The notes under the pieces: model-generated
What the model was told of the DNA's origin: nothing
The model's input: only the letters and a program-made list of their open reading frames with translations
The model's database searches: none
Source of the DNA: Gloeocapsopsis sp. IPPAS B-1203
Lineage (GTDB): Bacteria; Cyanobacteriota; Cyanobacteriia; Cyanobacteriales; Chroococcidiopsidaceae
DNA: 64,000 bases
Assembly: GCF_002749975.1 (NCBI RefSeq)
Contig: NZ_PEIG01000005.1
Coordinates: 248,001-312,000, forward strand
Direction of reading: 5' to 3'
In this document: in pieces, positions 1 through 64,000 of the stretch
Position numbering within the stretch: the stretch's first letter is position 1
How the letters are laid out: the number at the start of each line of letters is the position of its first letter
Translations under genes and position numbers: made by a program

Positions 1-120
1 AAGAAAAAAGCCGATCAAATCACTCCTGATGAATTTGCTGAATTGGATGCGATCGCAGAGTTGGATCGTATTTTTACTCATATCAACGCGATGCTTGCTG
101 CTCAAAATGCGAATCAGTGA
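1..120 (+). CDS. 3' end of an unidentified protein (partial)
   Basis: An open frame runs from the first base of the window to a TGA at 118-120 and gives 39 residues ending in HINAMLAAQNANQ. The start lies outside the window. The tail is acidic and predicted to be helical (DEFAELDAIAELDR) and contains a HIP1-like site. No family can be recognised from so short a piece. It could equally be an open frame by chance, but its codon use and position at the window edge make a real gene end more likely. Confidence 0.45.
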   Translation, partial: KKKADQITPDEFAELDAIAELDRIFTHINAMLAAQNANQ

Positions 121-198
121 TGAACTTAAGCAAGCTGTTCGAGTGCAAAGCTATTTTTTGCCCTATCGACTATTTCTCTCTCTAACTCAACCGGGAAA

Positions 199-654
199 TT
201 ACGGCAAGTACTTTTGGACAACATCCCAACCTGTGAGTGACACCCAAACTAACCCCAGAAACAAGATGATATTTGTTCCTATATGAAGCGATCGCATCCA
301 CGATTGACTATCTATAAAAATTGCACTGAGTGCGGAGAGTAAAACTAAGCCGACGACAAATAATCCGGCGGGAAGATGAGAAGAATGTCCTAGGCTACCA
401 AAGTGACCCAACGTTCCCACAATACCGATTGCTAACAGTAGCAAGACTAGTAGAACTAAGCTACCACCAAACATAAAATGCAGCGATCGCAGCCAACTCG
501 GACGTGATGTGCGTGTTGTTCGGGCGCGAAACATCCAAACACCAGTAACGGCTAACAATAGATATGCTAGCAGCGATAAACCCATTGACCATGCTGCTAT
601 TTTCCACAACCACAAAAAGGAAGGCAGATTCAACTTAAACCAAATCCCTAGCAA
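199..654 (-). CDS. DUF4079-type cyanobacterial membrane protein
   Basis: This is a 151-residue integral membrane protein with four hydrophobic stretches, at about residues 18-40, 60-80, 93-113 and 125-142. It resembles the cyanobacterial DUF4079 family, small cytochrome b561-like proteins of unknown role. Conserved-looking features are the opening LPSFLWLWKIAAWS and the histidines in SLHFMFG and SLHIGTN, which could be haem ligands by analogy with b561 proteins; that is inference. The frame is bounded upstream by a stop and offers only TTG starts, at 654 or seven codons later at 633, so the start is uncertain. It stands alone, divergent from nothing obvious. Confidence 0.72.
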   Translation of the reverse strand: MLGIWFKLNLPSFLWLWKIAAWSMGLSLLAYLLLAVTGVWMFRARTTRTSRPSWLRSLHFMFGGSLVLLVLLLLAIGIVGTLGHFGSLGHSSHLPAGLFVVGLVLLSALSAIFIDSQSWMRSLHIGTNIILFLGLVWVSLTGWDVVQKYLP

Positions 655-919
655 GTACTACAATTTACCTTAACGCCTTAGGGGAGTTGGTAGTTGTCTT
701 TCCTGCGAGGGAAATGTGTTAACCAAGTTTTTATCAATTTAATCGCTTATTATCTCAAAAAAAGCTACTAGCAATCAGCTAAATAGACTTTATGATCGTC
801 CGCCCTCTAATAAATTAAAGGAACCACAAATGCGCAACCTTAAAATTTTAAACCCTTGAATTTATCTGTAAGGTTTAGTTAACAGCTAATTACTCTGCAA
901 ACTTGTATGATTGAATGCT

Positions 920-1261
920 CTAATCTACCGAAGTCAAAACAGCAGCCGTTAAACTTTTTCTTTTCTCATTGATTTCTGGAACTTCTGCTTCTTCAATCGT
1001 GCCCTCTTCACTAACGCAGAGGCGATCGCAGGGGATCGTATCTGAAAGAATTGCACTTGCCATCATGCCAGTATGAATTTCTAGCATTGATTTCGGTGGC
1101 GCTTCAAACACCAAGCGCTGACCTGGAAAGACCACTCTTTCAAAATACCAATTAGGAATATTAGAAATGCGAGCAATCTGAATTTTACTTGTCGCATTAA
1201 CATAGCAGCAGACAAGTTGACTAGATTGGTTTGGTGGTAAAGGATCTAAAATTTGAGCCAT
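920..1261 (-). CDS. DUF1830 domain-containing protein
   Basis: This is a 113-residue soluble protein with the hallmark stretch of the cyanobacterial DUF1830 family: LVCCYVNATSKIQIARI, then NWYFERVVFPGQ and LEIHTGMMASAILSD. The function of the family is unknown. An ATG at 1261 is preferred to the TTG three codons upstream. The C-terminus after about residue 85 (EEGTIEEAEVPE) is acidic and variable. The gene is divergent from the radical SAM gene that starts at 1664, with about 400 bases between them. Confidence 0.75.
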   Translation of the reverse strand: MAQILDPLPPNQSSQLVCCYVNATSKIQIARISNIPNWYFERVVFPGQRLVFEAPPKSMLEIHTGMMASAILSDTIPCDRLCVSEEGTIEEAEVPEINEKRKSLTAAVLTSVD

Positions 1262-1663
1262 AGCCGCCAAGTAGCGTCAAGCCACACCTATGAGATTACA
1301 ATAGCCAAGCTAACACTGAGCGATCCCCAGTTGCTGTAACCCCGACTACCAACTGATGGCTACAATAAAAATTCTGTCTAAATCCAGAACAACAAGTTTA
1401 ATTCTGTAGTTAATTAAACTCAATTTTTGCGCAATTAGCAATCACTTCGCGTCCCTGATTAAAAATTTCCACGCGGCGAAGTAAACTGAGTGTTATCGTA
1501 AAGTTATATGAAAAATGCTTTCATAAAGTTTCCAAATCACCAGGCATCTATCTGGGGATCAGTTTTAAATAACTCCACAGTTAGCTGCACTTAAGAACAG
1601 AAGAGGATTCCGAACCCTTGCTCCTGTCCAACAATTGCTAAGTTTCAGTTTTAGATAAGCGCT
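1262..1663. other. Intergenic region between divergent genes
   Basis: About 400 bases separate the DUF1830 gene and the radical SAM gene. The promoters of both must lie here, but no convincing -35/-10 pair, operator or RNA structure could be assigned by eye. No open frame of note was seen. Confidence 0.6.
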
Positions 1664-3229
1664 ATGGAAAACCGAATTCTCTACGTTCGCCTTCCCTGCA
1701 ACCCAATTTTTCCCATTGGAGTTGTTTACCTAGCAGATCATATCCACAAGCAGTTTCCTGATGTTGAGCAACGCATTTTCGATTTAGGAACAGTCCCACC
1801 GCTCGATTTTGCCTCTGCTCTTGATACTTGTGTTGATGAATTTCAACCAACATTGCTCGTCTTTTCCTGGCGAGATATTCAGATTTACGCACCTGTAGGG
1901 GGAAGAGGTGGTAATCCTCTCCAAAATGCCTTTGAATTTTACTATGCGCGTAATCCTTTGATTAAACTGCGAGGAGCAATTGGCGGACTTAGACTCGCAG
2001 CGTCTTATTACACAGAACTGTGGCGCAACTTAGGATTAATTAAACGCGGACTCAGCCGCGCTAGAAAACACCAACCAGCAGCTCGTGCAGTCGTCGGTGG
2101 TGGTGCAGTGAGTGTCTTTTATGAGCAATTAGGAGACAAGTTACCTACAGGAACAATTATTTCTGTGGGTGAGGGAGAACTATTAATAGAAAAACTGATT
2201 CGAGGTCAAGAATTTCGAGATGAGCGCTGTTATGTTGCTGGAGAAAAGTCACGCGATCGCCTGATTCACGAGCAACCCACTCCTATAGAAAAGAGTGCCT
2301 GTAACTACGACTATATCGAAAGTATCTGGTCTGAATTTCAATACTATCTTCAAGATCAAGATTTCTACGTCGGCGTCCAAACTAAGCGTGGTTGTCCGCA
2401 CAATTGCTGCTACTGCGTTTACACAGTTGTGGAAGGAAAACAAGTCCGCATTAACCCTGCTGACGAAGTTGTCGCCGAGATGCAACAACTCTACGATCGC
2501 GGCATTCGCAACTTTTGGTTTACCGATGCCCAATTCATTCCAGCGCGACGATTTATTAATGATGCAATAGAACTCTTACAAAAAATCCTCGATGCAGGGA
2601 TGCAAGACATCCACTGGGCGGCTTATATCCGAGCTGATAATTTAACACCTCAGTTATGTGACTTAATGGTCAAAACGGGGATGAACTACTTTGAAATTGG
2701 GATCACGAGTGGTTCTCAAGAACTTGTCCGCAAAATGCGTATGGGTTATAACCTCCGCACAGTCTTAGAAAACTGCCGCGATCTCAAAGCCGCAGGATTC
2801 AACGATCTCGTTTCTGTCAACTACTCTTTTAATGTAATTGACGAACGCCCAGAAACAATTCGGCAAACGATCGCCTATCACCGCGAACTTGAACGGATTT
2901 TTGGTGCAGATAAAGTCGAACCAGCAATCTTCTTTATCGGGTTACAACCGCATACCCACTTAGAAGAATATGCCTTGAAAAACCAAATTCTGAAACCAGA
3001 CTACGATCCCATGAGTTTAATGCCTTGGACAGCCAAGAAACTGCTATGGAACCCCGAACCCCTCGGTTCCTTCTTTGGTGAAGTTTGCCTAGCAGCATGG
3101 CAGAAAAACCCCAATGACTTCGGTAGAGAAGTGATGAACATTCTCGAAGCACGTCTTGGTTGTGCTGATTTAGAAGAAGCTTTATCTGCACCAATAGAAA
3201 CCGACAAAAAACAGCTTGTTACAGCTTAA
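1664..3229 (+). CDS. B12-binding-type radical SAM protein (high-light-acclimation-like family)
   Basis: A 521-residue radical SAM enzyme. The N-terminal half (about 1-200) has the layout of a cobalamin-binding-like Rossmann domain (RLPCNPIFPIGVVYLADHI, VVGGGAVSVFYEQL, SVGEGELLIEKL). The radical SAM domain starts near residue 235 with KRGCPHNCCYC, giving the CxxxCxxC iron-sulfur ligands at Cys244, Cys248 and Cys251. GITSGSQELVRKMRMGY matches the conserved EIGIxSGSxxxLxxM segment downstream. It looks like the cyanobacterial family annotated in databases as a photosystem II high-light-acclimation radical SAM protein; that name is recalled rather than tested, and the reaction is unknown. The start is the ATG at 1664. 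The gene is followed by a repeat block and then the DICT gene. Confidence 0.75.
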   Translation: MENRILYVRLPCNPIFPIGVVYLADHIHKQFPDVEQRIFDLGTVPPLDFASALDTCVDEFQPTLLVFSWRDIQIYAPVGGRGGNPLQNAFEFYYARNPLIKLRGAIGGLRLAASYYTELWRNLGLIKRGLSRARKHQPAARAVVGGGAVSVFYEQLGDKLPTGTIISVGEGELLIEKLIRGQEFRDERCYVAGEKSRDRLIHEQPTPIEKSACNYDYIESIWSEFQYYLQDQDFYVGVQTKRGCPHNCCYCVYTVVEGKQVRINPADEVVAEMQQLYDRGIRNFWFTDAQFIPARRFINDAIELLQKILDAGMQDIHWAAYIRADNLTPQLCDLMVKTGMNYFEIGITSGSQELVRKMRMGYNLRTVLENCRDLKAAGFNDLVSVNYSFNVIDERPETIRQTIAYHRELERIFGADKVEPAIFFIGLQPHTHLEEYALKNQILKPDYDPMSLMPWTAKKLLWNPEPLGSFFGEVCLAAWQKNPNDFGREVMNILEARLGCADLEEALSAPIETDKKQLVTA

Positions 3230-3232
3230 TAA

Positions 3233-3318
3233 AATTGGTAATGGGTCATGGGTCATAGGTAATAGGCCATATCATCTTCGCTCACCCAATTACCAATTAC
3301 CGCGTTCCCAGTTACCAC
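3233..3318. repeat. Dispersed GGTAATGGGTCA / TTACCAATTACC repeat block
   Basis: The spacer has a left arm rich in ggtaatgggtcat units and a right arm rich in the complementary caattaccaattacc units, so the transcript could fold back on itself. The same arms recur at 16712-16820 and, on the right side, at 25375-25398. This is a dispersed intergenic repeat typical of cyanobacterial genomes rather than a gene. Confidence 0.6.
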
Positions 3319-3330
3319 TTGCTCAAATTC

Positions 3331-4686
3331 ATGTTAGAAGGTTCCATTCTCCAACAACTAGCCACTGCCCACGCTCACAATAGCCAACCTCTTAATTTGG
3401 GCGTGTACTACAAAAACACCCTTGTCGCACTTTGCCACGCCTTAGAAGACTGTATTCTGACCTCAAATAATCCGCCATTAGTGATTACAGCTTTCCAACA
3501 AGGAAAATGGTATCTACAAGAGGCAGAGCGATATAGCCAAATTGCGCAAAAAGCAAGACATATCGCAATTATGGCAGCCCCTGATACAGGCTTTGCAGAG
3601 CATCCGACAAGTCAAATGACGAATGTTGATTTAGTTGCCTTAGATCCTCAAGATCCTGTAGCACAAGAGTGGCATCTGATTATATATTCTCCTAGCTACA
3701 CCGCGATGGTGTTATGTCAAGAGTTATCTGATACTGATTATGGCACTGCGGGAAGACCAACAGTAGATCTAGAGCGGAAATTTTATGGCTTTTGGACATT
3801 TGAGCCAGCGTTAGTACGAGAAACGGTAGATTTGGCGATCGCCCATATTGGCAAATACAATCCTGAACTTCAGCAACAACTAATTGCTTTAGTTAATGCG
3901 ATCGCCACTGATGCTCCCAGCGACATGGATGATTTAGGTCATGCAGTTTCTCGCGTTGTTGATTATCTGCAAATCAGTCAAACTGGTGTCAGTCAATTAG
4001 ACCCGAGTGCGCAACAAGTCCTCGATCAAAACTTAGTTTCTAACGAATTACAAGCATTTTTACGCCTAGCCCAACTTATTGATATAGCCGATACAGAAAA
4101 CCCGATGGCAGCAGCAGAAATTGCTGCTTTAGCTGAAACTCTGGGACAATTATTAGACTTACCCGCATGGCAATTAAAGCGCTTGCGTCTAGCAGGATTA
4201 CTGCATCGTATCGCGCCCGCAACTGTCGGAGTGCAATACGGTGATGAAGCACCAAGTTGCCCATTAGTACCCGCAGCCCAAGTACTACGTACAATGCCCA
4301 GAATGCAGGCGATCGCCCACATCATTACGCACCAAAATGAGTGGTGGAACGGTAACGGTCAACCTGCGGGTTTATCAGGTCAAGAAATTCCGCTAGAATC
4401 ACGCATTTTAGGCTTAGTTGCTGCATTTCAAAAACGTGTTACTCAACTGCAAGCATCACAACCTCAGCATTCACCTTTAACACAAGCCTTAACCGAGTTT
4501 AAACAACAGCAGGGACAAATCTGGGAACCAAAACTCGTTGCTACCCTAGAACTATTGGTGATGGGTTTACAGCAAGGATTAGAATTGCCAGTTACAGCAC
4601 CAAAAATTAGTACAGGAATGTGGTTAGTTGATCCGCAAACGAGTGAAGATAGCAAGCGTCATCAAACAGCAAGGAGCCAGGTGTGA
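3331..4686 (+). CDS. DICT sensory domain protein with degenerate HD-GYP-like domain
   Basis: A 451-residue protein. Residues 1-190 match the DICT sensor domain (LQQLATAHAHNSQPLNLG, FYGFWTFEPALVRE), which is typical of cyanobacterial light or redox signalling proteins. The C-terminal 200 residues resemble an HD-GYP phosphohydrolase: HHxxWxGxGxP survives as HQNEWWNGNGQPAGL with EIPLESRILGLV after it, but the first HD pair reads LLHRIA and GYP reads GQP, so catalysis is doubtful. The ATG at 3331 is preferred to the TTG at 3319. The stop overlaps the GTG start of the pentapeptide gene by four bases (GTGA), which implies translational coupling. The likely role is sensing and protein interaction rather than hydrolysis. 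Confidence 0.75.
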   Translation: MLEGSILQQLATAHAHNSQPLNLGVYYKNTLVALCHALEDCILTSNNPPLVITAFQQGKWYLQEAERYSQIAQKARHIAIMAAPDTGFAEHPTSQMTNVDLVALDPQDPVAQEWHLIIYSPSYTAMVLCQELSDTDYGTAGRPTVDLERKFYGFWTFEPALVRETVDLAIAHIGKYNPELQQQLIALVNAIATDAPSDMDDLGHAVSRVVDYLQISQTGVSQLDPSAQQVLDQNLVSNELQAFLRLAQLIDIADTENPMAAAEIAALAETLGQLLDLPAWQLKRLRLAGLLHRIAPATVGVQYGDEAPSCPLVPAAQVLRTMPRMQAIAHIITHQNEWWNGNGQPAGLSGQEIPLESRILGLVAAFQKRVTQLQASQPQHSPLTQALTEFKQQQGQIWEPKLVATLELLVMGLQQGLELPVTAPKISTGMWLVDPQTSEDSKRHQTARSQV

Positions 4687-5360
4687 GTAGCGATCGCCCT
4701 ATATTCGAGCAGGAAAAAGGCATAAATAAAGATATTGCTGCCCTGCATTCTGGTAGCAAACATCTACCAGGAGCTAATCTAGAAGATGCGGAACTAGCCG
4801 GTATTGCCTTAGAAGGTGTCAATTTAGCCGGAGCAACACTTGTTGGAGCAAATCTTGCTGGTTGTAAGTTAGAACGCGCGCGATTAGATGGTGCTAATCT
4901 TCTAGGAGTTCAGCTCACAGGTGCAGACTTGCGAGCAAATTTCCTCGGAGCTAACTTGATGCAAGCTGACTTGACAGGTGCAGACTTACGTGGTAGTAAC
5001 TTACGGGGCGCTAATTTGATGGGTGCCAAGCTGTCGCAAGCTTCTTGTGCAGGAGCCTTCTTGAGTGGAGCCAATCTGATGAGTGGCAACTTGCAAGGAG
5101 TAGACTTACGTGGTGCAGATCTACGCGGCGTCAATCTTAGCGGTGCTAATTTGCATGGAGCGAATTTAAGTCAAGCTGATTTACAAGGCGCCTTACTACA
5201 GCAAGCAAACCTCGAAGAAGCAGATTTAAGAGGTGCAAATCTCACCGGAGCAAACTTAACCGGAACAAACCTTTTATGTGCAGAACTCGAAGGAACCAAT
5301 CTCACCGGAGTTAATCTTGCTGGTGCGTGTCTGATAGGTACTAATGTCGTTTCGCCTTAG
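4683..5360 (+). CDS. Pentapeptide repeat protein
   Basis: A 225-residue protein made almost entirely of A(D/N)LxG pentapeptides from about residue 28 to the end (ANLAGCKLERARLDGANLLG and onward). Such repeats form a right-handed quadrilateral beta-helix. No extra catalytic or membrane domain is visible, and the first 25 residues are charged. The GTG start overlaps the stop of the DICT-sensor gene, so the two are probably co-translated and may work together. The function of solitary pentapeptide proteins in cyanobacteria is mostly unknown; the family includes gyrase-protecting DNA mimics, but nothing here shows that role. Confidence 0.85.
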   Translation: MSSDRPIFEQEKGINKDIAALHSGSKHLPGANLEDAELAGIALEGVNLAGATLVGANLAGCKLERARLDGANLLGVQLTGADLRANFLGANLMQADLTGADLRGSNLRGANLMGAKLSQASCAGAFLSGANLMSGNLQGVDLRGADLRGVNLSGANLHGANLSQADLQGALLQQANLEEADLRGANLTGANLTGTNLLCAELEGTNLTGVNLAGACLIGTNVVSP

Positions 5361-5390
5361 AGTTGTTGCGTGGAGGAAAGCAGGGGAGTT

Positions 5391-5480
5391 TTGAGTTTTG
5401 AGTTTTGAGTTTTGAGTTGAAGAGGGTTACTTGTAAAAGTGTAATAGTCAAGACTTTCTCAATTCACGTATTCAAAACTC
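5391..5480. repeat. TTTTGAG tandem heptamers with opposing CAAAACT arm
   Basis: Four or more consecutive gagtttt units at 5388-5418 are followed about 45 bases later by attcaaaactcttt, which is complementary. This is one of several such fold-back blocks in the window (see 6817-6915, 35147-35480 and 51790-51950). Confidence 0.65.
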
Positions 5481-5501
5481 TTTTATGCCTCTGTGGTTCG
5501 T

Positions 5502-6812
5502 ATGTTCCAGCAGTATAACTTTCTCCATCGCTTCTTAAGACTAGCAAGCATCAACATTATCTCCAACCTGATGGTGCCGCTTGCTGGATTAATCGATGTT
5601 GCCTTTTTAGGACACCTTGCTGAAATTCGTCACTTAGCTGGAGTTGCTTTAGCTACAGTGCTATTCAACTACATTTACTGGACATTTGGCTTTTTGCGCA
5701 TGGCAACGACTGGAACCACAGCCCAAGCAGTAGGACGCCGCGATCGCGAAACAACTATACTAATAGGCTTGCGCAATACTATACTCGCTTTAGCATTAGG
5801 GTTATTTATCTTACTTTTACAGCAGCCTTTACGCGAACTAGGATTTACCCTACTCAGTGCGACCCCAGAAGTCAAAGCCGCAGGGAGAGATTACTACAAC
5901 ACTCTAATTTGGGGTGCGCCAGCAACTTTAATCAACTTCGTCGTTGTGGGTTGGTTTCTCGGACGCGAACAAAGTAGCAAAGTATTACTTTTGTCCGCAG
6001 TTGCAAATGGAGCAAATATTTTTCTAGATTACATTTTAATTAATCGTTGGGGATTAGAAAGTGCAGGTGCTGGAATTGCTACAGCCACTAGTCAGTATCT
6101 CATGTTGCTCACAGGAGGAGTGCTAGTTTATCTAGAACATCAATTGCGAACAATCCCAATACAATGGCAGCAGATATTTGATGTGCGTGCTTTAAAGGCA
6201 GCTTTTTCTCTTAACGGAAATATCTTAATCCGCACTTTGGCGCTAGTTTCTACATTTGCGTTTTTTACTAATCTAAGTTCTGTTTTAGGAACTGCAATAC
6301 TCGCGACAAACACACTCTTGATGCAAGTAGTAACTTTAGCAGCTTACTTTATTGATGGATTAGCATTTGCAACTGAAAGTCTTGCAGGTATTTTTCGGGG
6401 TCAAGGTAGTAGTAAGCTATTGTTACCTCTACTCTGGGTTTCTGGAGGAACAAGTTTAGTTATCGGGCTACTTTTTGCCATTCTCTTTGTCGGCTTTCCT
6501 CGTCTTCTCTTTGGATTATTAACGCATCATCTCACTGTCATTGAGCAAATAGATAACTATGTTCTCTGGCTATTGCCGATTCTCAGCATTGGTTCCCAAG
6601 CTTATATGCTTGATGGTTACTTTTTAGGTTTAACCGAAGGACGCATTCTGCGCAATGCATCTGTGATTGCTGCGATCGCTGGTATTGTTTTTATGCTAGT
6701 TGTAGCCTATTTATTTCCCAGTAATCACCTGTTGTGGCTAGCGCTATCTTGTTTTATGGCAGCCAGAGTTGTGACATTAGCAATTCAATTACCAGCAAGC
6801 TATGAAGCTTAG
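5502..6812 (+). CDS. MATE family efflux transporter
   Basis: A 436-residue polytopic membrane protein with about twelve hydrophobic segments, consistent with the MATE (multidrug and toxic compound extrusion) family, which exports cationic or organic compounds using H+ or Na+ gradients. Recognisable features include the N-terminal SINIISNLMVPLAGLIDVAFLGHL, WTFGFLRMATTGTTAQAVGR and WFLGREQS. Length and layout fit the DinF/NorM-like branch. An ATG at 5502 is chosen over the GTG at 5493 because the homologous part begins there. It is flanked by repeat blocks on both sides, so it is probably transcribed alone. The substrate cannot be inferred. Confidence 0.85.
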   Translation: MFQQYNFLHRFLRLASINIISNLMVPLAGLIDVAFLGHLAEIRHLAGVALATVLFNYIYWTFGFLRMATTGTTAQAVGRRDRETTILIGLRNTILALALGLFILLLQQPLRELGFTLLSATPEVKAAGRDYYNTLIWGAPATLINFVVVGWFLGREQSSKVLLLSAVANGANIFLDYILINRWGLESAGAGIATATSQYLMLLTGGVLVYLEHQLRTIPIQWQQIFDVRALKAAFSLNGNILIRTLALVSTFAFFTNLSSVLGTAILATNTLLMQVVTLAAYFIDGLAFATESLAGIFRGQGSSKLLLPLLWVSGGTSLVIGLLFAILFVGFPRLLFGLLTHHLTVIEQIDNYVLWLLPILSIGSQAYMLDGYFLGLTEGRILRNASVIAAIAGIVFMLVVAYLFPSNHLLWLALSCFMAARVVTLAIQLPASYEA

Positions 6813-6816
6813 AGAG

Positions 6817-6915
6817 TTATGACTGTTGAGTTATGAGTTATGAGTTATAAAACTTTCTTCAATTCAAAACTCAAAACTCAAAACGTGCTAAGGCACCGCT
6901 ACGCTAACAAAACTC
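6817..6915. repeat. Composite repeat: TGAGTTA arm, CAAAACT arm and 26-bp GTGCTAAGGCAC element
   Basis: After the MATE stop, tgagttatgagttat units are followed by aattcaaaactcaaaactc, which is complementary to TTTTGAG arms seen elsewhere. The block ends in a 26-bp element at 6884-6909 that contains the small hairpin GTGC-TAAG-GCAC and continues CGCTACGCTAACA. The same 26 bases recur exactly at 25330-25355 and 51853-51878. It lies between convergent genes. Confidence 0.8.
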
Positions 6916-6946
6916 TATTACCCACACTCCTACACTCCCACTCTCA

Positions 6947-7756
6947 TCACTTGCGCCTCACCCACAACGCTAGTACACCTAAAAATAATAACCCCATCAC
7001 GCCAGCAAGTGGATTACGCTCAACGCCAGTAATCCAATCAGGGACTTGACCAGAATATTGAGTCAATTGCCCGACATTAATGATGTAGTATCCCCAAATT
7101 AAACCTGCGTGTAAACCAATCGGTAAGCCGAGGCGATTTTTTCGCATTCGCGCCCAGACTAATGTCAGCCCCAACACAACTAAAGCTGGAAATTGCGGCA
7201 ATGTCCGTAAGATATCTGGCAATGGTTTAATAAAATGCAACAGTGCAAATAAAGTCGCATTAATCCACGATGCACGTTGAAAACGGTAATCGCGCAGCAA
7301 CTCGTCGAGTAACCAACCGCGAAATAGTAACTCTTCAGCGAAGCCAACAGCGATCGCAACGATCGAGCCTTCTAAAACTATTCGTGGTAAAAAGCCCGTA
7401 CTCGGAAGCCAAACTAACCAACCTAACCAACCTTCGACTAAAAATAAGCTAAAAACTAACACTACACCAATAATCAATCCGCGCAGCAAATCTAACCAAT
7501 TGTGCTGCGTTCTCACTAAACCATAGTGTTGTAGTATCTGAGGCTGATGGTAAACGCGCTTTCCCCACCATTGCAGAAGAAATATAAATTCTCCATACAA
7601 TAGCAGCATTGTCAGAATGCTAATTGTATTGGGATCAAGTCTCGTTAAATAAATTGGTACTGCAAACGGCAACCATATCAACAACAATACCAAGACAAAA
7701 ACCCCAATTCTAACCGGAACTGGGTATCGTGCAATACTACTAATCTTATGCAGCAA
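6947..7756 (-). CDS. CPBP (Abi/CAAX-like) intramembrane protease
   Basis: A 269-residue membrane protein with about eight hydrophobic segments. The CPBP/Abi family motifs are present: AEELLFRGWLL (EExxxR) near residues 140-150 and ALLHFIKPL (FxxxH) near 170, which form the intramembrane glutamic/metal protease site in this family (known for Rce1). The third motif region, GLPIGLHAGLIWG, carries the second histidine. It starts 10 bases after the clpS stop on the same strand, so the two probably form an operon; a shared role in proteolysis is tempting but unproven. The substrate is unknown. Confidence 0.85.
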   Translation of the reverse strand: MLHKISSIARYPVPVRIGVFVLVLLLIWLPFAVPIYLTRLDPNTISILTMLLLYGEFIFLLQWWGKRVYHQPQILQHYGLVRTQHNWLDLLRGLIIGVVLVFSLFLVEGWLGWLVWLPSTGFLPRIVLEGSIVAIAVGFAEELLFRGWLLDELLRDYRFQRASWINATLFALLHFIKPLPDILRTLPQFPALVVLGLTLVWARMRKNRLGLPIGLHAGLIWGYYIINVGQLTQYSGQVPDWITGVERNPLAGVMGLLFLGVLALWVRRK

Positions 7757-7766
7757 CGAGTTTTAA

Positions 7767-8048
7767 TTATTCCTCTGGTTCAATTGTGCTAGTTAGACCG
7801 TGATTTTTTAAGGTTTCACAGTAAAACTCAGCATGCTCTTGGGCACAAGCAATCACAAGTGCCATACCATTAGTGTGCGCTTCCATCATGATACTCACAG
7901 CTTGCGGCTGAGTAATACTCGGTACCGTCTGCATTAACACTTGCACTACGTACTCCATACTGTTGTAGTCATCATTATGAAGTAGCACGCGATATCGAGG
8001 TGCGAGCTTTCTAATTGTTGAAGGCTTCTCAAGGGTTTCGACAGACAC
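7767..8048 (-). CDS. clpS: ATP-dependent Clp protease adaptor ClpS
   Basis: A 93-residue protein with the ClpS fold. A short flexible N-terminus is followed by YRVLLHNDDYNSMEYVV, whose HNDDYN segment forms the N-degron pocket in known ClpS proteins, and then MMEAHTNGMALV and QEHAEFYCETL. ClpS delivers substrates with destabilising N-terminal residues to the ClpCP protease in the cytoplasm. Cyanobacteria usually carry ClpS1 and ClpS2; which one this is cannot be decided here. The ATG at 8048 gives the full family length. The downstream neighbour on the same strand is the CPBP protease gene, 10 bases away. Confidence 0.92.
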   Translation of the reverse strand: MSVETLEKPSTIRKLAPRYRVLLHNDDYNSMEYVVQVLMQTVPSITQPQAVSIMMEAHTNGMALVIACAQEHAEFYCETLKNHGLTSTIEPEE

Positions 8049-8329
8049 TGCTATCCACTTTTTTAATTCACTACAACACTCTGTTAAACCTTTACTTAAC
8101 AGATATTCATTTATTTTATATCATCTCAACTTATCTGCAAGCGACTGTGCTTAGGAGTTCATGATGTCTTGGGGAAGTGCGATCGCTCTTCCTTAACTAA
8201 AATAGTAATCATGCTGGTAAGCAGTACAGGAGTGCCCCTATTTTAAGTTTGATCGCCGACACAAGCCAATCGGATAAGTCTTGTTAGCTTTGTAAAATTA
8301 AACTAAGCACCAAGATTACGCCAACTGCT

Positions 8330-8716
8330 GTGGAGCCAGTATCAATGGATTTTCCCTATGACTTTCAACCGCGACAAATTGTTTATTTAGAAAATAATAA
8401 TCAACGCTTGTACGCAGAAGTTATTCAAGTCGTAGACTCACGTCAGATGTGCTGGGTACGTCCTTTAGCGTTGGTGACATTTCACTCAGAACCGTCAGTC
8501 ACATTTGACCAGTTACCATCAGTTACTGACTTACGCTCAACAGCAGATTTGTTTTGGCATAGTGCCTTGTTTCGTCCAGCTTTGGACACTGAGGTGATTC
8601 CCTTCTTAGTTGGACAAATGGCTACAGACCCTTCATCTGAAACTAACCCGATTGATGTGGCACAACTTAATCAGTTTATCCGTGGCGTTTGGCAGGCTTA
8701 TCAAGCTGCACAGTAG
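8330..8716 (+). CDS. Conserved cyanobacterial hypothetical protein
   Basis: A 128-residue soluble protein with a GTG start at 8330 (an ATG at 8345 is equally possible). It opens with a small beta-rich segment, QPRQIVYLENNNQRLYAEVIQVVDSRQMCWVRPLAL, reminiscent of a small barrel, and ends in a helix (NQFIRGVWQAYQAA). I recognise it only as the kind of short conserved protein found in many cyanobacteria; no function can be given. It stands alone between divergent clpS and a convergent small gene. Confidence 0.6.
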   Translation: MEPVSMDFPYDFQPRQIVYLENNNQRLYAEVIQVVDSRQMCWVRPLALVTFHSEPSVTFDQLPSVTDLRSTADLFWHSALFRPALDTEVIPFLVGQMATDPSSETNPIDVAQLNQFIRGVWQAYQAAQ

Positions 8717-8743
8717 ACAGAGTTCTGAAAGTTAGCATGAGCA

Positions 8744-8780
8744 AGTACAACGCACCATTTTTTCTTGACTTTGTTGTACT
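8744..8780. terminator. Possible bidirectional terminator hairpin
   Basis: AGTACAAC at 8744-8751 and GTTGTACT at 8773-8780 form an 8-bp stem with a 21-nt T-rich loop, between two convergent genes. The loop is long and there is no clear U-tract outside the stem, so this is tentative. Confidence 0.3.
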
Positions 8781-8788
8781 CAGTGATT

Positions 8789-8983
8789 TCAAAAACTAGG
8801 TACTAACTTAATTCTCCCAGCATCCATCTCAGCCATTAATAACTCTAGTGCTTCATAATCAATATCAGATATATGTCCTTGTGCGGTTAATTCTGAATTA
8901 ATCGCATTTTCAATATCAGGTGTTAATCGCTTTATATATAATGCTTTTTCTACTAATTGGCGGATGCCATATTTACTTTTCAT
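8789..8983 (-). CDS. Small conserved hypothetical protein
   Basis: A 64-residue protein starting MKSKYGIRQLVEKALYIKRL. The frame extends 21 codons further upstream (to 9046), but that part (MHVCYHIGIG) looks non-coding, so the internal ATG at 8983 is chosen. The sequence is predicted to be all-helical (TPDIENAINSELTAQGHISDIDYEALELLMAEMD). It resembles short cyanobacterial proteins of unknown function. It faces the 8330-8716 gene convergently. Confidence 0.55.
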   Translation of the reverse strand: MKSKYGIRQLVEKALYIKRLTPDIENAINSELTAQGHISDIDYEALELLMAEMDAGRIKLVPSF

Positions 8984-9541
8984 ACTAAGAGTTAGTATTT
9001 TACTTGTAATATATTGTCCGATACCTATATGGTAGCAAACGTGCACTAAATCATGCTTTTGGCGTGATTCGTATCACAGAGATTCACAATGTATTTATGC
9101 CTCAAGATAGATGTTATTGCAACATAAAACAGTAAAATTTCACCTAATCTTTAAGAATTTAATATAAGCTTTTTCTTAACTTTAGCAAGTCTGTAAAGAT
9201 TACATTCCGCGTATTAGATACTACCCTAGTAAATGTCAAAAGTCATCATCTTTGTAGTGGAAGCAACAATGATCTCTTTGCCTTATTCTAGCCATAAAGG
9301 TAGGAAAAGTTAAGACAGATGATCTAAGAAATAGGAACTTTAACTCGGTAAAATTAGGAAATATTATTTTCGTATAGGTGTATACTTTATATTTTTGTAA
9401 ACTAATGATAGGTTTGAGCAACTCATTGAAAAATAAAGATTCAGTAATATTACCGAAGATACATTTTTCAAAACTTGTAGTATGTCTACTATCATGTTGT
9501 TAAATATCAGGTAATTGGTTAGTAGCTTCAGCAAAAAAAGT
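8984..9541. other. AT-rich intergenic region
   Basis: About 560 bases between the small minus-strand gene and the STAS gene. The only frame of note (a 61-residue minus-strand ORF at 9236-9421) has low-complexity composition and no recognisable features. The STAS promoter presumably lies here, but no motif is convincing. Confidence 0.55.
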
Positions 9542-9931
9542 ATGATGCAAACAATGATTGCCTATCCAAAAGTTACTGTACTCAGAGCTTACGGCTCTTT
9601 CAATGCTTCAAGTGCTGCTGAATTTCAACAGCAACTGAAAGCCACTATTGCTGCGGATGAGTGTACAGTATTTTTATTAGATATGGAGCATGTGGAATCC
9701 ATCGATAGCGCTGGTCTGATGGTATTGGTTCAAAGCTTAAGGCTAGTGGAAGGATGGGGAAAGAGATTTAGTCTGTGTTCGTTTTCGCCCGCATTGCGTA
9801 TAATTTTTGAGTTAACTCAACTTGATTCAGTGTTTGAAATTTTTGAGAACGCTGAAGCTTTTGAAGCAGCCCTTGCTCAGTCAGAAGTAGTAACACCCAG
9901 CTACTACCCAGAGCAAAGTATGTGCGCATAG
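9542..9931 (+). CDS. STAS domain protein (anti-sigma factor antagonist-like)
   Basis: A 129-residue protein consisting of a single STAS domain. The phosphorylatable-serine loop is visible as DMEHVESIDSAGLMVLVQSL, followed by FSLCSFSPALRIIFELTQLDSVFEIF, the typical helix-strand end of SpoIIAA-like proteins. Such proteins are usually controlled by serine phosphorylation from an anti-sigma kinase and reversed by a PP2C phosphatase; neither partner is in the window. The ATG at 9542 is preferred to the TTG at 9515. It has a C-terminal tail of about 20 residues of no known role. It lies upstream of the radical SAM gene with a 108-base spacer. Confidence 0.82.
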   Translation: MMQTMIAYPKVTVLRAYGSFNASSAAEFQQQLKATIAADECTVFLLDMEHVESIDSAGLMVLVQSLRLVEGWGKRFSLCSFSPALRIIFELTQLDSVFEIFENAEAFEAALAQSEVVTPSYYPEQSMCA

Positions 9932-10039
9932 TCAAGTTTGAAACAAATGAATAGCAAATTTGACAAGCAACTGTTGATGCTAGTAGTGCTAAGGTTGAAA
10001 TGGATTACAGATATTAGCTGATATTAATATTTAAGTACG

Positions 10040-12667
10040 GTGACAGTTGCTGTAGAAAAGTTAATTACGTCTGAAGTCTCGCGACCCGCTCGTTACTTAG
10101 GAAATGAGTTAGGAGCAATCCACAAGCCGTGGGACACAGCAAAAGTGCGCTGGGTACTGACATACCCAGAAGTCTATGAGGTGGGTGCATCTAACTTAGG
10201 GCATATCATTTTATACAATATATTGAATGCTCAGCCGCGACAATTGTGCGATCGCGCCTACTTACCTGCGCCAGATTTAGCAACGAAGTTACGCACAACC
10301 CAGACGCCATTATTTGCAGTAGAGTCCAAACGCTCTTTACAAGAATTTGATGTACTTGGCTTTAGTTTAAGCTATGAACTGGGAGCGACTAACATTTTAG
10401 AAATGTTGGATTTAGCAGGGATTCCACTAACATGGCAAGAGAGGCAAGCGTCACTATCTACCTATCCGTTGATTTTTGCGGGAGGGCAGACAGCAACATC
10501 AAATCCTGAACCTTATGCAGACTTTTTAGACTTTTTTGCTCTGGGAGATGGAGAAGAATTACTTCCAGAAATTGGTTTAGTTATTGAAGAAGGTAAGACT
10601 CGTGGGTTGAGTCGTCAAGAATTATTACTTGATTTGGCTCAAATTCCAGGGGTTTATGTACCGCAATTTTATGATATGTCGGCTGACGGTTCGGTGCATC
10701 CAAATTCTGTAGATGTACCATCACGAATTTTGCGGCGAGTTGCTGTACCGATGCCTGCATACTCGATTGGGTTAGTTCCTTACGTAGAAACTGTACACGA
10801 TCGCCTAACAATTGAAATTCGGCGTGGCTGTACGCGCGGTTGCCGTTTTTGTCAACCAGGAATGTTGACACGCCCAGCACGAGATGTTGAACCTGAACAG
10901 GTAGTTACTGCGATTGAACAAGGAATGCGGGCTACAGGATACAACGAGTTTTCGCTGTTATCTTTATCATGTTCTGATTATCTATCGCTCAGTGCAGTAG
11001 GCGTAGAAATTAAAAATCGTTTGCAAGCAGAAAATATTTCCTTATCTTTACCCAGCCAACGTGTCGATCGGTTTGATAAGAACATTGCCAATATCTTGGG
11101 TGGTGCGCGACAGTCAGGATTAACGTTTGCACCCGAAGCAGGGACACAGCGGATGCGGGATATTGTCAATAAAGGATTGACAAACGAAGAACTCTTACGG
11201 GGTGTGCAAACAGCTTGGGAACAAGGCTGGGACAAAATCAAGCTGTATTTTATGATTGGCTTGCCAGGGGAAACCGATGTTGATGTTTTAGGAATTGTTG
11301 AAACAGTCGCTTGGTTACAGCGCGAGTGCCGTGCTAAAGGTAGAAGACCACTGGCATTTAACTTAACAATTTCTAACTTTACACCCAAGCCACATACACC
11401 ATTTCAATGGCATTCTGTTTCTACTTCAGAATTTGCACGTAAGCAGGAACTACTAAGACAGGCATTTCGCCGGATGAGGGGAGTTAAAGTGAACTTCACC
11501 GATATCCGCATTTCTGCAATGGAAGATTTTGTGGGCAGAGGCGATCGCCGCATAAGTCATGTGATTCGCCGCGCGTGGGAATTAGGCGCAGGAATGGATT
11601 CTTGGTACGACAGTGCGGAAAGAGCCTTTGATGCTTGGGGTAAAGCGATCGCCCAAGCCGGATTAAGTTGGAAATACCGTCAAATAGAAAACGGAGAATG
11701 GAACTTAATTCCAGAACAAGAAACAACTAGCAACCAGCAACTAACCACTAGCCACTTACTTGATGCACCACTACCTTGGGATCATATTGATACAGGCATT
11801 AGTAAACAATGGTTGCAAGAAGATCTGCAAAAGGCTTTAGCTGCGGCTACAGTTCCCGATTGTTCATTTGAGGGTTGTTCGCACTGCGGAGTATGTAGCA
11901 CCAACTTTGGTCATAATGTGGTCATTGAACCACCACCAATTCCTGAGTTTCAAGGAAATTTTGTCCCCAAAACAACTAAAGTACAACGCTTACGCGGATA
12001 TTTCGGTAAGCTCGGAGATATGGCTTTAGTGGGTCATCTTGATTTGGTACGATTGTTTGATCGAGCAATTCGCCGCGCCGCACTACCAATTTCTTTTACA
12101 GGTGGTTTTCATCCTAGCCCTAGAATGAGCATTGCTCAAGCGTTACCCTTAGGCGCAACAAGTAGTGGTGAGATTATTGATTTTGAATTGACTCAAGCAG
12201 TGCCTGCAGAAGAGTTTCAATATCGCTTAAGTCAAGAATTGCCAAGCGATCTGCCCATTTACAGCGTAGTAGCTGTAGACTTGAAAGCACCTGCAGCAAC
12301 TCAAGTTTTGAACAAGGCAGAGTATTTAATTAGTATTGCTGTGGCAGAGGAAACTGCGATCGCACAATGGCAAGAATGGTTAACAGCGATCGCTAACTCG
12401 GAAACAATGTGGTTTGAACACATCAGTAAATCTGGTAAACGCCAACAAGTGAATTTACGCGATCGCTTGTTTGAGTTGTCAGTCAGTAAAATACAAGAAG
12501 CAAACGCTGTCACTTTACGATATGTTGGTAGTTGTCGTAATGATGGTACGCAACTTAGACCAGAACAGGTAATCTTTATGTTGGAGCAAGTAGCACCACA
12601 ACGGGAATTTCAACTACTTCATATCCATCGTAATCAGTTAGTTTTAGAGTACGACTTAAGTAAGTAA
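10040..12667 (+). CDS. TIGR03960-type radical SAM protein fused to a DUF2344 domain
   Basis: An 875-residue protein. The N-terminal part (about 1-220) is a B12-binding-like domain (VYEVGASNLGHIILYNILN). The radical SAM core contains RRGCTRGCRFCQPG, with CxxxCxxC ligands at Cys264, Cys268 and Cys271. The last 250 residues (LRGYFGKLGDMALVGHLDLVRLFDRAIRRA, PISFTGGFHPSPRMS) match the radical-SAM-linked DUF2344/TIGR03936 domain. A cysteine cluster, CSFEGCSHCGVC, lies between them. The family is often next to rne/rng, as here, and may act on RNA or the translation machinery, but the substrate is unknown. Start is GTG at 10040. Residues about 560-573 (TTSNQQLTTSH) are encoded by a dispersed intergenic-type repeat. 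Confidence 0.85.
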   Translation: MTVAVEKLITSEVSRPARYLGNELGAIHKPWDTAKVRWVLTYPEVYEVGASNLGHIILYNILNAQPRQLCDRAYLPAPDLATKLRTTQTPLFAVESKRSLQEFDVLGFSLSYELGATNILEMLDLAGIPLTWQERQASLSTYPLIFAGGQTATSNPEPYADFLDFFALGDGEELLPEIGLVIEEGKTRGLSRQELLLDLAQIPGVYVPQFYDMSADGSVHPNSVDVPSRILRRVAVPMPAYSIGLVPYVETVHDRLTIEIRRGCTRGCRFCQPGMLTRPARDVEPEQVVTAIEQGMRATGYNEFSLLSLSCSDYLSLSAVGVEIKNRLQAENISLSLPSQRVDRFDKNIANILGGARQSGLTFAPEAGTQRMRDIVNKGLTNEELLRGVQTAWEQGWDKIKLYFMIGLPGETDVDVLGIVETVAWLQRECRAKGRRPLAFNLTISNFTPKPHTPFQWHSVSTSEFARKQELLRQAFRRMRGVKVNFTDIRISAMEDFVGRGDRRISHVIRRAWELGAGMDSWYDSAERAFDAWGKAIAQAGLSWKYRQIENGEWNLIPEQETTSNQQLTTSHLLDAPLPWDHIDTGISKQWLQEDLQKALAAATVPDCSFEGCSHCGVCSTNFGHNVVIEPPPIPEFQGNFVPKTTKVQRLRGYFGKLGDMALVGHLDLVRLFDRAIRRAALPISFTGGFHPSPRMSIAQALPLGATSSGEIIDFELTQAVPAEEFQYRLSQELPSDLPIYSVVAVDLKAPAATQVLNKAEYLISIAVAEETAIAQWQEWLTAIANSETMWFEHISKSGKRQQVNLRDRLFELSVSKIQEANAVTLRYVGSCRNDGTQLRPEQVIFMLEQVAPQREFQLLHIHRNQLVLEYDLSK
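11718..11757 (+). repeat. In-frame copy of the CTAGCCACTA-type repeat
   Basis: Within the radical SAM gene the sequence reads acaactagcaaccagcaact followed by aaccactagccactta, nearly the same as intergenic blocks at 35326-35480 and 51893-51950. It is read through in frame as about 13 residues rich in Thr, Ser and Gln in the linker between the radical SAM and DUF2344 domains. Confidence 0.6.
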
Positions 12668-13311
12668 TCTCAGCTACTAAGCGCTCATAGCTAATTGCTT
12701 TTTCTCAACCTTGAGTTAAAATTGAACCAATAGAAGTTTTGCTAGCGCCGCACATTGAGTGACCTGACCACTCTCCTGTTATCAGGGCTGAAGCAAAGAT
12801 GAGTGAAGAATTTGACGATTCTTTTGCATAAAAGCTAAGGCGGATTGAGTGTTTTCTCTGTTTGTCCCTATAAGTGGTAGAGTAAACAATTCTAGGCGCA
12901 GTCATCGATTCATTATGAGTTGTTGCAGACTGTTACCCTAAATCTTAGTTAGGGAAAATGCATGAAGCTCAACCAAAGATGGCTACTCAGGTGAAACGCT
13001 AGATATGCACCTATTCGGCAAGAATTTACCGAATCGAGGTTAGATCAATAACTTCTTGTCCAGCGTAATCAAAACGACTCTTATGTACCAGTAGAGAAGT
13101 GAATAACTGGTGTTAAAGCTAAAAATCTTCAAAATCAGGAATTATGCATTGAGCAACAAAGGTGACGAGATGATCGCAGTTAAGCATAATCAGCATAACT
13201 ATCAGGGAAATAAGTCTTTTCCCTGCAACCTTGTCAAAACCTAATTTCGTTTCCTTAGGTCACTAGAACTTTATTTATGCCAATACTAAGGGCAATTTTT
13301 GAGGGAATTGA
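12668..13311. promoter_or_regulatory. Long leader region upstream of rne, with two stem-loops
   Basis: About 640 bases without a credible gene precede rne. Cyanobacterial rne genes are known for long 5' untranslated regions involved in autoregulation by RNase E. Two hairpins are visible: CCCTAA/TTAGGG around 12943-12961, and an 8-bp stem CAGGGAAA (13203-13210) with TTTCCCTG (13218-13225) about 87 bases before the start codon. AU-rich single-stranded stretches follow the second hairpin. Regulation is inferred by analogy. Confidence 0.45.
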
Positions 13312-15345
13312 ATGCCAAAACAAATCATTATAGCAGAGCAACATCATATCGCTGCAGTATTTTCAGAAGACCAAATTCAAGAACTTGTCGTTGCTACAGG
13401 TCGGCACCAAATTGGTGATATCTACTTAGGTGTTGTTGAAAATGTTTTACCTGGTATCGATGCAGCATTTGTCAATATAGGTGATACAGAACGTAATGGT
13501 TTTATTCATGTCACCGACCTTGGTCCCCTAAAACTGAAGCGTACTGCAGGAGCCATTACTGAACTTTTAGCACCACAGCAAAAAGTCTTGGTGCAAGTGA
13601 TGAAGGAGCCAACGGGAAACAAAGGACCCAGGTTAACAGGAAATATCACTTTACCAGGTCGCTATGTCGTACTAATGCCGTTTGGGCGAGGCGTCAACTT
13701 GTCAAGACGCATCAAAAATGAGAATGAGCGGAATCGCTTACGCGCTTTAGCAATCCTGATTAAACCAGCAGGTATGGGCTTACTCGTTCGTACTGAAGCG
13801 GAAGGAAAGCCCGAAGAAGCAATCATGGAAGATCTAGAGTTGCTGCAAAGACAGTGGGAGGCAATTCTGCAAGAAGCACAATCGACACGCGCACCTTCTC
13901 TGCTGAACCGAGATGATGATTTTATCCAACGCGTACTGCGGGATATGTACGGTGCAGATGTGAACCGAATTGTTGTCGATTCTAATACAGGGCTAAAGCG
14001 CGTCAAACAATACTTAATCAACTGGAGTGGAGGTCAAGCGCCCCAGGGTTTGTTAATCGATCACCACCGCGATCGCATTGCGATTTTAGAGTACTTCCGC
14101 ATTAATGCGGCAATTCGCGAAGCCCTCAAACCAAGAGTCGATCTTCCTTCTGGTGGCTACGTCATTATTGAGCCGACCGAAGCATTAACCGTGGTGGATG
14201 TCAACTCTGGCTCATTCACGCGATCGGCAACTGCTCGCGAAACTGTGTTGTGGACAAACTGCGAAGCTGCAACCGAAATTGCGCGACAACTGCGCTTACG
14301 CAATCTGGCTGGCGTGATCATTGTTGATTTCATTGATATGGAATCTCGTAAAGATCAACTGCAAGTCTTGGAACACTTTAATAAAGCTCTCAAAGCCGAT
14401 AAAGCACGACCGCAAATTGCCCAATTGTCTGAGTTGGGATTAGTTGAATTAACCCGTAAGCGCCAAGGACAAAACATTTATGAACTATTTGGTCGTCCAT
14501 GTCCTACCTGTGGTGGATTAGGACATTTAGTTCATTTGCCAGGGGAACCAGATCGCGATGCAGTCGCAGCACCCAGAAATGGAGCAGAACGAGCCGTGGG
14601 TGAAACACTGCGACTAGCAGAATCGCGAGACTATACTGAACCAACTGCAGATTATAATTTAGAACCTGGTGACAATGAGTTTGCTAATCTCAATATTCTG
14701 AATCATCCTAGCTATCAAGAACTCGGAGAGAGTAACAAAAATCGCCGGACTCGTCGCCGCCTGATTGGTAGAGGCGAAGGTTCTGTGAAGGATGAACCTC
14801 GGATGCCATCTACACCAATGAATTTGGTAAACGAACGCGATCAAGACCTTGAACAAGAGTCTGAATCATCAACATCCGAGATATCACTACCAGTCACTGG
14901 TAAAAATAACTGGATTGAGCGCACTGAGCGCAGTAGACCAGCTAAACCAGAACCGGTGAAGCCTACTGTTGCTGAACCTCCGGAAATAGTTTCTGTGGAG
15001 ATGACACCAGAAGAACAAGAAATCTATGCCATGATGGGTGTTTCGCCATTGGTACATGTGAATCGAACAGTCAAAAATTCACGCTCTTTGATCATCAATG
15101 TCGTGTTACCTGGGCAAGCTGCATCTGAATCTGCTGAGGACGATTTTGTGACACCATCACAACCACAGCCAGTTACGATCAGCCCCCAAGCGCCTGTAGA
15201 ATTCTCAGATACAGATAATACAGAGGAATCCTCTGTTGCGACTGTAACTGATGAAAGTGAGAGTGAAAGTGATACTGGTGGAACTGTTGTTACGCGCAGA
15301 CGTCGCCGTCGCTCTTCAGCAGTAGAGAATCGAGGTGAAGAATAG
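13312..15345 (+). CDS. rne: Ribonuclease E/G (RNase E)
   Basis: A 677-residue endoribonuclease that starts RNA decay and processes rRNA and tRNA precursors. Order: S1 domain (about 35-110, GDIYLGVVENVLPGIDAAFVNIG), RNase H-like part, and DNase I-like catalytic part with VVDVNSGSFT (catalytic Asp) and IIVDFIDM. The zinc-link CPTCGGLGH is near residue 405. The following 270 residues are a disordered, acidic, proline-rich tail with no strong fold. The extreme C-terminus TRRRRRRSSAVE is the arginine-rich peptide that binds PNPase in cyanobacteria. Length fits the short cyanobacterial form, which lacks the large E. coli scaffold. Order radical SAM-rne-rnhB suggests co-transcription. Confidence 0.95.
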   Translation: MPKQIIIAEQHHIAAVFSEDQIQELVVATGRHQIGDIYLGVVENVLPGIDAAFVNIGDTERNGFIHVTDLGPLKLKRTAGAITELLAPQQKVLVQVMKEPTGNKGPRLTGNITLPGRYVVLMPFGRGVNLSRRIKNENERNRLRALAILIKPAGMGLLVRTEAEGKPEEAIMEDLELLQRQWEAILQEAQSTRAPSLLNRDDDFIQRVLRDMYGADVNRIVVDSNTGLKRVKQYLINWSGGQAPQGLLIDHHRDRIAILEYFRINAAIREALKPRVDLPSGGYVIIEPTEALTVVDVNSGSFTRSATARETVLWTNCEAATEIARQLRLRNLAGVIIVDFIDMESRKDQLQVLEHFNKALKADKARPQIAQLSELGLVELTRKRQGQNIYELFGRPCPTCGGLGHLVHLPGEPDRDAVAAPRNGAERAVGETLRLAESRDYTEPTADYNLEPGDNEFANLNILNHPSYQELGESNKNRRTRRRLIGRGEGSVKDEPRMPSTPMNLVNERDQDLEQESESSTSEISLPVTGKNNWIERTERSRPAKPEPVKPTVAEPPEIVSVEMTPEEQEIYAMMGVSPLVHVNRTVKNSRSLIINVVLPGQAASESAEDDFVTPSQPQPVTISPQAPVEFSDTDNTEESSVATVTDESESESDTGGTVVTRRRRRRSSAVENRGEE

Positions 15346-15369
15346 GAATGTAAAATGCTACGTTCCTAT
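15342..15369 (+). promoter_or_regulatory. Stem-loop over the rne stop codon
   Basis: ATAGGAATG (15342-15350) can pair with CGTTCCTAT (15361-15369) through nine base pairs, one of them a G-U pair, around a 10-base loop. It overlaps the rne TAG and lies just before rnhB (ATG at 15393). It may be a processing site or attenuator between the two genes; there is no U-tract for a standard terminator. Confidence 0.35.
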
Positions 15370-15392
15370 CAAAGTAAAGAGCAAGGTTGAGT

Positions 15393-16043
15393 ATGAAAAA
15401 TGACTATATTAACTTAGACCTTGACTCAGCACTTAGCAACCAACATTCAGTTTTGCTAGCTGGAGTAGACGAAGCTGGACGCGGAGCCTTATTTGGTCCT
15501 GTGGTAGCAGCGGCAGTCATTTTACCTCCGGCTGCTTTACCTGAGTTGGTAGCGTGTCAGGTACGTGATAGTAAACAACTATCGAGTTATCGGCGCCAGC
15601 AGTTGGCAGAAAAAATTTGTCTGTTGGCTGTGGATTGGAGAGTAGGCTTTGCTTCTACAGCGGAGATTGACAGCATCAATATTTTACAAGCATCACTGTT
15701 GGCAATGAAGCGCGCTGTGACTAAACTCAAGGTAACGCCAGAGTTATGTTTAGTGGATGGCAACCAGCCCATCAAAAATTTAGCACTACCTCAACAAACA
15801 CTTGTCAAGGGAGACGAGCGATCGCTTGTCATTGCTGCTGCTAGCATTGTCGCGAAAGTATGGCGTGACGATCTTATTCTACGCCTTGCTGCTAAGTATC
15901 CGCTGTACGACTTGGTATCAAATAAAGGTTATGGTACTGCACGTCATCTACAAGCACTACAGCACTATGGTCCCTCACGACTACATCGATTGTCGTTTCG
16001 CCCCTGTCAAGTTAGGGCAATGGAAATTGGGGTTGGGGAATAA
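15393..16043 (+). CDS. rnhB: Ribonuclease HII
   Basis: A 216-residue enzyme that cuts RNA in RNA-DNA hybrids and removes misincorporated ribonucleotides. The type 2 RNase H motifs are present: AGVDEAGRGALFGP (the DExGRG motif), RDSKQLS, LVDGN and AAASIVAKVWRD. Length is normal for the family. The ATG at 15393 is preferred to a TTG at 15387. It follows rne by 47 bases and is probably co-transcribed with it. Its last 32 bases overlap the end of the convergent DUF1997 gene. Confidence 0.93.
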   Translation: MKNDYINLDLDSALSNQHSVLLAGVDEAGRGALFGPVVAAAVILPPAALPELVACQVRDSKQLSSYRRQQLAEKICLLAVDWRVGFASTAEIDSINILQASLLAMKRAVTKLKVTPELCLVDGNQPIKNLALPQQTLVKGDERSLVIAAASIVAKVWRDDLILRLAAKYPLYDLVSNKGYGTARHLQALQHYGPSRLHRLSFRPCQVRAMEIGVGE

Positions 16044-16593
16044 TTAAATCAGCTTCAGTATCTTCAGTGTCACTTGCCCAAGCATAGTAATCTGCTAGCA
16101 GTTGATGCTGGAGTCTTTGTTTGATCGTCAATAAAACACTTTTGAGTAAACCATTACCCGCAGCTTCTAAGATTGGCTTGGGTGTCAGCCAAAAGGGAGG
16201 TGGTAATTCTACTTGTACTTCTAATTCTGCCTTTCCTTGGAGACCCGCCTTACTTCCGACCTGAGATGGAGACAAGTATCCTTTCAGATTGAGGGCAAAA
16301 CGTTGATTGATATAATCAACTCCCCGAATTTCACAGCCTTGCGATCGCAGATAAATTGTACCGTTGTGCTCAGCCCACACTTTAATATCTACTGTTGGTT
16401 GAATACTCAGTGTCATAAAGGTTAGCGGACGCATGGTCAGACGGAAGCACTCGTTACTCAAATGCTCAACTCGACTCGGATCGACCAAAGCATTAACAAG
16501 ACGTTGTGGCTGTCGCAAATAATGTTGAATAGGAATCGGTTGCTCTGGAACAACAATTTCGACTGCTTGGGAAGCACTAAACCGAGTAGACAT
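16012..16593 (-). CDS. DUF1997 family protein
   Basis: A 193-residue soluble protein with the pattern of the cyanobacterial and plastid DUF1997 family (FSASQAVEIVVPEQPIPIQHYLRQPQRLV, LTFMTLSIQPTVDIKVWAEHNGTIYLRS, PPPFWLTPKPILEAAGN). The fold is probably START/SRPBCC-like and the function is unknown. A DUF1997 gene near rne and rnhB is a pattern I recall from other cyanobacteria. Here it is transcribed toward rnhB and its 3' end overlaps rnhB by 32 bases. Confidence 0.82.
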   Translation of the reverse strand: MSTRFSASQAVEIVVPEQPIPIQHYLRQPQRLVNALVDPSRVEHLSNECFRLTMRPLTFMTLSIQPTVDIKVWAEHNGTIYLRSQGCEIRGVDYINQRFALNLKGYLSPSQVGSKAGLQGKAELEVQVELPPPFWLTPKPILEAAGNGLLKSVLLTIKQRLQHQLLADYYAWASDTEDTEADLIIPQPQFPLP

Positions 16594-16903
16594 GAGCGGC
16601 TGAAAGTAGCTTTTACATAATTTTACATTCTTTTAAGCGAGATGTTTATACTCCTCAAGAAACAAGTCCTAATGAGTAAGTATATTGGCAAAAGTAAACG
16701 TAACATCAAAGCGGTAATTGGTAATTGGTCATTGGCAGAGCTAACTTTCTTCTATCGCTAAGTGCTAATTAGAAGTTTTTGCGTTTCCGATTACCCATTA
16801 CCAGTTACCAGTTACCACCAATATGAGTCATTTTTTACGTAAGCGATCAGTTTGTAAAGATTTTCCCGCGTAAGATCAAAAGTAAGATGTTGGGGCTTTA
16901 GGT
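16594..16903. repeat. Intergenic region with GGTAATTGG / TTACCAGTTACC fold-back repeat
   Basis: The spacer upstream of the chelatase gene contains ggtaattggtaattggtcat at 16713-16732 and attacccattaccagttacc at about 16791-16810, which are complementary and related to the block at 3233-3318. The promoters of the divergent DUF1997 and chelatase genes must lie around it; none is assigned. Confidence 0.55.
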
Positions 16904-19900
16904 ATGCAACGCATTGTTTTGATTGCGGGGTTTGAATCTTTCAATGCTGACTTGTACCGCAAAGCAGCACTACTAGCAGAAGAACGCTGTCCGGAGTTGG
17001 AAATAGAGGTATTTAGCGATCGCGATATCAGTACTAAACCTGAAACAGTCGCCGCCGCGCTAGCAGATGCTCAAGTATTTTTTGGCAGTCTACTATTTGA
17101 TTACGACCAAGTTTTGTGGCTGCGCGATCGCGTTCAACATATTGCGATTCGCCTCGTTTTTGAGTCAGCACTAGAGTTGATGAGTTTAACTCGCCTGGGT
17201 GCATTTGCGATCGGTGACAAGCCTAAAGGAATGCCCAAACCAGTCAAGTTTATTTTAGATAAATTCAGTCAAGGACGCGAAGAAGATCGCCTGGCTGGAT
17301 ATATTAGCTTTTTAAAAATTGGACCAAAACTGCTCAAATTCGTTCCAGGGCAAAAAGTCCAAGATCTACGCAACTGGCTCATTATATACGGTTACTGGAA
17401 TGCAGGCGGCATAGAAAACGTAGCTGCTTTATTTTGGACACTCGCAGAAAAATATTTAAATCTCAAAGTCGGTGAAATTCCCCCACCTGTCGAAACTCCT
17501 AACATAGGATTGCTACATCCTGAATATCAAGGCTATTTTGAATCTCCCCACGAGTATCTGAAATGGTATGTAAAGGAGGGGCGAGGAGCGAGGGATAAGG
17601 AGCGAGGGAAAGATTCTCAAATCCAAGATTCGGTTGTAGGAATTTTGTTGTATCGCAAACATGTTATTACGCGACAGCCTTATATTCCTCAGTTAATTCG
17701 TCGCTTTGAAGACGCAGGATTAATCCCATTACCAATTTTTATTAATGGTGTTGAAGGTCATGTAGCAGTACGCGATTGGATGACTACCGCATATGAAACT
17801 GCACAGCGACAGTCGGGTCATATTGAAACTCCTTCGTTATCACCCGAAGCCGTAGAAGTTGATGCAATTGTCTCTACTATTGGCTTTCCCCTTGTAGGTG
17901 GTCCCGCAGGTTCGATGGAAGCAGGGCGACAGGTAGAAGTTGCAAAACGGATTTTGAGTGCGAAAAATGTACCTTATATTGTTGCTGCACCATTACTGAT
18001 TCAAGATATTCATTCCTGGACGCGCCAAGGTGTGGGGGGATTGCAAAGTGTCGTATTATATGCGTTACCCGAACTTGATGGAGCGATTGATCCAGTTCCC
18101 TTAGGGGGATTGGTGGGTGAGAAGATTTATTTAGTTCCTGAACGGGTAGAGCGGTTGATTGGGAGGGTAAAAAAATGGATCGCTCTACGCCAAAAGCCAG
18201 CAAATGAGCGAAAGATTGCAGTTATTTTGTATGGTTTTCCGCCAGGTTATGGTGCGACGGGAACTGCTGCATTATTGAATGTACCGCGATCGCTCCTGAA
18301 ATTCCTCCAAGCATTAAAAGACTGTGGTTACACAGTCGGAGATTTACCGGAAGATGGCGAAGAGTTAATTTCTCAAGTCAAAGTTGCTGATGAAGATCCA
18401 TCTGTTGGTACTGTTGTCAATGCGCGAACTTTAGAAACGTGGTTAGGTTATCTCAAAACATCTTGGATTGAAAAACATTGGACTTTAACAAACAGTGGCA
18501 TTAAAACCTATGGCGATGAGTTTCATCTCGGTGGCGTGCAACTTGGTAACGTTTGGATTGGCGTACAGCCACCACTGGGAATTCCTGGCGACCCAATGCG
18601 GTTAATGTTTGAGCGAGACTTGACACCACATCCACAATATGCTGCGTTTTATCAATGGTTGCAGCATGAATTTCAAGCTGATGCGGTGGTTCATTTTGGC
18701 ATGCATGGCACAGTAGAATGGTTGCCTGGTTCGCCGTTGGGAAATACTGGTTATTCGTGGTCAGATATTTTGTTGGGTAACTTACCACATCTATATATAT
18801 ATGCAGCAAATAATCCTTCCGAGTCAATTTTGGCAAAGCGGCGCGGATATGGTGTTTTAATTTCGCACAATGTCCCGCCTTACGGTCGGGCGGGGTTGTA
18901 TAAAGAATTAGTAGCACTACGCGATTTAATTGCGGAATATCGCGAAGATCCTGAAAAGAATTATGCTTTGAAAGAAGCGATTTGTAAGAAAATTGTTGAT
19001 ACGGGAATTGATGCTGATTGTCCGTTTGAAGATGCTAAACGCTTAGGCATTACTTTTACACCAGAAAATGCACGGTTATTTAGTAATGCAGCATTTAACC
19101 ATTACTTGGTGCAATTGTATGAATATCTACAAGTATTAGAAAATCGTCTATTCTCTTCGGGTTTACATATATTAGGAGAACCACCAACCGCAGAAGAACT
19201 AGCAAGCTATCTTCAAGCTTATTTTAGCGACGAATTATCCGAGGAGACGATCAGCGCGATCGCAACAGGCAATTACGGACAAGGCAATATATATAAGTAC
19301 GGGCAAGGTACTGCCTTGCCCCAACCCAACACTTTACCCCAAGAAGCATTACAAATTCGCGATCTTCTAGCACAAAACACTGATGAAATCACAAACCTTT
19401 TAAAGGGACTCAATGGCGAATACATTCCGCCTGCGCCTGGTGGTGACTTATTACGCGATGGTATTGGTGTTTTACCCACAGGGCGCAATATTCATGCGTT
19501 AGATCCTTACCGAATGCCATCACCTGCGGCTTACGAACGCGGAAAAGAAATCGCCCAAAAGATTATTGCCCAACACTTACAAGAACACAAAGCATATCCT
19601 GAAACTGTCGCTGTGATGTTGTGGGGATTAGATGCAATTAAAACTCGTGGTGAATCTTTAGGTATTTTATTAGAACTTGTGGGCGCAGAACCTGTTAAAG
19701 AAGGAACAGGAAGAATTGTCCGCTATGAGTTGAAACCTTTAGCTGAAGTGGGACATCCGCGCATTGATGTCTTAGGAAATCTTTCAGGGATTTTCCGCGA
19801 TAGCTTTGTGAATATTATTGAGTTACTCGACGATTTATTTTATCGCGCCGCAACTGTAGAAGAACCAGAAGACCAAAACTTTATTCGCAAGCATTATTTA

Positions 19901-20653
19901 GCACTGCGATCGCAAGGAGTCGCAAATCCATCGGCACGGTTATTTTCTAATCCGGCTGGTGACTTTGGTTCGATGGTGAATGAAAGAGTTGTTGATGGTA
20001 ACTGGGAATCAGGTTCGGAGTTGGGTGATACTTGGCGCGATCGCAATGTGTTTAGTTATGGCAGGCAAGATAAAGGTCAAGCACGACCGGAAGTGTTAAC
20101 ACAATTATTGCAGACGAGCGATCGGATTGTGCAAGAAATTGACTCTGTAGAATATGGTCTTACTGACATTCAAGAATATTACGCTAACACGGGTGGATTG
20201 AAAAAGGCAGCTGAGAAGCAACGCGGGAAGAAAGTGAATGCAAGTTTTGTCGAAAGTTTCTCGAAAGATACAACACCCCGAAATTTAGATGATTTATTAC
20301 GGATGGAGTATCGCACCAAATTACTCAATCCCAAATGGGCGGATGCAATGGCAAATCAAGGTTCGGGTGGTGCATTTGAGATTTCCCAACGGATGACAGC
20401 TTTAATCGGTTGGGGTGGTACTGCTGATTTTAGTGATGCTTGGGTTTATGACCAAGCTGCTGATACTTATGCCTTAGATTCAGAAATGGCGGAGAAATTA
20501 CGCAAGGCAAATCCTGAAGCTTTTCGCAATATTGTGGGCAGGATGTTAGAGGCACACGGGCGAGGTTTTTGGCAAGCTGATATGGAGAAATTAGAGAAAT
20601 TGCGGGAGTTATATGAATTAGCAGATGAGGAGTTAGAAGGAGTGACAGTTTAG
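16904..20653 (+). CDS. CobN/BchH-family metal chelatase large subunit
   Basis: A 1249-residue protein of the CobN/ChlH family, the porphyrin- or corrin-binding subunit that inserts Mg or Co using an ATPase partner. Family landmarks include HFGMHGTVEWLPGSPLGNTGYSW, NNPSESILAKRRGYGVLISH and PGGDLLRDGIGVLPTGRNIHALDPYRMP. Cyanobacterial ChlH is usually near 1330 residues with a different N-terminus, so this shorter protein opening with MQRIVLIAGFESFNADLYRK is more likely the second, CobN-like paralogue. Databases often name that group magnesium chelatase subunit H, so the metal remains open. Two in-frame insertions look like intergenic repeats: residues about 224-243 and about 795-812. A strong hairpin follows the stop. 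Confidence 0.8.
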   Translation: MQRIVLIAGFESFNADLYRKAALLAEERCPELEIEVFSDRDISTKPETVAAALADAQVFFGSLLFDYDQVLWLRDRVQHIAIRLVFESALELMSLTRLGAFAIGDKPKGMPKPVKFILDKFSQGREEDRLAGYISFLKIGPKLLKFVPGQKVQDLRNWLIIYGYWNAGGIENVAALFWTLAEKYLNLKVGEIPPPVETPNIGLLHPEYQGYFESPHEYLKWYVKEGRGARDKERGKDSQIQDSVVGILLYRKHVITRQPYIPQLIRRFEDAGLIPLPIFINGVEGHVAVRDWMTTAYETAQRQSGHIETPSLSPEAVEVDAIVSTIGFPLVGGPAGSMEAGRQVEVAKRILSAKNVPYIVAAPLLIQDIHSWTRQGVGGLQSVVLYALPELDGAIDPVPLGGLVGEKIYLVPERVERLIGRVKKWIALRQKPANERKIAVILYGFPPGYGATGTAALLNVPRSLLKFLQALKDCGYTVGDLPEDGEELISQVKVADEDPSVGTVVNARTLETWLGYLKTSWIEKHWTLTNSGIKTYGDEFHLGGVQLGNVWIGVQPPLGIPGDPMRLMFERDLTPHPQYAAFYQWLQHEFQADAVVHFGMHGTVEWLPGSPLGNTGYSWSDILLGNLPHLYIYAANNPSESILAKRRGYGVLISHNVPPYGRAGLYKELVALRDLIAEYREDPEKNYALKEAICKKIVDTGIDADCPFEDAKRLGITFTPENARLFSNAAFNHYLVQLYEYLQVLENRLFSSGLHILGEPPTAEELASYLQAYFSDELSEETISAIATGNYGQGNIYKYGQGTALPQPNTLPQEALQIRDLLAQNTDEITNLLKGLNGEYIPPAPGGDLLRDGIGVLPTGRNIHALDPYRMPSPAAYERGKEIAQKIIAQHLQEHKAYPETVAVMLWGLDAIKTRGESLGILLELVGAEPVKEGTGRIVRYELKPLAEVGHPRIDVLGNLSGIFRDSFVNIIELLDDLFYRAATVEEPEDQNFIRKHYLALRSQGVANPSARLFSNPAGDFGSMVNERVVDGNWESGSELGDTWRDRNVFSYGRQDKGQARPEVLTQLLQTSDRIVQEIDSVEYGLTDIQEYYANTGGLKKAAEKQRGKKVNASFVESFSKDTTPRNLDDLLRMEYRTKLLNPKWADAMANQGSGGAFEISQRMTALIGWGGTADFSDAWVYDQAADTYALDSEMAEKLRKANPEAFRNIVGRMLEAHGRGFWQADMEKLEKLRELYELADEELEGVTV
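17572..17613 (+). repeat. In-frame GAGCGAGGG repeat inside the chelatase gene
   Basis: The stretch is built of ggagcgaggg-like direct repeats (two gagcgaggga units 17 bases apart). It encodes a charged segment KEGRGARDKERGKDS with a composition unlike the surrounding protein. The composition is typical of intergenic repeats in cyanobacteria. Confidence 0.55.
19301..19321. repeat. In-frame palindromic GGGCAAGG/CCTTGCCC element
   Basis: An 8-bp inverted repeat GGGCAAGG (19301-19308) and CCTTGCCC (19314-19321) around a 5-base loop lies in the coding frame of the chelatase and encodes YGQGTALPQPN. The sequence type is a small dispersed palindrome commonly seen between genes in cyanobacteria. Confidence 0.5.
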
Positions 20654-20656
20654 ATA

Positions 20657-20695
20657 ATAAAGTGCGTTAATACTAGATAAATTAACGCACTTTAT
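20657..20695 (+). terminator. Terminator-like hairpin after the chelatase gene
   Basis: ATAAAGTGCGTTAA (20657-20670) and TTAACGCACTTTAT (20682-20695) form a perfect 14-bp stem with an 11-base loop, starting four bases after the TAG stop and followed by an A/T-rich run. It is palindromic, so it could also serve the minus-strand gene ending at 20797. Confidence 0.75.
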
Positions 20696-20796
20696 ATACT
20701 TTAGTAATATGCTTATAGCAATATAGAAATCAGTATTTAAATGACATGATGCTATAAGTTTAAATTAGTTTGAATCGTATTTACTTATCGGTTTGC

Positions 20797-21912
20797 TTAG
20801 TTTCTACATTCCTCAATATCCGAATGATCTTCTAAGTAGTTAAGTAAGTTTAAAAAATCTGCTCTTGGTAAACATCTACCTCCTACAGGGTTAAAGGCTA
20901 ATTCTGGTTTACCACCATCATATATGTGATATCCCCAGTAAAATAATTGCTTGCTATTGCGAATAACAACTTCGTCTGGATCAATAAATTCAAACTTCTC
21001 ATCATCCTCAGAAATTTCAGCAAAATATCGCTGATATTGATCTTTCAATACTTGACTTCTTCTTGTTTCATCTGCTTGATAGTTATTAATTAAGACAAAA
21101 ATATATGCATCTTGATTAACTCTACGAATTGCTTGCGCAGTCCTTTTGATTACATGACCATTTTTATTCAAGCCAAGAGGATTAAGTGTAGTGGGAATAA
21201 TACAGTAAGTGAATTTCTTGATGAGTTCCTCATCGTTTTCTTCAAAGACTGGCGAACAGTCACAAACAACCATTTTTACATCATTAGGTGGTGTACTATT
21301 CTCTAACTTATTAATATCATAGACACTAATAGTATTACCTGGTCTTCGATTAGTACCAGGTAGCATTAATCCGTTGCCGAGTAAAGTTGTTAAATTCTTT
21401 TGTGGATCGAGATCGATCAATGCAACATCGTAACCAGAAAGTGCCATTGCGCCAGCAATATGTGCGCTAACTGTCGTTTTACCTACTCCGCCTTTGCAAG
21501 TGAATACACCAAGATAAGTAGGTTCTTGAGATGTAGGTGATGACGGTGCGAATTCACTACCAATAATCTTTAATCTACCATTTTGAATTTCTCCTAGTCT
21601 GACTCTATTACTCTGGGCTTGCTCAAAGTAAGCCATTGCTTGGCGCGAGTATCCACTAGCAGAGACAAATAATCCTCCTGCAAATTGTGCAGCAATTGGT
21701 AAATCTAAGAAGTCAAAAAACCTTTCTAATTGTGAAACTCTGACTGGAACTCTATAGTTTTTAACCTGAACTGCAACAAGTAAATTATTCTTAACCGCTG
21801 CAATATCATAACCCCTTGTGTTGGCTGGAGGCATTTTGACTTGCCATCCGTCTTGTTGTAAGAGTAATGCAACAACTCTTTCAAAATCACTCGCATTTTC
21901 AAAAGGTTCCAT
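20797..21912 (-). CDS. Mrr-like nuclease domain fused to a ParA-type ATPase
   Basis: A 371-residue fusion. Residues 1-115 look like an Mrr-type PD-(D/E)xK nuclease domain: FERVVALLLQQDGWQV, then GYDIAA (Asp36) and AVQVKNY (Gln49-x-Lys51), the Mrr catalytic pattern, and GGLFVSASGYSRQA. After a linker, residues 132-371 form a ParA/MinD ATPase with the deviant Walker A CKGGVGKTT (139-147), IDLDPQKN and VCDCSP. The fusion suggests an ATPase-controlled nuclease, perhaps in defence or in plasmid and phage maintenance; this is inference. No ParB partner is adjacent, though an unusual ParB-domain gene lies 6 kb away. The ATG at 21912 is the only reasonable start. It stands alone on the minus strand. 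Confidence 0.8.
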   Translation of the reverse strand: MEPFENASDFERVVALLLQQDGWQVKMPPANTRGYDIAAVKNNLLVAVQVKNYRVPVRVSQLERFFDFLDLPIAAQFAGGLFVSASGYSRQAMAYFEQAQSNRVRLGEIQNGRLKIIGSEFAPSSPTSQEPTYLGVFTCKGGVGKTTVSAHIAGAMALSGYDVALIDLDPQKNLTTLLGNGLMLPGTNRRPGNTISVYDINKLENSTPPNDVKMVVCDCSPVFEENDEELIKKFTYCIIPTTLNPLGLNKNGHVIKRTAQAIRRVNQDAYIFVLINNYQADETRRSQVLKDQYQRYFAEISEDDEKFEFIDPDEVVIRNSKQLFYWGYHIYDGGKPELAFNPVGGRCLPRADFLNLLNYLEDHSDIEECRN

Positions 21913-22058
21913 AGCCGAATGAATCCATCTCTCCTAACACGTCTATTTCTAGAGTTCCCCAGAATTTTTGCTGAGTAACATATTAGAGATGAGGAGTGAT
22001 GGTTAGGTGAAAATATTTATATCAAAAAAGTAGTATATATAGGGCTACAAAAACTGTT

Positions 22059-22628
22059 CTAAATCTCGTAACACAACTCCCACAGCATAGAAACCGATTG
22101 CGGAAGTCCTAACTGAAAAAGCGTGTCTAAATGTTCTTCCCGTGTTTTTGGTGTTTTTTTTAGATTTCTTCTTTGCCTTTCTACGACTTCGCATACCACG
22201 CGCGGATTCAGATCAAGCAAATGTCGAATAAACTCATCTGGGTGCTGAGCTTCAACACCGTAGGGTTCGAGGCTATCAGATGGGAAATCCTTAAGGTTGA
22301 AAGTAATAATAACATCAGCATTGCAACGAATTGCTGCTGCCAGAACATGGCAATCTCCTGAATCAGGAAGTTGTAAAGAAGGAATTATACTTTCGTAACC
22401 TGTTACAAGGGAGTCTCGAACGTTTGAATTCATGAGAGTTTTAGTTCTGGTAAGCTGTTCGAGTGTTAAATCAGGTCGTTCCTTTAAAACATTCCTGATC
22501 CATTCGCCGTGAATCTCATCTGTCCAACGCGCCTTAAATAAATCAGTCAGTGCTAACCACATTAACAGATCGCGTAGTGGCGCTGGATACAACACACAAG
22601 CGTCGTATACTGCTGTAAAATTTGCCAC
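22059..22628 (-). CDS. PIN domain toxin-like RNase
   Basis: A 189-residue protein with a PIN-type nuclease fold: the first acidic site in AVYDACVLYPAPLRDLLM (Asp9), a central LPDSGDCHVLAAAI with the Asp pair, and the end strand ADVIITFNLKDFP. PIN proteins of VapC type usually cut tRNA or rRNA in type II toxin-antitoxin systems. The gene starts 6 bases after the stop of the HTH-domain gene, so the two are very likely one module with the DNA-binding protein as antitoxin. It is longer than a classical VapC (about 130 residues), with an extra C-terminal helical part from about residue 140, as in PIN_3-type proteins. Confidence 0.82.
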   Translation of the reverse strand: MANFTAVYDACVLYPAPLRDLLMWLALTDLFKARWTDEIHGEWIRNVLKERPDLTLEQLTRTKTLMNSNVRDSLVTGYESIIPSLQLPDSGDCHVLAAAIRCNADVIITFNLKDFPSDSLEPYGVEAQHPDEFIRHLLDLNPRVVCEVVERQRRNLKKTPKTREEHLDTLFQLGLPQSVSMLWELCYEI

Positions 22629-22634
22629 AGCCCG

Positions 22635-23099
22635 CTAGTATCCCATGTTAAGTTCTTCTGCTTGATTAGTAAGCTCCTCTAGAATTTGCATTCTTGCTGC
22701 ATCAATCTTGTTTTTGTAGTCGATTAAATCTTGGTAACGCACGCGGCGACGAGTTCCTACTTTACGGTAAGGAATTTCTCTAGACTCTAGCAATCCTACT
22801 AAATAAGGACGAGAGACATTGAGGATATCAGCTGCTTCTTGGGTAGTAAGTTCTGCATGGATCGGAATGAGGGTTACGGCGTTACCGTTAGCCATCTGTA
22901 CCAAGATATCAACAAAAAGACGAAATGCTTCTGCTGGTACAACAACAGTCTCATCAGTGTTGTTTCCCACAATTTTAATAGTATGAGGTGCTTCGTTGTT
23001 GTGCACATACGACGATAGAATCCTGCTACTAGCTTGAGCTAGAGAAGCTTCTTCTGCTGTTGGTGTATTAGTTTCAGATCGATACGCAGTGAGTGTCAT
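22635..23099 (-). CDS. Excisionase-like HTH protein, probable antitoxin of the PIN toxin
   Basis: A 154-residue protein. The middle to C-terminal part carries an excisionase/MerR-like helix-turn-helix: ELTTQEAADILNVSRPYLVGLLESREIPYRKVGTRRRV is the typical span, at about residues 85-122, followed by YQDLIDYK. The N-terminal 80 residues are mostly helical and could hold dimer contacts. It lies immediately before the PIN gene in the same direction and is the likely antitoxin and autorepressor. The 200-base region upstream should contain its operator, but no clear inverted repeat was picked out. Confidence 0.8.
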   Translation of the reverse strand: MTLTAYRSETNTPTAEEASLAQASSRILSSYVHNNEAPHTIKIVGNNTDETVVVPAEAFRLFVDILVQMANGNAVTLIPIHAELTTQEAADILNVSRPYLVGLLESREIPYRKVGTRRRVRYQDLIDYKNKIDAARMQILEELTNQAEELNMGY

Positions 23100-23302
23100 A
23101 GAATAAACTCTTGAACTCCTTTGTCACTTTACTTCTGTAAAAGAAGTCGGGATGCATTTGTGTAAGTGTTATTTTAACAACACTGCGAAATGAATGCAAT
23201 AGACGAAATGAACGAAAAAAACTGGTTTGCAACTAGATATTGCTGCACTCAGTCAAACCTCTGTGATGCGTGCGTGTGAGTAGAGATTGCAGTAAAAGTA
23301 CT

Positions 23303-23992
23303 CTATAAAACGACTTCTTTAAATAATTTGCCGTCTTCCATGTAAATTGTGCGATCGGCGACATCTAAAATGCGGTTGTCGTGTGTCACCATCAGAATCG
23401 CGCAGCCTTGTTCTTTGGCTAGTTGCTGCATTAAATCAACGACATCTCTTCCTGATTTACTATCTAAAGCAGCGGTGGGTTCGTCGGCTAAAACTAATTT
23501 GGGTTGACTGACTAAAGCCCGCGCGATCGCAACACGTTGTTTTTGTCCTCCTGATAAGTCAGAAGGGTAGTAATTTATCCGATTTCCTAACTTCACAGCA
23601 TGAAGCATCGCTTCGGCTTTTGCTTTTGCGATGCGATCAGGTTCGTTATGCAATTCCAACGCCATTTGGACGTTTTGTCTTGCTGTTAAAAACTCTAATA
23701 AGTTATGCGATTGAAAAATAAAGCCAATATGACGCCGCACTTGGACTAACTTTTCATCACTAGCGCCATAAAGTTCCCATCCTAAAACTTTTAAGCTTCC
23801 TTCTTGAACAGAACGTAAACCACCAATTAAGGTTAGTAATGTACTTTTACCTGAGCCGGATGGTCCCGTCATAATAATAACTTCTCCGGCTTTTATTTCT
23901 AAGTTTATGTCTGATAATACTTGGCTACGTAATGATTTTCCACCAAAATAATGATTGAGGTTTTTGATATGAACAATTGTTTTTTCATTCAT
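23303..23992 (-). CDS. devA: DevA family ABC exporter ATPase
   Basis: A 229-residue ABC ATPase with Walker A GPSGSGKST, Q-loop FIFQSHNLLEFLTARQNVQ, signature LSGGQKQR, Walker B KLVLADEPTAALD and the H-loop MVTHDNRI. It belongs to the MacB/LolD-like DevA family. With DevB and DevC it forms an inner-membrane exporter that in heterocystous cyanobacteria moves envelope glycolipids through TolC/HgdD. It is the last gene of the devB-devC-devA group, 76 bases after devC. Several dev paralogues exist per genome, so the exact substrate cannot be read from this gene. Confidence 0.9.
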   Translation of the reverse strand: MNEKTIVHIKNLNHYFGGKSLRSQVLSDINLEIKAGEVIIMTGPSGSGKSTLLTLIGGLRSVQEGSLKVLGWELYGASDEKLVQVRRHIGFIFQSHNLLEFLTARQNVQMALELHNEPDRIAKAKAEAMLHAVKLGNRINYYPSDLSGGQKQRVAIARALVSQPKLVLADEPTAALDSKSGRDVVDLMQQLAKEQGCAILMVTHDNRILDVADRTIYMEDGKLFKEVVL

Positions 23993-24068
23993 GTGAATTG
24001 ATGTATTTTTTAAAATAAATTTAAATTAATACAAGCAATTAAATAAGATTAATTTGTTTGGAGATACT

Positions 24069-25241
24069 TTAAAAGATATCCGCAGGATCGGCTGAGCGAA
24101 GTTTGCCAATTGAAAAGAAACCCGATGTAAAACACATGAGCGTAGCCGAAATTAAGACTGCAAATAATTTATTAGGACTCATAATTACTGGTAACTGAGT
24201 TGCATTGCTAGCAACATCGTATAATCCATAGGAAATAATGAGTCCTGGGATATAGCCTAAAACTGCTAATAACAAGGCTTGTTGAAATACAACATCAAGT
24301 AGATATTTGTTTTTAAACCCCATTGCTTTTAAGGTTGCATATTCCATCAAGTGATTAGAAATGTTGCTGTACAAAATTTGATAAACAACAACAACTCCAA
24401 CAACAAAGCCCATAAACACCATTAAGCTAAAAACAAAACCAATGGGAGTTCTAACTGACCAATAATCTTTTTCAAAAGCCAAGTAGTCTTGACGAGTAAA
24501 AACTTTGACATCGTTGGGTAAAATCTTGGTTAATGCTGCTTGCATTTTTTTAACATTAGTACCTGGTTGAAGCGTGACTAAACCTATATCAATTTTTTCT
24601 GGAGTACGGTCCTGGAATATTCTGAGGATTGTTGCGTAGTTAACGATTAAGTTTCCATCAACTCCAAAGGAAGGACCTAATGTAAATAGTCCGCCAACAT
24701 TGACTTGATAACCAACTGTTCCGTTATAAGGAAATATTTCAACTGAGACGGGTTCGTTGTGATGAAAATTCTCCACAACTGGACCAAATTCAGGTCTGGA
24801 AGCTTGGTCAAATAAAACTCTATTAGGGAACTTGAGAACGTCAAGATTTTGCGTAACTTCTGGAATGTCAAAAGCTGGAAATGCTGGGTCGATACCTAAA
24901 ACATAAATAGGATTTTTTTCTCCGTTTTGAGGATTCTTAAATTTAGAAAATTGGACATATAGTGGGCTAACTGATTCTACTCCTTCAAAACCGAGGACTT
25001 GATACAAACGCGATCGCGGAAAGCTTTGCTGTGATGTCAAAGATTTATATTGCGAACTAATGATAAATAAATCACCTTTGAGTTTTTGATGAACTTGTGT
25101 TGCACTCTCGTATAGCGCATCTTGAAAACCTAGTTGCATAAACATCAAGATGACTACAAAAGCAATACCTGCCAAAGCTACAATGAAACGTATTTTTTGC
25201 CTTGCTAGTTGCAGCCATGCTAAAGGAATTTTGAGTAGCAT
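24069..25241 (-). CDS. devC: DevC family ABC exporter permease
   Basis: A 390-residue membrane protein of the FtsX/MacB-type permease class. One N-terminal transmembrane segment (about 15-35) is followed by a large periplasmic domain (about 40-265) and three C-terminal segments (about 270-295, 320-345, 355-380). The opening PLAWLQLARQKIRFIVALAGIAF and the MEYATLKAMGFKNKYL loop are typical of DevC. It should pair with DevA ATPase and the DevB membrane-fusion protein. A repeat block of about 190 bases separates it from devB, so a processed or separate transcript is possible. Confidence 0.9.
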   Translation of the reverse strand: MLLKIPLAWLQLARQKIRFIVALAGIAFVVILMFMQLGFQDALYESATQVHQKLKGDLFIISSQYKSLTSQQSFPRSRLYQVLGFEGVESVSPLYVQFSKFKNPQNGEKNPIYVLGIDPAFPAFDIPEVTQNLDVLKFPNRVLFDQASRPEFGPVVENFHHNEPVSVEIFPYNGTVGYQVNVGGLFTLGPSFGVDGNLIVNYATILRIFQDRTPEKIDIGLVTLQPGTNVKKMQAALTKILPNDVKVFTRQDYLAFEKDYWSVRTPIGFVFSLMVFMGFVVGVVVVYQILYSNISNHLMEYATLKAMGFKNKYLLDVVFQQALLLAVLGYIPGLIISYGLYDVASNATQLPVIMSPNKLFAVLISATLMCFTSGFFSIGKLRSADPADIF

Positions 25242-25259
25242 GATAATTCTTATAAGTTA

Positions 25260-25400
25260 GGAGCCAGAGAGGTTGGAAGACTGGGAATTATAAACGATGA
25301 ATGAGTGTTAAGTTAAGAAATTCTCATAACGTGCTAAGGCACCGCTACGCTAACAAAATTTAAAACTTTTCTAACCCAATTACCCATTACCTATTACCAG
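25260..25400. repeat. Composite repeat between devB and devC
   Basis: The spacer holds gtgttaagttaagaaattct, then the 26-bp element containing GTGC-TAAG-GCAC at 25330-25355 (identical to 6884-6909 and 51853-51878), then acccaattacccattaccta units. It interrupts the devBCA operon. Confidence 0.75.
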
Positions 25401-25435
25401 CCTTTATGTTACGTTTATTTTCACCCATTTACTTA

Positions 25436-26623
25436 TTAAATATTGATTGCTACTTGCACTTGTAAGTTTGTTAAACCGGCGACTCTTTGATTATCTTTTG
25501 GGTTATCAATACGAATTCTGACTTCAACAACTCTGTTATCTGTGTTAGCTGTCGGGTTAGTACTTAAGACTTCTTGCGAATTGACTTGTAGCCCAATTTG
25601 TGTTACTTCGCCGCTGAGATCTTCAGACAAAGCACTGCTAGTAATTGTTGCTTTTTGCCCTAGACTAACTTTGTTAATATCAGTTTCATAAATTTCTGCT
25701 ATGGCGTACATTTGGTTTGTTTGACCTAGTTCAGCAATTCCTCGATTACTAACAAGTTCTCCAGGACGGGTGTGGACTTTCAGTACTTGGGTGTCTTTGG
25801 GCGCGCGGACATAAGATAAATTTAAATCAGCTTGAGCTTGCTTCACAGCGGCGATCGCACCATCGACTTCTGATTGGGCGACTTGAACATCTACAGGACG
25901 AACTTCAGCAGTTGCTGCTAAAGTTGCTTTGGCTTGGCTAATTTGTTCGCGGTAACTTGATGTTGTCCGATTTAAAGTAGCGCGTGCTTCATTGAGTTGC
26001 TGTTGTACTGTAGCAACTGGTAAGCGTTTACTATCAAATAAAGAAGCCGAAATAGCGCCTTCTTGATATAAGTTTTGATAGCGTTGATATTCAGCTTGTG
26101 CGTTATTAAATTCAGCTTGTAAACGGGCGATCGTTGCTTGTTGTGCTGGAATTTCACCTTGTAATTCAGCTTGTAAACGAGCGATCGTTGCTTGTTGTGC
26201 TTCAATTTGTCCAGTTTGGGCGCCAGCTTGAACTCTAGCTAACTGTGCTTTGGCAATTTTGACTTGCTGATTTGCTGCATTTAAAGCGGCTAGTCTCGGT
26301 TCATAAGTATCAAGTACTGCAATAATTTGTCCTTGTGCAACGCGATCGCCTTCTTGAACTAAAACTTGTGAAACTCGCGCACCTTGTGCTGAAGTGGGCG
26401 GCGATAATCGAATGACTTCTCCTTGTGGTTCTAAACGCCCCAAACCTGTAACAGCTTTTCTGACAGGAGTAGGATTTTCACTTGTCGTTGGCACTACACT
26501 TCTAGAGTTAGACCGAAATGTAACTATGTTATAAACTGAAAAAGCTCCGTTGAGCAGGCTCAATAATATTACAGCACCGATCAACCATTGCTCTTTGTCT
26601 TGCTCACGTTTCTTCTGAACCAT
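25436..26623 (-). CDS. devB: DevB family membrane-fusion (HlyD-like) protein
   Basis: A 395-residue adaptor of the HlyD/DevB type. A transmembrane anchor lies at about 14-33 (WLIGAVILLSLLNGAFSVYN), then a lipoyl-like half (GLGRLEPQGEVIRLSPP), a long alpha-helical hairpin (about 115-245) and the beta-barrel domain to the end. The hairpin contains a perfect 18-residue internal duplication, AQQATIARLQAE twice, encoded by near-identical 38-base copies at 26110-26147 and 26164-26201. DevB connects the DevAC pump to an outer-membrane TolC-like channel; no channel gene is present here. It is the first gene of the operon. Confidence 0.9.
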   Translation of the reverse strand: MVQKKREQDKEQWLIGAVILLSLLNGAFSVYNIVTFRSNSRSVVPTTSENPTPVRKAVTGLGRLEPQGEVIRLSPPTSAQGARVSQVLVQEGDRVAQGQIIAVLDTYEPRLAALNAANQQVKIAKAQLARVQAGAQTGQIEAQQATIARLQAELQGEIPAQQATIARLQAEFNNAQAEYQRYQNLYQEGAISASLFDSKRLPVATVQQQLNEARATLNRTTSSYREQISQAKATLAATAEVRPVDVQVAQSEVDGAIAAVKQAQADLNLSYVRAPKDTQVLKVHTRPGELVSNRGIAELGQTNQMYAIAEIYETDINKVSLGQKATITSSALSEDLSGEVTQIGLQVNSQEVLSTNPTANTDNRVVEVRIRIDNPKDNQRVAGLTNLQVQVAINI

Positions 26624-26909
26624 AACTTTATTTTCCTGATACGGTAGTTCAGATCACAGCGTAAATATCGCCATATACCTAATTAATAAAACTCGTTTTG
26701 ATTTGGATACAGAAAACTCAATCAATGTTAATGCCTAGAACCTAACAATAGCTTTGCAGGTTGCACTCAGAACATTTGTTAATTTTATTACCATTGTTTC
26801 TTGATTAAACTAGGATTGCGGACAAGATTGCCGAAGTAGCGACTATCATGAGAAATTAGCAAAGAAGTAGAGTACTTTTATTGCTGTCACCTTTTTTTTG
26901 CAAATACAG

Positions 26910-26923
26910 GTATTCTTGAATAC
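26910..26923. promoter_or_regulatory. Candidate NtcA-binding site upstream of devB
   Basis: The sequence GTATTCTTGAATAC fits the NtcA consensus GTA-N8-TAC and is close to a full palindrome. It lies 287 bases upstream of the devB start. devBCA is under nitrogen/NtcA control in Anabaena, which makes the site plausible. No well-spaced -10 box (20-24 bases away) was found on the minus strand, and such sites occur by chance every few kilobases. Confidence 0.35.
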
Positions 26924-27444
26924 AAGAAAAGTTTATTGCCCCAGAGAATCTAGCATTGGGAGATATCGTGCTTGACTCTACTTACTATTCTGTAAAATAA
27001 AATTGCTTAAGAGCCGGAATTGAGTAATATTGCCGCGTAAAGGAATTATAACTAATTTTCTATATTTGTAAATGAGTCTAGGCGATCAATTTTCTAGAGC
27101 TTGCATAAAACAATTCAAAGAATACGCGTGTGAGAAGATAAAGGTAAAGCTATCTTGGGCAATAAGCTTGCAGCTTTCGATTGAATCAACTTTTGGCAGT
27201 CTTAGAGGCAGTTAAACGACCTACTCTCCAAAAGCTAACTTAACGTCTGCTGTCTTGCATTTATGTACGGATTCTATTTAAAAGCATCATAACTATAAAC
27301 ATGAAAATTAAGGGTTCGTGCTTAATCTGATATTTATAAAGCATTAAAAATATTTATATATTTTAATTGTAATATAGTTAGCTACTTTAAATGGCTAGCA
27401 CAACAAAGAAGTATAAACTATATTGAGACTGTACTAGGCTTGCT

Positions 27445-27458
27445 GTAGTGATTGATAC
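27445..27458. promoter_or_regulatory. Candidate NtcA-binding site upstream of the ParB-like gene
   Basis: GTAGTGATTGATAC fits GTA-N8-TAC (extended TGTA on one side). On the plus strand TATACA follows after about 22 bases at 27481, the normal spacing to a -10 box, although its last base deviates from TAN3T. It is 285 bases before the ATG of the ParB-like gene. Tentative. Confidence 0.3.
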
Positions 27459-27742
27459 TCAAGAATTACCTTTTTTTTGATATACAAAAGTAATGTAAAT
27501 ATAGCTGTTCGTGGGGCTTTACGGAACTAGGCTGATTCGTATATATTAGAGCTTAATTCGTACAGAGTGGTCAAAATTGATGCAAATCGCTCTGAGCAAG
27601 GGTGCTGTTGATAGATAGCTTGAACAAAGACTGAAATGCTTGTTGAAGTTTAGTTACTCAACATAATGATATTTGAGGATGTAGCTCAAGCCATTAATTA
27701 TTGTGATAACTGGATAAATTATTTTGGGGATAAAGAACACAA

Positions 27743-29074
27743 ATGCCTATTGTCGCCATCGCTCAAATCAAAGTTGGTATCAATAGACGTCCGATTAAGC
27801 AACAAAAAGTTTTAGAGCTGATAGAATCAATTCAAGCAAATGGATTATTAAACCCGATTACTGTCGATCAAAATCTAACTTTAATTGCTGGGCTGCATCG
27901 GCTGACAGCCTGCAAAATGTTAGGGTTGGAGAAGATTGAGTGTAATATTATCAATTGTGCAGATTCGGCGCACGCACGTTTGGCAGAAATTGATGAGAAC
28001 CTGATTCGTAGCGAGTTGGATGCATTAGAGCGTGCAGAGTTATGGTTAGAACGCGATCGCATTTTGGATAGCTTGCGATTAAGGGCAAAACCAGGCGATA
28101 ATCAATATACCTACAAAGGCAGTAAGGGCAGTGAAACGATTTCACCACCTCCGAAAACAACTTTCGAGTTAGCTCAAGCAGTAGGATACACCGAGCGAAC
28201 ATTTCAACAAGGGAAGCAAATTGCCAAAAGCATTTTGCCCGAAGTCAAAGAAGCCATTAAAGGAACTGCGATCGCTAAAAGCACAACTGCACTCCTTAAA
28301 GTAGCCCGTGCAGGAAGTAAAGAACGCGAAGAAGCAGAAAAGGCAGAAAAAGCAATCAAAGAAGCTCAACTTCAGCAAGAAGAACTGCAACACCAAGCTC
28401 GATTAGCAGAGGAAGCAAGAACCAAACAGCGAGAGTTGCAACTACTTACACTGCGCAATGTAGCGGCGCAGAAAGAGGCGAAGTTGAAAAAGAAATCGCG
28501 CAAATTGTCACCACTAACAAGAGAAATAACCGCTCAAGACGTTTTGAACACTCAACCTGGCGATCAGTGGCTGTTAGCACGACACTTAGTTTATTGCGGC
28601 GATACCGCAAGCGATGAGTTTATTCGTTGTTTACCATCTCATGCTGCCCTGGCGATCGCCACTCCTTCAACCATTTGGCAACACGATTACTTAGTTGATG
28701 AAGCGCGGATTGTTGCGGTACTACGTAGCGCTGGACACATTCATCAATTTTGTACCCAGCAACGGATGCCTTTTCAATATGAATTATTGATTGGTGGCAT
28801 CTATGTTGCTCTTTTTTCTTACTCTGCGCTGAGTGAACCCCAACAGCCGATTGCAATTGAAGGTGTGGAAGGAATTGTCGCTTTTCTGATTAGTTTGTAC
28901 TCCAACGCAGGAAACTTCGTAATTGCGCCATTTATTGGACACGGTGAAGCTTTGATCTGTTGTGAAAGAATGGGACGAATTTGTTTTACTGGCGATCTTG
29001 AGTCGCAGCGCGTGAGTCAGGCGATCGCACGTTGGCAACAGTGGACGGGAAAGCAGGTAAATAGAGGAAACTAA
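27743..29074 (+). CDS. ParB-domain protein with a decayed DNA methyltransferase domain
   Basis: A 443-residue protein. Residues 1-95 form a ParB/Srx-like domain (INRRPIKQQKVLELIESI, LIAGLHRLTACKML with the GxHR box). A KorB-like helical part (about 95-190) and a charged coiled coil (about 192-255) follow. Residues about 272-437 align with the C-terminal methyltransferase of ParB-methylase fusions: GDQWLLARHLVYCGD for GDxWxLGxHRLxCGD, and NAGNFVIAPFIGHGEALI for the VLDPFxGSGTTLI motif. The catalytic DPPY is gone (IATPSTIW at 305-312) and the SAM motif Asp and Gly residues are altered, so it is probably not a methylase. Role unknown; it may bind DNA or nucleotides. It stands alone upstream of the polyketide locus. 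Confidence 0.72.
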   Translation: MPIVAIAQIKVGINRRPIKQQKVLELIESIQANGLLNPITVDQNLTLIAGLHRLTACKMLGLEKIECNIINCADSAHARLAEIDENLIRSELDALERAELWLERDRILDSLRLRAKPGDNQYTYKGSKGSETISPPPKTTFELAQAVGYTERTFQQGKQIAKSILPEVKEAIKGTAIAKSTTALLKVARAGSKEREEAEKAEKAIKEAQLQQEELQHQARLAEEARTKQRELQLLTLRNVAAQKEAKLKKKSRKLSPLTREITAQDVLNTQPGDQWLLARHLVYCGDTASDEFIRCLPSHAALAIATPSTIWQHDYLVDEARIVAVLRSAGHIHQFCTQQRMPFQYELLIGGIYVALFSYSALSEPQQPIAIEGVEGIVAFLISLYSNAGNFVIAPFIGHGEALICCERMGRICFTGDLESQRVSQAIARWQQWTGKQVNRGN

Positions 29075-29770
29075 AATTTAAGTAGTTCGGAAAAACTGGT
29101 TAACTTCATCAAAACTTTACAAAAAACCCAAGAAAAGGGGGTCTTTTATGAAGATAATGTAAAGTTGGTGTCCGTCTTCAAGGCGATCGTGCTACTTTGA
29201 GTACCAATCTATCGACCAGCATAATTAACATAACTTGCCGTCACCTTTTGCTAACTAAATCTATAGCAGGATAGAGAGAAACTGATTTCAACTGTAGTAA
29301 GTTTTGATACATGGTTAGATAAGTTAATCAAATCTCTGTCATGCTTAATACAGAAATTAGCAAATCAGCCTAATAAGATGCTGGCTAAAGCTTAGACAAT
29401 TACATAACAATTGGAGAAGTTGAATGCGATCGCAGTATTCACCGATGTATTCCCTGATAGACATTAAGTAGGCATACTAATGGTCGATGTAAACTCTGAC
29501 CTCTGCCATAGATAAACACTGAACAAATACAAATAAATACTGAACAAATACAGCTGACAGCTCAGCAATTTTCAGATAGTTTGGGAGCCAATTAATCTTT
29601 TTTCAAAGTTAAACTATAAACCACAGCAGATGATTTAAAAAATTGCCCTGAATTTATCCCAAACGTTTACTAGAATACAGTATTTACTTTCCTTGAGACT
29701 TATGATGAGTTGCATAGAGATGCCAGTTGTTGCGTTTGCTGCAAACCTACTATTTTTGAAAGGGTTATTT
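29075..29770. other. Intergenic region upstream of the polyketide locus
   Basis: About 700 bases with no credible gene. A third GTA-N8-TAC site, GTAAGTTTTGATAC, lies at 29297-29310, without a well-placed -10 box. A weak AACCC...GGGGT hairpin near 29121-29135 may end the ParB-like gene. The promoter of the downstream genes is expected here but was not assigned. Confidence 0.4.
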
Positions 29771-30049
29771 ATGGCATTTATTAGAATTGAAAATATTGTC
29801 ATCAATACCAATTACATTGCTGCGATTAAACTCGATAACCAAACTATTGCTGGAGAAAGTAGTGTTTCTATATTAATGGCTACTCCGAAACTCCCTTTGT
29901 TTCAGATTGAAGGTGCTTTTCCCAATCATTATCACTATGAATGGATTGATTTTGTCGGTAGGGAAGCCAAGGCACTTCAAGATTACTTCACGAGCTTCAA
30001 TAATGTGATCGACCTACTACCACAGCACTGTAAAGTTAACGAGATGTAA
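29771..30049 (+). CDS. Small conserved hypothetical protein
   Basis: A 92-residue protein beginning MAFIRIENIVINTNYIAAIKL. The frame extends upstream to 29693, but the ATG at 29771 is preceded by a plausible AGGG ribosome site and starts the well-structured part. The N-terminal half is beta-rich and resembles short cyanobacterial proteins that open with a residue pattern for a small barrel. The C-terminal half has a helix (GREAKALQDYFTSFNNVIDLL). No function is known. It ends 78 bases before the polyketide synthase gene and runs in the same direction, so it may be the first gene of that transcript. Confidence 0.6.
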   Translation: MAFIRIENIVINTNYIAAIKLDNQTIAGESSVSILMATPKLPLFQIEGAFPNHYHYEWIDFVGREAKALQDYFTSFNNVIDLLPQHCKVNEM

Positions 30050-30127
30050 AAGTCTTTTGACCGCTTAATCCATTTTAAGCTCAACAATTTATCTCAATCT
30101 GTGCTGCAAACAAGTTATTAAGAGCCT

Positions 30128-33100
30128 ATGTTTGCCTGCAATATTACTGTCGCTTTAACACAGTTACAAAACGAAATTAGAAACTGTGAAACAGCATTGA
30201 TGAAGCTAATACAAAAGAAAAAAAGCATGGCTGAAAAAGTATTAGAACCGGACACCATCAATACTCAACTTCAAAAAAATCCGATTGCCATCATCGGGAT
30301 GGCATCCTTATTTCCGCAGTCAAGAAATACCCAGCAATACTGGCAAAAAATTATTGAAAAAGTAGATTGTATTACCGACGTGCCACCTTCGCGGTGGGAT
30401 GTTGATACGTACTACGATCCAAATCCAAGGGCACCGGATAAAACCTATTGCAAACGTGGTGGATTTATTCCAGATATTGATTTTAACCCGATGGAATTTG
30501 GGCTGCCACCTAATATCTTAGAAGTCACAGACGTTTCTCAGTTGCTTGGCTTAGTGGTTGCTAAAGAAGCAATGGAAGATGCAGGCTATGATGAAAAGCG
30601 GCAGTTTAATCGCGATCGCACTGGAGTTGTTTTAGGTGTTGCCTTAGCAAGACAGTTAGCAATGCCATTAGGTGCGAGACTGCAATATCCCGTCTGGGAA
30701 AAAGCCTTAAAAAGCAGCGGGTTATCTGATGCAGATACCCAAAAAGTGATTGACAAAATTAAAAGCGCTTACGTTAATTGGGAAGAAAACGCCTTTCCAG
30801 GAATGCTGGCTAACGTTGTCAGTGGACGAATTGCCAATCGCCTTGATTTTGGTGGAACCAACTGTGTTGTCGATGCAGCTTGTGCGAGTTCCCTAGGTGC
30901 GTTGCGCATGGCAATGAGTGAGTTACTCGAACATCGCTGCGACATGATGCTGACGGGCGGTGTAGATACCGATAACTCAATTGTCGCGTATATGTGCTTT
31001 AGTAAAACTCCCGCAGTATCTCCTAGCGAAAACGTCAAACCTTTCGATGCAGAATCGGATGGCATGATGTTAGGCGAAGGTGTTGGGATGATCGTTCTCA
31101 AGCGCCTTGCTGATGCTGAACGTGACGGCGACAAAATTTATGCTGTGATTAAAGGCATTGGCACTTCCAGCGATGGCAAATATAAAAGTATCTATGCGCC
31201 ACGCCCTGAAGGACAAGTCCGCGCCTTGCGCCGCGCTTATGAAGATGCTGGCTGTTCTCCTGCAAGTGTTGGCTTGATCGAAGCCCACGGTACAGGAACA
31301 ATGGCAGGAGATCCGACTGAGTTTAGTGCCTTAAAAGCCTTTTTTGAGGAAACAAACATTGGTAAGCAAAAAATTGCTCTTGGTAGTGTCAAATCACAAA
31401 TTGGACACACTAAAGCCGCCGCAGGTGCAGCAAGTTTAATTAAAACTGCTTTAGCACTGCATCATAAAGTTTTACCGCCGACAATCAACGTCACGAAGCC
31501 GAATCCAAAATTAAAAATTGAAGATTCACCCTTTTATCTCAATACCGAAACTCGCCCTTGGTTGCCAGGAGATACGCCGCGACGGGCTGGAGTGAGTTCT
31601 TTTGGATTTGGTGGCACAAATTATCACGTTGTTTTAGAAGAATATACCAAAGAACACAATAACTATCCTTACCGCCTCCATCAAGCGCCTCAAATTGTGT
31701 TGCTATCAGCAGCAACGCCAGAACAATTACAGCACAAGTGTGCAGATTTACTCGCAAAATTGCAAGGTGAAGCTTCAGAACAATATTTTACCCAAGTTGT
31801 TGCAGCATCACGAACACTAAAAATTCCAGTCACAGATGCGCGTCTTGGTTTTGTTGCTAATTCGGCTACGGAAGCGATCGCCTTATTGCAAATCAGTGTT
31901 GAGCAACTCAAAAATAATGTAGCTGATTGGGAACATCCCCAAGGCATTTATTACAGACGTAGCGGAATTGATTCTACAGGTAAAGTCGTCGCCTTATTTT
32001 CTGGACAAGGTTCGCAATACCTTGAGATGGGTAAGGAATTGGCACTAAATTTTCCTTGCTTGCGCCAGGTATATCACCAGATGGATAACCTGTTAAGCAA
32101 AGATGGGTTGCAACCGATTTCTGATGTTGTGTTTCCGCCGCCAGTATTTGATAACGCCCAACGCCAAAAGCAGCAGGAAGCATTGCAGCGCACAGAATAC
32201 GCCCAGCCAGCAATTGGAGTCTTTAGTGCGGGATTATATAAGATATTACAGCAAGCTGGATTTAAACCTGATTTTGTTGCTGGACATAGTTTTGGTGAAT
32301 TAACTGCACTGTGGGCAGCAGAAGTATTAAGCGATGAAGATTACTTGGCGCTTGTCAAAGCGAGAGGACAGGCGATGGCGACTCCCAAAGAAACCGACTT
32401 TGATGCTGGGGCGATGCTTGCTGTCAAGGGGGATGTTAGTCAAGTAACGACATTAATTAAACAGTTTCCCTTAGTTACAATCGCTAACTTCAACTCAACC
32501 AAGCAAATCGTTTTAGCAGGAACTAAGCCAGAAATTACCCAAGTACAACAGGCTTTAAATGGACAAGGCTTCTCGACAGTTGTCTTACCAGTTGCCGCAG
32601 CCTTTCATACTCCCTTAGTCAGTTACGCCCAAAAACCTTTTGCCCACGCAATTGAAGCAACGCGCTTTCAAGAACCAAAAACTTCGGTTTACTCGAATGT
32701 AACTGGCAAAGCGTATCCCAAAGAACCCCAGACAATTCAAAAAATTCTTAAAGAACACTTACTCAATTCGGTGTTGTTTAAGGATCAGATCGAGAATATC
32801 TATGCAAGTGGTGGTTATTTCTTTGTTGAATTTGGACCTAGAAATATTCTGACTAATTTAGTCAAAGATACACTTGGCGATCGCCCCCACTTAGCTGTTG
32901 CCATTAATGCACACAAACAACAAAATAGCGATCGCACTCTGCGATCGGCCGTTGTACAATTGCGTGTTGCAGGATTGTCTCTAGGAGACATCGATCCTTA
33001 TCAACTAGAATCGAAAATACCCCAAGTTCAAGGAAATAAAGCACTCAATGTCCGCCTAAATAGTGCTAACTACATCTCGGAAAAAACACAAACCGCATTC

Positions 33101-35161
33101 GCGCAAGCTTTAGCAGAGACACACGTTGTTTCAAGTGCGATCTCCACTACAACTACACCCGCGCCAACATCAGCAACAAACGGACATCATTCCCAACCAG
33201 TAGCTGCTTCCAGTCAACCTGAACCAAAGACTGTTGCAGCAACACCACCGTCACCACAACCAGTAGCAGTAGATTACCAAAAAATGTTGGACAGTATTGA
33301 GTCCTCCCTGACACAGTTTAACGATCATCACGGTGACATCTTACAAGTCCACGAACAATCGCTGAAACATCAAACTGAATACGCCCAAACCTTCTATCAA
33401 CTCACCCAGCAGCAATCATTACTTACCAACCAAAATGAGGCAACTAGAGATAGCTTAGAACGCAGCATGATGCGGTTTCACGATCATCAAGCGGAAACTT
33501 TGCGCATTCACGAACAATATCTGCAACAGCAGATGGAACATACACATAGTTTCTTTGAACTGATCGAGCAAAAATATGAATCTGTTATTGAAGGAGGTAC
33601 AACAAAAGAAGCATTGAGTCCAACGCCTGTCAGCAATGGAAACGGACATCAAGCTAATGGTAATGGTACTACATTAGTTGAAATCGCGTCTGTACCTCAA
33701 ACCCAGGAACCACAACAAATCCCTGAAACCGCATCTGTTGTTGTACCTCCTGTTGAACCTGCACCTGAAATCAATGTTGTTGATTTAAGTCAAACACTGC
33801 TGAATGTGGTGAGTGACAAGACAGGGTATCCAGTTGAAATGCTGGAGTTAGAAATGGATATGGAAGCAGATTTAGGCATTGATTCGATTAAGCGCGTGGA
33901 AATATTAGGCGCACTGCTGGAACTCAATCCAAGCTTACCCCAACCAAATCCTGAAGAACTCACCGAACTGCGTACCCTCGGTCAAATTGCCGAGTATATG
34001 GGTAATATTGCTACAGGGCTTTCCCTAAAAACTGTTGAAGTCTCCACAGTAGAGGAAGTGAGTCATGATGCATCTACTACACCAGTAACACCGATTCCTG
34101 AAAGCTCTCCAACAGAACAATTAACTTCAGTACCCGAAACGTCAATTGATGTTGCTAATTTAAGTCAAACACTGCTGAATGTGGTGAGTGACAAGACAGG
34201 GTATCCAGTCGAAATGCTGGAGTTAGAAATGGATATGGAGGCAGATTTAGGCATTGATTCGATTAAGCGCGTAGAAATATTAGGCGCACTGCTGGAACTC
34301 AATCCAGGCTTACCCCAACCAAATCCTGAAGAACTCGCCGAACTGCGTACCCTCGGTCAAATTGCCGAGTATATGGGTAATATTGCAGGAAATTTAACAG
34401 AAGAGGAGATACTGCCAAAAAAGCAGGATAGCGGGGAACCAGAGACAAACCACAATATTATCCGCAGTGTGGTGAAATTAAAAGTTCTACCGCCTCCCGA
34501 TCGCTTAGAATGCAGTTTACCCCAGCAGCACGTATGCTTAATTACTGATGATGGTTCAGCGCTAACGACACAATTAGCCCAAGCTTTGACTGCAAAAGGG
34601 GAAAAAGTTGTCGTTTTAAGTTTTCCTGAATCCGTAATTGCCCAAAGAGCAAATGTAGATGATAATATTGCGCGCATTCTCTTAGAGGACTTGACAGAAA
34701 CTCGTCTGCAACAACTCAAAGAATTACAATATGGTTCGATTGGCACTTTTATTCACCTCCACCCTGCTATTGACAACGGCGAGGAAATTGCTAATCTCAA
34801 CTCGGAAACTGCTTTACTCAAACACATTTTCCTACTTGCCAAATATCTCAAAGAACCACTCAATCAAGCTGCAAGTCAAGGACGCAGTTGTTTTGTCACC
34901 GTAACTCATCTTGACGGCGAATTGGGAATTGGACAAAAAACAAACTACAGTGCGATCGCTGGTGGCTTGTTTGGACTTACCAAAACACTCAATCAAGAAT
35001 GGGAATCGGTATTCTGTCGCGCAATTGACATTAGTACTGACATTGATGCCCAACAAGCTGTCAAACATATCCTCGCAGAAATTCAAGATCCTAATCGTTT
35101 AATCAGTGAAGTAGGCTACGGCGCTAAAGGGAGAGTCACGTTAGAGAGTTATGAGTTTTGA
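30128..35161 (+). CDS. HglE/PfaA-type polyketide synthase (KS-AT-ACP-ACP, plus structural half of KR)
   Basis: A 1677-residue iterative type I synthase of the heterocyst-glycolipid/PUFA class. Order: N-terminal coil (5-35), ketosynthase (50-500) with Cys252 in DAACASSLG, His387 in EAHGTGT and His427 in GHTKAA; acyltransferase (about 615-940) with Ser721 in GHSFGE; a low-complexity linker with two copies of a helical HEQxL motif (about 1055-1160); two carrier domains with LGIDSIK serines 1253 and 1378; and a ketoreductase-like structural subdomain (about 1455-1670, TDDGSALTTQLAQAL, GGLFGLTKTLNQEW). The protein stops at EVGYGAKGRVTLESYEF, inside a repeat array, while the catalytic KR continues in the next gene. 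It condenses malonyl units into a long chain. Confidence 0.88.
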   Translation: MFACNITVALTQLQNEIRNCETALMKLIQKKKSMAEKVLEPDTINTQLQKNPIAIIGMASLFPQSRNTQQYWQKIIEKVDCITDVPPSRWDVDTYYDPNPRAPDKTYCKRGGFIPDIDFNPMEFGLPPNILEVTDVSQLLGLVVAKEAMEDAGYDEKRQFNRDRTGVVLGVALARQLAMPLGARLQYPVWEKALKSSGLSDADTQKVIDKIKSAYVNWEENAFPGMLANVVSGRIANRLDFGGTNCVVDAACASSLGALRMAMSELLEHRCDMMLTGGVDTDNSIVAYMCFSKTPAVSPSENVKPFDAESDGMMLGEGVGMIVLKRLADAERDGDKIYAVIKGIGTSSDGKYKSIYAPRPEGQVRALRRAYEDAGCSPASVGLIEAHGTGTMAGDPTEFSALKAFFEETNIGKQKIALGSVKSQIGHTKAAAGAASLIKTALALHHKVLPPTINVTKPNPKLKIEDSPFYLNTETRPWLPGDTPRRAGVSSFGFGGTNYHVVLEEYTKEHNNYPYRLHQAPQIVLLSAATPEQLQHKCADLLAKLQGEASEQYFTQVVAASRTLKIPVTDARLGFVANSATEAIALLQISVEQLKNNVADWEHPQGIYYRRSGIDSTGKVVALFSGQGSQYLEMGKELALNFPCLRQVYHQMDNLLSKDGLQPISDVVFPPPVFDNAQRQKQQEALQRTEYAQPAIGVFSAGLYKILQQAGFKPDFVAGHSFGELTALWAAEVLSDEDYLALVKARGQAMATPKETDFDAGAMLAVKGDVSQVTTLIKQFPLVTIANFNSTKQIVLAGTKPEITQVQQALNGQGFSTVVLPVAAAFHTPLVSYAQKPFAHAIEATRFQEPKTSVYSNVTGKAYPKEPQTIQKILKEHLLNSVLFKDQIENIYASGGYFFVEFGPRNILTNLVKDTLGDRPHLAVAINAHKQQNSDRTLRSAVVQLRVAGLSLGDIDPYQLESKIPQVQGNKALNVRLNSANYISEKTQTAFAQALAETHVVSSAISTTTTPAPTSATNGHHSQPVAASSQPEPKTVAATPPSPQPVAVDYQKMLDSIESSLTQFNDHHGDILQVHEQSLKHQTEYAQTFYQLTQQQSLLTNQNEATRDSLERSMMRFHDHQAETLRIHEQYLQQQMEHTHSFFELIEQKYESVIEGGTTKEALSPTPVSNGNGHQANGNGTTLVEIASVPQTQEPQQIPETASVVVPPVEPAPEINVVDLSQTLLNVVSDKTGYPVEMLELEMDMEADLGIDSIKRVEILGALLELNPSLPQPNPEELTELRTLGQIAEYMGNIATGLSLKTVEVSTVEEVSHDASTTPVTPIPESSPTEQLTSVPETSIDVANLSQTLLNVVSDKTGYPVEMLELEMDMEADLGIDSIKRVEILGALLELNPGLPQPNPEELAELRTLGQIAEYMGNIAGNLTEEEILPKKQDSGEPETNHNIIRSVVKLKVLPPPDRLECSLPQQHVCLITDDGSALTTQLAQALTAKGEKVVVLSFPESVIAQRANVDDNIARILLEDLTETRLQQLKELQYGSIGTFIHLHPAIDNGEEIANLNSETALLKHIFLLAKYLKEPLNQAASQGRSCFVTVTHLDGELGIGQKTNYSAIAGGLFGLTKTLNQEWESVFCRAIDISTDIDAQQAVKHILAEIQDPNRLISEVGYGAKGRVTLESYEF
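33782..34386 (+). repeat. Near-identical tandem ACP-coding repeats
   Basis: Copies of 230 bp at 33782-34011 and 34157-34386 (period 375 bp) differ at six positions by direct reading. They encode the two carrier domains of the synthase. Identity at silent positions shows recent duplication or gene conversion. Confidence 0.9.
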
Positions 35162-35480
35162 GTTATGAGTTTTGAGTTTAAGAGAGTCGTGAAGTGTTGA
35201 GTTTAAGAGAGTTTTGAGTTATGAGTTTTGAGTTTAAGAGAGTTATGAATGTTGAGTCGTGAAGTGTTGAGTTAAGAAAATTCTTTTAATGATTGCCTCC
35301 GGCACACTGACGCGAACAAAACTCAAAACTAATCACTAGCCACTAATAATTCAAAACTCAAAACTCAAAACTAATCACTAGCTACTAATAATTCAAAACT
35401 CAAAACTCAAAACTAATCACTAGCTACTAATAATTCAAAACTCAAAATTCAAAACTCAAAACTAATCACTAGCTACTTAT
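35147..35480. repeat. Long fold-back repeat array splitting the KR module
   Basis: Left part: tgagttttgagttatgag-type units with aagagag and gtcgtgaagtgttgag variants. Middle: attgcctccggcacactgac. Right part: three 42-bp direct repeats starting at 35348, 35390 and 35432, made of aattcaaaactcaaaact units followed by aatcactagctacta. Left and right arms are complementary, so the RNA could form a long hairpin. The upstream gene ends 15 bases into the array and the downstream gene begins just after it. Confidence 0.85.
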
Positions 35481-35498
35481 CAAACTGGGAATAAACTT

Positions 35499-37187
35499 AT
35501 GAAAAGCCAGGTTGACTCAAATTCTGTATTTCTTGTCAGCGGTGGTGCTAAGGGAATAACTGCACAGTGCGTTATTGAATTAGCCAAAGCGAAGCAATGC
35601 AAATTTATGATCTTGGGACGTTCTTCTCCTTCACCAGAACCTGTTTGGGCGATGGGATGCCATGATGAAGCTGAACTTAAAAAGCGAATTATGGAGTATT
35701 TGGTTGCTAGTGGAGAAAAACCAACTCCAGTTATGGTGCAGAAACAGTATAAGGCGATCGCATCTTCCCGCGAAATTCAAGCAACTCTCAATGCAATTGA
35801 ACAAGCTGGTAGCAAAGCGGAGTATTTCAGCGTTGATGTCACTGATACAGAGGCTTTACAAGCTATTGCCGATCGCTTAACAGCAGTTACCGGAATTATT
35901 CACGGTGCAGGTAATTTAGCTGATAAGCGCATTGAGAAAAAGACTTCTGAAGATTTTGATACTGTTTATGCTGCTAAAGTGACAGGCTTAGCAAATCTGT
36001 TGCGTTATATTCCTGCAAGTCAATTACAGCAATTAATATTGTTTTCTTCTGTTGCTGGGTTTTACGGTAATGTCGGACAAGCTGATTATGCGATCGCCAA
36101 CGAAATTCTCAATAAATCAGCCCATCTCGTAAAATATCATCACCCTGATTGTCATGTTGTTGCCATCAATTGGGGACCTTGGGATAGTGGGATGGTGAGT
36201 CCTGAATTGAAAAAAGCATTTGCCGAACGTAATATTGAGACGATTCCGATTCAAGTTGGTGCCAAAATGCTTGTAGAAGAACTTGAATCAACTCATCAAG
36301 CACCCCAAATTATTGTTGGTAGTCCTCTTGTCTTTTCTGAAAGCTTCAGTTCACAACTTCAAACTTTTTGTATCCAGCGCCATCTAACTGTAGATGCTAA
36401 TCCATTTTTGCAAGATCATGTTATTGCAAATCGCCCAGTTCTTCCGGCAACTTGTGCCATAGCTTGGATTGCAAATACTTGCGAACAACTCTATCCTGGT
36501 TATCAGTTTTCTAACTGCCGAAATTACAAAGTTTTGAAAGGAATTATTTTTGAACCCACTACTCCAACTGAATATACTTTAGAATTACAAGAAACTAACA
36601 AAAACAACATAGAAGTTGAGTTTGATGCTAAAATTTGGAGTAAGAATTTAGCAGGAAAAACTCGCTATCATTTCAGCACGCAGTTAACTCTAAAACGTCA
36701 AATACCTTCAAGTTCTGATTACGCTTCTATTAACCTAAATCTCGATCAAAGTTATTCTAATCAACCGTCTTTCTATCAAGATGGTACGGCAAGCTTATTT
36801 CATGGAAGAAGTTTTCAAGGAGTTAAGCAAGTTCTCAACATTACTCCAGAAAAAGTCACCATTGAATGTCTACTTCCCAGTCTCAATGAACAACAACAAG
36901 GACAATTTCCAGTACAAACATTTAATCCATATATTGTAGATGTACAAATTCATTCTTTATGGATTTGGTCACAATATTTTCATCAGCAAGGTTGTTTACC
37001 TTCAGCAATTAATATTTACGAGCAATTTATTCCCGTTCCTTTTGATGAAACATTTTATGTTTCTTGTGAAATCAAATCTAAAACTGATAGTGCAGTAATA
37101 GCTGAAGTTGTTACTCACGATAGTCAGGGAAAGGTGTACTCGCGAATGACTGAAGCAAAGGGAACTTTATTACCTAAAAGTAAATAA
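35499..37187 (+). CDS. Ketoreductase-dehydratase protein of the HGL/PUFA-like synthase
   Basis: A 562-residue protein. Residues 10-275 form the catalytic ketoreductase subdomain: NADPH loop SGGAKGITAQC, and Ser184 and Tyr197 in LFSSVAGFYGNVGQADYAIAN, the S-x12-Y pair, plus INWGPWDSGMV. Residues about 290-555 look like a PfaA/HglE-type dehydratase hotdog domain with His307 in FLQDHVIANRPVLPA, where the usual Gly of HxxxGxxxxP is Asn. It reduces and dehydrates the beta-keto intermediate. It begins exactly where a PfaA-like protein would continue after the structural KR part encoded by the previous gene, 337 bases away and in another frame. A standalone KR-DH protein is comparable to HglD-like proteins. 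The next gene is 50 bases downstream. Confidence 0.82.
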   Translation: MKSQVDSNSVFLVSGGAKGITAQCVIELAKAKQCKFMILGRSSPSPEPVWAMGCHDEAELKKRIMEYLVASGEKPTPVMVQKQYKAIASSREIQATLNAIEQAGSKAEYFSVDVTDTEALQAIADRLTAVTGIIHGAGNLADKRIEKKTSEDFDTVYAAKVTGLANLLRYIPASQLQQLILFSSVAGFYGNVGQADYAIANEILNKSAHLVKYHHPDCHVVAINWGPWDSGMVSPELKKAFAERNIETIPIQVGAKMLVEELESTHQAPQIIVGSPLVFSESFSSQLQTFCIQRHLTVDANPFLQDHVIANRPVLPATCAIAWIANTCEQLYPGYQFSNCRNYKVLKGIIFEPTTPTEYTLELQETNKNNIEVEFDAKIWSKNLAGKTRYHFSTQLTLKRQIPSSSDYASINLNLDQSYSNQPSFYQDGTASLFHGRSFQGVKQVLNITPEKVTIECLLPSLNEQQQGQFPVQTFNPYIVDVQIHSLWIWSQYFHQQGCLPSAINIYEQFIPVPFDETFYVSCEIKSKTDSAVIAEVVTHDSQGKVYSRMTEAKGTLLPKSK

Positions 37188-37237
37188 CTAAACGAACCTG
37201 ATTAGGTATAAAGAAATACTCTAAGGAGTAAAGGTAT

Positions 37238-40200
37238 ATGAAATTGACGCAAAAACAAGCTCCCAAAATAGCGATTACTGGGATGAGTTTGATTGCAGGT
37301 TCTTGCCTAGATTTGGATAGTTTTGAACGAACTATTTATGAAGGGAACCAAAATTTTATTGAGTTACCTCAAAACCGTTGGCAAGGTAAAATAGACTTTC
37401 TCCAAGAGTATCAAGAGCACAACAAGCAAGCATCTGTAGGAGGTTATCTTCCAGAATCTGTCATAGATTTTCAGCAAAATCAGCAGCTATCGGATGAGAT
37501 AGAAGAATTGAGTCCTCAAGAACTATTGATGCTCAAAGTAGCGGATAGTGCATTGAAAGATGCTGCAATTAAGGAGGGGGCAAAAGTAGCAGTAATTATT
37601 GCTACAGCAACTCAAATTTCGCTACAAAAACTCTATAGTAAACAGCAGTTTTCTCGACAACTACAAACAATTTTCACTGGAAAAAGTACAACTAGCGATC
37701 TTGAATCATTTGAGCGTTATGGTCGCTGTAACTTACAAAGTGAATATCGTAGCCCAATAGAAAACACGATCGCCAGTCGAATTTCTGCTTTGTGGCAATT
37801 TGAAGCACCAGCATTTACACTGACAGCTGAAGAAAATTCCGCATTTAAAGCACTAGAAGTTGCTCAAAATCTACTGATGCTTGGAGAAGTTGATGCGGTT
37901 GTTGTTGGTGCAGTAGATTTAGCTGGTAGTAGTGAAAGTGTGTTATTACGCAATCAGCTAGTCAAGATTAATACAGGCGCGAAAACTTTAAGTTACGACA
38001 AAAATGCCAATGGTTGGATCGTTGGCGAAGGTTCAGGGGCGGTTGTTTTAAAGTTACATGATGCAATTGAACAAGGCGATCGCATCTACGCCATCATTGA
38101 TACCATCAGCTTACTACCACAAACTTCATCGTGCGACTCTGCCGCAGTTACGCAAGTTTGTCAACGTGCTTTTCAAATTGCAGATATTGAACCCAAAGAC
38201 ATTGGCTATCTTGAAGTTCATGGAAGTGGAGTAGAGGTAGAAGATACCGCAGAAATTGCAGGTTTGCTAACAGCATATCAAACCATACCTAAACTAAATT
38301 GCGCGATCGGTAGTGTGAAATCTAATGTTGGACACACCTATGCAGCATCTGAAATTATTAGTTTAATTAAAACGGCACTTTGTCTCTACTACCGTTATAT
38401 TCCTGCTACACCGCAGTGGAGTAGTCCTAAAAACCCCGAATGGCAAGATATATTTTATGTTGCAACAGAATCTCGACCTTGGTTTAGTGCCTCAGACAAG
38501 CCAAGACGTGCTGCAATTAATAGTATTTCCCTAGATGGTAGCTACGCTCATATCATTTTATCAGAAGAAACAAGCAAAACTAATCTGACTCGCTTCTACG
38601 CAGACGGGAATAGATATTTAACTCAAATGCCATTTTATCTATTTGCGATCGCCGCTGACAATCGTAGCGATTTAATGGCTCAGTTACATAGTCTAGAGCA
38701 AAATATTGAGAGTTGTACCTCTTTAACTGCTGCTGCAAGTCAAACTTTTAGCACTTTTCAAAAGCAATCGAATGCAACGTATGCTCTAGCAATTCTGGGA
38801 CGTAATAAAAATGACTTATTACGAGAAATTCAACGGGCATTGACAGGCATAGAACGTGCCTTTGAGCAAGGAGCAGATTGGCAATCTCCTGTAGGTAGTT
38901 ATTTTACAGCAAATCCTTTAGGAAAAAAAGGTGCGATCGCTTACGTTTATCCTAGTGCATATAACTCCTACATTGGTATTAGCAGAAACCTGTTTCGCTT
39001 ATTTCCTCAAATTTACGACGATACTGTCATTAAAAATGCTTATAGCCGTGTTGCTAGTATTGAAAGACTCTTATATCCCCGCAGTTTACGTAAATTATCT
39101 AAAAGACAATTAGAAGACATTGAACAGCAATTGCTTAATAACCCCATTGCCATGCTGGAATCAGAAATGGGATATGCGGGGCTGATGACGACAATCTTCA
39201 AAAATTACTTTCAAATCAAGCCACAATACAGTTTTGGTTACAGTTTAGGCGAAACTAGCATGATGTTTTCTCAAGGCGTCTGGACTGATTTTCAAAAATG
39301 TAGTAATGCTTTGAATTCTTCCTCTTTGTTTAGTAGTCGTCTTGCTGGATCTAAAAATGCAGTTCGTGAATTTTGGGGACTACCAACGGTAGAAAAACAA
39401 GACGCCGATTTCTGGAGTACATATGTTTTAATGACTCCTGTCGCTGATGTTCAAGAAGTTATTAAACAAGAAGAGCGAGTTTATTTAACTCAAATTAGTA
39501 CTCCCAAAGAATGCATTATTGCTGGAGAAACAAAAGCTTGTTTGCAAGTAATTGAAAAGTTGAAGTGCGATGCCTTTCGTGCTCCATTTAATCACGTCAT
39601 TCACTGTGAGGCAATGCGATCGGAATATCCAGAACTTGTACGAATTAAAACCTTACCAGTGCAAAATATTCCAGAAACCGTCTTTTATTCGTCTGCTCAA
39701 TATGCACCAATAACTCTGGAGAGTGAATCGATTGCCCACCATATCGCTAAATGTTTGTGCCAACAAGTTGATTTCCCACGATTAGTTAATCGCGTTTATG
39801 CAGATAACGTCAAAATCTTTATCGAAGTAGGTGCAGGAAGTAATTGTTCGCGCTGGATTAGCGAAATACTCAAAGATCAAGAACACCTCACAGTATCAGT
39901 TAACCGTAGAGGTGTAGACGATCATGCTGCAATTCTTAAAGCACTTGCTAAGCTTGTTAGCCATCGAGTCTCGTTAGATTTGTCGCCACTATATACGCGA
40001 TCGCCAAATAATTTAAGTAGCGATCAATTGTTGACATCAGCTACTTCAACAACACAACAAAATTCATTAAACTCATCTGCAACTGTTACTTTTTCACCTT
40101 TGAATGAAGACGAGCAAAGTCAAGTTGAGTTACATACCTTAGATACTTCAGTTAATCAAAATATCAAATCAGAGCCGCCAACTATGCAAGTATTACAGCA

Positions 40201-40546
40201 ATACCCAACTGTTATTTCAGTAGAAAAAGCTCCTAATCAGATTGCAGACAACAAGGCTATTGAACAGCTAATTAATAATCATAAAGATACGCCAATACCA
40301 TCGGCAAAACAAATAGTTACACATGAACTCACTTTTCCACTTTATCAGAGCGATAGCTATTTAAAATTAAGAGACAATAATCACCGTGCGACTCAAGTTC
40401 ATACACAATTCTTACAGTCGCGCCAAAAGGCTTTGCTACAGATGAGTAGACTCATTCAGTTACAAATAACCTACTCGCAATTAGCAACTCAAAATGCGAA
40501 TTCAAGTACTCCAGCTAATAAACCAGTTAGTTTATCTGTTTCTTAA
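37238..40546 (+). CDS. Chain-length-factor-like KS plus acyltransferase (HglC/PfaB-like)
   Basis: An 1102-residue protein. Residues 8-450 form a ketosynthase-like domain in which the active-site Cys is replaced by Glu199 (LTAEENSAF in place of DAACASSL), while HGSGVEVED (His328) and SNVGHTYAA remain; this is a chain-length-factor or decarboxylase-type KS. Residues about 560-905 form an acyltransferase of the PfaB/HglC kind with Ser669 in GYSLGE, followed by SSRLAGSKNAVREFWGLP and FIEVGAGSNCSRWI. The last 60 residues carry a helical HxQFLQSRQ motif like that in the first synthase protein. AAGGAG before the ATG is a good ribosome site. It should act with the first synthase protein in chain extension or loading. 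Confidence 0.83.
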   Translation: MKLTQKQAPKIAITGMSLIAGSCLDLDSFERTIYEGNQNFIELPQNRWQGKIDFLQEYQEHNKQASVGGYLPESVIDFQQNQQLSDEIEELSPQELLMLKVADSALKDAAIKEGAKVAVIIATATQISLQKLYSKQQFSRQLQTIFTGKSTTSDLESFERYGRCNLQSEYRSPIENTIASRISALWQFEAPAFTLTAEENSAFKALEVAQNLLMLGEVDAVVVGAVDLAGSSESVLLRNQLVKINTGAKTLSYDKNANGWIVGEGSGAVVLKLHDAIEQGDRIYAIIDTISLLPQTSSCDSAAVTQVCQRAFQIADIEPKDIGYLEVHGSGVEVEDTAEIAGLLTAYQTIPKLNCAIGSVKSNVGHTYAASEIISLIKTALCLYYRYIPATPQWSSPKNPEWQDIFYVATESRPWFSASDKPRRAAINSISLDGSYAHIILSEETSKTNLTRFYADGNRYLTQMPFYLFAIAADNRSDLMAQLHSLEQNIESCTSLTAAASQTFSTFQKQSNATYALAILGRNKNDLLREIQRALTGIERAFEQGADWQSPVGSYFTANPLGKKGAIAYVYPSAYNSYIGISRNLFRLFPQIYDDTVIKNAYSRVASIERLLYPRSLRKLSKRQLEDIEQQLLNNPIAMLESEMGYAGLMTTIFKNYFQIKPQYSFGYSLGETSMMFSQGVWTDFQKCSNALNSSSLFSSRLAGSKNAVREFWGLPTVEKQDADFWSTYVLMTPVADVQEVIKQEERVYLTQISTPKECIIAGETKACLQVIEKLKCDAFRAPFNHVIHCEAMRSEYPELVRIKTLPVQNIPETVFYSSAQYAPITLESESIAHHIAKCLCQQVDFPRLVNRVYADNVKIFIEVGAGSNCSRWISEILKDQEHLTVSVNRRGVDDHAAILKALAKLVSHRVSLDLSPLYTRSPNNLSSDQLLTSATSTTQQNSLNSSATVTFSPLNEDEQSQVELHTLDTSVNQNIKSEPPTMQVLQQYPTVISVEKAPNQIADNKAIEQLINNHKDTPIPSAKQIVTHELTFPLYQSDSYLKLRDNNHRATQVHTQFLQSRQKALLQMSRLIQLQITYSQLATQNANSSTPANKPVSLSVS

Positions 40547-40572
40547 TTGTTAGTTTGCGAGGGTTAACAGAC

Positions 40573-42216
40573 GTGGTTAGCGTAAATCCAGCCGTAAATA
40601 AGAGCGATCGCCTTAAATTCGTAGGTACATCAACTCAAGCCTGGTACGGTTCATTAAATTCAGTTGCGTTTGATGAAGCAGGAATCAAAGCTAAACTTTT
40701 GAATTTAGCTCAACCTTGCTATGTTGTGCGCTCGAATAATCAAATTGGCGTTACTAATGAAGGTTACACTTACACAGCCAATAATGGTAATAAACAAGCA
40801 GAACTATTAGCTGCGACTCCTCCTTTATCAACCAAACAACTAGGTGATGCGAGTTTCTTAGACTTTCATCAGGTAAAATACGCCTACGCTACAGGTGCAA
40901 TGGCACATGGAATCGCTTCGGAAGAACTAGCGATCGCCTTGGGAAAAGCAAAAATATTAAGTTCCTTTGGTGCAGGAGGCTTGTCTCCAGCGCGTGTAGA
41001 ATCTGCCATTAATCGCATTCAGCAAGCATTACCTCACGGACCTTACGCTTTTAATTTACTGCATAGCCCTAGCGAACCTGCAATCGAACGACGCGCCGTC
41101 GATTTGTATCTTAAATACGGCGTCACAACAGTAGAAGCTTCAGCTTTTCTTGACTTAACTCCCAATGTTGTTTACTATCGCGCTGCTGGATTAGGTCTTG
41201 ACTCTCACAATCAAATTACAATTAAGAATAAATTAATTGTCAAACTTTCGCGCAAAGAAATAGCGATAAAATTTCTTCAACCTGCTCCTACAAAAATTCT
41301 TAAAGAATTAGTTGCCCAAAATCTCATTACTGAATTACAAGCTACTTTAGCAGAAAAAATTCCTGTTGCTGATGATATTACTGTAGAGGCTGATTCTGGC
41401 GGTCATACTGATAATCGACCTCTCGTTTGTCTACTACCATCAATTTTAGAATTACGCGATGAAATTCAAGAAAAATATCATTATCAACAACCTGTTCGAG
41501 TAGGTGTTGCTGGTGGAATTTCTACACCTCAATCTGCACTTGCTGCTTTTATGATGGGTGCTGCTTATGTTGTTACGGGTTCTGTAAATCAATCGTGTGT
41601 AGAAGCTGGAACTTCACAACACACAAAAGAGTTACTAGCACAAGCAGAAATGCCAGATGTCATGATGGCTCCTGCAGCAGATATGTTTGAAATGGGTGTA
41701 AAACTGCAAGTTTTAAAAAGAGGCACACTATTTCCTGTACGCGCCCAAAAATTATATGAACTCTATAAAAATTACGATTCAATTGATGATATCCCTGCAG
41801 TAGAAAGAGACAAACTAGAAAAGCAAATCTTTCGCAGAAGTTTAGACGCAGTTTGGCAAGATACTGTTGCCTATGTATCGACAAGAAATCCAGACAAAGT
41901 TCGTAAGGCAGCGAACAATCCTAAATTAAAAATGTCGTTGATTTTCCGTTGGTATTTAGGATTATCTTCGCGTTGGTCTAATTCTGGCGAAAAAGGTCGA
42001 GAAATTGATTATCAAATCTGGTGTGGACCTGCAATGGGGAGTTTTAACGATTGGGTTAAAGGCTCTTATTTGAGTGAACCAAGTAATCGTAAAGTTGTTG
42101 ATGTTGCTGACCACATTATGCTCGGAGCAGCATATTTATACCGTATCCAAAACTTAAAAATGCAAGGCTTGCAATTATCAAATTTCTCTAATCAGTATCA
42201 GCCATTTCCACTTTAA
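40573..42216 (+). CDS. PfaD family enoyl reductase
   Basis: A 547-residue FMN-dependent enoyl reductase of the PfaD/nitronate-monooxygenase TIM-barrel type. Recognisable spans: QPCYVVRSNNQIGVTNEG, ATGAMAHGIASEELAIALGKA, LSSFGAGGLSPARVE, EADSGGHTDNRPLVCLLP, VGVAGGISTPQSALAAFMMGAAYVVTGSVNQ and IDYQIWCGPAMGSFNDWVKGS. PfaD works in trans to reduce double bonds made by PUFA and HGL-type synthases. A GTG at 40573 with GCGAGGG nine bases before it is the likely start; the frame is also open from a TTG at 40555. It is 26 bases after the CLF-AT gene, in the same operon. Confidence 0.88.
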   Translation: MVSVNPAVNKSDRLKFVGTSTQAWYGSLNSVAFDEAGIKAKLLNLAQPCYVVRSNNQIGVTNEGYTYTANNGNKQAELLAATPPLSTKQLGDASFLDFHQVKYAYATGAMAHGIASEELAIALGKAKILSSFGAGGLSPARVESAINRIQQALPHGPYAFNLLHSPSEPAIERRAVDLYLKYGVTTVEASAFLDLTPNVVYYRAAGLGLDSHNQITIKNKLIVKLSRKEIAIKFLQPAPTKILKELVAQNLITELQATLAEKIPVADDITVEADSGGHTDNRPLVCLLPSILELRDEIQEKYHYQQPVRVGVAGGISTPQSALAAFMMGAAYVVTGSVNQSCVEAGTSQHTKELLAQAEMPDVMMAPAADMFEMGVKLQVLKRGTLFPVRAQKLYELYKNYDSIDDIPAVERDKLEKQIFRRSLDAVWQDTVAYVSTRNPDKVRKAANNPKLKMSLIFRWYLGLSSRWSNSGEKGREIDYQIWCGPAMGSFNDWVKGSYLSEPSNRKVVDVADHIMLGAAYLYRIQNLKMQGLQLSNFSNQYQPFPL

Positions 42217-42230
42217 TTAAAGGTACTTAA

Positions 42231-42530
42231 ATGAGCCAATCGCAATCAAAAACTGTCAAACTATATACTCCAGAAGAAATACAAGCTTGGCTAGTTGCGC
42301 GTATTTCAGAACAATTAGGAATCGCACCTGACGAAATAGATATTCGAGAACCGTTAGATAGCTATGGTTTAGATTCAGCTAAAGCTATGCTGATGGCAAG
42401 TCAAGCAGAAAAGCTATTGGGATTTCAGTTGTCACCTATATTACTCTGGCATTATCCAACAATAGAGGCACTTTCTCAACGACTGGCAGAAGAATCAGAA
42501 GATTCTGAATCCGAGATTTTCGAGATTTAA
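42231..42530 (+). CDS. Free-standing acyl carrier protein
   Basis: A 99-residue carrier protein: helix 1 EEIQAWLVARISEQLGI, the phosphopantetheine serine in YGLDSAKAM, and SPILLWHYPTIEALSQRLAEE. The GLDS motif and the LLWHYPT end are more like ACPs partnered with acyl-AMP ligases and type I synthases than like fatty acid ACP or the LGIDS tandem ACPs in the first protein. It may hold the chain for release or tailoring by the following proteins. It lies 14 bases after the enoyl reductase gene. The acidic tail ESEDSESEIFEI may be a docking segment. Confidence 0.88.
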   Translation: MSQSQSKTVKLYTPEEIQAWLVARISEQLGIAPDEIDIREPLDSYGLDSAKAMLMASQAEKLLGFQLSPILLWHYPTIEALSQRLAEESEDSESEIFEI

Positions 42531-42568
42531 TCCTTTAAAAATTTTAATGATTGAGAAATACTTTAATT

Positions 42569-44419
42569 ATGAACGCGTCTGAACTATTGACAAATCTCAC
42601 TCGGCAAGGTGTAGAAATACAACTTAATAACGATAAGCTAAATATCCGTTCTACTAAAGGAGTCTTGACACCAGAAATCCGTGCAGAACTGACGGCGCGG
42701 AAAGCTGAAATTATGACATTACTGCGTCAACAGGAAATTGAGACTGCTTCTGTCTGTAGTTTTAGTAATGGATTGAGTTTACAAACTATTGGGTGTTTAA
42801 TTAGTGGTTCTCATCAGCAATCAGTTTTAGATTTTAAACCGCCAATTATTAATCCTAAGAGTATGGCGCAAAAGCTAACAGTAACATTTAAGCCTTTGCC
42901 CAAGGGTTACGATAAGAAACAAATTATTCAATTTAGAGAAGAGTTAGAAAACACCCTACAGAAACATGGGGTGAATGTTATCTCTTGGCAACAAGCAACA
43001 AAAGATTTTCGTTACGAGTTTACTGTACCAATATTCAAATGGAAAAAAAGTATTACTAGTCGAGTTGTTAAAATTGGCGTTGATGCTGTTATTGATGTTG
43101 AAAGACACTATTCTTATCTGAGAAAGGTAGGCATATTTTTTGTAGAGAAGATTTACGAAGTTTACTCGCGTTTAGCTAAGCAGCAACTTTCTGTTTCTAG
43201 AATTGCTCAACTAAGTAGCTGGGCTGAAGAACACGCAGCTAAATACATTGAAGATCCCACAAATACACAAGTTATTGTACTAACGAAATTTAATAAAAAG
43301 CTCACACATCCTGAGATACCGTATACAAGTAAAATCAAAATTGGTTTAAACACTTTAGTTAGAACTTTCTCTGAAATAGTTTTGGGTGTTTCGAGCCAAC
43401 AAATTTCTATACTAAATATGAATCTATCAGATTCTACGTATCCTAGAGAAGAAATAGATAAGTTCGTTTTAAACTCGTTAATTCCTAAAGTTTTTGTCCC
43501 AATTTTCCCCTTACCACTGAGCCGATTTCAAATCGGGGAATACGATCCAAATACATCGTCCTATGCAGCACAGTTAGTAAAACTTGGTAATGAGCTAGCA
43601 GCAACAGGTTTATTTCCGCCAGGTTCTAAATTGAGTCAAGTTATCAAACGAAAATCTCATCGAGATATTGTTAATGTCATTGTTAATGGAAGAACAGGCG
43701 TTTCGTATGGCTTTGTTGCTTATGCAGAGGCTCCTCAATACTATGGTGCGGTAGAAATTCATGCAGATGAGTGGGCAAATTTATATTCGGTTGAAGGCTT
43801 TGGTGTTGATGAAGTACGCCAAAATGAATTTGGTAGACGCTACGTTCGACTACAAGTAGGTGGACAAGATTTCTACAAGCAAATTCCTGATATTTGGCTA
43901 GTTAGTTCGCGTTCAGGTGCAAACAAAACTGATTTAGATCTAAAAACTGATGTGCTGCGAGTTGGTTTGAAAGAAAAGTTATATCTACAGCTACCACATG
44001 GAACCGATTTAGAAACAGCAGACATTAAACCTTCCTACGATATTTATGTGATGCTTGCGATCGCACTTGCTGCTGCGTTGTACACTCCAAAACTTATTCA
44101 AAATGGTGCACCTATTGTTCATTTTCATGGTTATCCTGCAAGTGACTGGCTGCTACCAAATGAGTATTGTGTTGGCGTCAATAATCCTTCAGTACCATGC
44201 GGTACATATGAATCTGGAGTATTTAACTTCTTAGGTATCTCCAGCTTGGCACAACGCGCAGAACATATCTCTTTAATCAGTTTGATTGAACCTGATCATG
44301 GAACAAATGTTATCTCCCACGATTTGCAACACTTAGTTAATAGATTGAAAGCTGGTTGTGAAACTAAGTTAATCGAGTTAGGCGGAAAACACTTTACTTC
44401 TTTGAAGAATTTAGATTGA
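42569..44419 (+). CDS. Protein with N-terminal TubC docking domain and unrecognised body
   Basis: A 616-residue protein. Residues 1-50 (ELLTNLTRQGVEIQLNNDKL, STKGVLTPEIRAELTARKAEI) match the TubC N-terminal docking domain that normally sits in front of NRPS or PKS modules and binds the tail of the upstream protein. The remaining 560 residues match nothing I recognise. They include a helical region (about 165-235), a segment rich in hydrophobic strands, PIVHFHGYPASDWLLPNEYC, and Cys residues near 540-550, and no adenylation, condensation or KS motif. The docking domain puts it physically on the carrier-protein assembly, so a role in release, tailoring or transfer of the chain is a reasonable inference. 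The start is the ATG at 42569 rather than TTG 42551. Confidence 0.65.
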   Translation: MNASELLTNLTRQGVEIQLNNDKLNIRSTKGVLTPEIRAELTARKAEIMTLLRQQEIETASVCSFSNGLSLQTIGCLISGSHQQSVLDFKPPIINPKSMAQKLTVTFKPLPKGYDKKQIIQFREELENTLQKHGVNVISWQQATKDFRYEFTVPIFKWKKSITSRVVKIGVDAVIDVERHYSYLRKVGIFFVEKIYEVYSRLAKQQLSVSRIAQLSSWAEEHAAKYIEDPTNTQVIVLTKFNKKLTHPEIPYTSKIKIGLNTLVRTFSEIVLGVSSQQISILNMNLSDSTYPREEIDKFVLNSLIPKVFVPIFPLPLSRFQIGEYDPNTSSYAAQLVKLGNELAATGLFPPGSKLSQVIKRKSHRDIVNVIVNGRTGVSYGFVAYAEAPQYYGAVEIHADEWANLYSVEGFGVDEVRQNEFGRRYVRLQVGGQDFYKQIPDIWLVSSRSGANKTDLDLKTDVLRVGLKEKLYLQLPHGTDLETADIKPSYDIYVMLAIALAAALYTPKLIQNGAPIVHFHGYPASDWLLPNEYCVGVNNPSVPCGTYESGVFNFLGISSLAQRAEHISLISLIEPDHGTNVISHDLQHLVNRLKAGCETKLIELGGKHFTSLKNLD

Positions 44420-44432
44420 TTCCCAAAAGCGC

Positions 44433-45263
44433 ATGATACAGTCCATTGCAGGAAAAACAGTTGTTTTGACGGGTGCCTCTGGTGGTATTGGTTTATACAT
44501 TGCTCGCGCGTTAGCAAAAGAACAAGCAACTGTAGTCAGTATTTCACGTTCAATTCAAAGACTAGAAACAGTCGATGCTGAAGTTAAAGCTTTAGGCAGT
44601 AAAAGCATAATTATTCCCTTTGATCTCACTAATTTACAAGAGTTACCTGTATTAGGACAGCAAATCAATCAGCTTGCAGGTTCAGTCGATATTTTAATTA
44701 ACAACGCAGCTGTAGAAACATGCCAGGCGTTTAAAAATTCCTCTTTAGCAGACAATCAATCAATGTTGTTAACTAATCTACAAGCACCAATCGAGTTAAC
44801 TCGTTTACTGTTACCAAATATGATACGGCAAGGCATCGGTCACATTGTGAATATTGCATCTTTAGCTGGTAAAAAAGGAACTCCCTACAACAGTATTTAC
44901 TCAGCTAGTAAGGCAGGTTTAATTATGTGGTCAGATGCCATACGACAAGAATTATCTGGTACTCAAGTAGGTGTTTCAATGATTTGCCCAGGATACGTTT
45001 CAGCAGGAATGTTCTTAAGAACAACAGTTCCTGTACCAAAATTTGCTGGTATTTCTACACCATCTGAGGTAGCAATAGCAACTATTAAAGCTATTCAACA
45101 TAATAAAGCAGAAGTAATTGTAGGCAGCAGCTTTTCTAGGATTTTGTATGCAGTAGAACAACTTTCTCCAGAATTTGCAGACGCTATTTATCGTTGGATG
45201 GGTGTAGCAAAGTTAAATCAAAAGCGTGCCGAAAATCAACGACATACTGAAAAGCTTGTTTGA
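44433..45263 (+). CDS. Short-chain dehydrogenase/reductase
   Basis: A 276-residue SDR with TGASGGIG (NAD(P) loop), LINNAAVET, the catalytic Ser in NIASLAG and Y-x3-K in YSASKAG, then CPGYVSAGM. Length and motifs fit classical SDRs such as HetN-like and ketoacyl reductases that sit in HGL clusters. The start is 13 bases after the previous gene and 10 bases before the GMC gene. It could reduce a ketone or aldehyde of the product. C-terminal residues about 225-260 may associate with membrane (SRILYAVEQLSPEFADAIYRW), as in lipid-acting SDRs. Confidence 0.86.
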   Translation: MIQSIAGKTVVLTGASGGIGLYIARALAKEQATVVSISRSIQRLETVDAEVKALGSKSIIIPFDLTNLQELPVLGQQINQLAGSVDILINNAAVETCQAFKNSSLADNQSMLLTNLQAPIELTRLLLPNMIRQGIGHIVNIASLAGKKGTPYNSIYSASKAGLIMWSDAIRQELSGTQVGVSMICPGYVSAGMFLRTTVPVPKFAGISTPSEVAIATIKAIQHNKAEVIVGSSFSRILYAVEQLSPEFADAIYRWMGVAKLNQKRAENQRHTEKLV

Positions 45264-45273
45264 ATAAATAACA

Positions 45274-46815
45274 ATGGTTGATAACCGTTACGATATTATT
45301 ATTATTGGCACGGGTGCTGGTGGCGGAACATTAGCAAATCGATTAGTGCCAAGTGGTAAAAATATTTTGCTACTAGAACGAGGTACTTTTCTTCCACAAG
45401 AAAAGGCTAATTGGGATGCTAAACAAGTTCTCCAAAACGAACGATATCGTACTTCTGAAGTTTGGTATGATAAAAATGGCAAAGCCATGCGTCCAGGAAC
45501 TAGCTATTATGTTGGTGGAAATACAAAAGTATATGGTGGTGCTTTATTACGATTTCGAGAAAAAGACTTTGAAGAAGTCACTCATAAAGGCGGTATTTCT
45601 CCAGAATGGCCACTAAAATATCGTGACTTTGCACCCTATTACGACCAAGCAGAAAAACTTTATGAAGTGCATGGTAAAAGAGGGCTAGATCCTACAGAAC
45701 CACCAACAAACGAAGAATATCCTTTTCCAGCAGTTAGCCACGAATCACTTGTCCAAGATATTCACGATGCATTAAAAGATAGAGGATTACACCCGTTTCA
45801 CTTACCTCTTGGTATTAAACTTAATGAAGTTAACCCGTTTTTGAGTTCTTGTATTCGCTGCGATACTTGTGATGGCTTTCCTTGCTTTATTAATGCCAAA
45901 GCTGATGCTGATGTTAATGCTGTCCGTCCAGTAATGGCTTATCAAAATCTAACTTTACTTACCGAAGCAAAAGTTTTACGGCTACATACTAGTGCGTCTG
46001 GGCGTGAAGTCACTCAGGTAGAAACAGAAATTTCGGGTAAGCATCTCCTATTTTCTGCTGATATTGTTGTTGTGGCTTGTGGTGCTATTAACTCAGCACT
46101 CTTATTACTTAAATCTGCTAACGACAAACATCCAAACGGATTAGCAAATAGTTCTCATCTAGTGGGATGTAATTATATGACACATCATAATGGGGCAATT
46201 ATTGCTTTAACAACAAAATCCAATCCAACAATTTTTCAAAAAACATTAGCTGTCCATGATTTTTACTGGGGTGACAAAGATTTTGTTTATCCTATGGGTG
46301 CTGTGCAGTTACTTGGCAATGTAAATGGAGAACGACTTGCTGCTCATGGACCGCCTTTTGTACCTAGCTTTTTATTCGATATTGTAGCAAAACATTCTTT
46401 AGCTTGGTGGTTAATGACTGAAGATCTCCCAACTATAAATAACCAGGTATTTATTAAAAACAATAAGGTCTTTCTTCATTATAAAAATAACAACATTGAA
46501 GCGTTTAACCGTTTATTATACCGCTGGACTGAAGAGCTAAAGATTATTTTTAAGAAATATGCTTTCTCTCCATTTTCTTTTTATCTTAGAAATCAAATTG
46601 CTTTAAGAGAGGTTGGGCATCAATGCGGTACATGCTGCTTTGGCTTAGATCCCAAAAAATCGGTACTCGACCTTAATTGTCGCACTCATGATGTTAGCAA
46701 TTTATATGTTGTTGATAGCAGTTTTTTCCCTTCTAGTGCTGCTTTAAATCCATCATTGACGATTATGGCAAACGCTCTACGTGTAGGAGAGCATTTATTA
46801 GAAATATTGAAATAA
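45274..46815 (+). CDS. GMC family oxidoreductase
   Basis: A 513-residue flavoprotein with the FAD-binding IIGTGAGGGTLANRL at about 10-25, YYVGGNTKVYGGALLRFRE, SALLLLKSA, and the C-terminal SLTIMANALRVGEHLLE typical of glucose-methanol-choline oxidoreductases. Cysteine-rich segments CIRCDTCDGFPC and QCGTCCFGLD suggest bound iron-sulfur or disulfides, as in the long-chain-alcohol and sugar oxidoreductase branch. In this locus it may oxidise an alcohol, or a sugar on the glycolipid. It is 10 bases after the SDR gene. Confidence 0.86.
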   Translation: MVDNRYDIIIIGTGAGGGTLANRLVPSGKNILLLERGTFLPQEKANWDAKQVLQNERYRTSEVWYDKNGKAMRPGTSYYVGGNTKVYGGALLRFREKDFEEVTHKGGISPEWPLKYRDFAPYYDQAEKLYEVHGKRGLDPTEPPTNEEYPFPAVSHESLVQDIHDALKDRGLHPFHLPLGIKLNEVNPFLSSCIRCDTCDGFPCFINAKADADVNAVRPVMAYQNLTLLTEAKVLRLHTSASGREVTQVETEISGKHLLFSADIVVVACGAINSALLLLKSANDKHPNGLANSSHLVGCNYMTHHNGAIIALTTKSNPTIFQKTLAVHDFYWGDKDFVYPMGAVQLLGNVNGERLAAHGPPFVPSFLFDIVAKHSLAWWLMTEDLPTINNQVFIKNNKVFLHYKNNNIEAFNRLLYRWTEELKIIFKKYAFSPFSFYLRNQIALREVGHQCGTCCFGLDPKKSVLDLNCRTHDVSNLYVVDSSFFPSSAALNPSLTIMANALRVGEHLLEILK

Positions 46816-46849
46816 CCTTGTCTGAAGTCTAATCGAGAAGGTGACTCGA

Positions 46850-48157
46850 ATGAAATATATTTCACTACAAACCGAACAGCAGAAAAATTTACAATACGAT
46901 GTAGGATGTGTTCTATCATACCGAGAATTAATTAATGATAGAACAAATAGCAAACTTGATGACACGCGAGTATTAGGAGTTGTTGCTGCCGGAAGAGATG
47001 CAAATAATTACTTGCCTTACACAATTCCCCAAACGATTAAACAAATTTCTGCAATGGGGTTGGGTGCGGATATTGTTATTGGATTGAACAATGGGTTTGA
47101 CTGTCCATCAGTTATAGAACAGTTTAAATTATTAGCCAATGTACAAGTTATTTTATTATATACAGGAGAAAAATTAGCTAATAATACGCCAGCACAAATA
47201 TTTGATAATTCTCAGGCAGAAGGTACACCATATTGTGTGAATAACTTATGCGCACCTTTACTACATAGAATCTTCATCGTATATCAAAAACAAGGAATAC
47301 ACTCCCCTGGCAAAATACGTGTTTTAGGAGATATTTATGGTTTACTTTTAAGTAGTATAAAATGCGGTTGGATACCACCAGCAATCTTAGTTGCTTTTGA
47401 CGCTGAATCTCACTTTTTAGTTAGCGATCGCACATTACATCTTCAATTAGGTTCAGATGGCTTAGGTCTAATAATTAAGAAGCTGCACAATCATCAAGAC
47501 ATAGATCTACTAGGAGCAAACAATAGGTATGTTGTTTATCATCCCATTACAATAGAGGGTAATAAAGTTTTTGTCCCTGCTTTTTCTGAGGAACTACCTC
47601 CAATTCAGTGGTTTCTAAACCTACTACATGGTAGCTACGCAGGTTATCAATACAAACCTGCAAGTTGCACAGTTGGTAAGACTGATGTCATGATCAGTTT
47701 GTTTACTGTCATTGCTCAAAGATATCCAGGAGCAAGGCTTGATGATGTTCACCTCACTATATTGGCTAAAAATGCAGGCTTTCGGGGTGATATATTTATG
47801 GATATCACATCTACTAATAGAGTCCCTAGTCCTACAGAACTTGCAAGCGATCAACAACTACAATTTGCTTGGAAAGAACAGGTTTATAGATGGATTGCTG
47901 GATTATATGCTTTAGAATTTAACTATGGTAAACATTATGTTACGCCAATTTGTACTGCTTATTTTCCCTTTAATGTTGTATTAAACCCCATAACTTTTTT
48001 AAATCGATTTAGAAAAGCAGAAAAACTCACTTTAGATAATATATTTAAGAAAGTAGTGTTATTGTTATCTGCTGCCATAGCATTTATTCAAATCAAAAGA
48101 AAAGCATCAAATGAGCCTGATATTCTTCAAGGTTCTCAAGCTAAAGCTTCTTGGTAA
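46850..48157 (+). CDS. Putative glycosyltransferase-like protein
   Basis: A 435-residue protein. The opening VLGVVAAGRDANNYLPYTIPQTIKQI and DIVIGLNNGFD, with VAFDAESHFL in the middle, has the rhythm of a GT-A type glycosyltransferase, including a candidate DxE metal site. A second acidic site is LDDVHL near residue 300. There is one hydrophobic C-terminal stretch (FKKVVLLLSAAIAFIQIK) that may anchor the protein. I could not place it in a named family. ATG 46850 with GAGAAGG nine bases before is chosen over GTG 46841. In a polyketide glycolipid locus a sugar transferase is expected, and this is the only candidate. It meets the convergent alcohol dehydrogenase gene after 8 bases. Confidence 0.45.
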   Translation: MKYISLQTEQQKNLQYDVGCVLSYRELINDRTNSKLDDTRVLGVVAAGRDANNYLPYTIPQTIKQISAMGLGADIVIGLNNGFDCPSVIEQFKLLANVQVILLYTGEKLANNTPAQIFDNSQAEGTPYCVNNLCAPLLHRIFIVYQKQGIHSPGKIRVLGDIYGLLLSSIKCGWIPPAILVAFDAESHFLVSDRTLHLQLGSDGLGLIIKKLHNHQDIDLLGANNRYVVYHPITIEGNKVFVPAFSEELPPIQWFLNLLHGSYAGYQYKPASCTVGKTDVMISLFTVIAQRYPGARLDDVHLTILAKNAGFRGDIFMDITSTNRVPSPTELASDQQLQFAWKEQVYRWIAGLYALEFNYGKHYVTPICTAYFPFNVVLNPITFLNRFRKAEKLTLDNIFKKVVLLLSAAIAFIQIKRKASNEPDILQGSQAKASW

Positions 48158-48165
48158 AGTTTGAA

Positions 48166-49197
48166 CTAGCTTGTAGGTATTATTGCAACCTTAATCACTT
48201 GACGTGCTTTCATATCCTGAAAGACTTGCTCTAAATCTTGTAATGGGCGCCGTTCGCTAATCAGCAACTCAAACGGAATCACGCGACTTGCTAGTAATGA
48301 TAAAGCAGCACGCACGTATTTCGGAGTATTATGAAAAACACCTTTTAAAGTAAGTTCGCTGTAATGCAGTTGTTCTGTATTAACTGTAATTGTCGTATCT
48401 CTAGGACAACCACCAAACAAATTTACAGTACCACCAGGGCGCGCACAGGCGATCGCACTTTCCCAAACTGCAGGTATTCCCGTTGCTTCAATCACTACAT
48501 CTGCACCCCAGCCTGCGGTGTGTTCTTTAACGACAGATGGCGTATCTTCAATTTGGCGATAATCAAAAGTTTTCGCTGCACCCAACTTTTGCCCAATTTG
48601 CAACCGCTGCTGATTTCCCCCAAACAACAAGACACGATTTCCTCGTTGGGCTAATACCCCAACAAACATTAGCCCTATTGCCCCATCTCCCAAGACAACC
48701 ACAGTATTGTACTGTGACACATCAGAACGCGCAATCCCATGCAATACACAAGCTAGAGGTTCAGTCATTGCAGCTAATTCGTAGCTCAAGTCAGCAGGAA
48801 CACGCAACATATTTCGTTGCACAATCGCCGCTGGAATTTTAAGATACTCTGCAAATGTCCCGTTGTTCCACGTTAGATTTGGGCAAAGCGAATATTCTTC
48901 ACGTTGACAAAAAAAGCATTTCATGCAAGGAGCCGAATTATTCGCAACGATGCGATCGCCTACTTGCCAATTTTCTACACCATTTCCCACAGCTACAACC
49001 CGCCCAGATGCCTCATGCCCGAACAATGTTGGTAGCTGAAGCATTTTAGCATGATTTCCGCGACGCCAAACTTTTAAATCTGTACCACAAGTGGTTGCTA
49101 CGGCTACCTGAATAACCACCTCACCTGCTGCTGGCGTGGGTTCAGCAACTTGTTCTAGACGTAAATCTTCTTGACCATAGAGTAATGCTGCTAGCAT
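48166..49197 (-). CDS. Zinc-dependent alcohol dehydrogenase (MDR family)
   Basis: A 343-residue medium-chain dehydrogenase. Catalytic zinc: Cys in TTCGTDL and GHEASG; structural zinc: CMKCFFCQREEYSLC; Rossmann fold: VVLGDGAIGLMFVG and VVIEATG. It is closest in layout to sorbitol/threonine dehydrogenase-like enzymes. It is on the opposite strand and ends 8 bases from the glycosyltransferase-like gene. It may serve the same pathway (alcohol/aldehyde interconversion), but the opposite orientation means it is regulated separately, so it may be unrelated. Confidence 0.9.
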   Translation of the reverse strand: MLAALLYGQEDLRLEQVAEPTPAAGEVVIQVAVATTCGTDLKVWRRGNHAKMLQLPTLFGHEASGRVVAVGNGVENWQVGDRIVANNSAPCMKCFFCQREEYSLCPNLTWNNGTFAEYLKIPAAIVQRNMLRVPADLSYELAAMTEPLACVLHGIARSDVSQYNTVVVLGDGAIGLMFVGVLAQRGNRVLLFGGNQQRLQIGQKLGAAKTFDYRQIEDTPSVVKEHTAGWGADVVIEATGIPAVWESAIACARPGGTVNLFGGCPRDTTITVNTEQLHYSELTLKGVFHNTPKYVRAALSLLASRVIPFELLISERRPLQDLEQVFQDMKARQVIKVAIIPTS

Positions 49198-49240
49198 TAA
49201 CTATTCGTATCTATCTTTCTACCCAATTCTACCAGGCACG

Positions 49241-49435
49241 CTACGCCTCAATTCCAGATTTGACAACTTGTTTAGGCTGCGATCGCTGTACGGCAACTTC
49301 TGATACTGGTAACTTACTCACAGCCAGTATTGGTACTTCTTGCCAGCATGACGTACAAAACCAGTACATTCCTCCCTGACGAGCGTGGCGCAGTAAAGGA
49401 TTACCGCAGCAAGGACAGTTATTATTGGTATTCAT
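49241..49435 (-). CDS. Small zinc-ribbon protein
   Basis: A 64-residue protein starting MNTNNNCPCCGNPLLRHARQ. The cysteine pattern CPCC and CTSC forms a zinc ribbon, followed by the WQEVP motif and a disordered tail. It resembles short cyanobacterial zinc-ribbon proteins of unknown function. The frame extends upstream to 49540, but the ATG at 49435 gives the conserved start. It stands alone before a 1.2-kb non-coding region. Confidence 0.65.
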   Translation of the reverse strand: MNTNNNCPCCGNPLLRHARQGGMYWFCTSCWQEVPILAVSKLPVSEVAVQRSQPKQVVKSGIEA

Positions 49436-50632
49436 AGCACTATTATCCCTATATTTAAAGCTGTTGATTGATTTTGCAATTAAGCCATAAAACTTGGCTT
49501 TTATTTTCAAGATAGCTAGTCTCTCTAGCGAACGTATCAAAAAAATTTCTTTCTTTTAATTGAGGAGTTAAAATCCAATGTGCTGCTTGCTGTTTTTTCA
49601 TACCTCTCCTCTGCCAAGGTAGCAGAGCAAACGGTTTTTATAAGTAAGATTGATGAATTCACCTTAATTAACTGACTAATCTGTTAATATCTTTTCTTTT
49701 TGATTTGTAAATTTCAAAGTTTAAGCAGTAACAGCATTAGTATAAGTCTCTTTGCGGTATGATTCCACAATAAGGCTGATTATGGAATGTTCCCATCTAT
49801 CCTAGGAATTATTCTTTGTGTAGCATCTATTCCCGCGATCCCCGTTACTAATAGCACTATTTAATATTGATTTTGCCTGCTCAAGAAAACTAAAAATGTT
49901 TTCTAAATATTTAGAATAAATAACCGAAAACATTCAAATTAAAGTTTTCTTTGCTCACTTATTATTCTATGAAAAACTATTTGTTTCCTTCGTTTAAATT
50001 ACTAAGACACTGACGTTTTTTAATAAACAAGCACGCTATTTCTTTAAGTAAAAAAACATCTAATTAAATGAAAGTTGAAGGAAACTTTAGCTTAGACAAG
50101 TATATGTAATGCTTAAATTAACTCTTATCTGTTGTATTTAAAGCAAATTCAAAGCTAAATACTTATTTTCTTTCCTATGACGCTGCGATCGCCCTCAAGC
50201 CCAGGCTAACGGCTGTTAGCAGACGATCGTAACCAACGCTTGCCTCTCTTCCTATACACCTTCTTAGTTGAGTACTCTAGAGCTAACAAGTAAAATTACA
50301 TTTTTTATTATTTGTTTACATTCGCTTATTACTGCTTCACATACTCAGTTTTACTTGTTTCAATAGCTCTGAAAAATTTATTAATCTTGACTGAAATTTT
50401 ATCTTTACAAATTCTTTTTAAAACTACACTCAATGATGTTAATTAAGTAAAGGTGCTTGACCATTGACAAAATTTTGCAGCAGCACTGACACTATTTTTT
50501 CATGAATCAAATTTCGCAAAACTTAACGATTTTGCTAGCCAATGGCTAAAGATAGTGGGGTAATGGTACCACTACCCTAATCAGTATCCAACTAAGATGT
50601 AATTTCTAGTTTAGCTTCAAAATGGTATCTTT
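49436..50632. other. 1.2-kb AT-rich non-coding region
   Basis: No credible frame on either strand. It contains one HIP1-type site and a short hairpin GCTAAC-GGCT-GTTAGC at 50205-50220. No tRNA, CRISPR or insertion sequence was recognised. It may hold promoters for the zinc-ribbon gene and the TIGR03032-like gene. Confidence 0.55.
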
Positions 50633-51697
50633 ATGAAATCTAATATTGAAAACCAGCATCAGCCTCCTGCCTTGGAAATCAGTACATCGCGGCAATTCAT
50701 ATCTTGGTTATCTGAACAAAATGTCAGCCTTGCTTTTACAACCTATCAGACAGGAAAGTTATTTTTAATCGGTATAGCAAGCGATCGCCGTTTATCAGTA
50801 TTTGAACGAACCTTTGAGCGCTGCATGGGGTTGTGGGCGAGTCCCGATCGCTTGTACACGAGTTCTTTGTATCAAATCTGGCGCTTTGAAAATGCCCTAG
50901 AATCAGGTCAATTACACAACGGTGGCTACGATCGCCTTTACGTTCCCCAAGTTGGATACACCACAGGCGACATTGATATTCATGACATTAATGTAGATAG
51001 TCAAGGTCGAGTCATTTTTGTTAACACCTTATTTAGCTGCTTGGCAACAATTAGCGATCGCTACAGTTTCATTCCCCTGTGGCAACCACCCTTTATTTCT
51101 CGACTCGCTGCTGAAGATCGCTGTCATCTTAACGGGTTAGCAATGGAAAATGGTCAACCCCGCTACGTTACTGCGGTGAGTCAAAGTGATGTTACCGATG
51201 GTTGGCGCGATCGCCGTCACAATGGTGGCTGTGTTATTGATGTTGCCAGTAACGAAATTGTCCTTTCTGGTCTTTCCATGCCTCACTCACCAAGAGTTTA
51301 TCGCGATCAGCTTTGGTTACTCAATTCTGGTACTGGCTATTTCGGTACAGTTGACGTCAATTCTGGTAAATTTAATGCTATTACTTTTTGTCCTGGTTAC
51401 TTGCGCGGACTCGCATTATGGGGAGATTACGCCGTTGTTGGTTTATCTAAAATGCGAGGCAACAAAACTTTTTCCGGACTACCCCTAGACGAAAACCTTG
51501 TCGCTAAAGATGTCGAACCGCGCTGTGGTTTACAAATCATTGATCTGCGTAGTGGTGATATTGTCCACTGGTTACGCATCGAAGGCATGGTAGAAGAACT
51601 GTACGACGTTGCCATCATTCCCAATGTCCGCCAGCCTATGGCACTAGGCTTTAAATCAGACGAAATCCGCCGCACAGTGACTATCGGTTCTTTGTAG
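50633..51697 (+). CDS. TIGR03032 family protein
   Basis: A 354-residue protein with repeated beta-propeller-like strands: FTTYQTGKLFLIGI, MGLWASPDRLYTSSLYQIWRFEN, HDINVDSQGRVIFVNTLFSC, CHLNGLAMENGQPRYVTAVSQ, SMPHSPRVYRDQLWLLNSGTGYFG and CPGYLRGLALWGDYAVVGLS. This series matches the TIGR03032 (DUF4915-like) family, found often in cyanobacteria and in other bacteria near tetratricopeptide or glycan proteins. Its function is not known. No signal peptide is obvious. Confidence 0.85.
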   Translation: MKSNIENQHQPPALEISTSRQFISWLSEQNVSLAFTTYQTGKLFLIGIASDRRLSVFERTFERCMGLWASPDRLYTSSLYQIWRFENALESGQLHNGGYDRLYVPQVGYTTGDIDIHDINVDSQGRVIFVNTLFSCLATISDRYSFIPLWQPPFISRLAAEDRCHLNGLAMENGQPRYVTAVSQSDVTDGWRDRRHNGGCVIDVASNEIVLSGLSMPHSPRVYRDQLWLLNSGTGYFGTVDVNSGKFNAITFCPGYLRGLALWGDYAVVGLSKMRGNKTFSGLPLDENLVAKDVEPRCGLQIIDLRSGDIVHWLRIEGMVEELYDVAIIPNVRQPMALGFKSDEIRRTVTIGSL

Positions 51698-51699
51698 AA

Positions 51700-51950
51700 G
51701 ATGAGTGGCTAGTTGCTAGTGACTAGTGACTAGTTATACCGTGCTTGAAAGGTGCTACACGATCAAGCAAGGAGTAAGAGTGCAGAGGAGACTAAGAGAC
51801 AGGGAGTTACTCGTTAAGAGTGTTGAGTTAAGAAAATTCTTCTAATTCAAAACGTGCTAAGGCACCGCTACGCTAACACGCATTCAAAACTAACCACTAG
51901 CCACTAGCCACTAACCACTAACTCCTAGCCAAAAGCCACCAGCCAGTAGC
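51700..51950. repeat. Composite fold-back repeat block
   Basis: Left arm: agtggctagttgctagtgac-type units (51703-51735), then a gagttaagaaaattcttctaattcaaaa segment, then the 26-bp element at 51853-51878, then attcaaaactaaccac and ctagccactagccacta units to 51950. The arms are complementary. The right end of the block is translated as the C-terminus of the minus-strand hydrolase. Confidence 0.8.
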
Positions 51951-53660
51951 GACAATATTTTCACCTCTTAAAACTCTCCTGACTGCCATCAGCCAGCGAT
52001 TCGTTTTTGTTTTTGCTCCCACCCAGGGATCGAGTGTTGTTGGAAGTTCAGTATTCAATCGTAAAGGAAGTTGTGCGGTAGAGAAAGACTGTGCATAAGC
52101 TGGTGTGAGAAAAGGTGCGTAAGCCTGTGCTTCAGGTGTTAGTTGCTTAATAAAAGCGACCATTGTCCCAGAGGCGAGTTGGCGCAGAGGTATTGTTTCA
52201 TCTCCCCAACGTTCTTTAACCAACGTTCGCACACTTGCTGCACGTCCCAAATTACCAAGATCGCCAATACTCAAATGCGTACCACCGATCGCCGTAATCA
52301 GATATTTTTGACCCTGCAACTGATTAAACGGACGTAACTGATGATTCAGCACCGGAGTCACGGCATCTTCTGTACCTGCTAGCATTAATACAGGAACTGT
52401 TACTTGCGTTAAGCCCATTTTACCAAACAAATTACCAACCAGTGGGTTCAAAGCAACAATTTGTGCCACGCGGCGATCGCGTAAATTCAATCGTCGTTCT
52501 GGCAGATCAGCAGCAGCGCATTGTAACCAATCAGCGGGTGCTTGTCCTAACGCCGAAATCCCCCGACACGACTGCCGCACAGCGTCTAAATCTACCTCGC
52601 CTCCAGCCAATGCTAAAGCAGTGTAACCACCCAGTGAGTGACCAATCACCGTAACTTGCTGCGTATTAAACTTGCCTTGGAACCATCCAGGTTGCTGATT
52701 GTATCTTGCCAGTGTATTCAGGACAAAAGTGACATCCTGTGGACGATGAACAAACTCTTGCGCCGGAATGATTTCATTAGGATCGTTGGCAGCAGATACG
52801 CTTCCTAAGCGTTTGACACTACTTCCAGGATGTTCCAGTGCCGCAACTGTAAAACCGTACGAAGCTAAATGCTGCGCAGTCGAGGCAAAAAATCGGCGAT
52901 CCGAACCAAAGCCATGCGAGATCACAACCATCGGTCCCTGAGAATTTACACTCGCATACAAATCTACAGGAATTGTGCGAAATCGCTGTCGGTCGGTGAG
53001 AAAGAGCGTCTGTTGCTGTACCGTTTGCGAACCACGAGTGGCTGGATTGAATCTTGGTAATTGAACATTACTGGTTACAGGTGCTAACTCGCGTTCCAGC
53101 AATGGACCGATCGCTTGACTTTGCCAATAAGTCGGATTAAACTGCAGTGCCAAACTCACCACAGCACTCGCATCAACTGTAATATTTTCCTCAGGATATG
53201 CTCGTAGCAAACTGATTGCACTCAGTCCGTTAAACTGCCGTGCTGCTAGTGATACTGTTGCTTGAAGTTGATCGACCGTTGTATTGGGAAGCGCTGCACT
53301 TACAGAATCAATCACTGTTTTTCCCGTAGGCGATCGCAACACCTGTGCCACAACTTTGTCAGCAACATTTGGGTCTACTTGAAGTTGACGATTCAAAAAT
53401 TCACGGACTTGTGAATTTAAAATTGGCGTATAAAAACGTAGACTGCGCGGTACTTCCCCTGTTTTGGCAAAATGTTCCAAATCTGAAACAGCAACTTGTT
53501 GCTCCAATGGTCCTAACCGTAGCGTGACTCGTTCTGCCGCGAAAGCAGTAGATGTCATTCCTCCCCAACCATAAGCAAGTGTAATACTGCAAACCAATCC
53601 TTGTGTCAATTGCCAAGATTGGCGACTTCCCAACAGATGCCCTCTAAGCTCAAACTTCAT
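51918..53660 (-). CDS. Secreted alpha/beta hydrolase with DUF1400 domain
   Basis: A 580-residue protein. A signal peptide ends around TSTAFAAERVT (about residue 40). Residues about 42-170 match the cyanobacterial DUF1400 domain (LRLGPLEQQVAVSDLEHFAKTG). The hydrolase half begins near 235 (PMVVISHGFGSDRRFF) with the nucleophile elbow GHSLGGY and Asp and His in the VLMLAGTEDAVTP and GGTHLS segments, as in platelet-activating-factor acetylhydrolase-like enzymes. It probably cleaves lipid or ester outside the cytoplasm. The last ten residues, ATGWWLLARS, are encoded by the CTAGCCAAAAGCC repeat, which also supplies the stop codon. ATG at 53660 is chosen; the frame is open to 53678. Confidence 0.82.
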   Translation of the reverse strand: MKFELRGHLLGSRQSWQLTQGLVCSITLAYGWGGMTSTAFAAERVTLRLGPLEQQVAVSDLEHFAKTGEVPRSLRFYTPILNSQVREFLNRQLQVDPNVADKVVAQVLRSPTGKTVIDSVSAALPNTTVDQLQATVSLAARQFNGLSAISLLRAYPEENITVDASAVVSLALQFNPTYWQSQAIGPLLERELAPVTSNVQLPRFNPATRGSQTVQQQTLFLTDRQRFRTIPVDLYASVNSQGPMVVISHGFGSDRRFFASTAQHLASYGFTVAALEHPGSSVKRLGSVSAANDPNEIIPAQEFVHRPQDVTFVLNTLARYNQQPGWFQGKFNTQQVTVIGHSLGGYTALALAGGEVDLDAVRQSCRGISALGQAPADWLQCAAADLPERRLNLRDRRVAQIVALNPLVGNLFGKMGLTQVTVPVLMLAGTEDAVTPVLNHQLRPFNQLQGQKYLITAIGGTHLSIGDLGNLGRAASVRTLVKERWGDETIPLRQLASGTMVAFIKQLTPEAQAYAPFLTPAYAQSFSTAQLPLRLNTELPTTLDPWVGAKTKTNRWLMAVRRVLRGENIVATGWWLLARS

Positions 53661-54017
53661 ATTCCCTGATTGCGGCAACTACCGATGTACTTTGTTGGAA
53701 CAAACTTGATTTGCGGTTCGTCCCTCGAATCATAAGTGCATACGCCTGACCTGCAATTGATTGTATTCCAGGTACTCGTTTAACGTGCGATACTTAATTA
53801 CAATTGCAGGTTTTTATCATGTCTATGTTAAACAATGTTTGGTACATAATAAACCTGAATTTAACTGACTATTTCTCTATTTTAAATGTTGAAATCACTT
53901 AAGTAATCTTTATTTAAAATATGTGTTTACCCTAGCATTAACTTTCTCCAATAGTTCAAAACACCACATAAAATAGTGAGAAATAAAATTCTCGGAGAAT
54001 CATCGACAGCGGGATGT
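53661..54017. other. Divergent intergenic region
   Basis: About 360 AT-rich bases between the divergent hydrolase and polysaccharide export genes. Both promoters should lie here; none is clear. Confidence 0.5.
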
Positions 54018-55472
54018 ATGAAAACTAAAGTATCTAAAGCCTTAACCCAACCAGTTGCCGGTTTAGCTCTGTTAGCTATGGTTGCAACGACTTATCCATC
54101 TCCGAGTTGGGCACAACTTCCAGCCCCAACAGCTGCGGTACAAGAAAATGTAGAATACACCTTGGATGGTGGCGATCGCATCCGCATCAACGTTTTTGAA
54201 GTGCCTGAATATAGCGGTGACTATCAAATTCCTCCTGGTGGCGACCTGTATTTACCCTTGATTGGTCGTGTCGTTATCCGAGGGCTGACTCAAAATCAAG
54301 CAGCAGAGTTAGTTACAACACGTTATGCTCGCTTCCTGCGCCGCCCCATTGTCACAGTTAGTCTCATCGCTCCTCGCCCGATTAACGTCATTGTCTCTGG
54401 CGAAGTTATTAGCCCTGGCTCCTACACAGTAGGACTACAAGGCGGGGCTGGTGATAATCCTGGCGTACAATACCCCACCATTGTCAGTGCTTTAACTCTT
54501 GCCCAAGGAGTCACGCTGGCAGCAGATTTGCGTCAAGTACAACTGCGCCGTCCTCAAGGTGGTAATTTACCGGTACAAACTTACAATATCGATCTCACTC
54601 AGCTTGTCCGCACAGGTACTGTAGATCGCGATCTGACTTTACGCGATGGCGATACTATTTTTATTCCTACTGCAACAAGTATTAACTTAGCCGAATTACG
54701 TCAATTTGCTTCTGCCAGTTTTGCTGTACCCGCAAATAGACCTCGTACTGTCACAGTTGTTGGTGAAGTTAACCGTCCTGGTTCTTATGTTGTCACGGGA
54801 GGTGGTGTTAGTACAGCAGCAGCAACAGATCAAGGCGGAAACCAAGGAGGTGCTAATAATAATGGACTACCCACGGTGACGCGAGCAATTCAACTTGCAG
54901 GCGGGATTACATCAGAAGCTGACATCCGCAGTATCTTGATTCGCCGTCCTACCAAATCAGGTACAGAACATTCTATTAGTGTTAATCTTTGGGATTTACT
55001 CAAGACAGGTGATGTTGCTCAAGACACACTTGTGCAAGAAGGAGATACGATCGTTGTTGCCACAGCAACAGATGTCAACCCAGCCGAGGCAACTGAATTA
55101 GCTGATGCTAACTTCTCACCAGCTACAATTCCAGTCAGTGTAGTCGGTGAAGTCAAAACTCCAGGAGTGCTCAATTTACCGCCCAACACTCCGATGAATC
55201 AGGCAATTTTGAGTGCGGGAGGATTTAATAATGCTCGCGCTAGAAGAAATACTGTAGAGTTAGTTCGCCTGAATCCTGATGGTACTGTGACAAGACGGAA
55301 CATCGAAACAAATTTTGAACAAGGTATCAATGAGCAAACAAACCCTCGACTCCGTGCTAACGATATTGTTGTTGTCAATCGCTCTGGTATAGCTCGGATC
55401 GGCGATACTCTAGGAACCGCTTTTGGACCTTTAGGTGGTGTAATCAACATCCTCCGCTTTATCGGCTTCTAA
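54018..55472 (+). CDS. Polysaccharide export protein with SLBB domains (Wza-like)
   Basis: A 484-residue periplasmic/outer-membrane protein. A signal peptide ends near PSPSWAQLPAP (about residue 33-38). A poly_export domain follows (YTLDGGDRIRINVFEVPEYSGDYQIPPGGDLYLPLIGRV), then three SLBB-like units, each starting with a ...VVGEVxxPGSY-type strand: INVIVSGEVISPGSY, VTVVGEVNRPGSY and VSVVGEVKTPGVL. Such proteins form the channel for exopolysaccharide export. No Wzc or glycosyltransferase genes are adjacent. The ATG at 54018 is preferred over GTG 53976 because the hydrophobic signal begins there. GGG-rich sequence precedes it. Confidence 0.88.
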   Translation: MKTKVSKALTQPVAGLALLAMVATTYPSPSWAQLPAPTAAVQENVEYTLDGGDRIRINVFEVPEYSGDYQIPPGGDLYLPLIGRVVIRGLTQNQAAELVTTRYARFLRRPIVTVSLIAPRPINVIVSGEVISPGSYTVGLQGGAGDNPGVQYPTIVSALTLAQGVTLAADLRQVQLRRPQGGNLPVQTYNIDLTQLVRTGTVDRDLTLRDGDTIFIPTATSINLAELRQFASASFAVPANRPRTVTVVGEVNRPGSYVVTGGGVSTAAATDQGGNQGGANNNGLPTVTRAIQLAGGITSEADIRSILIRRPTKSGTEHSISVNLWDLLKTGDVAQDTLVQEGDTIVVATATDVNPAEATELADANFSPATIPVSVVGEVKTPGVLNLPPNTPMNQAILSAGGFNNARARRNTVELVRLNPDGTVTRRNIETNFEQGINEQTNPRLRANDIVVVNRSGIARIGDTLGTAFGPLGGVINILRFIGF

Positions 55473-55539
55473 TTAAAGTTGGAGGTTAAGGGATGTTATG
55501 CCAAATTTGTACATCCCTTCTCTTGCATGAACGCGAGTG

Positions 55540-55710
55540 CAAATGACTTCGCCGCTAGACAAACAAAAGACCTCCTGCATGAAGAGAATCGCGAATAAAT
55601 TCGCTACTAGATAAACAAAGTCCACCTCCGTGGACTTACCTATAAAGATCTTTCTTTAGTGTGCCTCCGCACACTTCGTTTGGATAGCCCCGACTTGAGT
55701 CGGAGGAAGA
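55540..55710. repeat. Cluster of small hairpins with CTCC loops
   Basis: Two related hairpins, AAGTCCAC-CTCC-GTGGACTT (55618-55637) and AGTGTGC-CTCC-GCACACT (55658-55675), are about 40 bases apart; a third, CCGACT-TG-AGTCGG, is at 55690-55703. Upstream, gcgaataaattcgctact and cttcgccgctagacaaacaaa are related copies. They lie between converging genes and may serve as terminators or be dispersed mini-repeats. Confidence 0.65.
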
Positions 55711-55717
55711 GTGCAAT

Positions 55718-56740
55718 TCATGCTGGAGAACCAACATCAATAAAATTTCCCAGTCCTTTTTGCTGTAGTTGTTGTAAAAAGAACTCTTCTAAAGAAAGAC
55801 GAGACAAGTTCATTGCTATAAGTTGAGCCTCAGTCTGATGCAAATTCTCTAAAAACTTGTGTGGTTCGCCTTGTAGTTGCCCATGCCAGGAACCATCAGG
55901 TTCAACGATAAGATGATGCAGCCATTGGTTTAGCATACTGCGATCGCCACCTTGTCCTTGAATACTATAGGTATTTGGTTTACCTAAGAGTTCTTCTAGC
56001 GAACCCGTACAAATTAACTCACCTTGTGCCAAGATTGCAATGCGATCGCAGATTTGTTCGACTTCTGACAAGATATGACTATTAAAAAAAATCGTCTTAC
56101 CAAGGTCTTTAAGCGCTAAAATAATCTTCCTCATCTGGTAGCGTCCGATCGGATCGAGACCTGACATCGGTTCATCTAAAAAGACAACTTCAGGATCGTT
56201 AATCAGTGCTTGAGCTAAACCAATGCGCTGTAACATTCCTTTAGAATACTGCCGCAGTTGTTTTTTCTTGGCGACTGACTGCGCTAAACCTACTAATTCG
56301 AGTAATTCAGGAATCCGCTGACGTTTGATAGCATGAGGCAGTTGAAATAACCCTGCAGCCATTTCTAGGAATTCCCAACCTGTTAAATAATCGTAATAGT
56401 AAGCATTTTCTGGTAAATAGCCAATTTTTTGTTTAGATATGCGATCGCCTAATGGTTGTCCTAAGAGAACACCCCGTCCTCCTGAAGGACGGATAATACC
56501 TAATAAAAGCTTAAGTAAAGTGGTTTTGCCAGCGCCATTTGGTCCTAATAAACCAAAAGTTTCTCCTTGATAAACACTCAGGGAACATCCTTTGAGGGAT
56601 TCTATTTTCTGATTTAACCAAAAGCCCGTACGATAAAATTTTTTAAGTTCATACGTTTGGATCGCAGGCAAAGTTGATGCCGTTTTTCTTTGTTGTAAAG
56701 TAGATGATGAATTAAGTTTTATTTTTATTTCAGTATTCAT
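55718..56740 (-). CDS. ABC transporter ATP-binding protein (ABC-2 type)
   Basis: A 340-residue ABC ATPase with Walker A GPNGAGKTT, signature YSKGMLQRIG, Walker B VVFLDEPMSGLDP and H-loop FFNSHIL. It follows the DrrA/CcmA-like pattern of ABC-2 exporters: LEELLGKP and a C-terminal regulatory extension (about 245-340). The N-terminal 35 residues are an extra Ser/Thr/Lys-rich tail. The permease gene is not next to it, so its partner is elsewhere. The substrate is unknown; in cyanobacteria similar ATPases serve in export of polysaccharide or lipid. Confidence 0.88.
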   Translation of the reverse strand: MNTEIKIKLNSSSTLQQRKTASTLPAIQTYELKKFYRTGFWLNQKIESLKGCSLSVYQGETFGLLGPNGAGKTTLLKLLLGIIRPSGGRGVLLGQPLGDRISKQKIGYLPENAYYYDYLTGWEFLEMAAGLFQLPHAIKRQRIPELLELVGLAQSVAKKKQLRQYSKGMLQRIGLAQALINDPEVVFLDEPMSGLDPIGRYQMRKIILALKDLGKTIFFNSHILSEVEQICDRIAILAQGELICTGSLEELLGKPNTYSIQGQGGDRSMLNQWLHHLIVEPDGSWHGQLQGEPHKFLENLHQTEAQLIAMNLSRLSLEEFFLQQLQQKGLGNFIDVGSPA

Positions 56741-56789
56741 GGCGCGATCAACTTATCCAGCAACGCCTAAGAATTATGGCAAATTTAAC

Positions 56790-57302
56790 TTATATTATGC
56801 TGCGATCGCCATCAGCGTTTGTAAAGTAGCTTTGCCAAGTTGCGACTAATTGTTTAGCTGCTACTGTGCCTTCTTGCGGAAAATCTAAAAACTCTTTATC
56901 TGTGCTGGGGTCATACGGTCCTTCTTTGAGTTCTAATACTATAGTATCTGGAGCTAATGCCACTAGTGTGTGATAAGTTCCCTCTGCAAGTTCTACACCC
57001 CTTGTATCGCCCTGCGCACTAACTCGCTCTTGATGGAGAATTTGACCTTTTTCATCCATAATAATCATGCCTAGTTCTCCTTGCAGTACCAAGAAAAACT
57101 CAAAACCATTGACTTGTGAACTTCTTTGATGTCGATGTGGGCGAACATAAGTACCAGGTTGCAGGACGTTCAGAAATCTTTGAACTCTTTCACCTAGTTC
57201 GTGAAAGTTATAATTTTGTCGTAACCTCGGACTACTACGAGCCTTTTGGGTAATATCGTCTAATAAATCTTGAGTAAGACACTTGAATTGAGGAGTTGCC
57301 AC
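56790..57302 (-). CDS. WbuC family cupin-fold metalloprotein
   Basis: A 170-residue cupin with QPGTYVRPHRHQRSSQVNGFEFFLVLQGELGMIIMDEKG and VELAEGTYHTLVAL, giving the metal-binding His pattern of the WbuC family. WbuC genes are often found in O-antigen and polysaccharide loci and their reaction is unknown. It is upstream of the ABC ATPase gene in the same direction with 49 bases between, so they may be co-transcribed. Confidence 0.85.
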   Translation of the reverse strand: MATPQFKCLTQDLLDDITQKARSSPRLRQNYNFHELGERVQRFLNVLQPGTYVRPHRHQRSSQVNGFEFFLVLQGELGMIIMDEKGQILHQERVSAQGDTRGVELAEGTYHTLVALAPDTIVLELKEGPYDPSTDKEFLDFPQEGTVAAKQLVATWQSYFTNADGDRSII

Positions 57303-57437
57303 GTAGGTATCCTGTAAATCTACAACTTAGTTATATCATCTTGCATTTGTTATCCAGCTGATCTTTTTGCCAGCGATCGCCAAGCTTTACCCACATCTTT
57401 AATACCTTTTTAAGTCACCTATCAGCACATAACTACT

Positions 57438-58049
57438 ATGCAAGTTTTTCTTGAAACACCGCGCTTACTTCTACGAAACTTTACTGAAAAAGATGCTGAC
57501 AATTTGTATGAACTTGACAGCGATCTTGATGTAATTCGCTTTACCAATTTAGGAATAATTAAAGGAGAGAAACCTATTAATATAGATTATGAAACTATTA
57601 AAAATATAACTTTACCAAAATGGCTTACTTACTATGAAAAATACGAATTTTACGGAATTTGGGCAGCAATAGAAAAGTTAAGTAACGAGTTTATCGGTTG
57701 GTTTCACTTTCGACCTGCATCAGACAACTTATTCTATTTCAATTTAGGATTTTATGATAATTCAGAAATAGAGTTAGGTTATCGCTTAAAAAAACCTAAA
57801 TGGAATCAAGGCTATGCAACAGAAGGTTCTAAAGCGTTGATAGACAAAGGCTTTTCAGAGTCAGATGCTTTAAAGGTTGTCTCTATGGCATTAGCAAATC
57901 ATACAGCATCGATTCGAGTTATGGAAAAAGTAGGGCTTAAGTTTGTTGCTAAATACTTTCACCCAGAAATTCAGATGGATGTAGTGAAATATGCATTAGA
58001 CAGAAGTGAGTATATGGTAGCTTCTAAAAAGAATATTGCTAACTACTAA
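57438..58049 (+). CDS. GNAT family N-acetyltransferase (RimJ/RimL-like)
   Basis: A 203-residue acetyltransferase: LETPRLLLRNFTEKDADNLYELD at the start, FIGWFHFRPA, ELGYRLKKPKWNQGYATEGSKALIDKGF (acetyl-CoA loop, with the usual Q/RxxGxG written as NQGYAT) and ALANHTASIRVMEKVGLKF near the end. These are typical of the RimJ/RimL branch that acetylates protein N-termini or small molecules. The gene is 19 bases upstream of the TauE-like gene in the same direction. The acceptor is unknown. Confidence 0.85.
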   Translation: MQVFLETPRLLLRNFTEKDADNLYELDSDLDVIRFTNLGIIKGEKPINIDYETIKNITLPKWLTYYEKYEFYGIWAAIEKLSNEFIGWFHFRPASDNLFYFNLGFYDNSEIELGYRLKKPKWNQGYATEGSKALIDKGFSESDALKVVSMALANHTASIRVMEKVGLKFVAKYFHPEIQMDVVKYALDRSEYMVASKKNIANY

Positions 58050-58068
58050 AATAGTACAAAATTGATTT

Positions 58069-58842
58069 GTGATTTTACCAAATTTGCTTACTTTATCGCT
58101 TGGCGGGCTAATTGCTGGTATCCTTGCAGGTTTTTTAGGAATTGGCGGAGGAACTATTCTAGTTCCACTCATGGTAGCGTTGGGATATACCCCATTACAA
58201 GCCGTCGCAACAAGTAGCTTAGCCATTGTGATTACATCAATTTCTGGTAGTATCCAAAACTGGCGGATGGGGTATTTTGATAGTCAGCGAGTGATTTATC
58301 TGGGGCTTCCTGCTTTATTCACAGCTCAGATCGGAGTTTATTTAGCAAGTCAATTTGCTTCATATCAACTATTAATTGCCTTTGGCTTATTACTACTAAC
58401 TAATATTTATCTCGTAGATTTGAAAAAACGCCTTGTTAATCTGACAAGTAAAGAAAATCAAAGGGTTAATCCAGCGATCGCGCGATTTTGCACTGGAGGC
58501 GCTGCCGGAATCTTAGCAGGTTTATTCGGTGTAGGTGGTGGTGTCATTATGGTACCAATGCAAATGCTACTACTAGGAGAGCCGATTAAGATTGCAATTC
58601 AAACAAGCTTAGGTGTGATTATTCTCACAGCTATTTCTGCTTGTCTTGGGCATGCTCTGAGTAATAATGTCCTTTTTATGGAAGGTATTGTTCTAGGTAT
58701 TGGTGGATTATTAGGTGTTCAATTTAGTACTCGCATTCTACCTAAGTTACCAGATAAGACTGTTAGCGTTATCTTTCGTTTAATGTCGGGGATATTGTCA
58801 ATCTATATGTTTTGGCAAGCTTGGCAGATCTTACACAGTTAA
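58069..58842 (+). CDS. TauE/SafE family sulfite/organic anion permease
   Basis: A 257-residue membrane protein with seven to eight hydrophobic segments and two copies of the family motif: LGIGGGTILVPLMVALGY near the start and FGVGGGVIMVPMQMLLLG in the middle. The family exports sulfite, sulfoacetate or similar anions. The start is GTG at 58069. It probably shares a transcript with the GNAT gene. Confidence 0.87.
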   Translation: MILPNLLTLSLGGLIAGILAGFLGIGGGTILVPLMVALGYTPLQAVATSSLAIVITSISGSIQNWRMGYFDSQRVIYLGLPALFTAQIGVYLASQFASYQLLIAFGLLLLTNIYLVDLKKRLVNLTSKENQRVNPAIARFCTGGAAGILAGLFGVGGGVIMVPMQMLLLGEPIKIAIQTSLGVIILTAISACLGHALSNNVLFMEGIVLGIGGLLGVQFSTRILPKLPDKTVSVIFRLMSGILSIYMFWQAWQILHS

Positions 58843-59589
58843 TAGTCTCTTGTGTTCGTAGGAAGTATTTATTACAAATCAATACTAATCTATTACAATA
58901 AAGAAGTATCTATTGCAAGTAAATATTATAAAACTTTCTGTTCTCTAAGCTTGAGAAAAAAATAATGATACCAGAAATGTACGATTTAATTAGTAATTTC
59001 AAAATTATTTAAGAATTTATTTTGTGTTTCTTCTACTTTTCAGTACATAGCATTTTTAAAACAAAGGGTATTACTTTTCAGTTTTGATACTATGTAAAAC
59101 TAAGAATTAAGAAGATCAGAGAGATTACGGTTTTTCTGTTTGCACTAGCACTGCTACAGCAAAAAAACTATGTAGTTATCCGTAATCTTACTGAAGGCAA
59201 CTATTAATTTGGTTTGGTAAAAACATAGTAATTGAAATTCATAGTTTCCTAAGAGAGGAGTATAAATAAATAAGCCAACTTTAATAGATAATTAGCATTT
59301 AGTAAAAAATACTTTTTTTCAACTATAAAGAAAAATATTTTTTCTATTCTTTTGTATTCGTATTAGTGTATTATTAATACATTAAATAATAAGCTCTGAT
59401 TTAAAGAAAAACTGTGATTAATAATATAATTAAGAGCAATTTTATTTGAGCTCAACAAAAGTTCTATCTAAGCTTGAAAAGCAGCAAGAATAAACAATCG
59501 CGATCGCTAACCACAATCATCTAGATTTGTAGCCAAATTAGCTCAACTTATATAAATTGTGGTCTGCATTAGTAGCAGGATGAATCATA
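58843..59589. other. AT-rich intergenic region
   Basis: About 750 bases, very AT-rich, without a credible gene. Runs such as taatacattaaataataag near 59380 suggest promoter-like sequence for the response regulator gene, but nothing specific can be assigned. Confidence 0.5.
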
Positions 59590-60021
59590 ATGCAGAATAT
59601 TAAACTCAACACAGAAGTATTACCTACTATTTTGGCTGTAGATAGTAGCCAAACAATGCAAAAAGAAATTCAATCTATACTATCTGATTACTGCCGCGTT
59701 TTAGTATCGAGTAATGCAGTAGACGCCTTAAATTTAATCTATTACGAAAAAGTTTCCTTGCTAATACTTGATATAGCAACACCACATATAGACGGTATTG
59801 AACTGTGTCGTACAGTACGAGATATGTCACAATTTCACAGCTTGCCAATCATCATGCTAACAGCAAGAAATAAATTTGTCGATCGAGTGAAATACAGCCT
59901 TGCAGGAGCAACTGCTTACATTACCAAACCCTGCGAACCCCAAAATTTATGTGAGATAGTAGCTCAATACCTATATTCAGAGTCAGTTGCAACTACACTG
60001 TTTAGAAGTGTCAAATACTGA
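59590..60021 (+). CDS. Single-domain response regulator (CheY-like)
   Basis: A 143-residue receiver domain. The phosphate-accepting Asp is in LLILDIATPHIDGIEL (about residue 60), the switch Thr in IIMLTARN and the Lys in YITKPCEP. The first acidic pair reads AVDSSQT, where VDDS is usual, so one metal-binding acid is replaced by Ser and phosphorylation may be altered. No output domain follows. No kinase is nearby. Confidence 0.88.
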   Translation: MQNIKLNTEVLPTILAVDSSQTMQKEIQSILSDYCRVLVSSNAVDALNLIYYEKVSLLILDIATPHIDGIELCRTVRDMSQFHSLPIIMLTARNKFVDRVKYSLAGATAYITKPCEPQNLCEIVAQYLYSESVATTLFRSVKY

Positions 60022-60189
60022 ACTATTGGACGATTATATAAATCACTCTAAAACCCTAGTTGTAGAGAGCTTTTATTGCTTTCACACTGCTAATTTTTAG
60101 TACAAAGTTATTGGCAGAAAGCTGGGTGAACAAAATTAGCTTCAACCCTTTTCCCGCAACTTAAGTAATTGAATGATTCTCGCACTACT

Positions 60190-60483
60190 CTATAACTGCC
60201 AATAGCTGTAATCTAAACCAAATACTGGATGGAGTTCGTGAACTTCACAAGCCCACTGAGTCAGGTAAGATGTGATAATGTCTCGAACGTCTGAGTCATA
60301 AACTTCACCATGTTTTTTACCAACCTCTTCTCTCAGTTGATGAAGTTGCCGACGCACCTGCGGTAAAGGTTTTGTTGAAATAGCTCGTTTCAGCTCGTAC
60401 ATCATTTGACTCACAGCAAGATTTCCAGCATCATCAAACATTGCCCAGTCGTTATACTCTTGCATAATAATTGATCTCTTCAT
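60190..60483 (-). CDS. Hypothetical protein
   Basis: A 97-residue, mostly helical protein (LAVSQMMYELKRAISTKPLPQVRRQLHQLREEVGKKHGEVY). I do not recognise the family. The ATG at 60483 or the one at 60465 could be the start. The gene is divergent from the XRE-HNH gene with 91 bases between, so the XRE protein might regulate both. It could be a small partner or antitoxin-like protein, but nothing in the sequence shows that. Confidence 0.5.
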   Translation of the reverse strand: MKRSIIMQEYNDWAMFDDAGNLAVSQMMYELKRAISTKPLPQVRRQLHQLREEVGKKHGEVYDSDVRDIITSYLTQWACEVHELHPVFGLDYSYWQL

Positions 60484-60574
60484 TTTTTGTTATCTTAAAT
60501 GATAACAAAACGCAGCCATTTCGTTACAACAAAAGTTAACACTCGTTTTTAGCTGTTCTGTCATACTTGAAACT

Positions 60575-61969
60575 ATGGGAAAAGCAGGTCAAGCACTCAG
60601 AGAAGTATTAGAGACACACAATATTAGCCAAAGTTTACTGGCTAGAGAACTGGGCGTTGAGCGTCCGATTGTTTTCCGTTGGTTTCACGAACACACAGAC
60701 CCCACTGCGGAAACTGTTGTCGAGATTGTCCAATCTTTACAAAAGATCAATACAGCGGCTGCTACAGATTTTGTGCAAGTCTATTTAGGTAACTTGACAC
60801 GCAGCACGGATCGCACTTCAACCCAGGAGCTACCTAGGTCAGATCGAGTTAATGTTTCGCTGCTATCGCAAATTTTTGATAATACCACCAACTCTTACAA
60901 ATACCTTTATTTCCTTTCCCTGTTAGGCATCATCCGAAGAAGACAGTTTGATACTTTATCGCCAATCAGTTTTCAAGAAATCGTTGTAGAGATGCTGGCG
61001 AATGCTTGGTATCCACACAATTACTTTAAACTATCTTTTGGAACACAAGATCAAATCGCAAATAAATTAGAATCTCTGGTTTTAGAGATAACTGAACCAA
61101 TCTTAAAATTTAGAGATACAGATAAAAAGCTCTTAAGAAGAGCAATTCAATCTCAAACTATTGATGATATTGCTACTTTCATTAGTAGATATGTTCCTTT
61201 TCGTCTCATTCGTCCGTTTTTTAATCAAGAGACCAAGGGTTTAGTAGATGCTAAAGTTAACCAAATTATTGTTAATCTTTCTAAGCATCAATTTGATGTA
61301 ATAAAGCCTCTGTATCACTTTGACTCTGAATATGTAAAAGATTGTAAAGGAATTATATTACATCAAGACTGGGTAGAATATATTGCTGAAAACTATTTAG
61401 TCGTTAGAGGCTGGGCATCGTGGGAATGGTTAAATTATATGCAACACAGAAATCTTACTGTTCCCAATGTTGTTAATAAACTATTTATGCCTCAACAAAG
61501 AGATTCTTTAGTACAGCAAACGAAGTATTGGAAAATTATTTTAGATAATCAAGATGTTGGGTGTATTTACTCCAAGCTTAAATTAGATAAAGAAAAACTA
61601 TCACTTGATCACTATTTACCTTGGTCATTTGTTGCTCACGATCAACTATGGAATTTAATTCCTACTAGCCCTTCTGTTAATTCTACTAAATCAAATAACA
61701 TTCCTTCCCAGCATTATTTTGATGACTTTGTTAAATTACAGCATTTAGGATTGAATATCTCCTATCAATATCTTTCTAAAAATCAATGGTTAAAATACAC
61801 TGAATCTTATGTAGCAGAACTTAGAGTCAGTCAAGCTGACGACTTGCTAAGGTTAGAAATTCTCAAGAAAGCATATGAGTCAACAATTATACCTTTAATT
61901 TCTTTGGCAACTATTCAAGGATTTACCCCTAATTGGATCTACTTGTTAGAGTCAGCAAAAAATAACTAA
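60575..61969 (+). CDS. XRE-type HTH protein with C-terminal HNH nuclease-like domain
   Basis: A 464-residue protein. Residues 1-70 form an XRE helix-turn-helix (AGQALREVLETHNISQSLLARELGV, then RPIVFRWFHEHTDPTAETVVEIV). A long helical middle (about 90-310) follows. Residues about 330-385 carry an HNH-like motif: CIYSKLKLDKEKLSLDHYLPWSF with DH345-346, then LWNLIPTSPSVNSTKSN, where the Asn and Lys/Asn positions of HNH are present. It is likely a DNA-binding nuclease, for example a restriction or prophage-type enzyme. It lies just upstream of remnants of a GHKL ATPase and a cysteine desulfurase, which suggests one old defence or modification island. Confidence 0.7.
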   Translation: MGKAGQALREVLETHNISQSLLARELGVERPIVFRWFHEHTDPTAETVVEIVQSLQKINTAAATDFVQVYLGNLTRSTDRTSTQELPRSDRVNVSLLSQIFDNTTNSYKYLYFLSLLGIIRRRQFDTLSPISFQEIVVEMLANAWYPHNYFKLSFGTQDQIANKLESLVLEITEPILKFRDTDKKLLRRAIQSQTIDDIATFISRYVPFRLIRPFFNQETKGLVDAKVNQIIVNLSKHQFDVIKPLYHFDSEYVKDCKGIILHQDWVEYIAENYLVVRGWASWEWLNYMQHRNLTVPNVVNKLFMPQQRDSLVQQTKYWKIILDNQDVGCIYSKLKLDKEKLSLDHYLPWSFVAHDQLWNLIPTSPSVNSTKSNNIPSQHYFDDFVKLQHLGLNISYQYLSKNQWLKYTESYVAELRVSQADDLLRLEILKKAYESTIIPLISLATIQGFTPNWIYLLESAKNN

Positions 61970-61983
61970 ATGAATGTTCTTAA

Positions 61984-62076
61984 GACATCCCTATACAAAT
62001 TGCAGCAATGCTAGACAATGGTTATAAAAATGCTGCTTATGCGATCGCAGAGTTAATAGATAATTCTATCCAATAA
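61984..62076 (+). pseudogene. Remnant of a GHKL (Hsp90-like) ATPase N-terminus
   Basis: Thirty codons between two stops read IPIQIAAMLDNGYKNAAYAIAELIDNSIQ, in pieces IPIQIAAMLDNGYK and AAYAIAELIDNSIQ. The AELIDNSIQ part is the N-box of GHKL ATPases (ExxxNSxD/Q type). It stops at once after the N-box, at 62074-62076, and no start codon precedes it. The rest of the gene is missing and is replaced by cysteine desulfurase sequence in another frame. Confidence 0.6.
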
Positions 62077-62077
62077 A

Positions 62078-63007
62078 AGTATTAACTTAGCAATTCAGGG
62101 AAGCATATTTACTGATACAAGTGCTAAACCCTGCATCGCGGTGTCGCCAGTAGAACACAAAGCTGTTCTAGACACCTGTGATGCCCTAGTCAAAAAGGAA
62201 TTGGCTGAAATAATCAGCCTCCGTGTTGACTCAAAAGGTAGACTTGACCTTGAATATCTTGAGCAAATCTGTGCTAGCGGCATCTCCCTGTTATGTGTAA
62301 TGGCAGCTAACAACGAAGTGGGTAATATTTATCCCATTCAAGCAATTAGACAGATTGCCCAAAATTATGACATTCCCTTGCTCTGCGATGCCTCCCAAGC
62401 TGTAGGAAAAATCCCCTTAAAATTTGCAGAGTGGAGAATCACTTACATGGCAATTTCAGCCCATAAACTCTATGGTCCTAAAGGTTCTGGGGCGTTAGTT
62501 GTCAGCAAAGGATACCATCTAAAACCAATTTTATTTGGTGGCGGTCATCAAAATGGTATGAGATCGGGTACTCTCAATGTTCCTGGTATTGTTGGATTAG
62601 GGGAAGCCTGTCGCCTGCGACAACTAGAAATGGAAGCTGATGAAAAAGAGATCGCATCCTTGCGAGATAAATTACAAAGCATATTACTAGATAAAATTCC
62701 TGGCTTAGTCGTCAACGGCGATCCGAATTCTCGTCTTGCAGGGAATCTGCATATTTCCATTCCTGATATTCCTAATAGTGCAATAATTGCGAGAGTGCGA
62801 TCGCACTTAGCTATTTCTACTGGTGCTGCTTGTTCTTCTGGAGTAGAAACACCTTCGCACGTCTTGCAAGCATTAGGTTTACCGAATAATCTAATTGAGG
62901 GAGCATTACGCATTGGTCTTGGTAAATTTACAACTGAACAAGAAATAGACCAAGCCGCGAATCTTCTTTCTACTGTTGTTAGTCAAACTCGTCAAGTTAT
63001 GGTTTAG
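62078..63007 (+). pseudogene. 5'-truncated cysteine desulfurase (IscS/NifS/DndA-like)
   Basis: The frame begins with SINLAIQGSIFTDTSAK, where a full enzyme has ATESNNLAIKG, and continues SPVEHKAVLDTC, VMAANNEVGN, LLCDASQAVGKIP, SAHKLYGPKGSG (PLP lysine) and STGAACSSGVETPSHVLQ (active-site Cys loop). About the first 80-90 residues, including the PLP phosphate-binding GATE motif, are gone. A GTG at 62141 could give 288 residues but these would lack an essential part, so a functional enzyme is unlikely. It abuts the GHKL remnant two bases upstream. Such enzymes feed sulfur to Fe-S clusters, tRNA or DNA phosphorothioation. Confidence 0.78.
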
Positions 63008-63139
63008 ACTTAGCTCGAGAGTTAAAAAGCTGAGGCTGTTTCAGTAAGTACTCACCAAACAATACAAGCTCTTCAGCATTTTAAGAAAGCTAGCTTTATA
63101 TTTGGAGAAATATAGATAATAGGCAAGCTCTTTGTTGAA

Positions 63140-63406
63140 TTACACACCACACGGAATGAAACAACTAAATATATCTTTTAACTCTTGGATATCCTCATTT
63201 TTGATTGGATACTCAGAGTATCGATAAATATTCCTTAATTGTTCTGGTGTTTTATTCTTTAGAGATAAGATTTCAACTCCGATAACTTCGTCATTTTCAT
63301 CTAAATCAAAGACAATATCTTCCTCTATCTCTATTGAATCTACTACTGACTTAGGACTGAACTTAATATAAGCATCGTCTGTAGCTTTATCATAAGTAAA
63401 TTTCAT
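63140..63406 (-). CDS. DUF2283 family protein
   Basis: An 88-residue protein: MKFTYDKATDDAYIKFSP, then IEIEEDIVFDLDENDEVIGVEIL. This is the DUF2283 pattern, short proteins often next to a DUF4258 gene in toxin-antitoxin-like pairs. The ATG is two bases after the stop of the DUF4258 frame (63408-63410). The C-terminus after residue 60 (EYPIKNEDIQELKDIF) is longer than usual. It is intact while its partner carries a nonsense codon. Confidence 0.82.
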   Translation of the reverse strand: MKFTYDKATDDAYIKFSPKSVVDSIEIEEDIVFDLDENDEVIGVEILSLKNKTPEQLRNIYRYSEYPIKNEDIQELKDIFSCFIPCGV

Positions 63407-63407
63407 C

Positions 63408-63663
63408 TCACACCTTCCCTTTCATCCCTCTATCAAAGTGCACAATGTATATAGTGAATGGTATGCCTTCTTTTGACTTAACAACCTTAAGAATCCTACC
63501 TCCATTCTCTTCAATTTTCTTGTAAACATACTCTCTATCAAGACATCTTTCATGAGGTTGTTTCAAATCAGGGTTTAGTAAGGCTTGAAGGACCCATTCT
63601 TCCTTTTATTTCTGAAGTATTCTGTCTTGTGCATGGTCGGTAAGGATAAAGATTTCATGCGTC
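63408..63663 (-). pseudogene. DUF4258 gene interrupted by a nonsense codon
   Basis: On the minus strand the frame reads HEIFILTDHAQDRILQK, a TAA at 63606-63608, then KEEWVLQALLNPDLKQPHER, and VYKKIEENGGRILKVVKSK, and IYIVHFDRG to a TGA at 63408-63410. It matches DUF4258 (LTxHAxxRxxxRxIxxEWVxxAL). Only one base separates TAA from a sense codon at that position. No in-frame ATG was found at the 5' side. It precedes DUF2283 with two bases between. Confidence 0.65.
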
Positions 63664-64000
63664 GTAACACACTTAGTAATTAGTTACTACCTCTCTCTTA
63701 CTCCAATACAAATAAATTAGAAATATCACACTGAAAGTAGCTACAAAGAGTAAACGCAGTATCCATATCCGCTTCATGCTTGATAGGATAAGTGCTACAC
63801 ACAATAGATATATCCGAAGTAGAAGTGAAACTGAAAAGCTCAAGAAAAATTCTGGTTTCTTTTTGTCTCATTCAATTGCATCAAGATATATCCTGAGCTA
63901 TTCCTATTACTACGAGAGCTATTGCTAATTGCTAGACGAGTTGAATTATCGTGCTATGAATTAATGAGGAACAAACTTGAACTATTGAGCTACAACGACT
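63664..64000. other. Terminal region with only tentative small frames
   Basis: Two overlapping minus-strand frames were seen: 63673-63777 (34 residues, one membrane-like helix, MKRIWILRLLFVATFS) and 63698-63871 (57 residues, MRQKETRIFLELFSF start). Neither can be supported as a gene without homology data. Confidence 0.4.

Follow-up and report, generated by a model that had tools for sequence, protein, structure and literature searches.

The polyketide locus analysed here combines an iterative synthase of the hgl/PUFA type (genes A–D) with a stand-alone carrier protein (E) and with F, a protein that begins with a docking domain and for which a class II aldolase fold is predicted. Among the loci compared, the conserved unit is E plus F, not the tailoring genes. 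We tentatively propose, at a little below an even chance, that docked F releases the lipid chain from E by metal-dependent carbon–carbon bond chemistry. The window, i.e., the whole stretch of DNA analysed, comprises 64,000 nucleotides of Gloeocapsopsis sp. IPPAS B-1203 (contig NZ_PEIG01000005.1, positions 248,001 to 312,000).

Core synthase, exporter and relation to hgl loci

Genes A to I are encoded on the plus strand with short spacers, which confirms the gene set and layout described in an earlier note made from the sequence alone. Domain calls assigned A (30128..35161) as a KS-AT-ACP-ACP iterative synthase of the HglE type, with the KS Cys/His and AT GHS residues present; B (35499..37187) as KR-DH; C (37238..40546) as CLF-AT of the HglC/PfaB type, with the KS cysteine absent; and D (40555..42216) as a PfaD-type enoyl reductase, with no second one found in the genome. 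Only 14 bp separate D from E in the window, and no HglB ACP-thioester reductase follows the PfaD gene at this locus. A divergent DevBCA/HgdBCA-like exporter is encoded on the minus strand at 23303–26623, comprising a DevA/HgdA-like ABC ATPase (23303..23992; 79% to cluster 25, ABC_tran), a DevC/HgdC-like FtsX permease (24069..25241; 67% to cluster 24, FtsX) and a DevB/HgdB-like HlyD membrane-fusion protein (25436..26623; 52% to cluster 23, HlyD). Both this exporter and the HglE/D/C/A-type core enzymes are features of heterocyst hgl loci, and the same KS-AT-ACP-ACP, KR-DH, CLF-AT and PfaD core is described for the heterocyst hgl locus, which Shulse and Allen class as type F (PMC3098273).

The suggestion that the core is homologous to hgl was thus borne out by its enzymes, with the window PfaD placed outside the hgl clade. 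In the PfaD tree, seven hgl PfaDs formed one side of a branch (99/98) that excluded the window protein. The PfaD and F trees were computed without G014, G001, L148 and a duplicate window copy, which duplicate the genomes of L013, L030, L033 and the window query. Assignment as a true hgl locus was rejected because HglB is absent and PfaD falls outside that clade. In order-level relatives, HglB follows PfaD at seven of seven loci where F is not a neighbour, and E and F are missing there. Strains holding both keep F-bearing and hgl loci separate: in the four such genomes whose second PfaD locus was read, that locus had HglB and neither E nor F. Among the non-F PfaD loci examined, three depart from the hgl gene order: L138 and L152 (both in genome G038) have no HglB, and L149 (G182) has HglB, then genes for a methyltransferase, an ACP and a PKS, followed by one that is I-like, with no F.

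Islands of hgl genes in non-heterocystous strains are already published, among them that of the sister species Gloeocapsopsis crepidinum LEGE 06123, whose genome is the closest to the window, as are the C24 1,3-diol glycolipids of this strain; as a speculation, the authors ascribe these lipids to the island, and they report the HglT glucosyltransferase as absent from all non-heterocystous islands (PMC11804610). These hgl or "hgl-like" islands share the core genes and an hgdBC-type exporter with the window, and their position outside the heterocyst cluster agrees with our PfaD tree. They are defined there by clusters of at least seven hgl-gene homologues; the window, with the core plus hgdABC-like genes, may be a candidate for such an island. 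The window differs from them in having no thioester reductase and an exchanged E-F-SDR-GMC-glycosyltransferase block, and the words TubC, docking and aldolase are absent from the main text of that paper.

The window core is 95–97% identical to that of G. crepidinum, which has HglB, whereas the window does not. By blastn, the two sequences match at 93–96% outside the block and at 74% or not at all inside it, and the PfaD and F trees disagree; blastn and trees together point to an exchange with approximate ends at 42160..48114. A recombination of the HglB ACP part with E, as a way in which HglB was lost, was rejected: in two DNA alignments, the middle and 3' part of window E matched the relative's E better than the HglB start, and no clear switch favouring HglB was seen. 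The near-identity to the core of a C24 1,3-diol maker (PMC11804610) would suit a strain that makes the published HG analogues, namely C24 1,3-diols and their glycosides, with release by an in-trans reductase and a minor or regulatory role for E-F. Thioester reductase domains do occur elsewhere in the window genome; however, the two strong matches lie in larger open frames and are 43–46% identical to HglB. With HglB present in G. crepidinum itself, E-F retained in the window in its absence, and E-F also retained in non-hgl clusters with modular PKSs, we regard this explanation as unlikely.

Carrier E and protein F

Gene E (42231..42530) was identified by domain search as a stand-alone ACP. Its C-terminal tail, SESEIFEI (42504..42527), is a putative docking motif for F: the tail pattern was found in 30 of 30 F partner carriers, 0 of 8 sister ACPs and 0 of 434 other proteins, as well as in nine of ten previously unseen partner carriers. 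The carrier of L147 has a tail that does not fit the pattern. Across the compared loci, an E-like carrier precedes F; it is either a free ACP or the ACP at the C-terminus of a PKS, and in five loci (L017, L018, L020, L022 and L042) a PapA-like gene lies between carrier and F.

Protein F (42551..44419) comprises a docking domain, a middle part and a class II aldolase-fold part. The β-hairpin docking domain (TubC_N; 42581..42730) matched PF18563 (1.9e-17) and the AerJ docking domain (8aqq), and is found at the N-terminus of all 43 F relatives. The C-terminal part (43544..44416) is predicted to adopt a class II aldolase fold. Three motifs are invariant in 43/43 sequences: PSYD (44030..44041), colinear with the acid motif PSxE found in class II aldolases and comparable with KPSAE of MtnB-like proteins; HFHGYP (44120..44137), with the putative HxH metal ligands; and EPDHG (44288..44302), with the putative third metal histidine. 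The three candidate ligands follow the class II aldolase order, HxH ... HG. F thus resembles FucA, RhaD, AraD and MtnB in predicted fold and in the order of the PSx[DE], HxH and HG motifs; NovR and pyruvic oxime dioxygenase have the same fold as these aldolases and hence the one predicted for F.

Unlike class II aldolases, F carries the docking domain and ~265 additional residues ahead of its aldolase-like part, and neither Pfam nor hhalign found a similarity. Aldolase_II (PF00596) gave no Pfam match in F even at E 10, and nothing was found with hhalign against a profile of six class II aldolases, both profiles being thin. A second comparison of F, by VIA-align, had rows spanning residues 326–616 only, with other parts barely covered, and no fold is assigned to residues 60–325. 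The N-terminal part alone retrieved 33 homologues, 19 with the same docking domain and the rest with no domain listed; several of the 33 are annotated as partial. Some databases name F as an NRPS piece, an assignment that was rejected, the docking domain being the sole Pfam family found.

No paper was retrieved by the phrase TubC N-terminal docking, and those listed for a docking domain with an aldolase were all unrelated. Enacyloxin release (6cgo; PMC9113145) likewise employs a stand-alone enzyme with a β-hairpin docking domain, which the tail of a carrier protein recruits; that enzyme is a condensation domain, whereas the catalytic domain of F is predicted to be class II aldolase-like. The class II aldolase fold also includes ribulose-phosphate epimerase and sugar-phosphate aldolases, and sugar genes are varied among F loci. 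F might then act on the sugar or head group, as an epimerase or an aldolase of a sugar phosphate, with docking only holding it near the assembly line. Docking domain and carrier tail are, however, conserved while the sugar genes vary, and we rate this role as very improbable.

E–F loci beside two synthase types

A gene set including the TubC protein was indeed shared by many genomes: the E-F pair occurs together with the core, and of 31 F-bearing genomes, 22 have PfaD no more than 10 kb away from F. E-F recurs beside two different synthase types, hgl/PUFA-type and modular PKS, and F relatives beside this second type suggest that F is probably a shared finishing tool. The modular F loci encode FAAL, a weakly AurF/CylC-like protein, CylK, PKS and glycosyltransferase; the CylC-like protein matched AurF below threshold only and had no match among PDB sequences. 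The last module lacks the AT serine in all 17 modular F loci, and 8 of the 17 have lost the first KS histidine (L009 and L010, with no alignment on KS, were left out of the KS comparison). A dead AT in the last module before E-F lends separate support to E as the hand-over point. The same defect bears on an oxygen-dependent reading, in which F, with chemistry like that of NovR or pyruvic oxime dioxygenase, would excise the thioester carbon of an E-bound β-keto chain to give an odd-chain 2-oxoaldehyde, which two SDRs would convert to a 1,2-diol. This would fit the shared fold but is improbable: E could carry a β-keto chain only with the help of a trans-AT, and in loci with no other labelled PKS gene in the sequence compared a plain fatty acid would seemingly leave F no carbon to remove.

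The modular F loci resemble the nostochloroside cluster ngl (PMC10849952) in FAAL, a weakly AurF/CylC-like protein, CylK, PKS and glycosyltransferase. In a figure legend of that paper, one KS is marked as inactivated by an active-site mutation (KS*), to which we liken the last modules without the first KS histidine. The window differs from ngl in its iterative hgl-type core and lack of CylK: there is no FAAL, CylC-type halogenase or CylK among the locus genes, and no CylK was found in the window genome at E 1e-40. The published nglO primer matched 0 of 217 genomes, so F in ngl is putative. "Nitronate monooxygenase-containing" CylC clusters, with no product assigned (PMC8406957), have PKSI, ferredoxin, ACP and glycosyltransferase in common with F loci; they would resemble L017, L018, L020, L022 and L042 if their "nitronate monooxygenase" is PfaD, and a docking/aldolase protein is not named for them in the parts of that paper covered.

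HglB is also kept in five F loci (L013, L033, L041, G011 and G012), and two strains among these make even-chain 1,3-diols (PMC11804610), so F is not needed for such diols.

Candidate release route and tailoring genes

In the aldolase-type release that we favour, A–D would build a long chain that is then moved to E. F likely docks on the conserved tail of E, its three invariant histidines would hold a metal, and it would turn a small hydroxycarbonyl donor into an enediolate and acylate this with the E-bound chain to an α-hydroxyketone. Class II aldolases use dihydroxyacetone phosphate. G, a short-chain dehydrogenase (SDR; 44433..45263; adh_short 3e-51), would reduce the product to a vicinal diol. 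I (46841..48157), a probably membrane-associated glycosyltransferase with a predicted GT-A fold and no Pfam match at E 10, to GT2 or any other family, would add a sugar. H, a GMC oxidoreductase (45274..46815; 66–71% to GMC genes of modular F loci), may oxidise the lipid or the sugar on it, and the DevABC-like exporter would move the product out. F likely shapes the chain end that is predicted to bear the sugar. Sphingolipid synthesis joins an acyl chain to a small carbanion, followed by an SDR and glycosylation, and the route would be its nitrogen-free counterpart. The window strain, without HglB, would depend on it.

More broadly, though we think it rather doubtful, F may represent a new class of chain release, in which a class II aldolase docked on a tailed carrier joins chain and enediolate into odd-carbon, nitrogen-free sphingoid-like heads. 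E-F(-SDR) would then be common to hgl-type islands and nostochloroside-type clusters and account for the odd C21 vicinal-diol tail, and the ancestor of HGL loci would have carried F, with E-F later dropped and HglB kept. If true, a widespread protein named "hypothetical" or "non-ribosomal peptide synthase" would become a concrete, assayable release enzyme, and the published puzzle of the odd C21 tail on the nostochloroside vicinal diol would gain a candidate gene. The genomic rule then suggested is that HglB leads to even-chain 1,3-diols and E-F to another head group; with loci holding HglB, E-F or both, lipid biomarkers could be tied to genes.

G and H resemble their counterparts in modular PKS loci, where an SDR of G's cluster follows F in 16 of 17 cases. 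For the neighbour counts, G014, G001 and L148 were again left out as same-genome duplicates of L013, L030 and L033. Among 45 F loci, the window is the only hgl/PUFA-type locus with a GMC gene in the sequence stretches compared, and the only one with an SDR label directly after F. GMC plus SDR as a conserved set with an hgl/PUFA-type core was accordingly rejected. The interpretation in the earlier note, a core homologous to hgl with a different glycolipid or long-chain product, is supported in part. No labelled glycosyltransferase was among the downstream genes listed in 17 of the 45 F loci, three of these 17 being without room for one. An SDR after F is not usual in hgl/PUFA-type loci; this and the glycosyltransferase count speak against the proposed route. 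L022 and L029 carry an SDR of the same cluster further downstream of F, as does L014, whose core lies outside the sequence stretch compared.

Gene content and setting of the locus

As the earlier note had read it, the locus comprises nine genes (A–I), all on the plus strand at 30128–48157, and domain searches run on each protein bore out its assignments of A–H. These are KS-AT-ACP-ACP (A), KR-DH (B), a chain-length factor with a weak AT (C), a PfaD-type enoyl reductase (D), a free ACP (E), a TubC_N domain followed by a remainder without Pfam match (F), an SDR (G) and a GMC oxidoreductase (H), with no family found for I. The KS and AT residues are retained in A, and the KS cysteine is missing from C, as expected of a chain-length factor. 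The window lies on contig C5 of a 5.9-Mb genome, in which no second hgl-type set is visible, judged by a PfaD search, because the whole genome holds a single PfaD. A separate modular PKS cluster with a thioester reductase domain (contig C4, 50000–95000; L009–L011) is unrelated to the A–I finding.

A divergent HlyD–FtsX–ABC set, of DevBCA type by similarity, lies just upstream of the core (23303–26623). Its HlyD gene occupies the same place in G014 (Gloeocapsopsis crepidinum LEGE 06123, of the same genus as the window genome), G012, G011 and G007, and its FtsX gene is also found in G012 and G011, the stretches compared ending there. Between this set and the core, a ParB_N-domain protein of 443 aa (27743–29074, plus strand) is followed by a small protein of 118 aa (29693–30049, plus strand), both in the same position in the same four genomes (67–99%). 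Two small genes at 22059–23099 (minus strand) resemble, by eye, those of a PIN-domain toxin and a helix-turn-helix partner. The A–B intergenic region (35160–35463) carries short repeats that recur at several points of the sister locus L013 of G. crepidinum LEGE 06123, with related matches in the window at 6810–6884 and 51819–51853.

Relation to heterocyst glycolipid loci

The earlier note rightly suspected a distinct pathway, although what sets the core apart is in large part published already (PMC11804610). Two strains of our locus set, G. crepidinum LEGE 06123 (L013) and Pleurocapsales LEGE 10410 (L041), are reported there to make C24 1,3-diols and their glycosides, and the core of the window locus is therefore already known.

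In a sample of 388 genomes from the class, 31 contain F (E ≤ 1e-20) and 47 contain PfaD (E ≤ 1e-50); comparing the two lists shows that 22 of the 31 have PfaD no further than 10 kb from F. Seven PfaD genes away from F were read in order-level relatives, four of them from genomes also holding an F locus; all seven are directly followed by HglB, without E or F. Three more such loci from outside the order (L138, L149 and L152) have another arrangement, likewise without F. In a tree of 35 PfaD rows, the seven from hgl loci share a single branch (99/98) whose sister (100/98) is an F-linked gene from Komarekiella, and the window PfaD lies elsewhere, grouped with that of L013 (100/98). The drawing is rooted at its midpoint only; treating the two distant G038 genes as the outside places the hgl branch among F-linked rows. 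This agrees with the published view that hgl islands are older than heterocysts (PMC11804610).

The E–F pair and the synthases that share it

A pattern scan with F over 84,980 species genomes, which reaches close relatives only, yielded 30 loci, every record being cyanobacterial by name. The carrier before F is a free ACP of one cluster in 28 of these, with a PapA-like gene in between in five of the 28, and the C-terminal ACP domain of the preceding PKS in the remaining two. All 30 carriers end in E-x(0-3)-[FLI]-[EQ]-[ILV], followed by no more than a single residue (typical tail, SESEIFEI), a pattern present in none of eight sister ACPs of the same cluster and in none of the 434 other proteins of the F loci. 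The pattern was drawn up from those 30 tails, and loci seen later provide a better test: it recurred in nine of ten previously unseen loci (exception, L147), one of which, L153, is a close relative of L023, and in 17 of 18 in that comparison as a whole. TubC_N, which F carries in every one of the 43 relatives scanned, belongs to the beta-hairpin docking domains, a type that binds C-terminal tails like these (PMC9113145). Judging from sequence, E (42231–42530) and F (42551–44419) very likely dock, and the tailed carrier and F are the constant elements across F loci. In L153 (G199:C1:2267555–2269178), the PfaD adjoining F is split into two open pieces, the longer match running across seven stops; the core of this F locus may be decaying. 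Five F loci (L017, L018, L020, L022 and L042) encode a 433-aa protein that is uncharacterised, together with a PapA-like condensation protein and a 2Fe-2S ferredoxin; they may correspond to the CylC clusters that PMC8406957 describes as containing a "nitronate monooxygenase".

In the F tree, a single branch (100/99) separated 17 F proteins of modular PKS loci from 25 of hgl/PUFA-type loci and two unassigned. Within the stretches read, the modular loci present a FAAL, an ACP, a weakly AurF-like protein and at least one PKS module before E–F, followed after it by an SDR, glycosyltransferases, methyltransferases and, in some, a galactopyranose mutase. CylC halogenases are likewise weakly AurF-like, and several modular loci also have a CylK homologue (2e-131 to CylK); CylK alone was assigned by a match to a named structure, the names CylC-like, DevBCA, HglB-like and MtnB-like being given by similarity. 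Of nine F genomes without nearby PfaD in the class sample, six (G076, G104, G304, G312, G395 and G405) carry a homologue of CylK on the contig of F, no more than 12 kb from it; CylK homologues occur in 28 genomes overall, many of them without F.

In all 17 modular loci the AT serine is gone from the last PKS protein before F, and in eight of them so is the first KS histidine, the other nine reading HAVGT; comparable upstream modules keep both residues (7/7). No KR was detected by Pfam in the six last modules scanned, nor in that of L037. Such a module cannot load an extender, and the best reading is that it passes the chain on to E. The published nostochloroside cluster (ngl) of Nostoc punctiforme, encodes a FAAL, homologues of CylC and CylK and a KS inactivated by mutation (PMC10849952). 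It resembles the modular F loci in the FAAL, in the CylK homologue present in several of them and in the altered KS of eight of the 17. Its products are chlorinated glycolipids with a C21 tail, made from palmitate and joined via a vicinal diol; the authors explain the odd tail length by the cleaving of a larger PKS product, through transformations termed "uncharacterized" (PMC10849952). The words TubC and aldolase are absent from the main text of that paper.

Because no other PKS gene is labelled in the stretch examined of the nine HAVGT-type loci, a fatty acyl group may reach E unextended there, and F would then have to make the head group. The favoured reading is therefore that F joins the acyl group on E to a small enediolate through a new C–C bond and that an SDR then reduces the product; the main chemical rival is excision of the thioester carbon by F. 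Like 16 of 17 modular loci, the window has its SDR (G) after F; among the other hgl/PUFA-type loci compared, none has an SDR labelled right after F, and L022 and L029 have one further downstream. A glycosyltransferase is labelled among the downstream genes listed in 28 of 45 F loci, three loci having no room for one. These neighbour counts are sensitive to contig ends and to labels given by similarity. Glycosyltransferase I in G007:C1 (L083–L084) is a 748-residue version, as long as database protein P0136, which additionally bears GT2 domains.

Probable exchange of the E–I block

Identity between the window and L013 is 93–96% across the core and 95% at 48114–51206, with E–F at only 74%. G, H and I have no counterpart in L013, which carries HglB, an ABC exporter, a sulfotransferase, a GT2, a GT4 and a methyltransferase in the corresponding interval. 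In the F tree, L013 forms a group with G011 and G012 that leaves out the window (100/100), in conflict with the PfaD tree. In the congener G015, the downstream alcohol dehydrogenase is present (93%), no core gene is labelled in the 30 kb around it, and PfaD was not found. The E–I block is best read as having been exchanged, its ends being approximate. In L082 (G011), only a 91-residue sulfotransferase-like piece is labelled between F and GT2, with no ABC gene, unlike in G012 and L013, which suggests that this interval has decayed.
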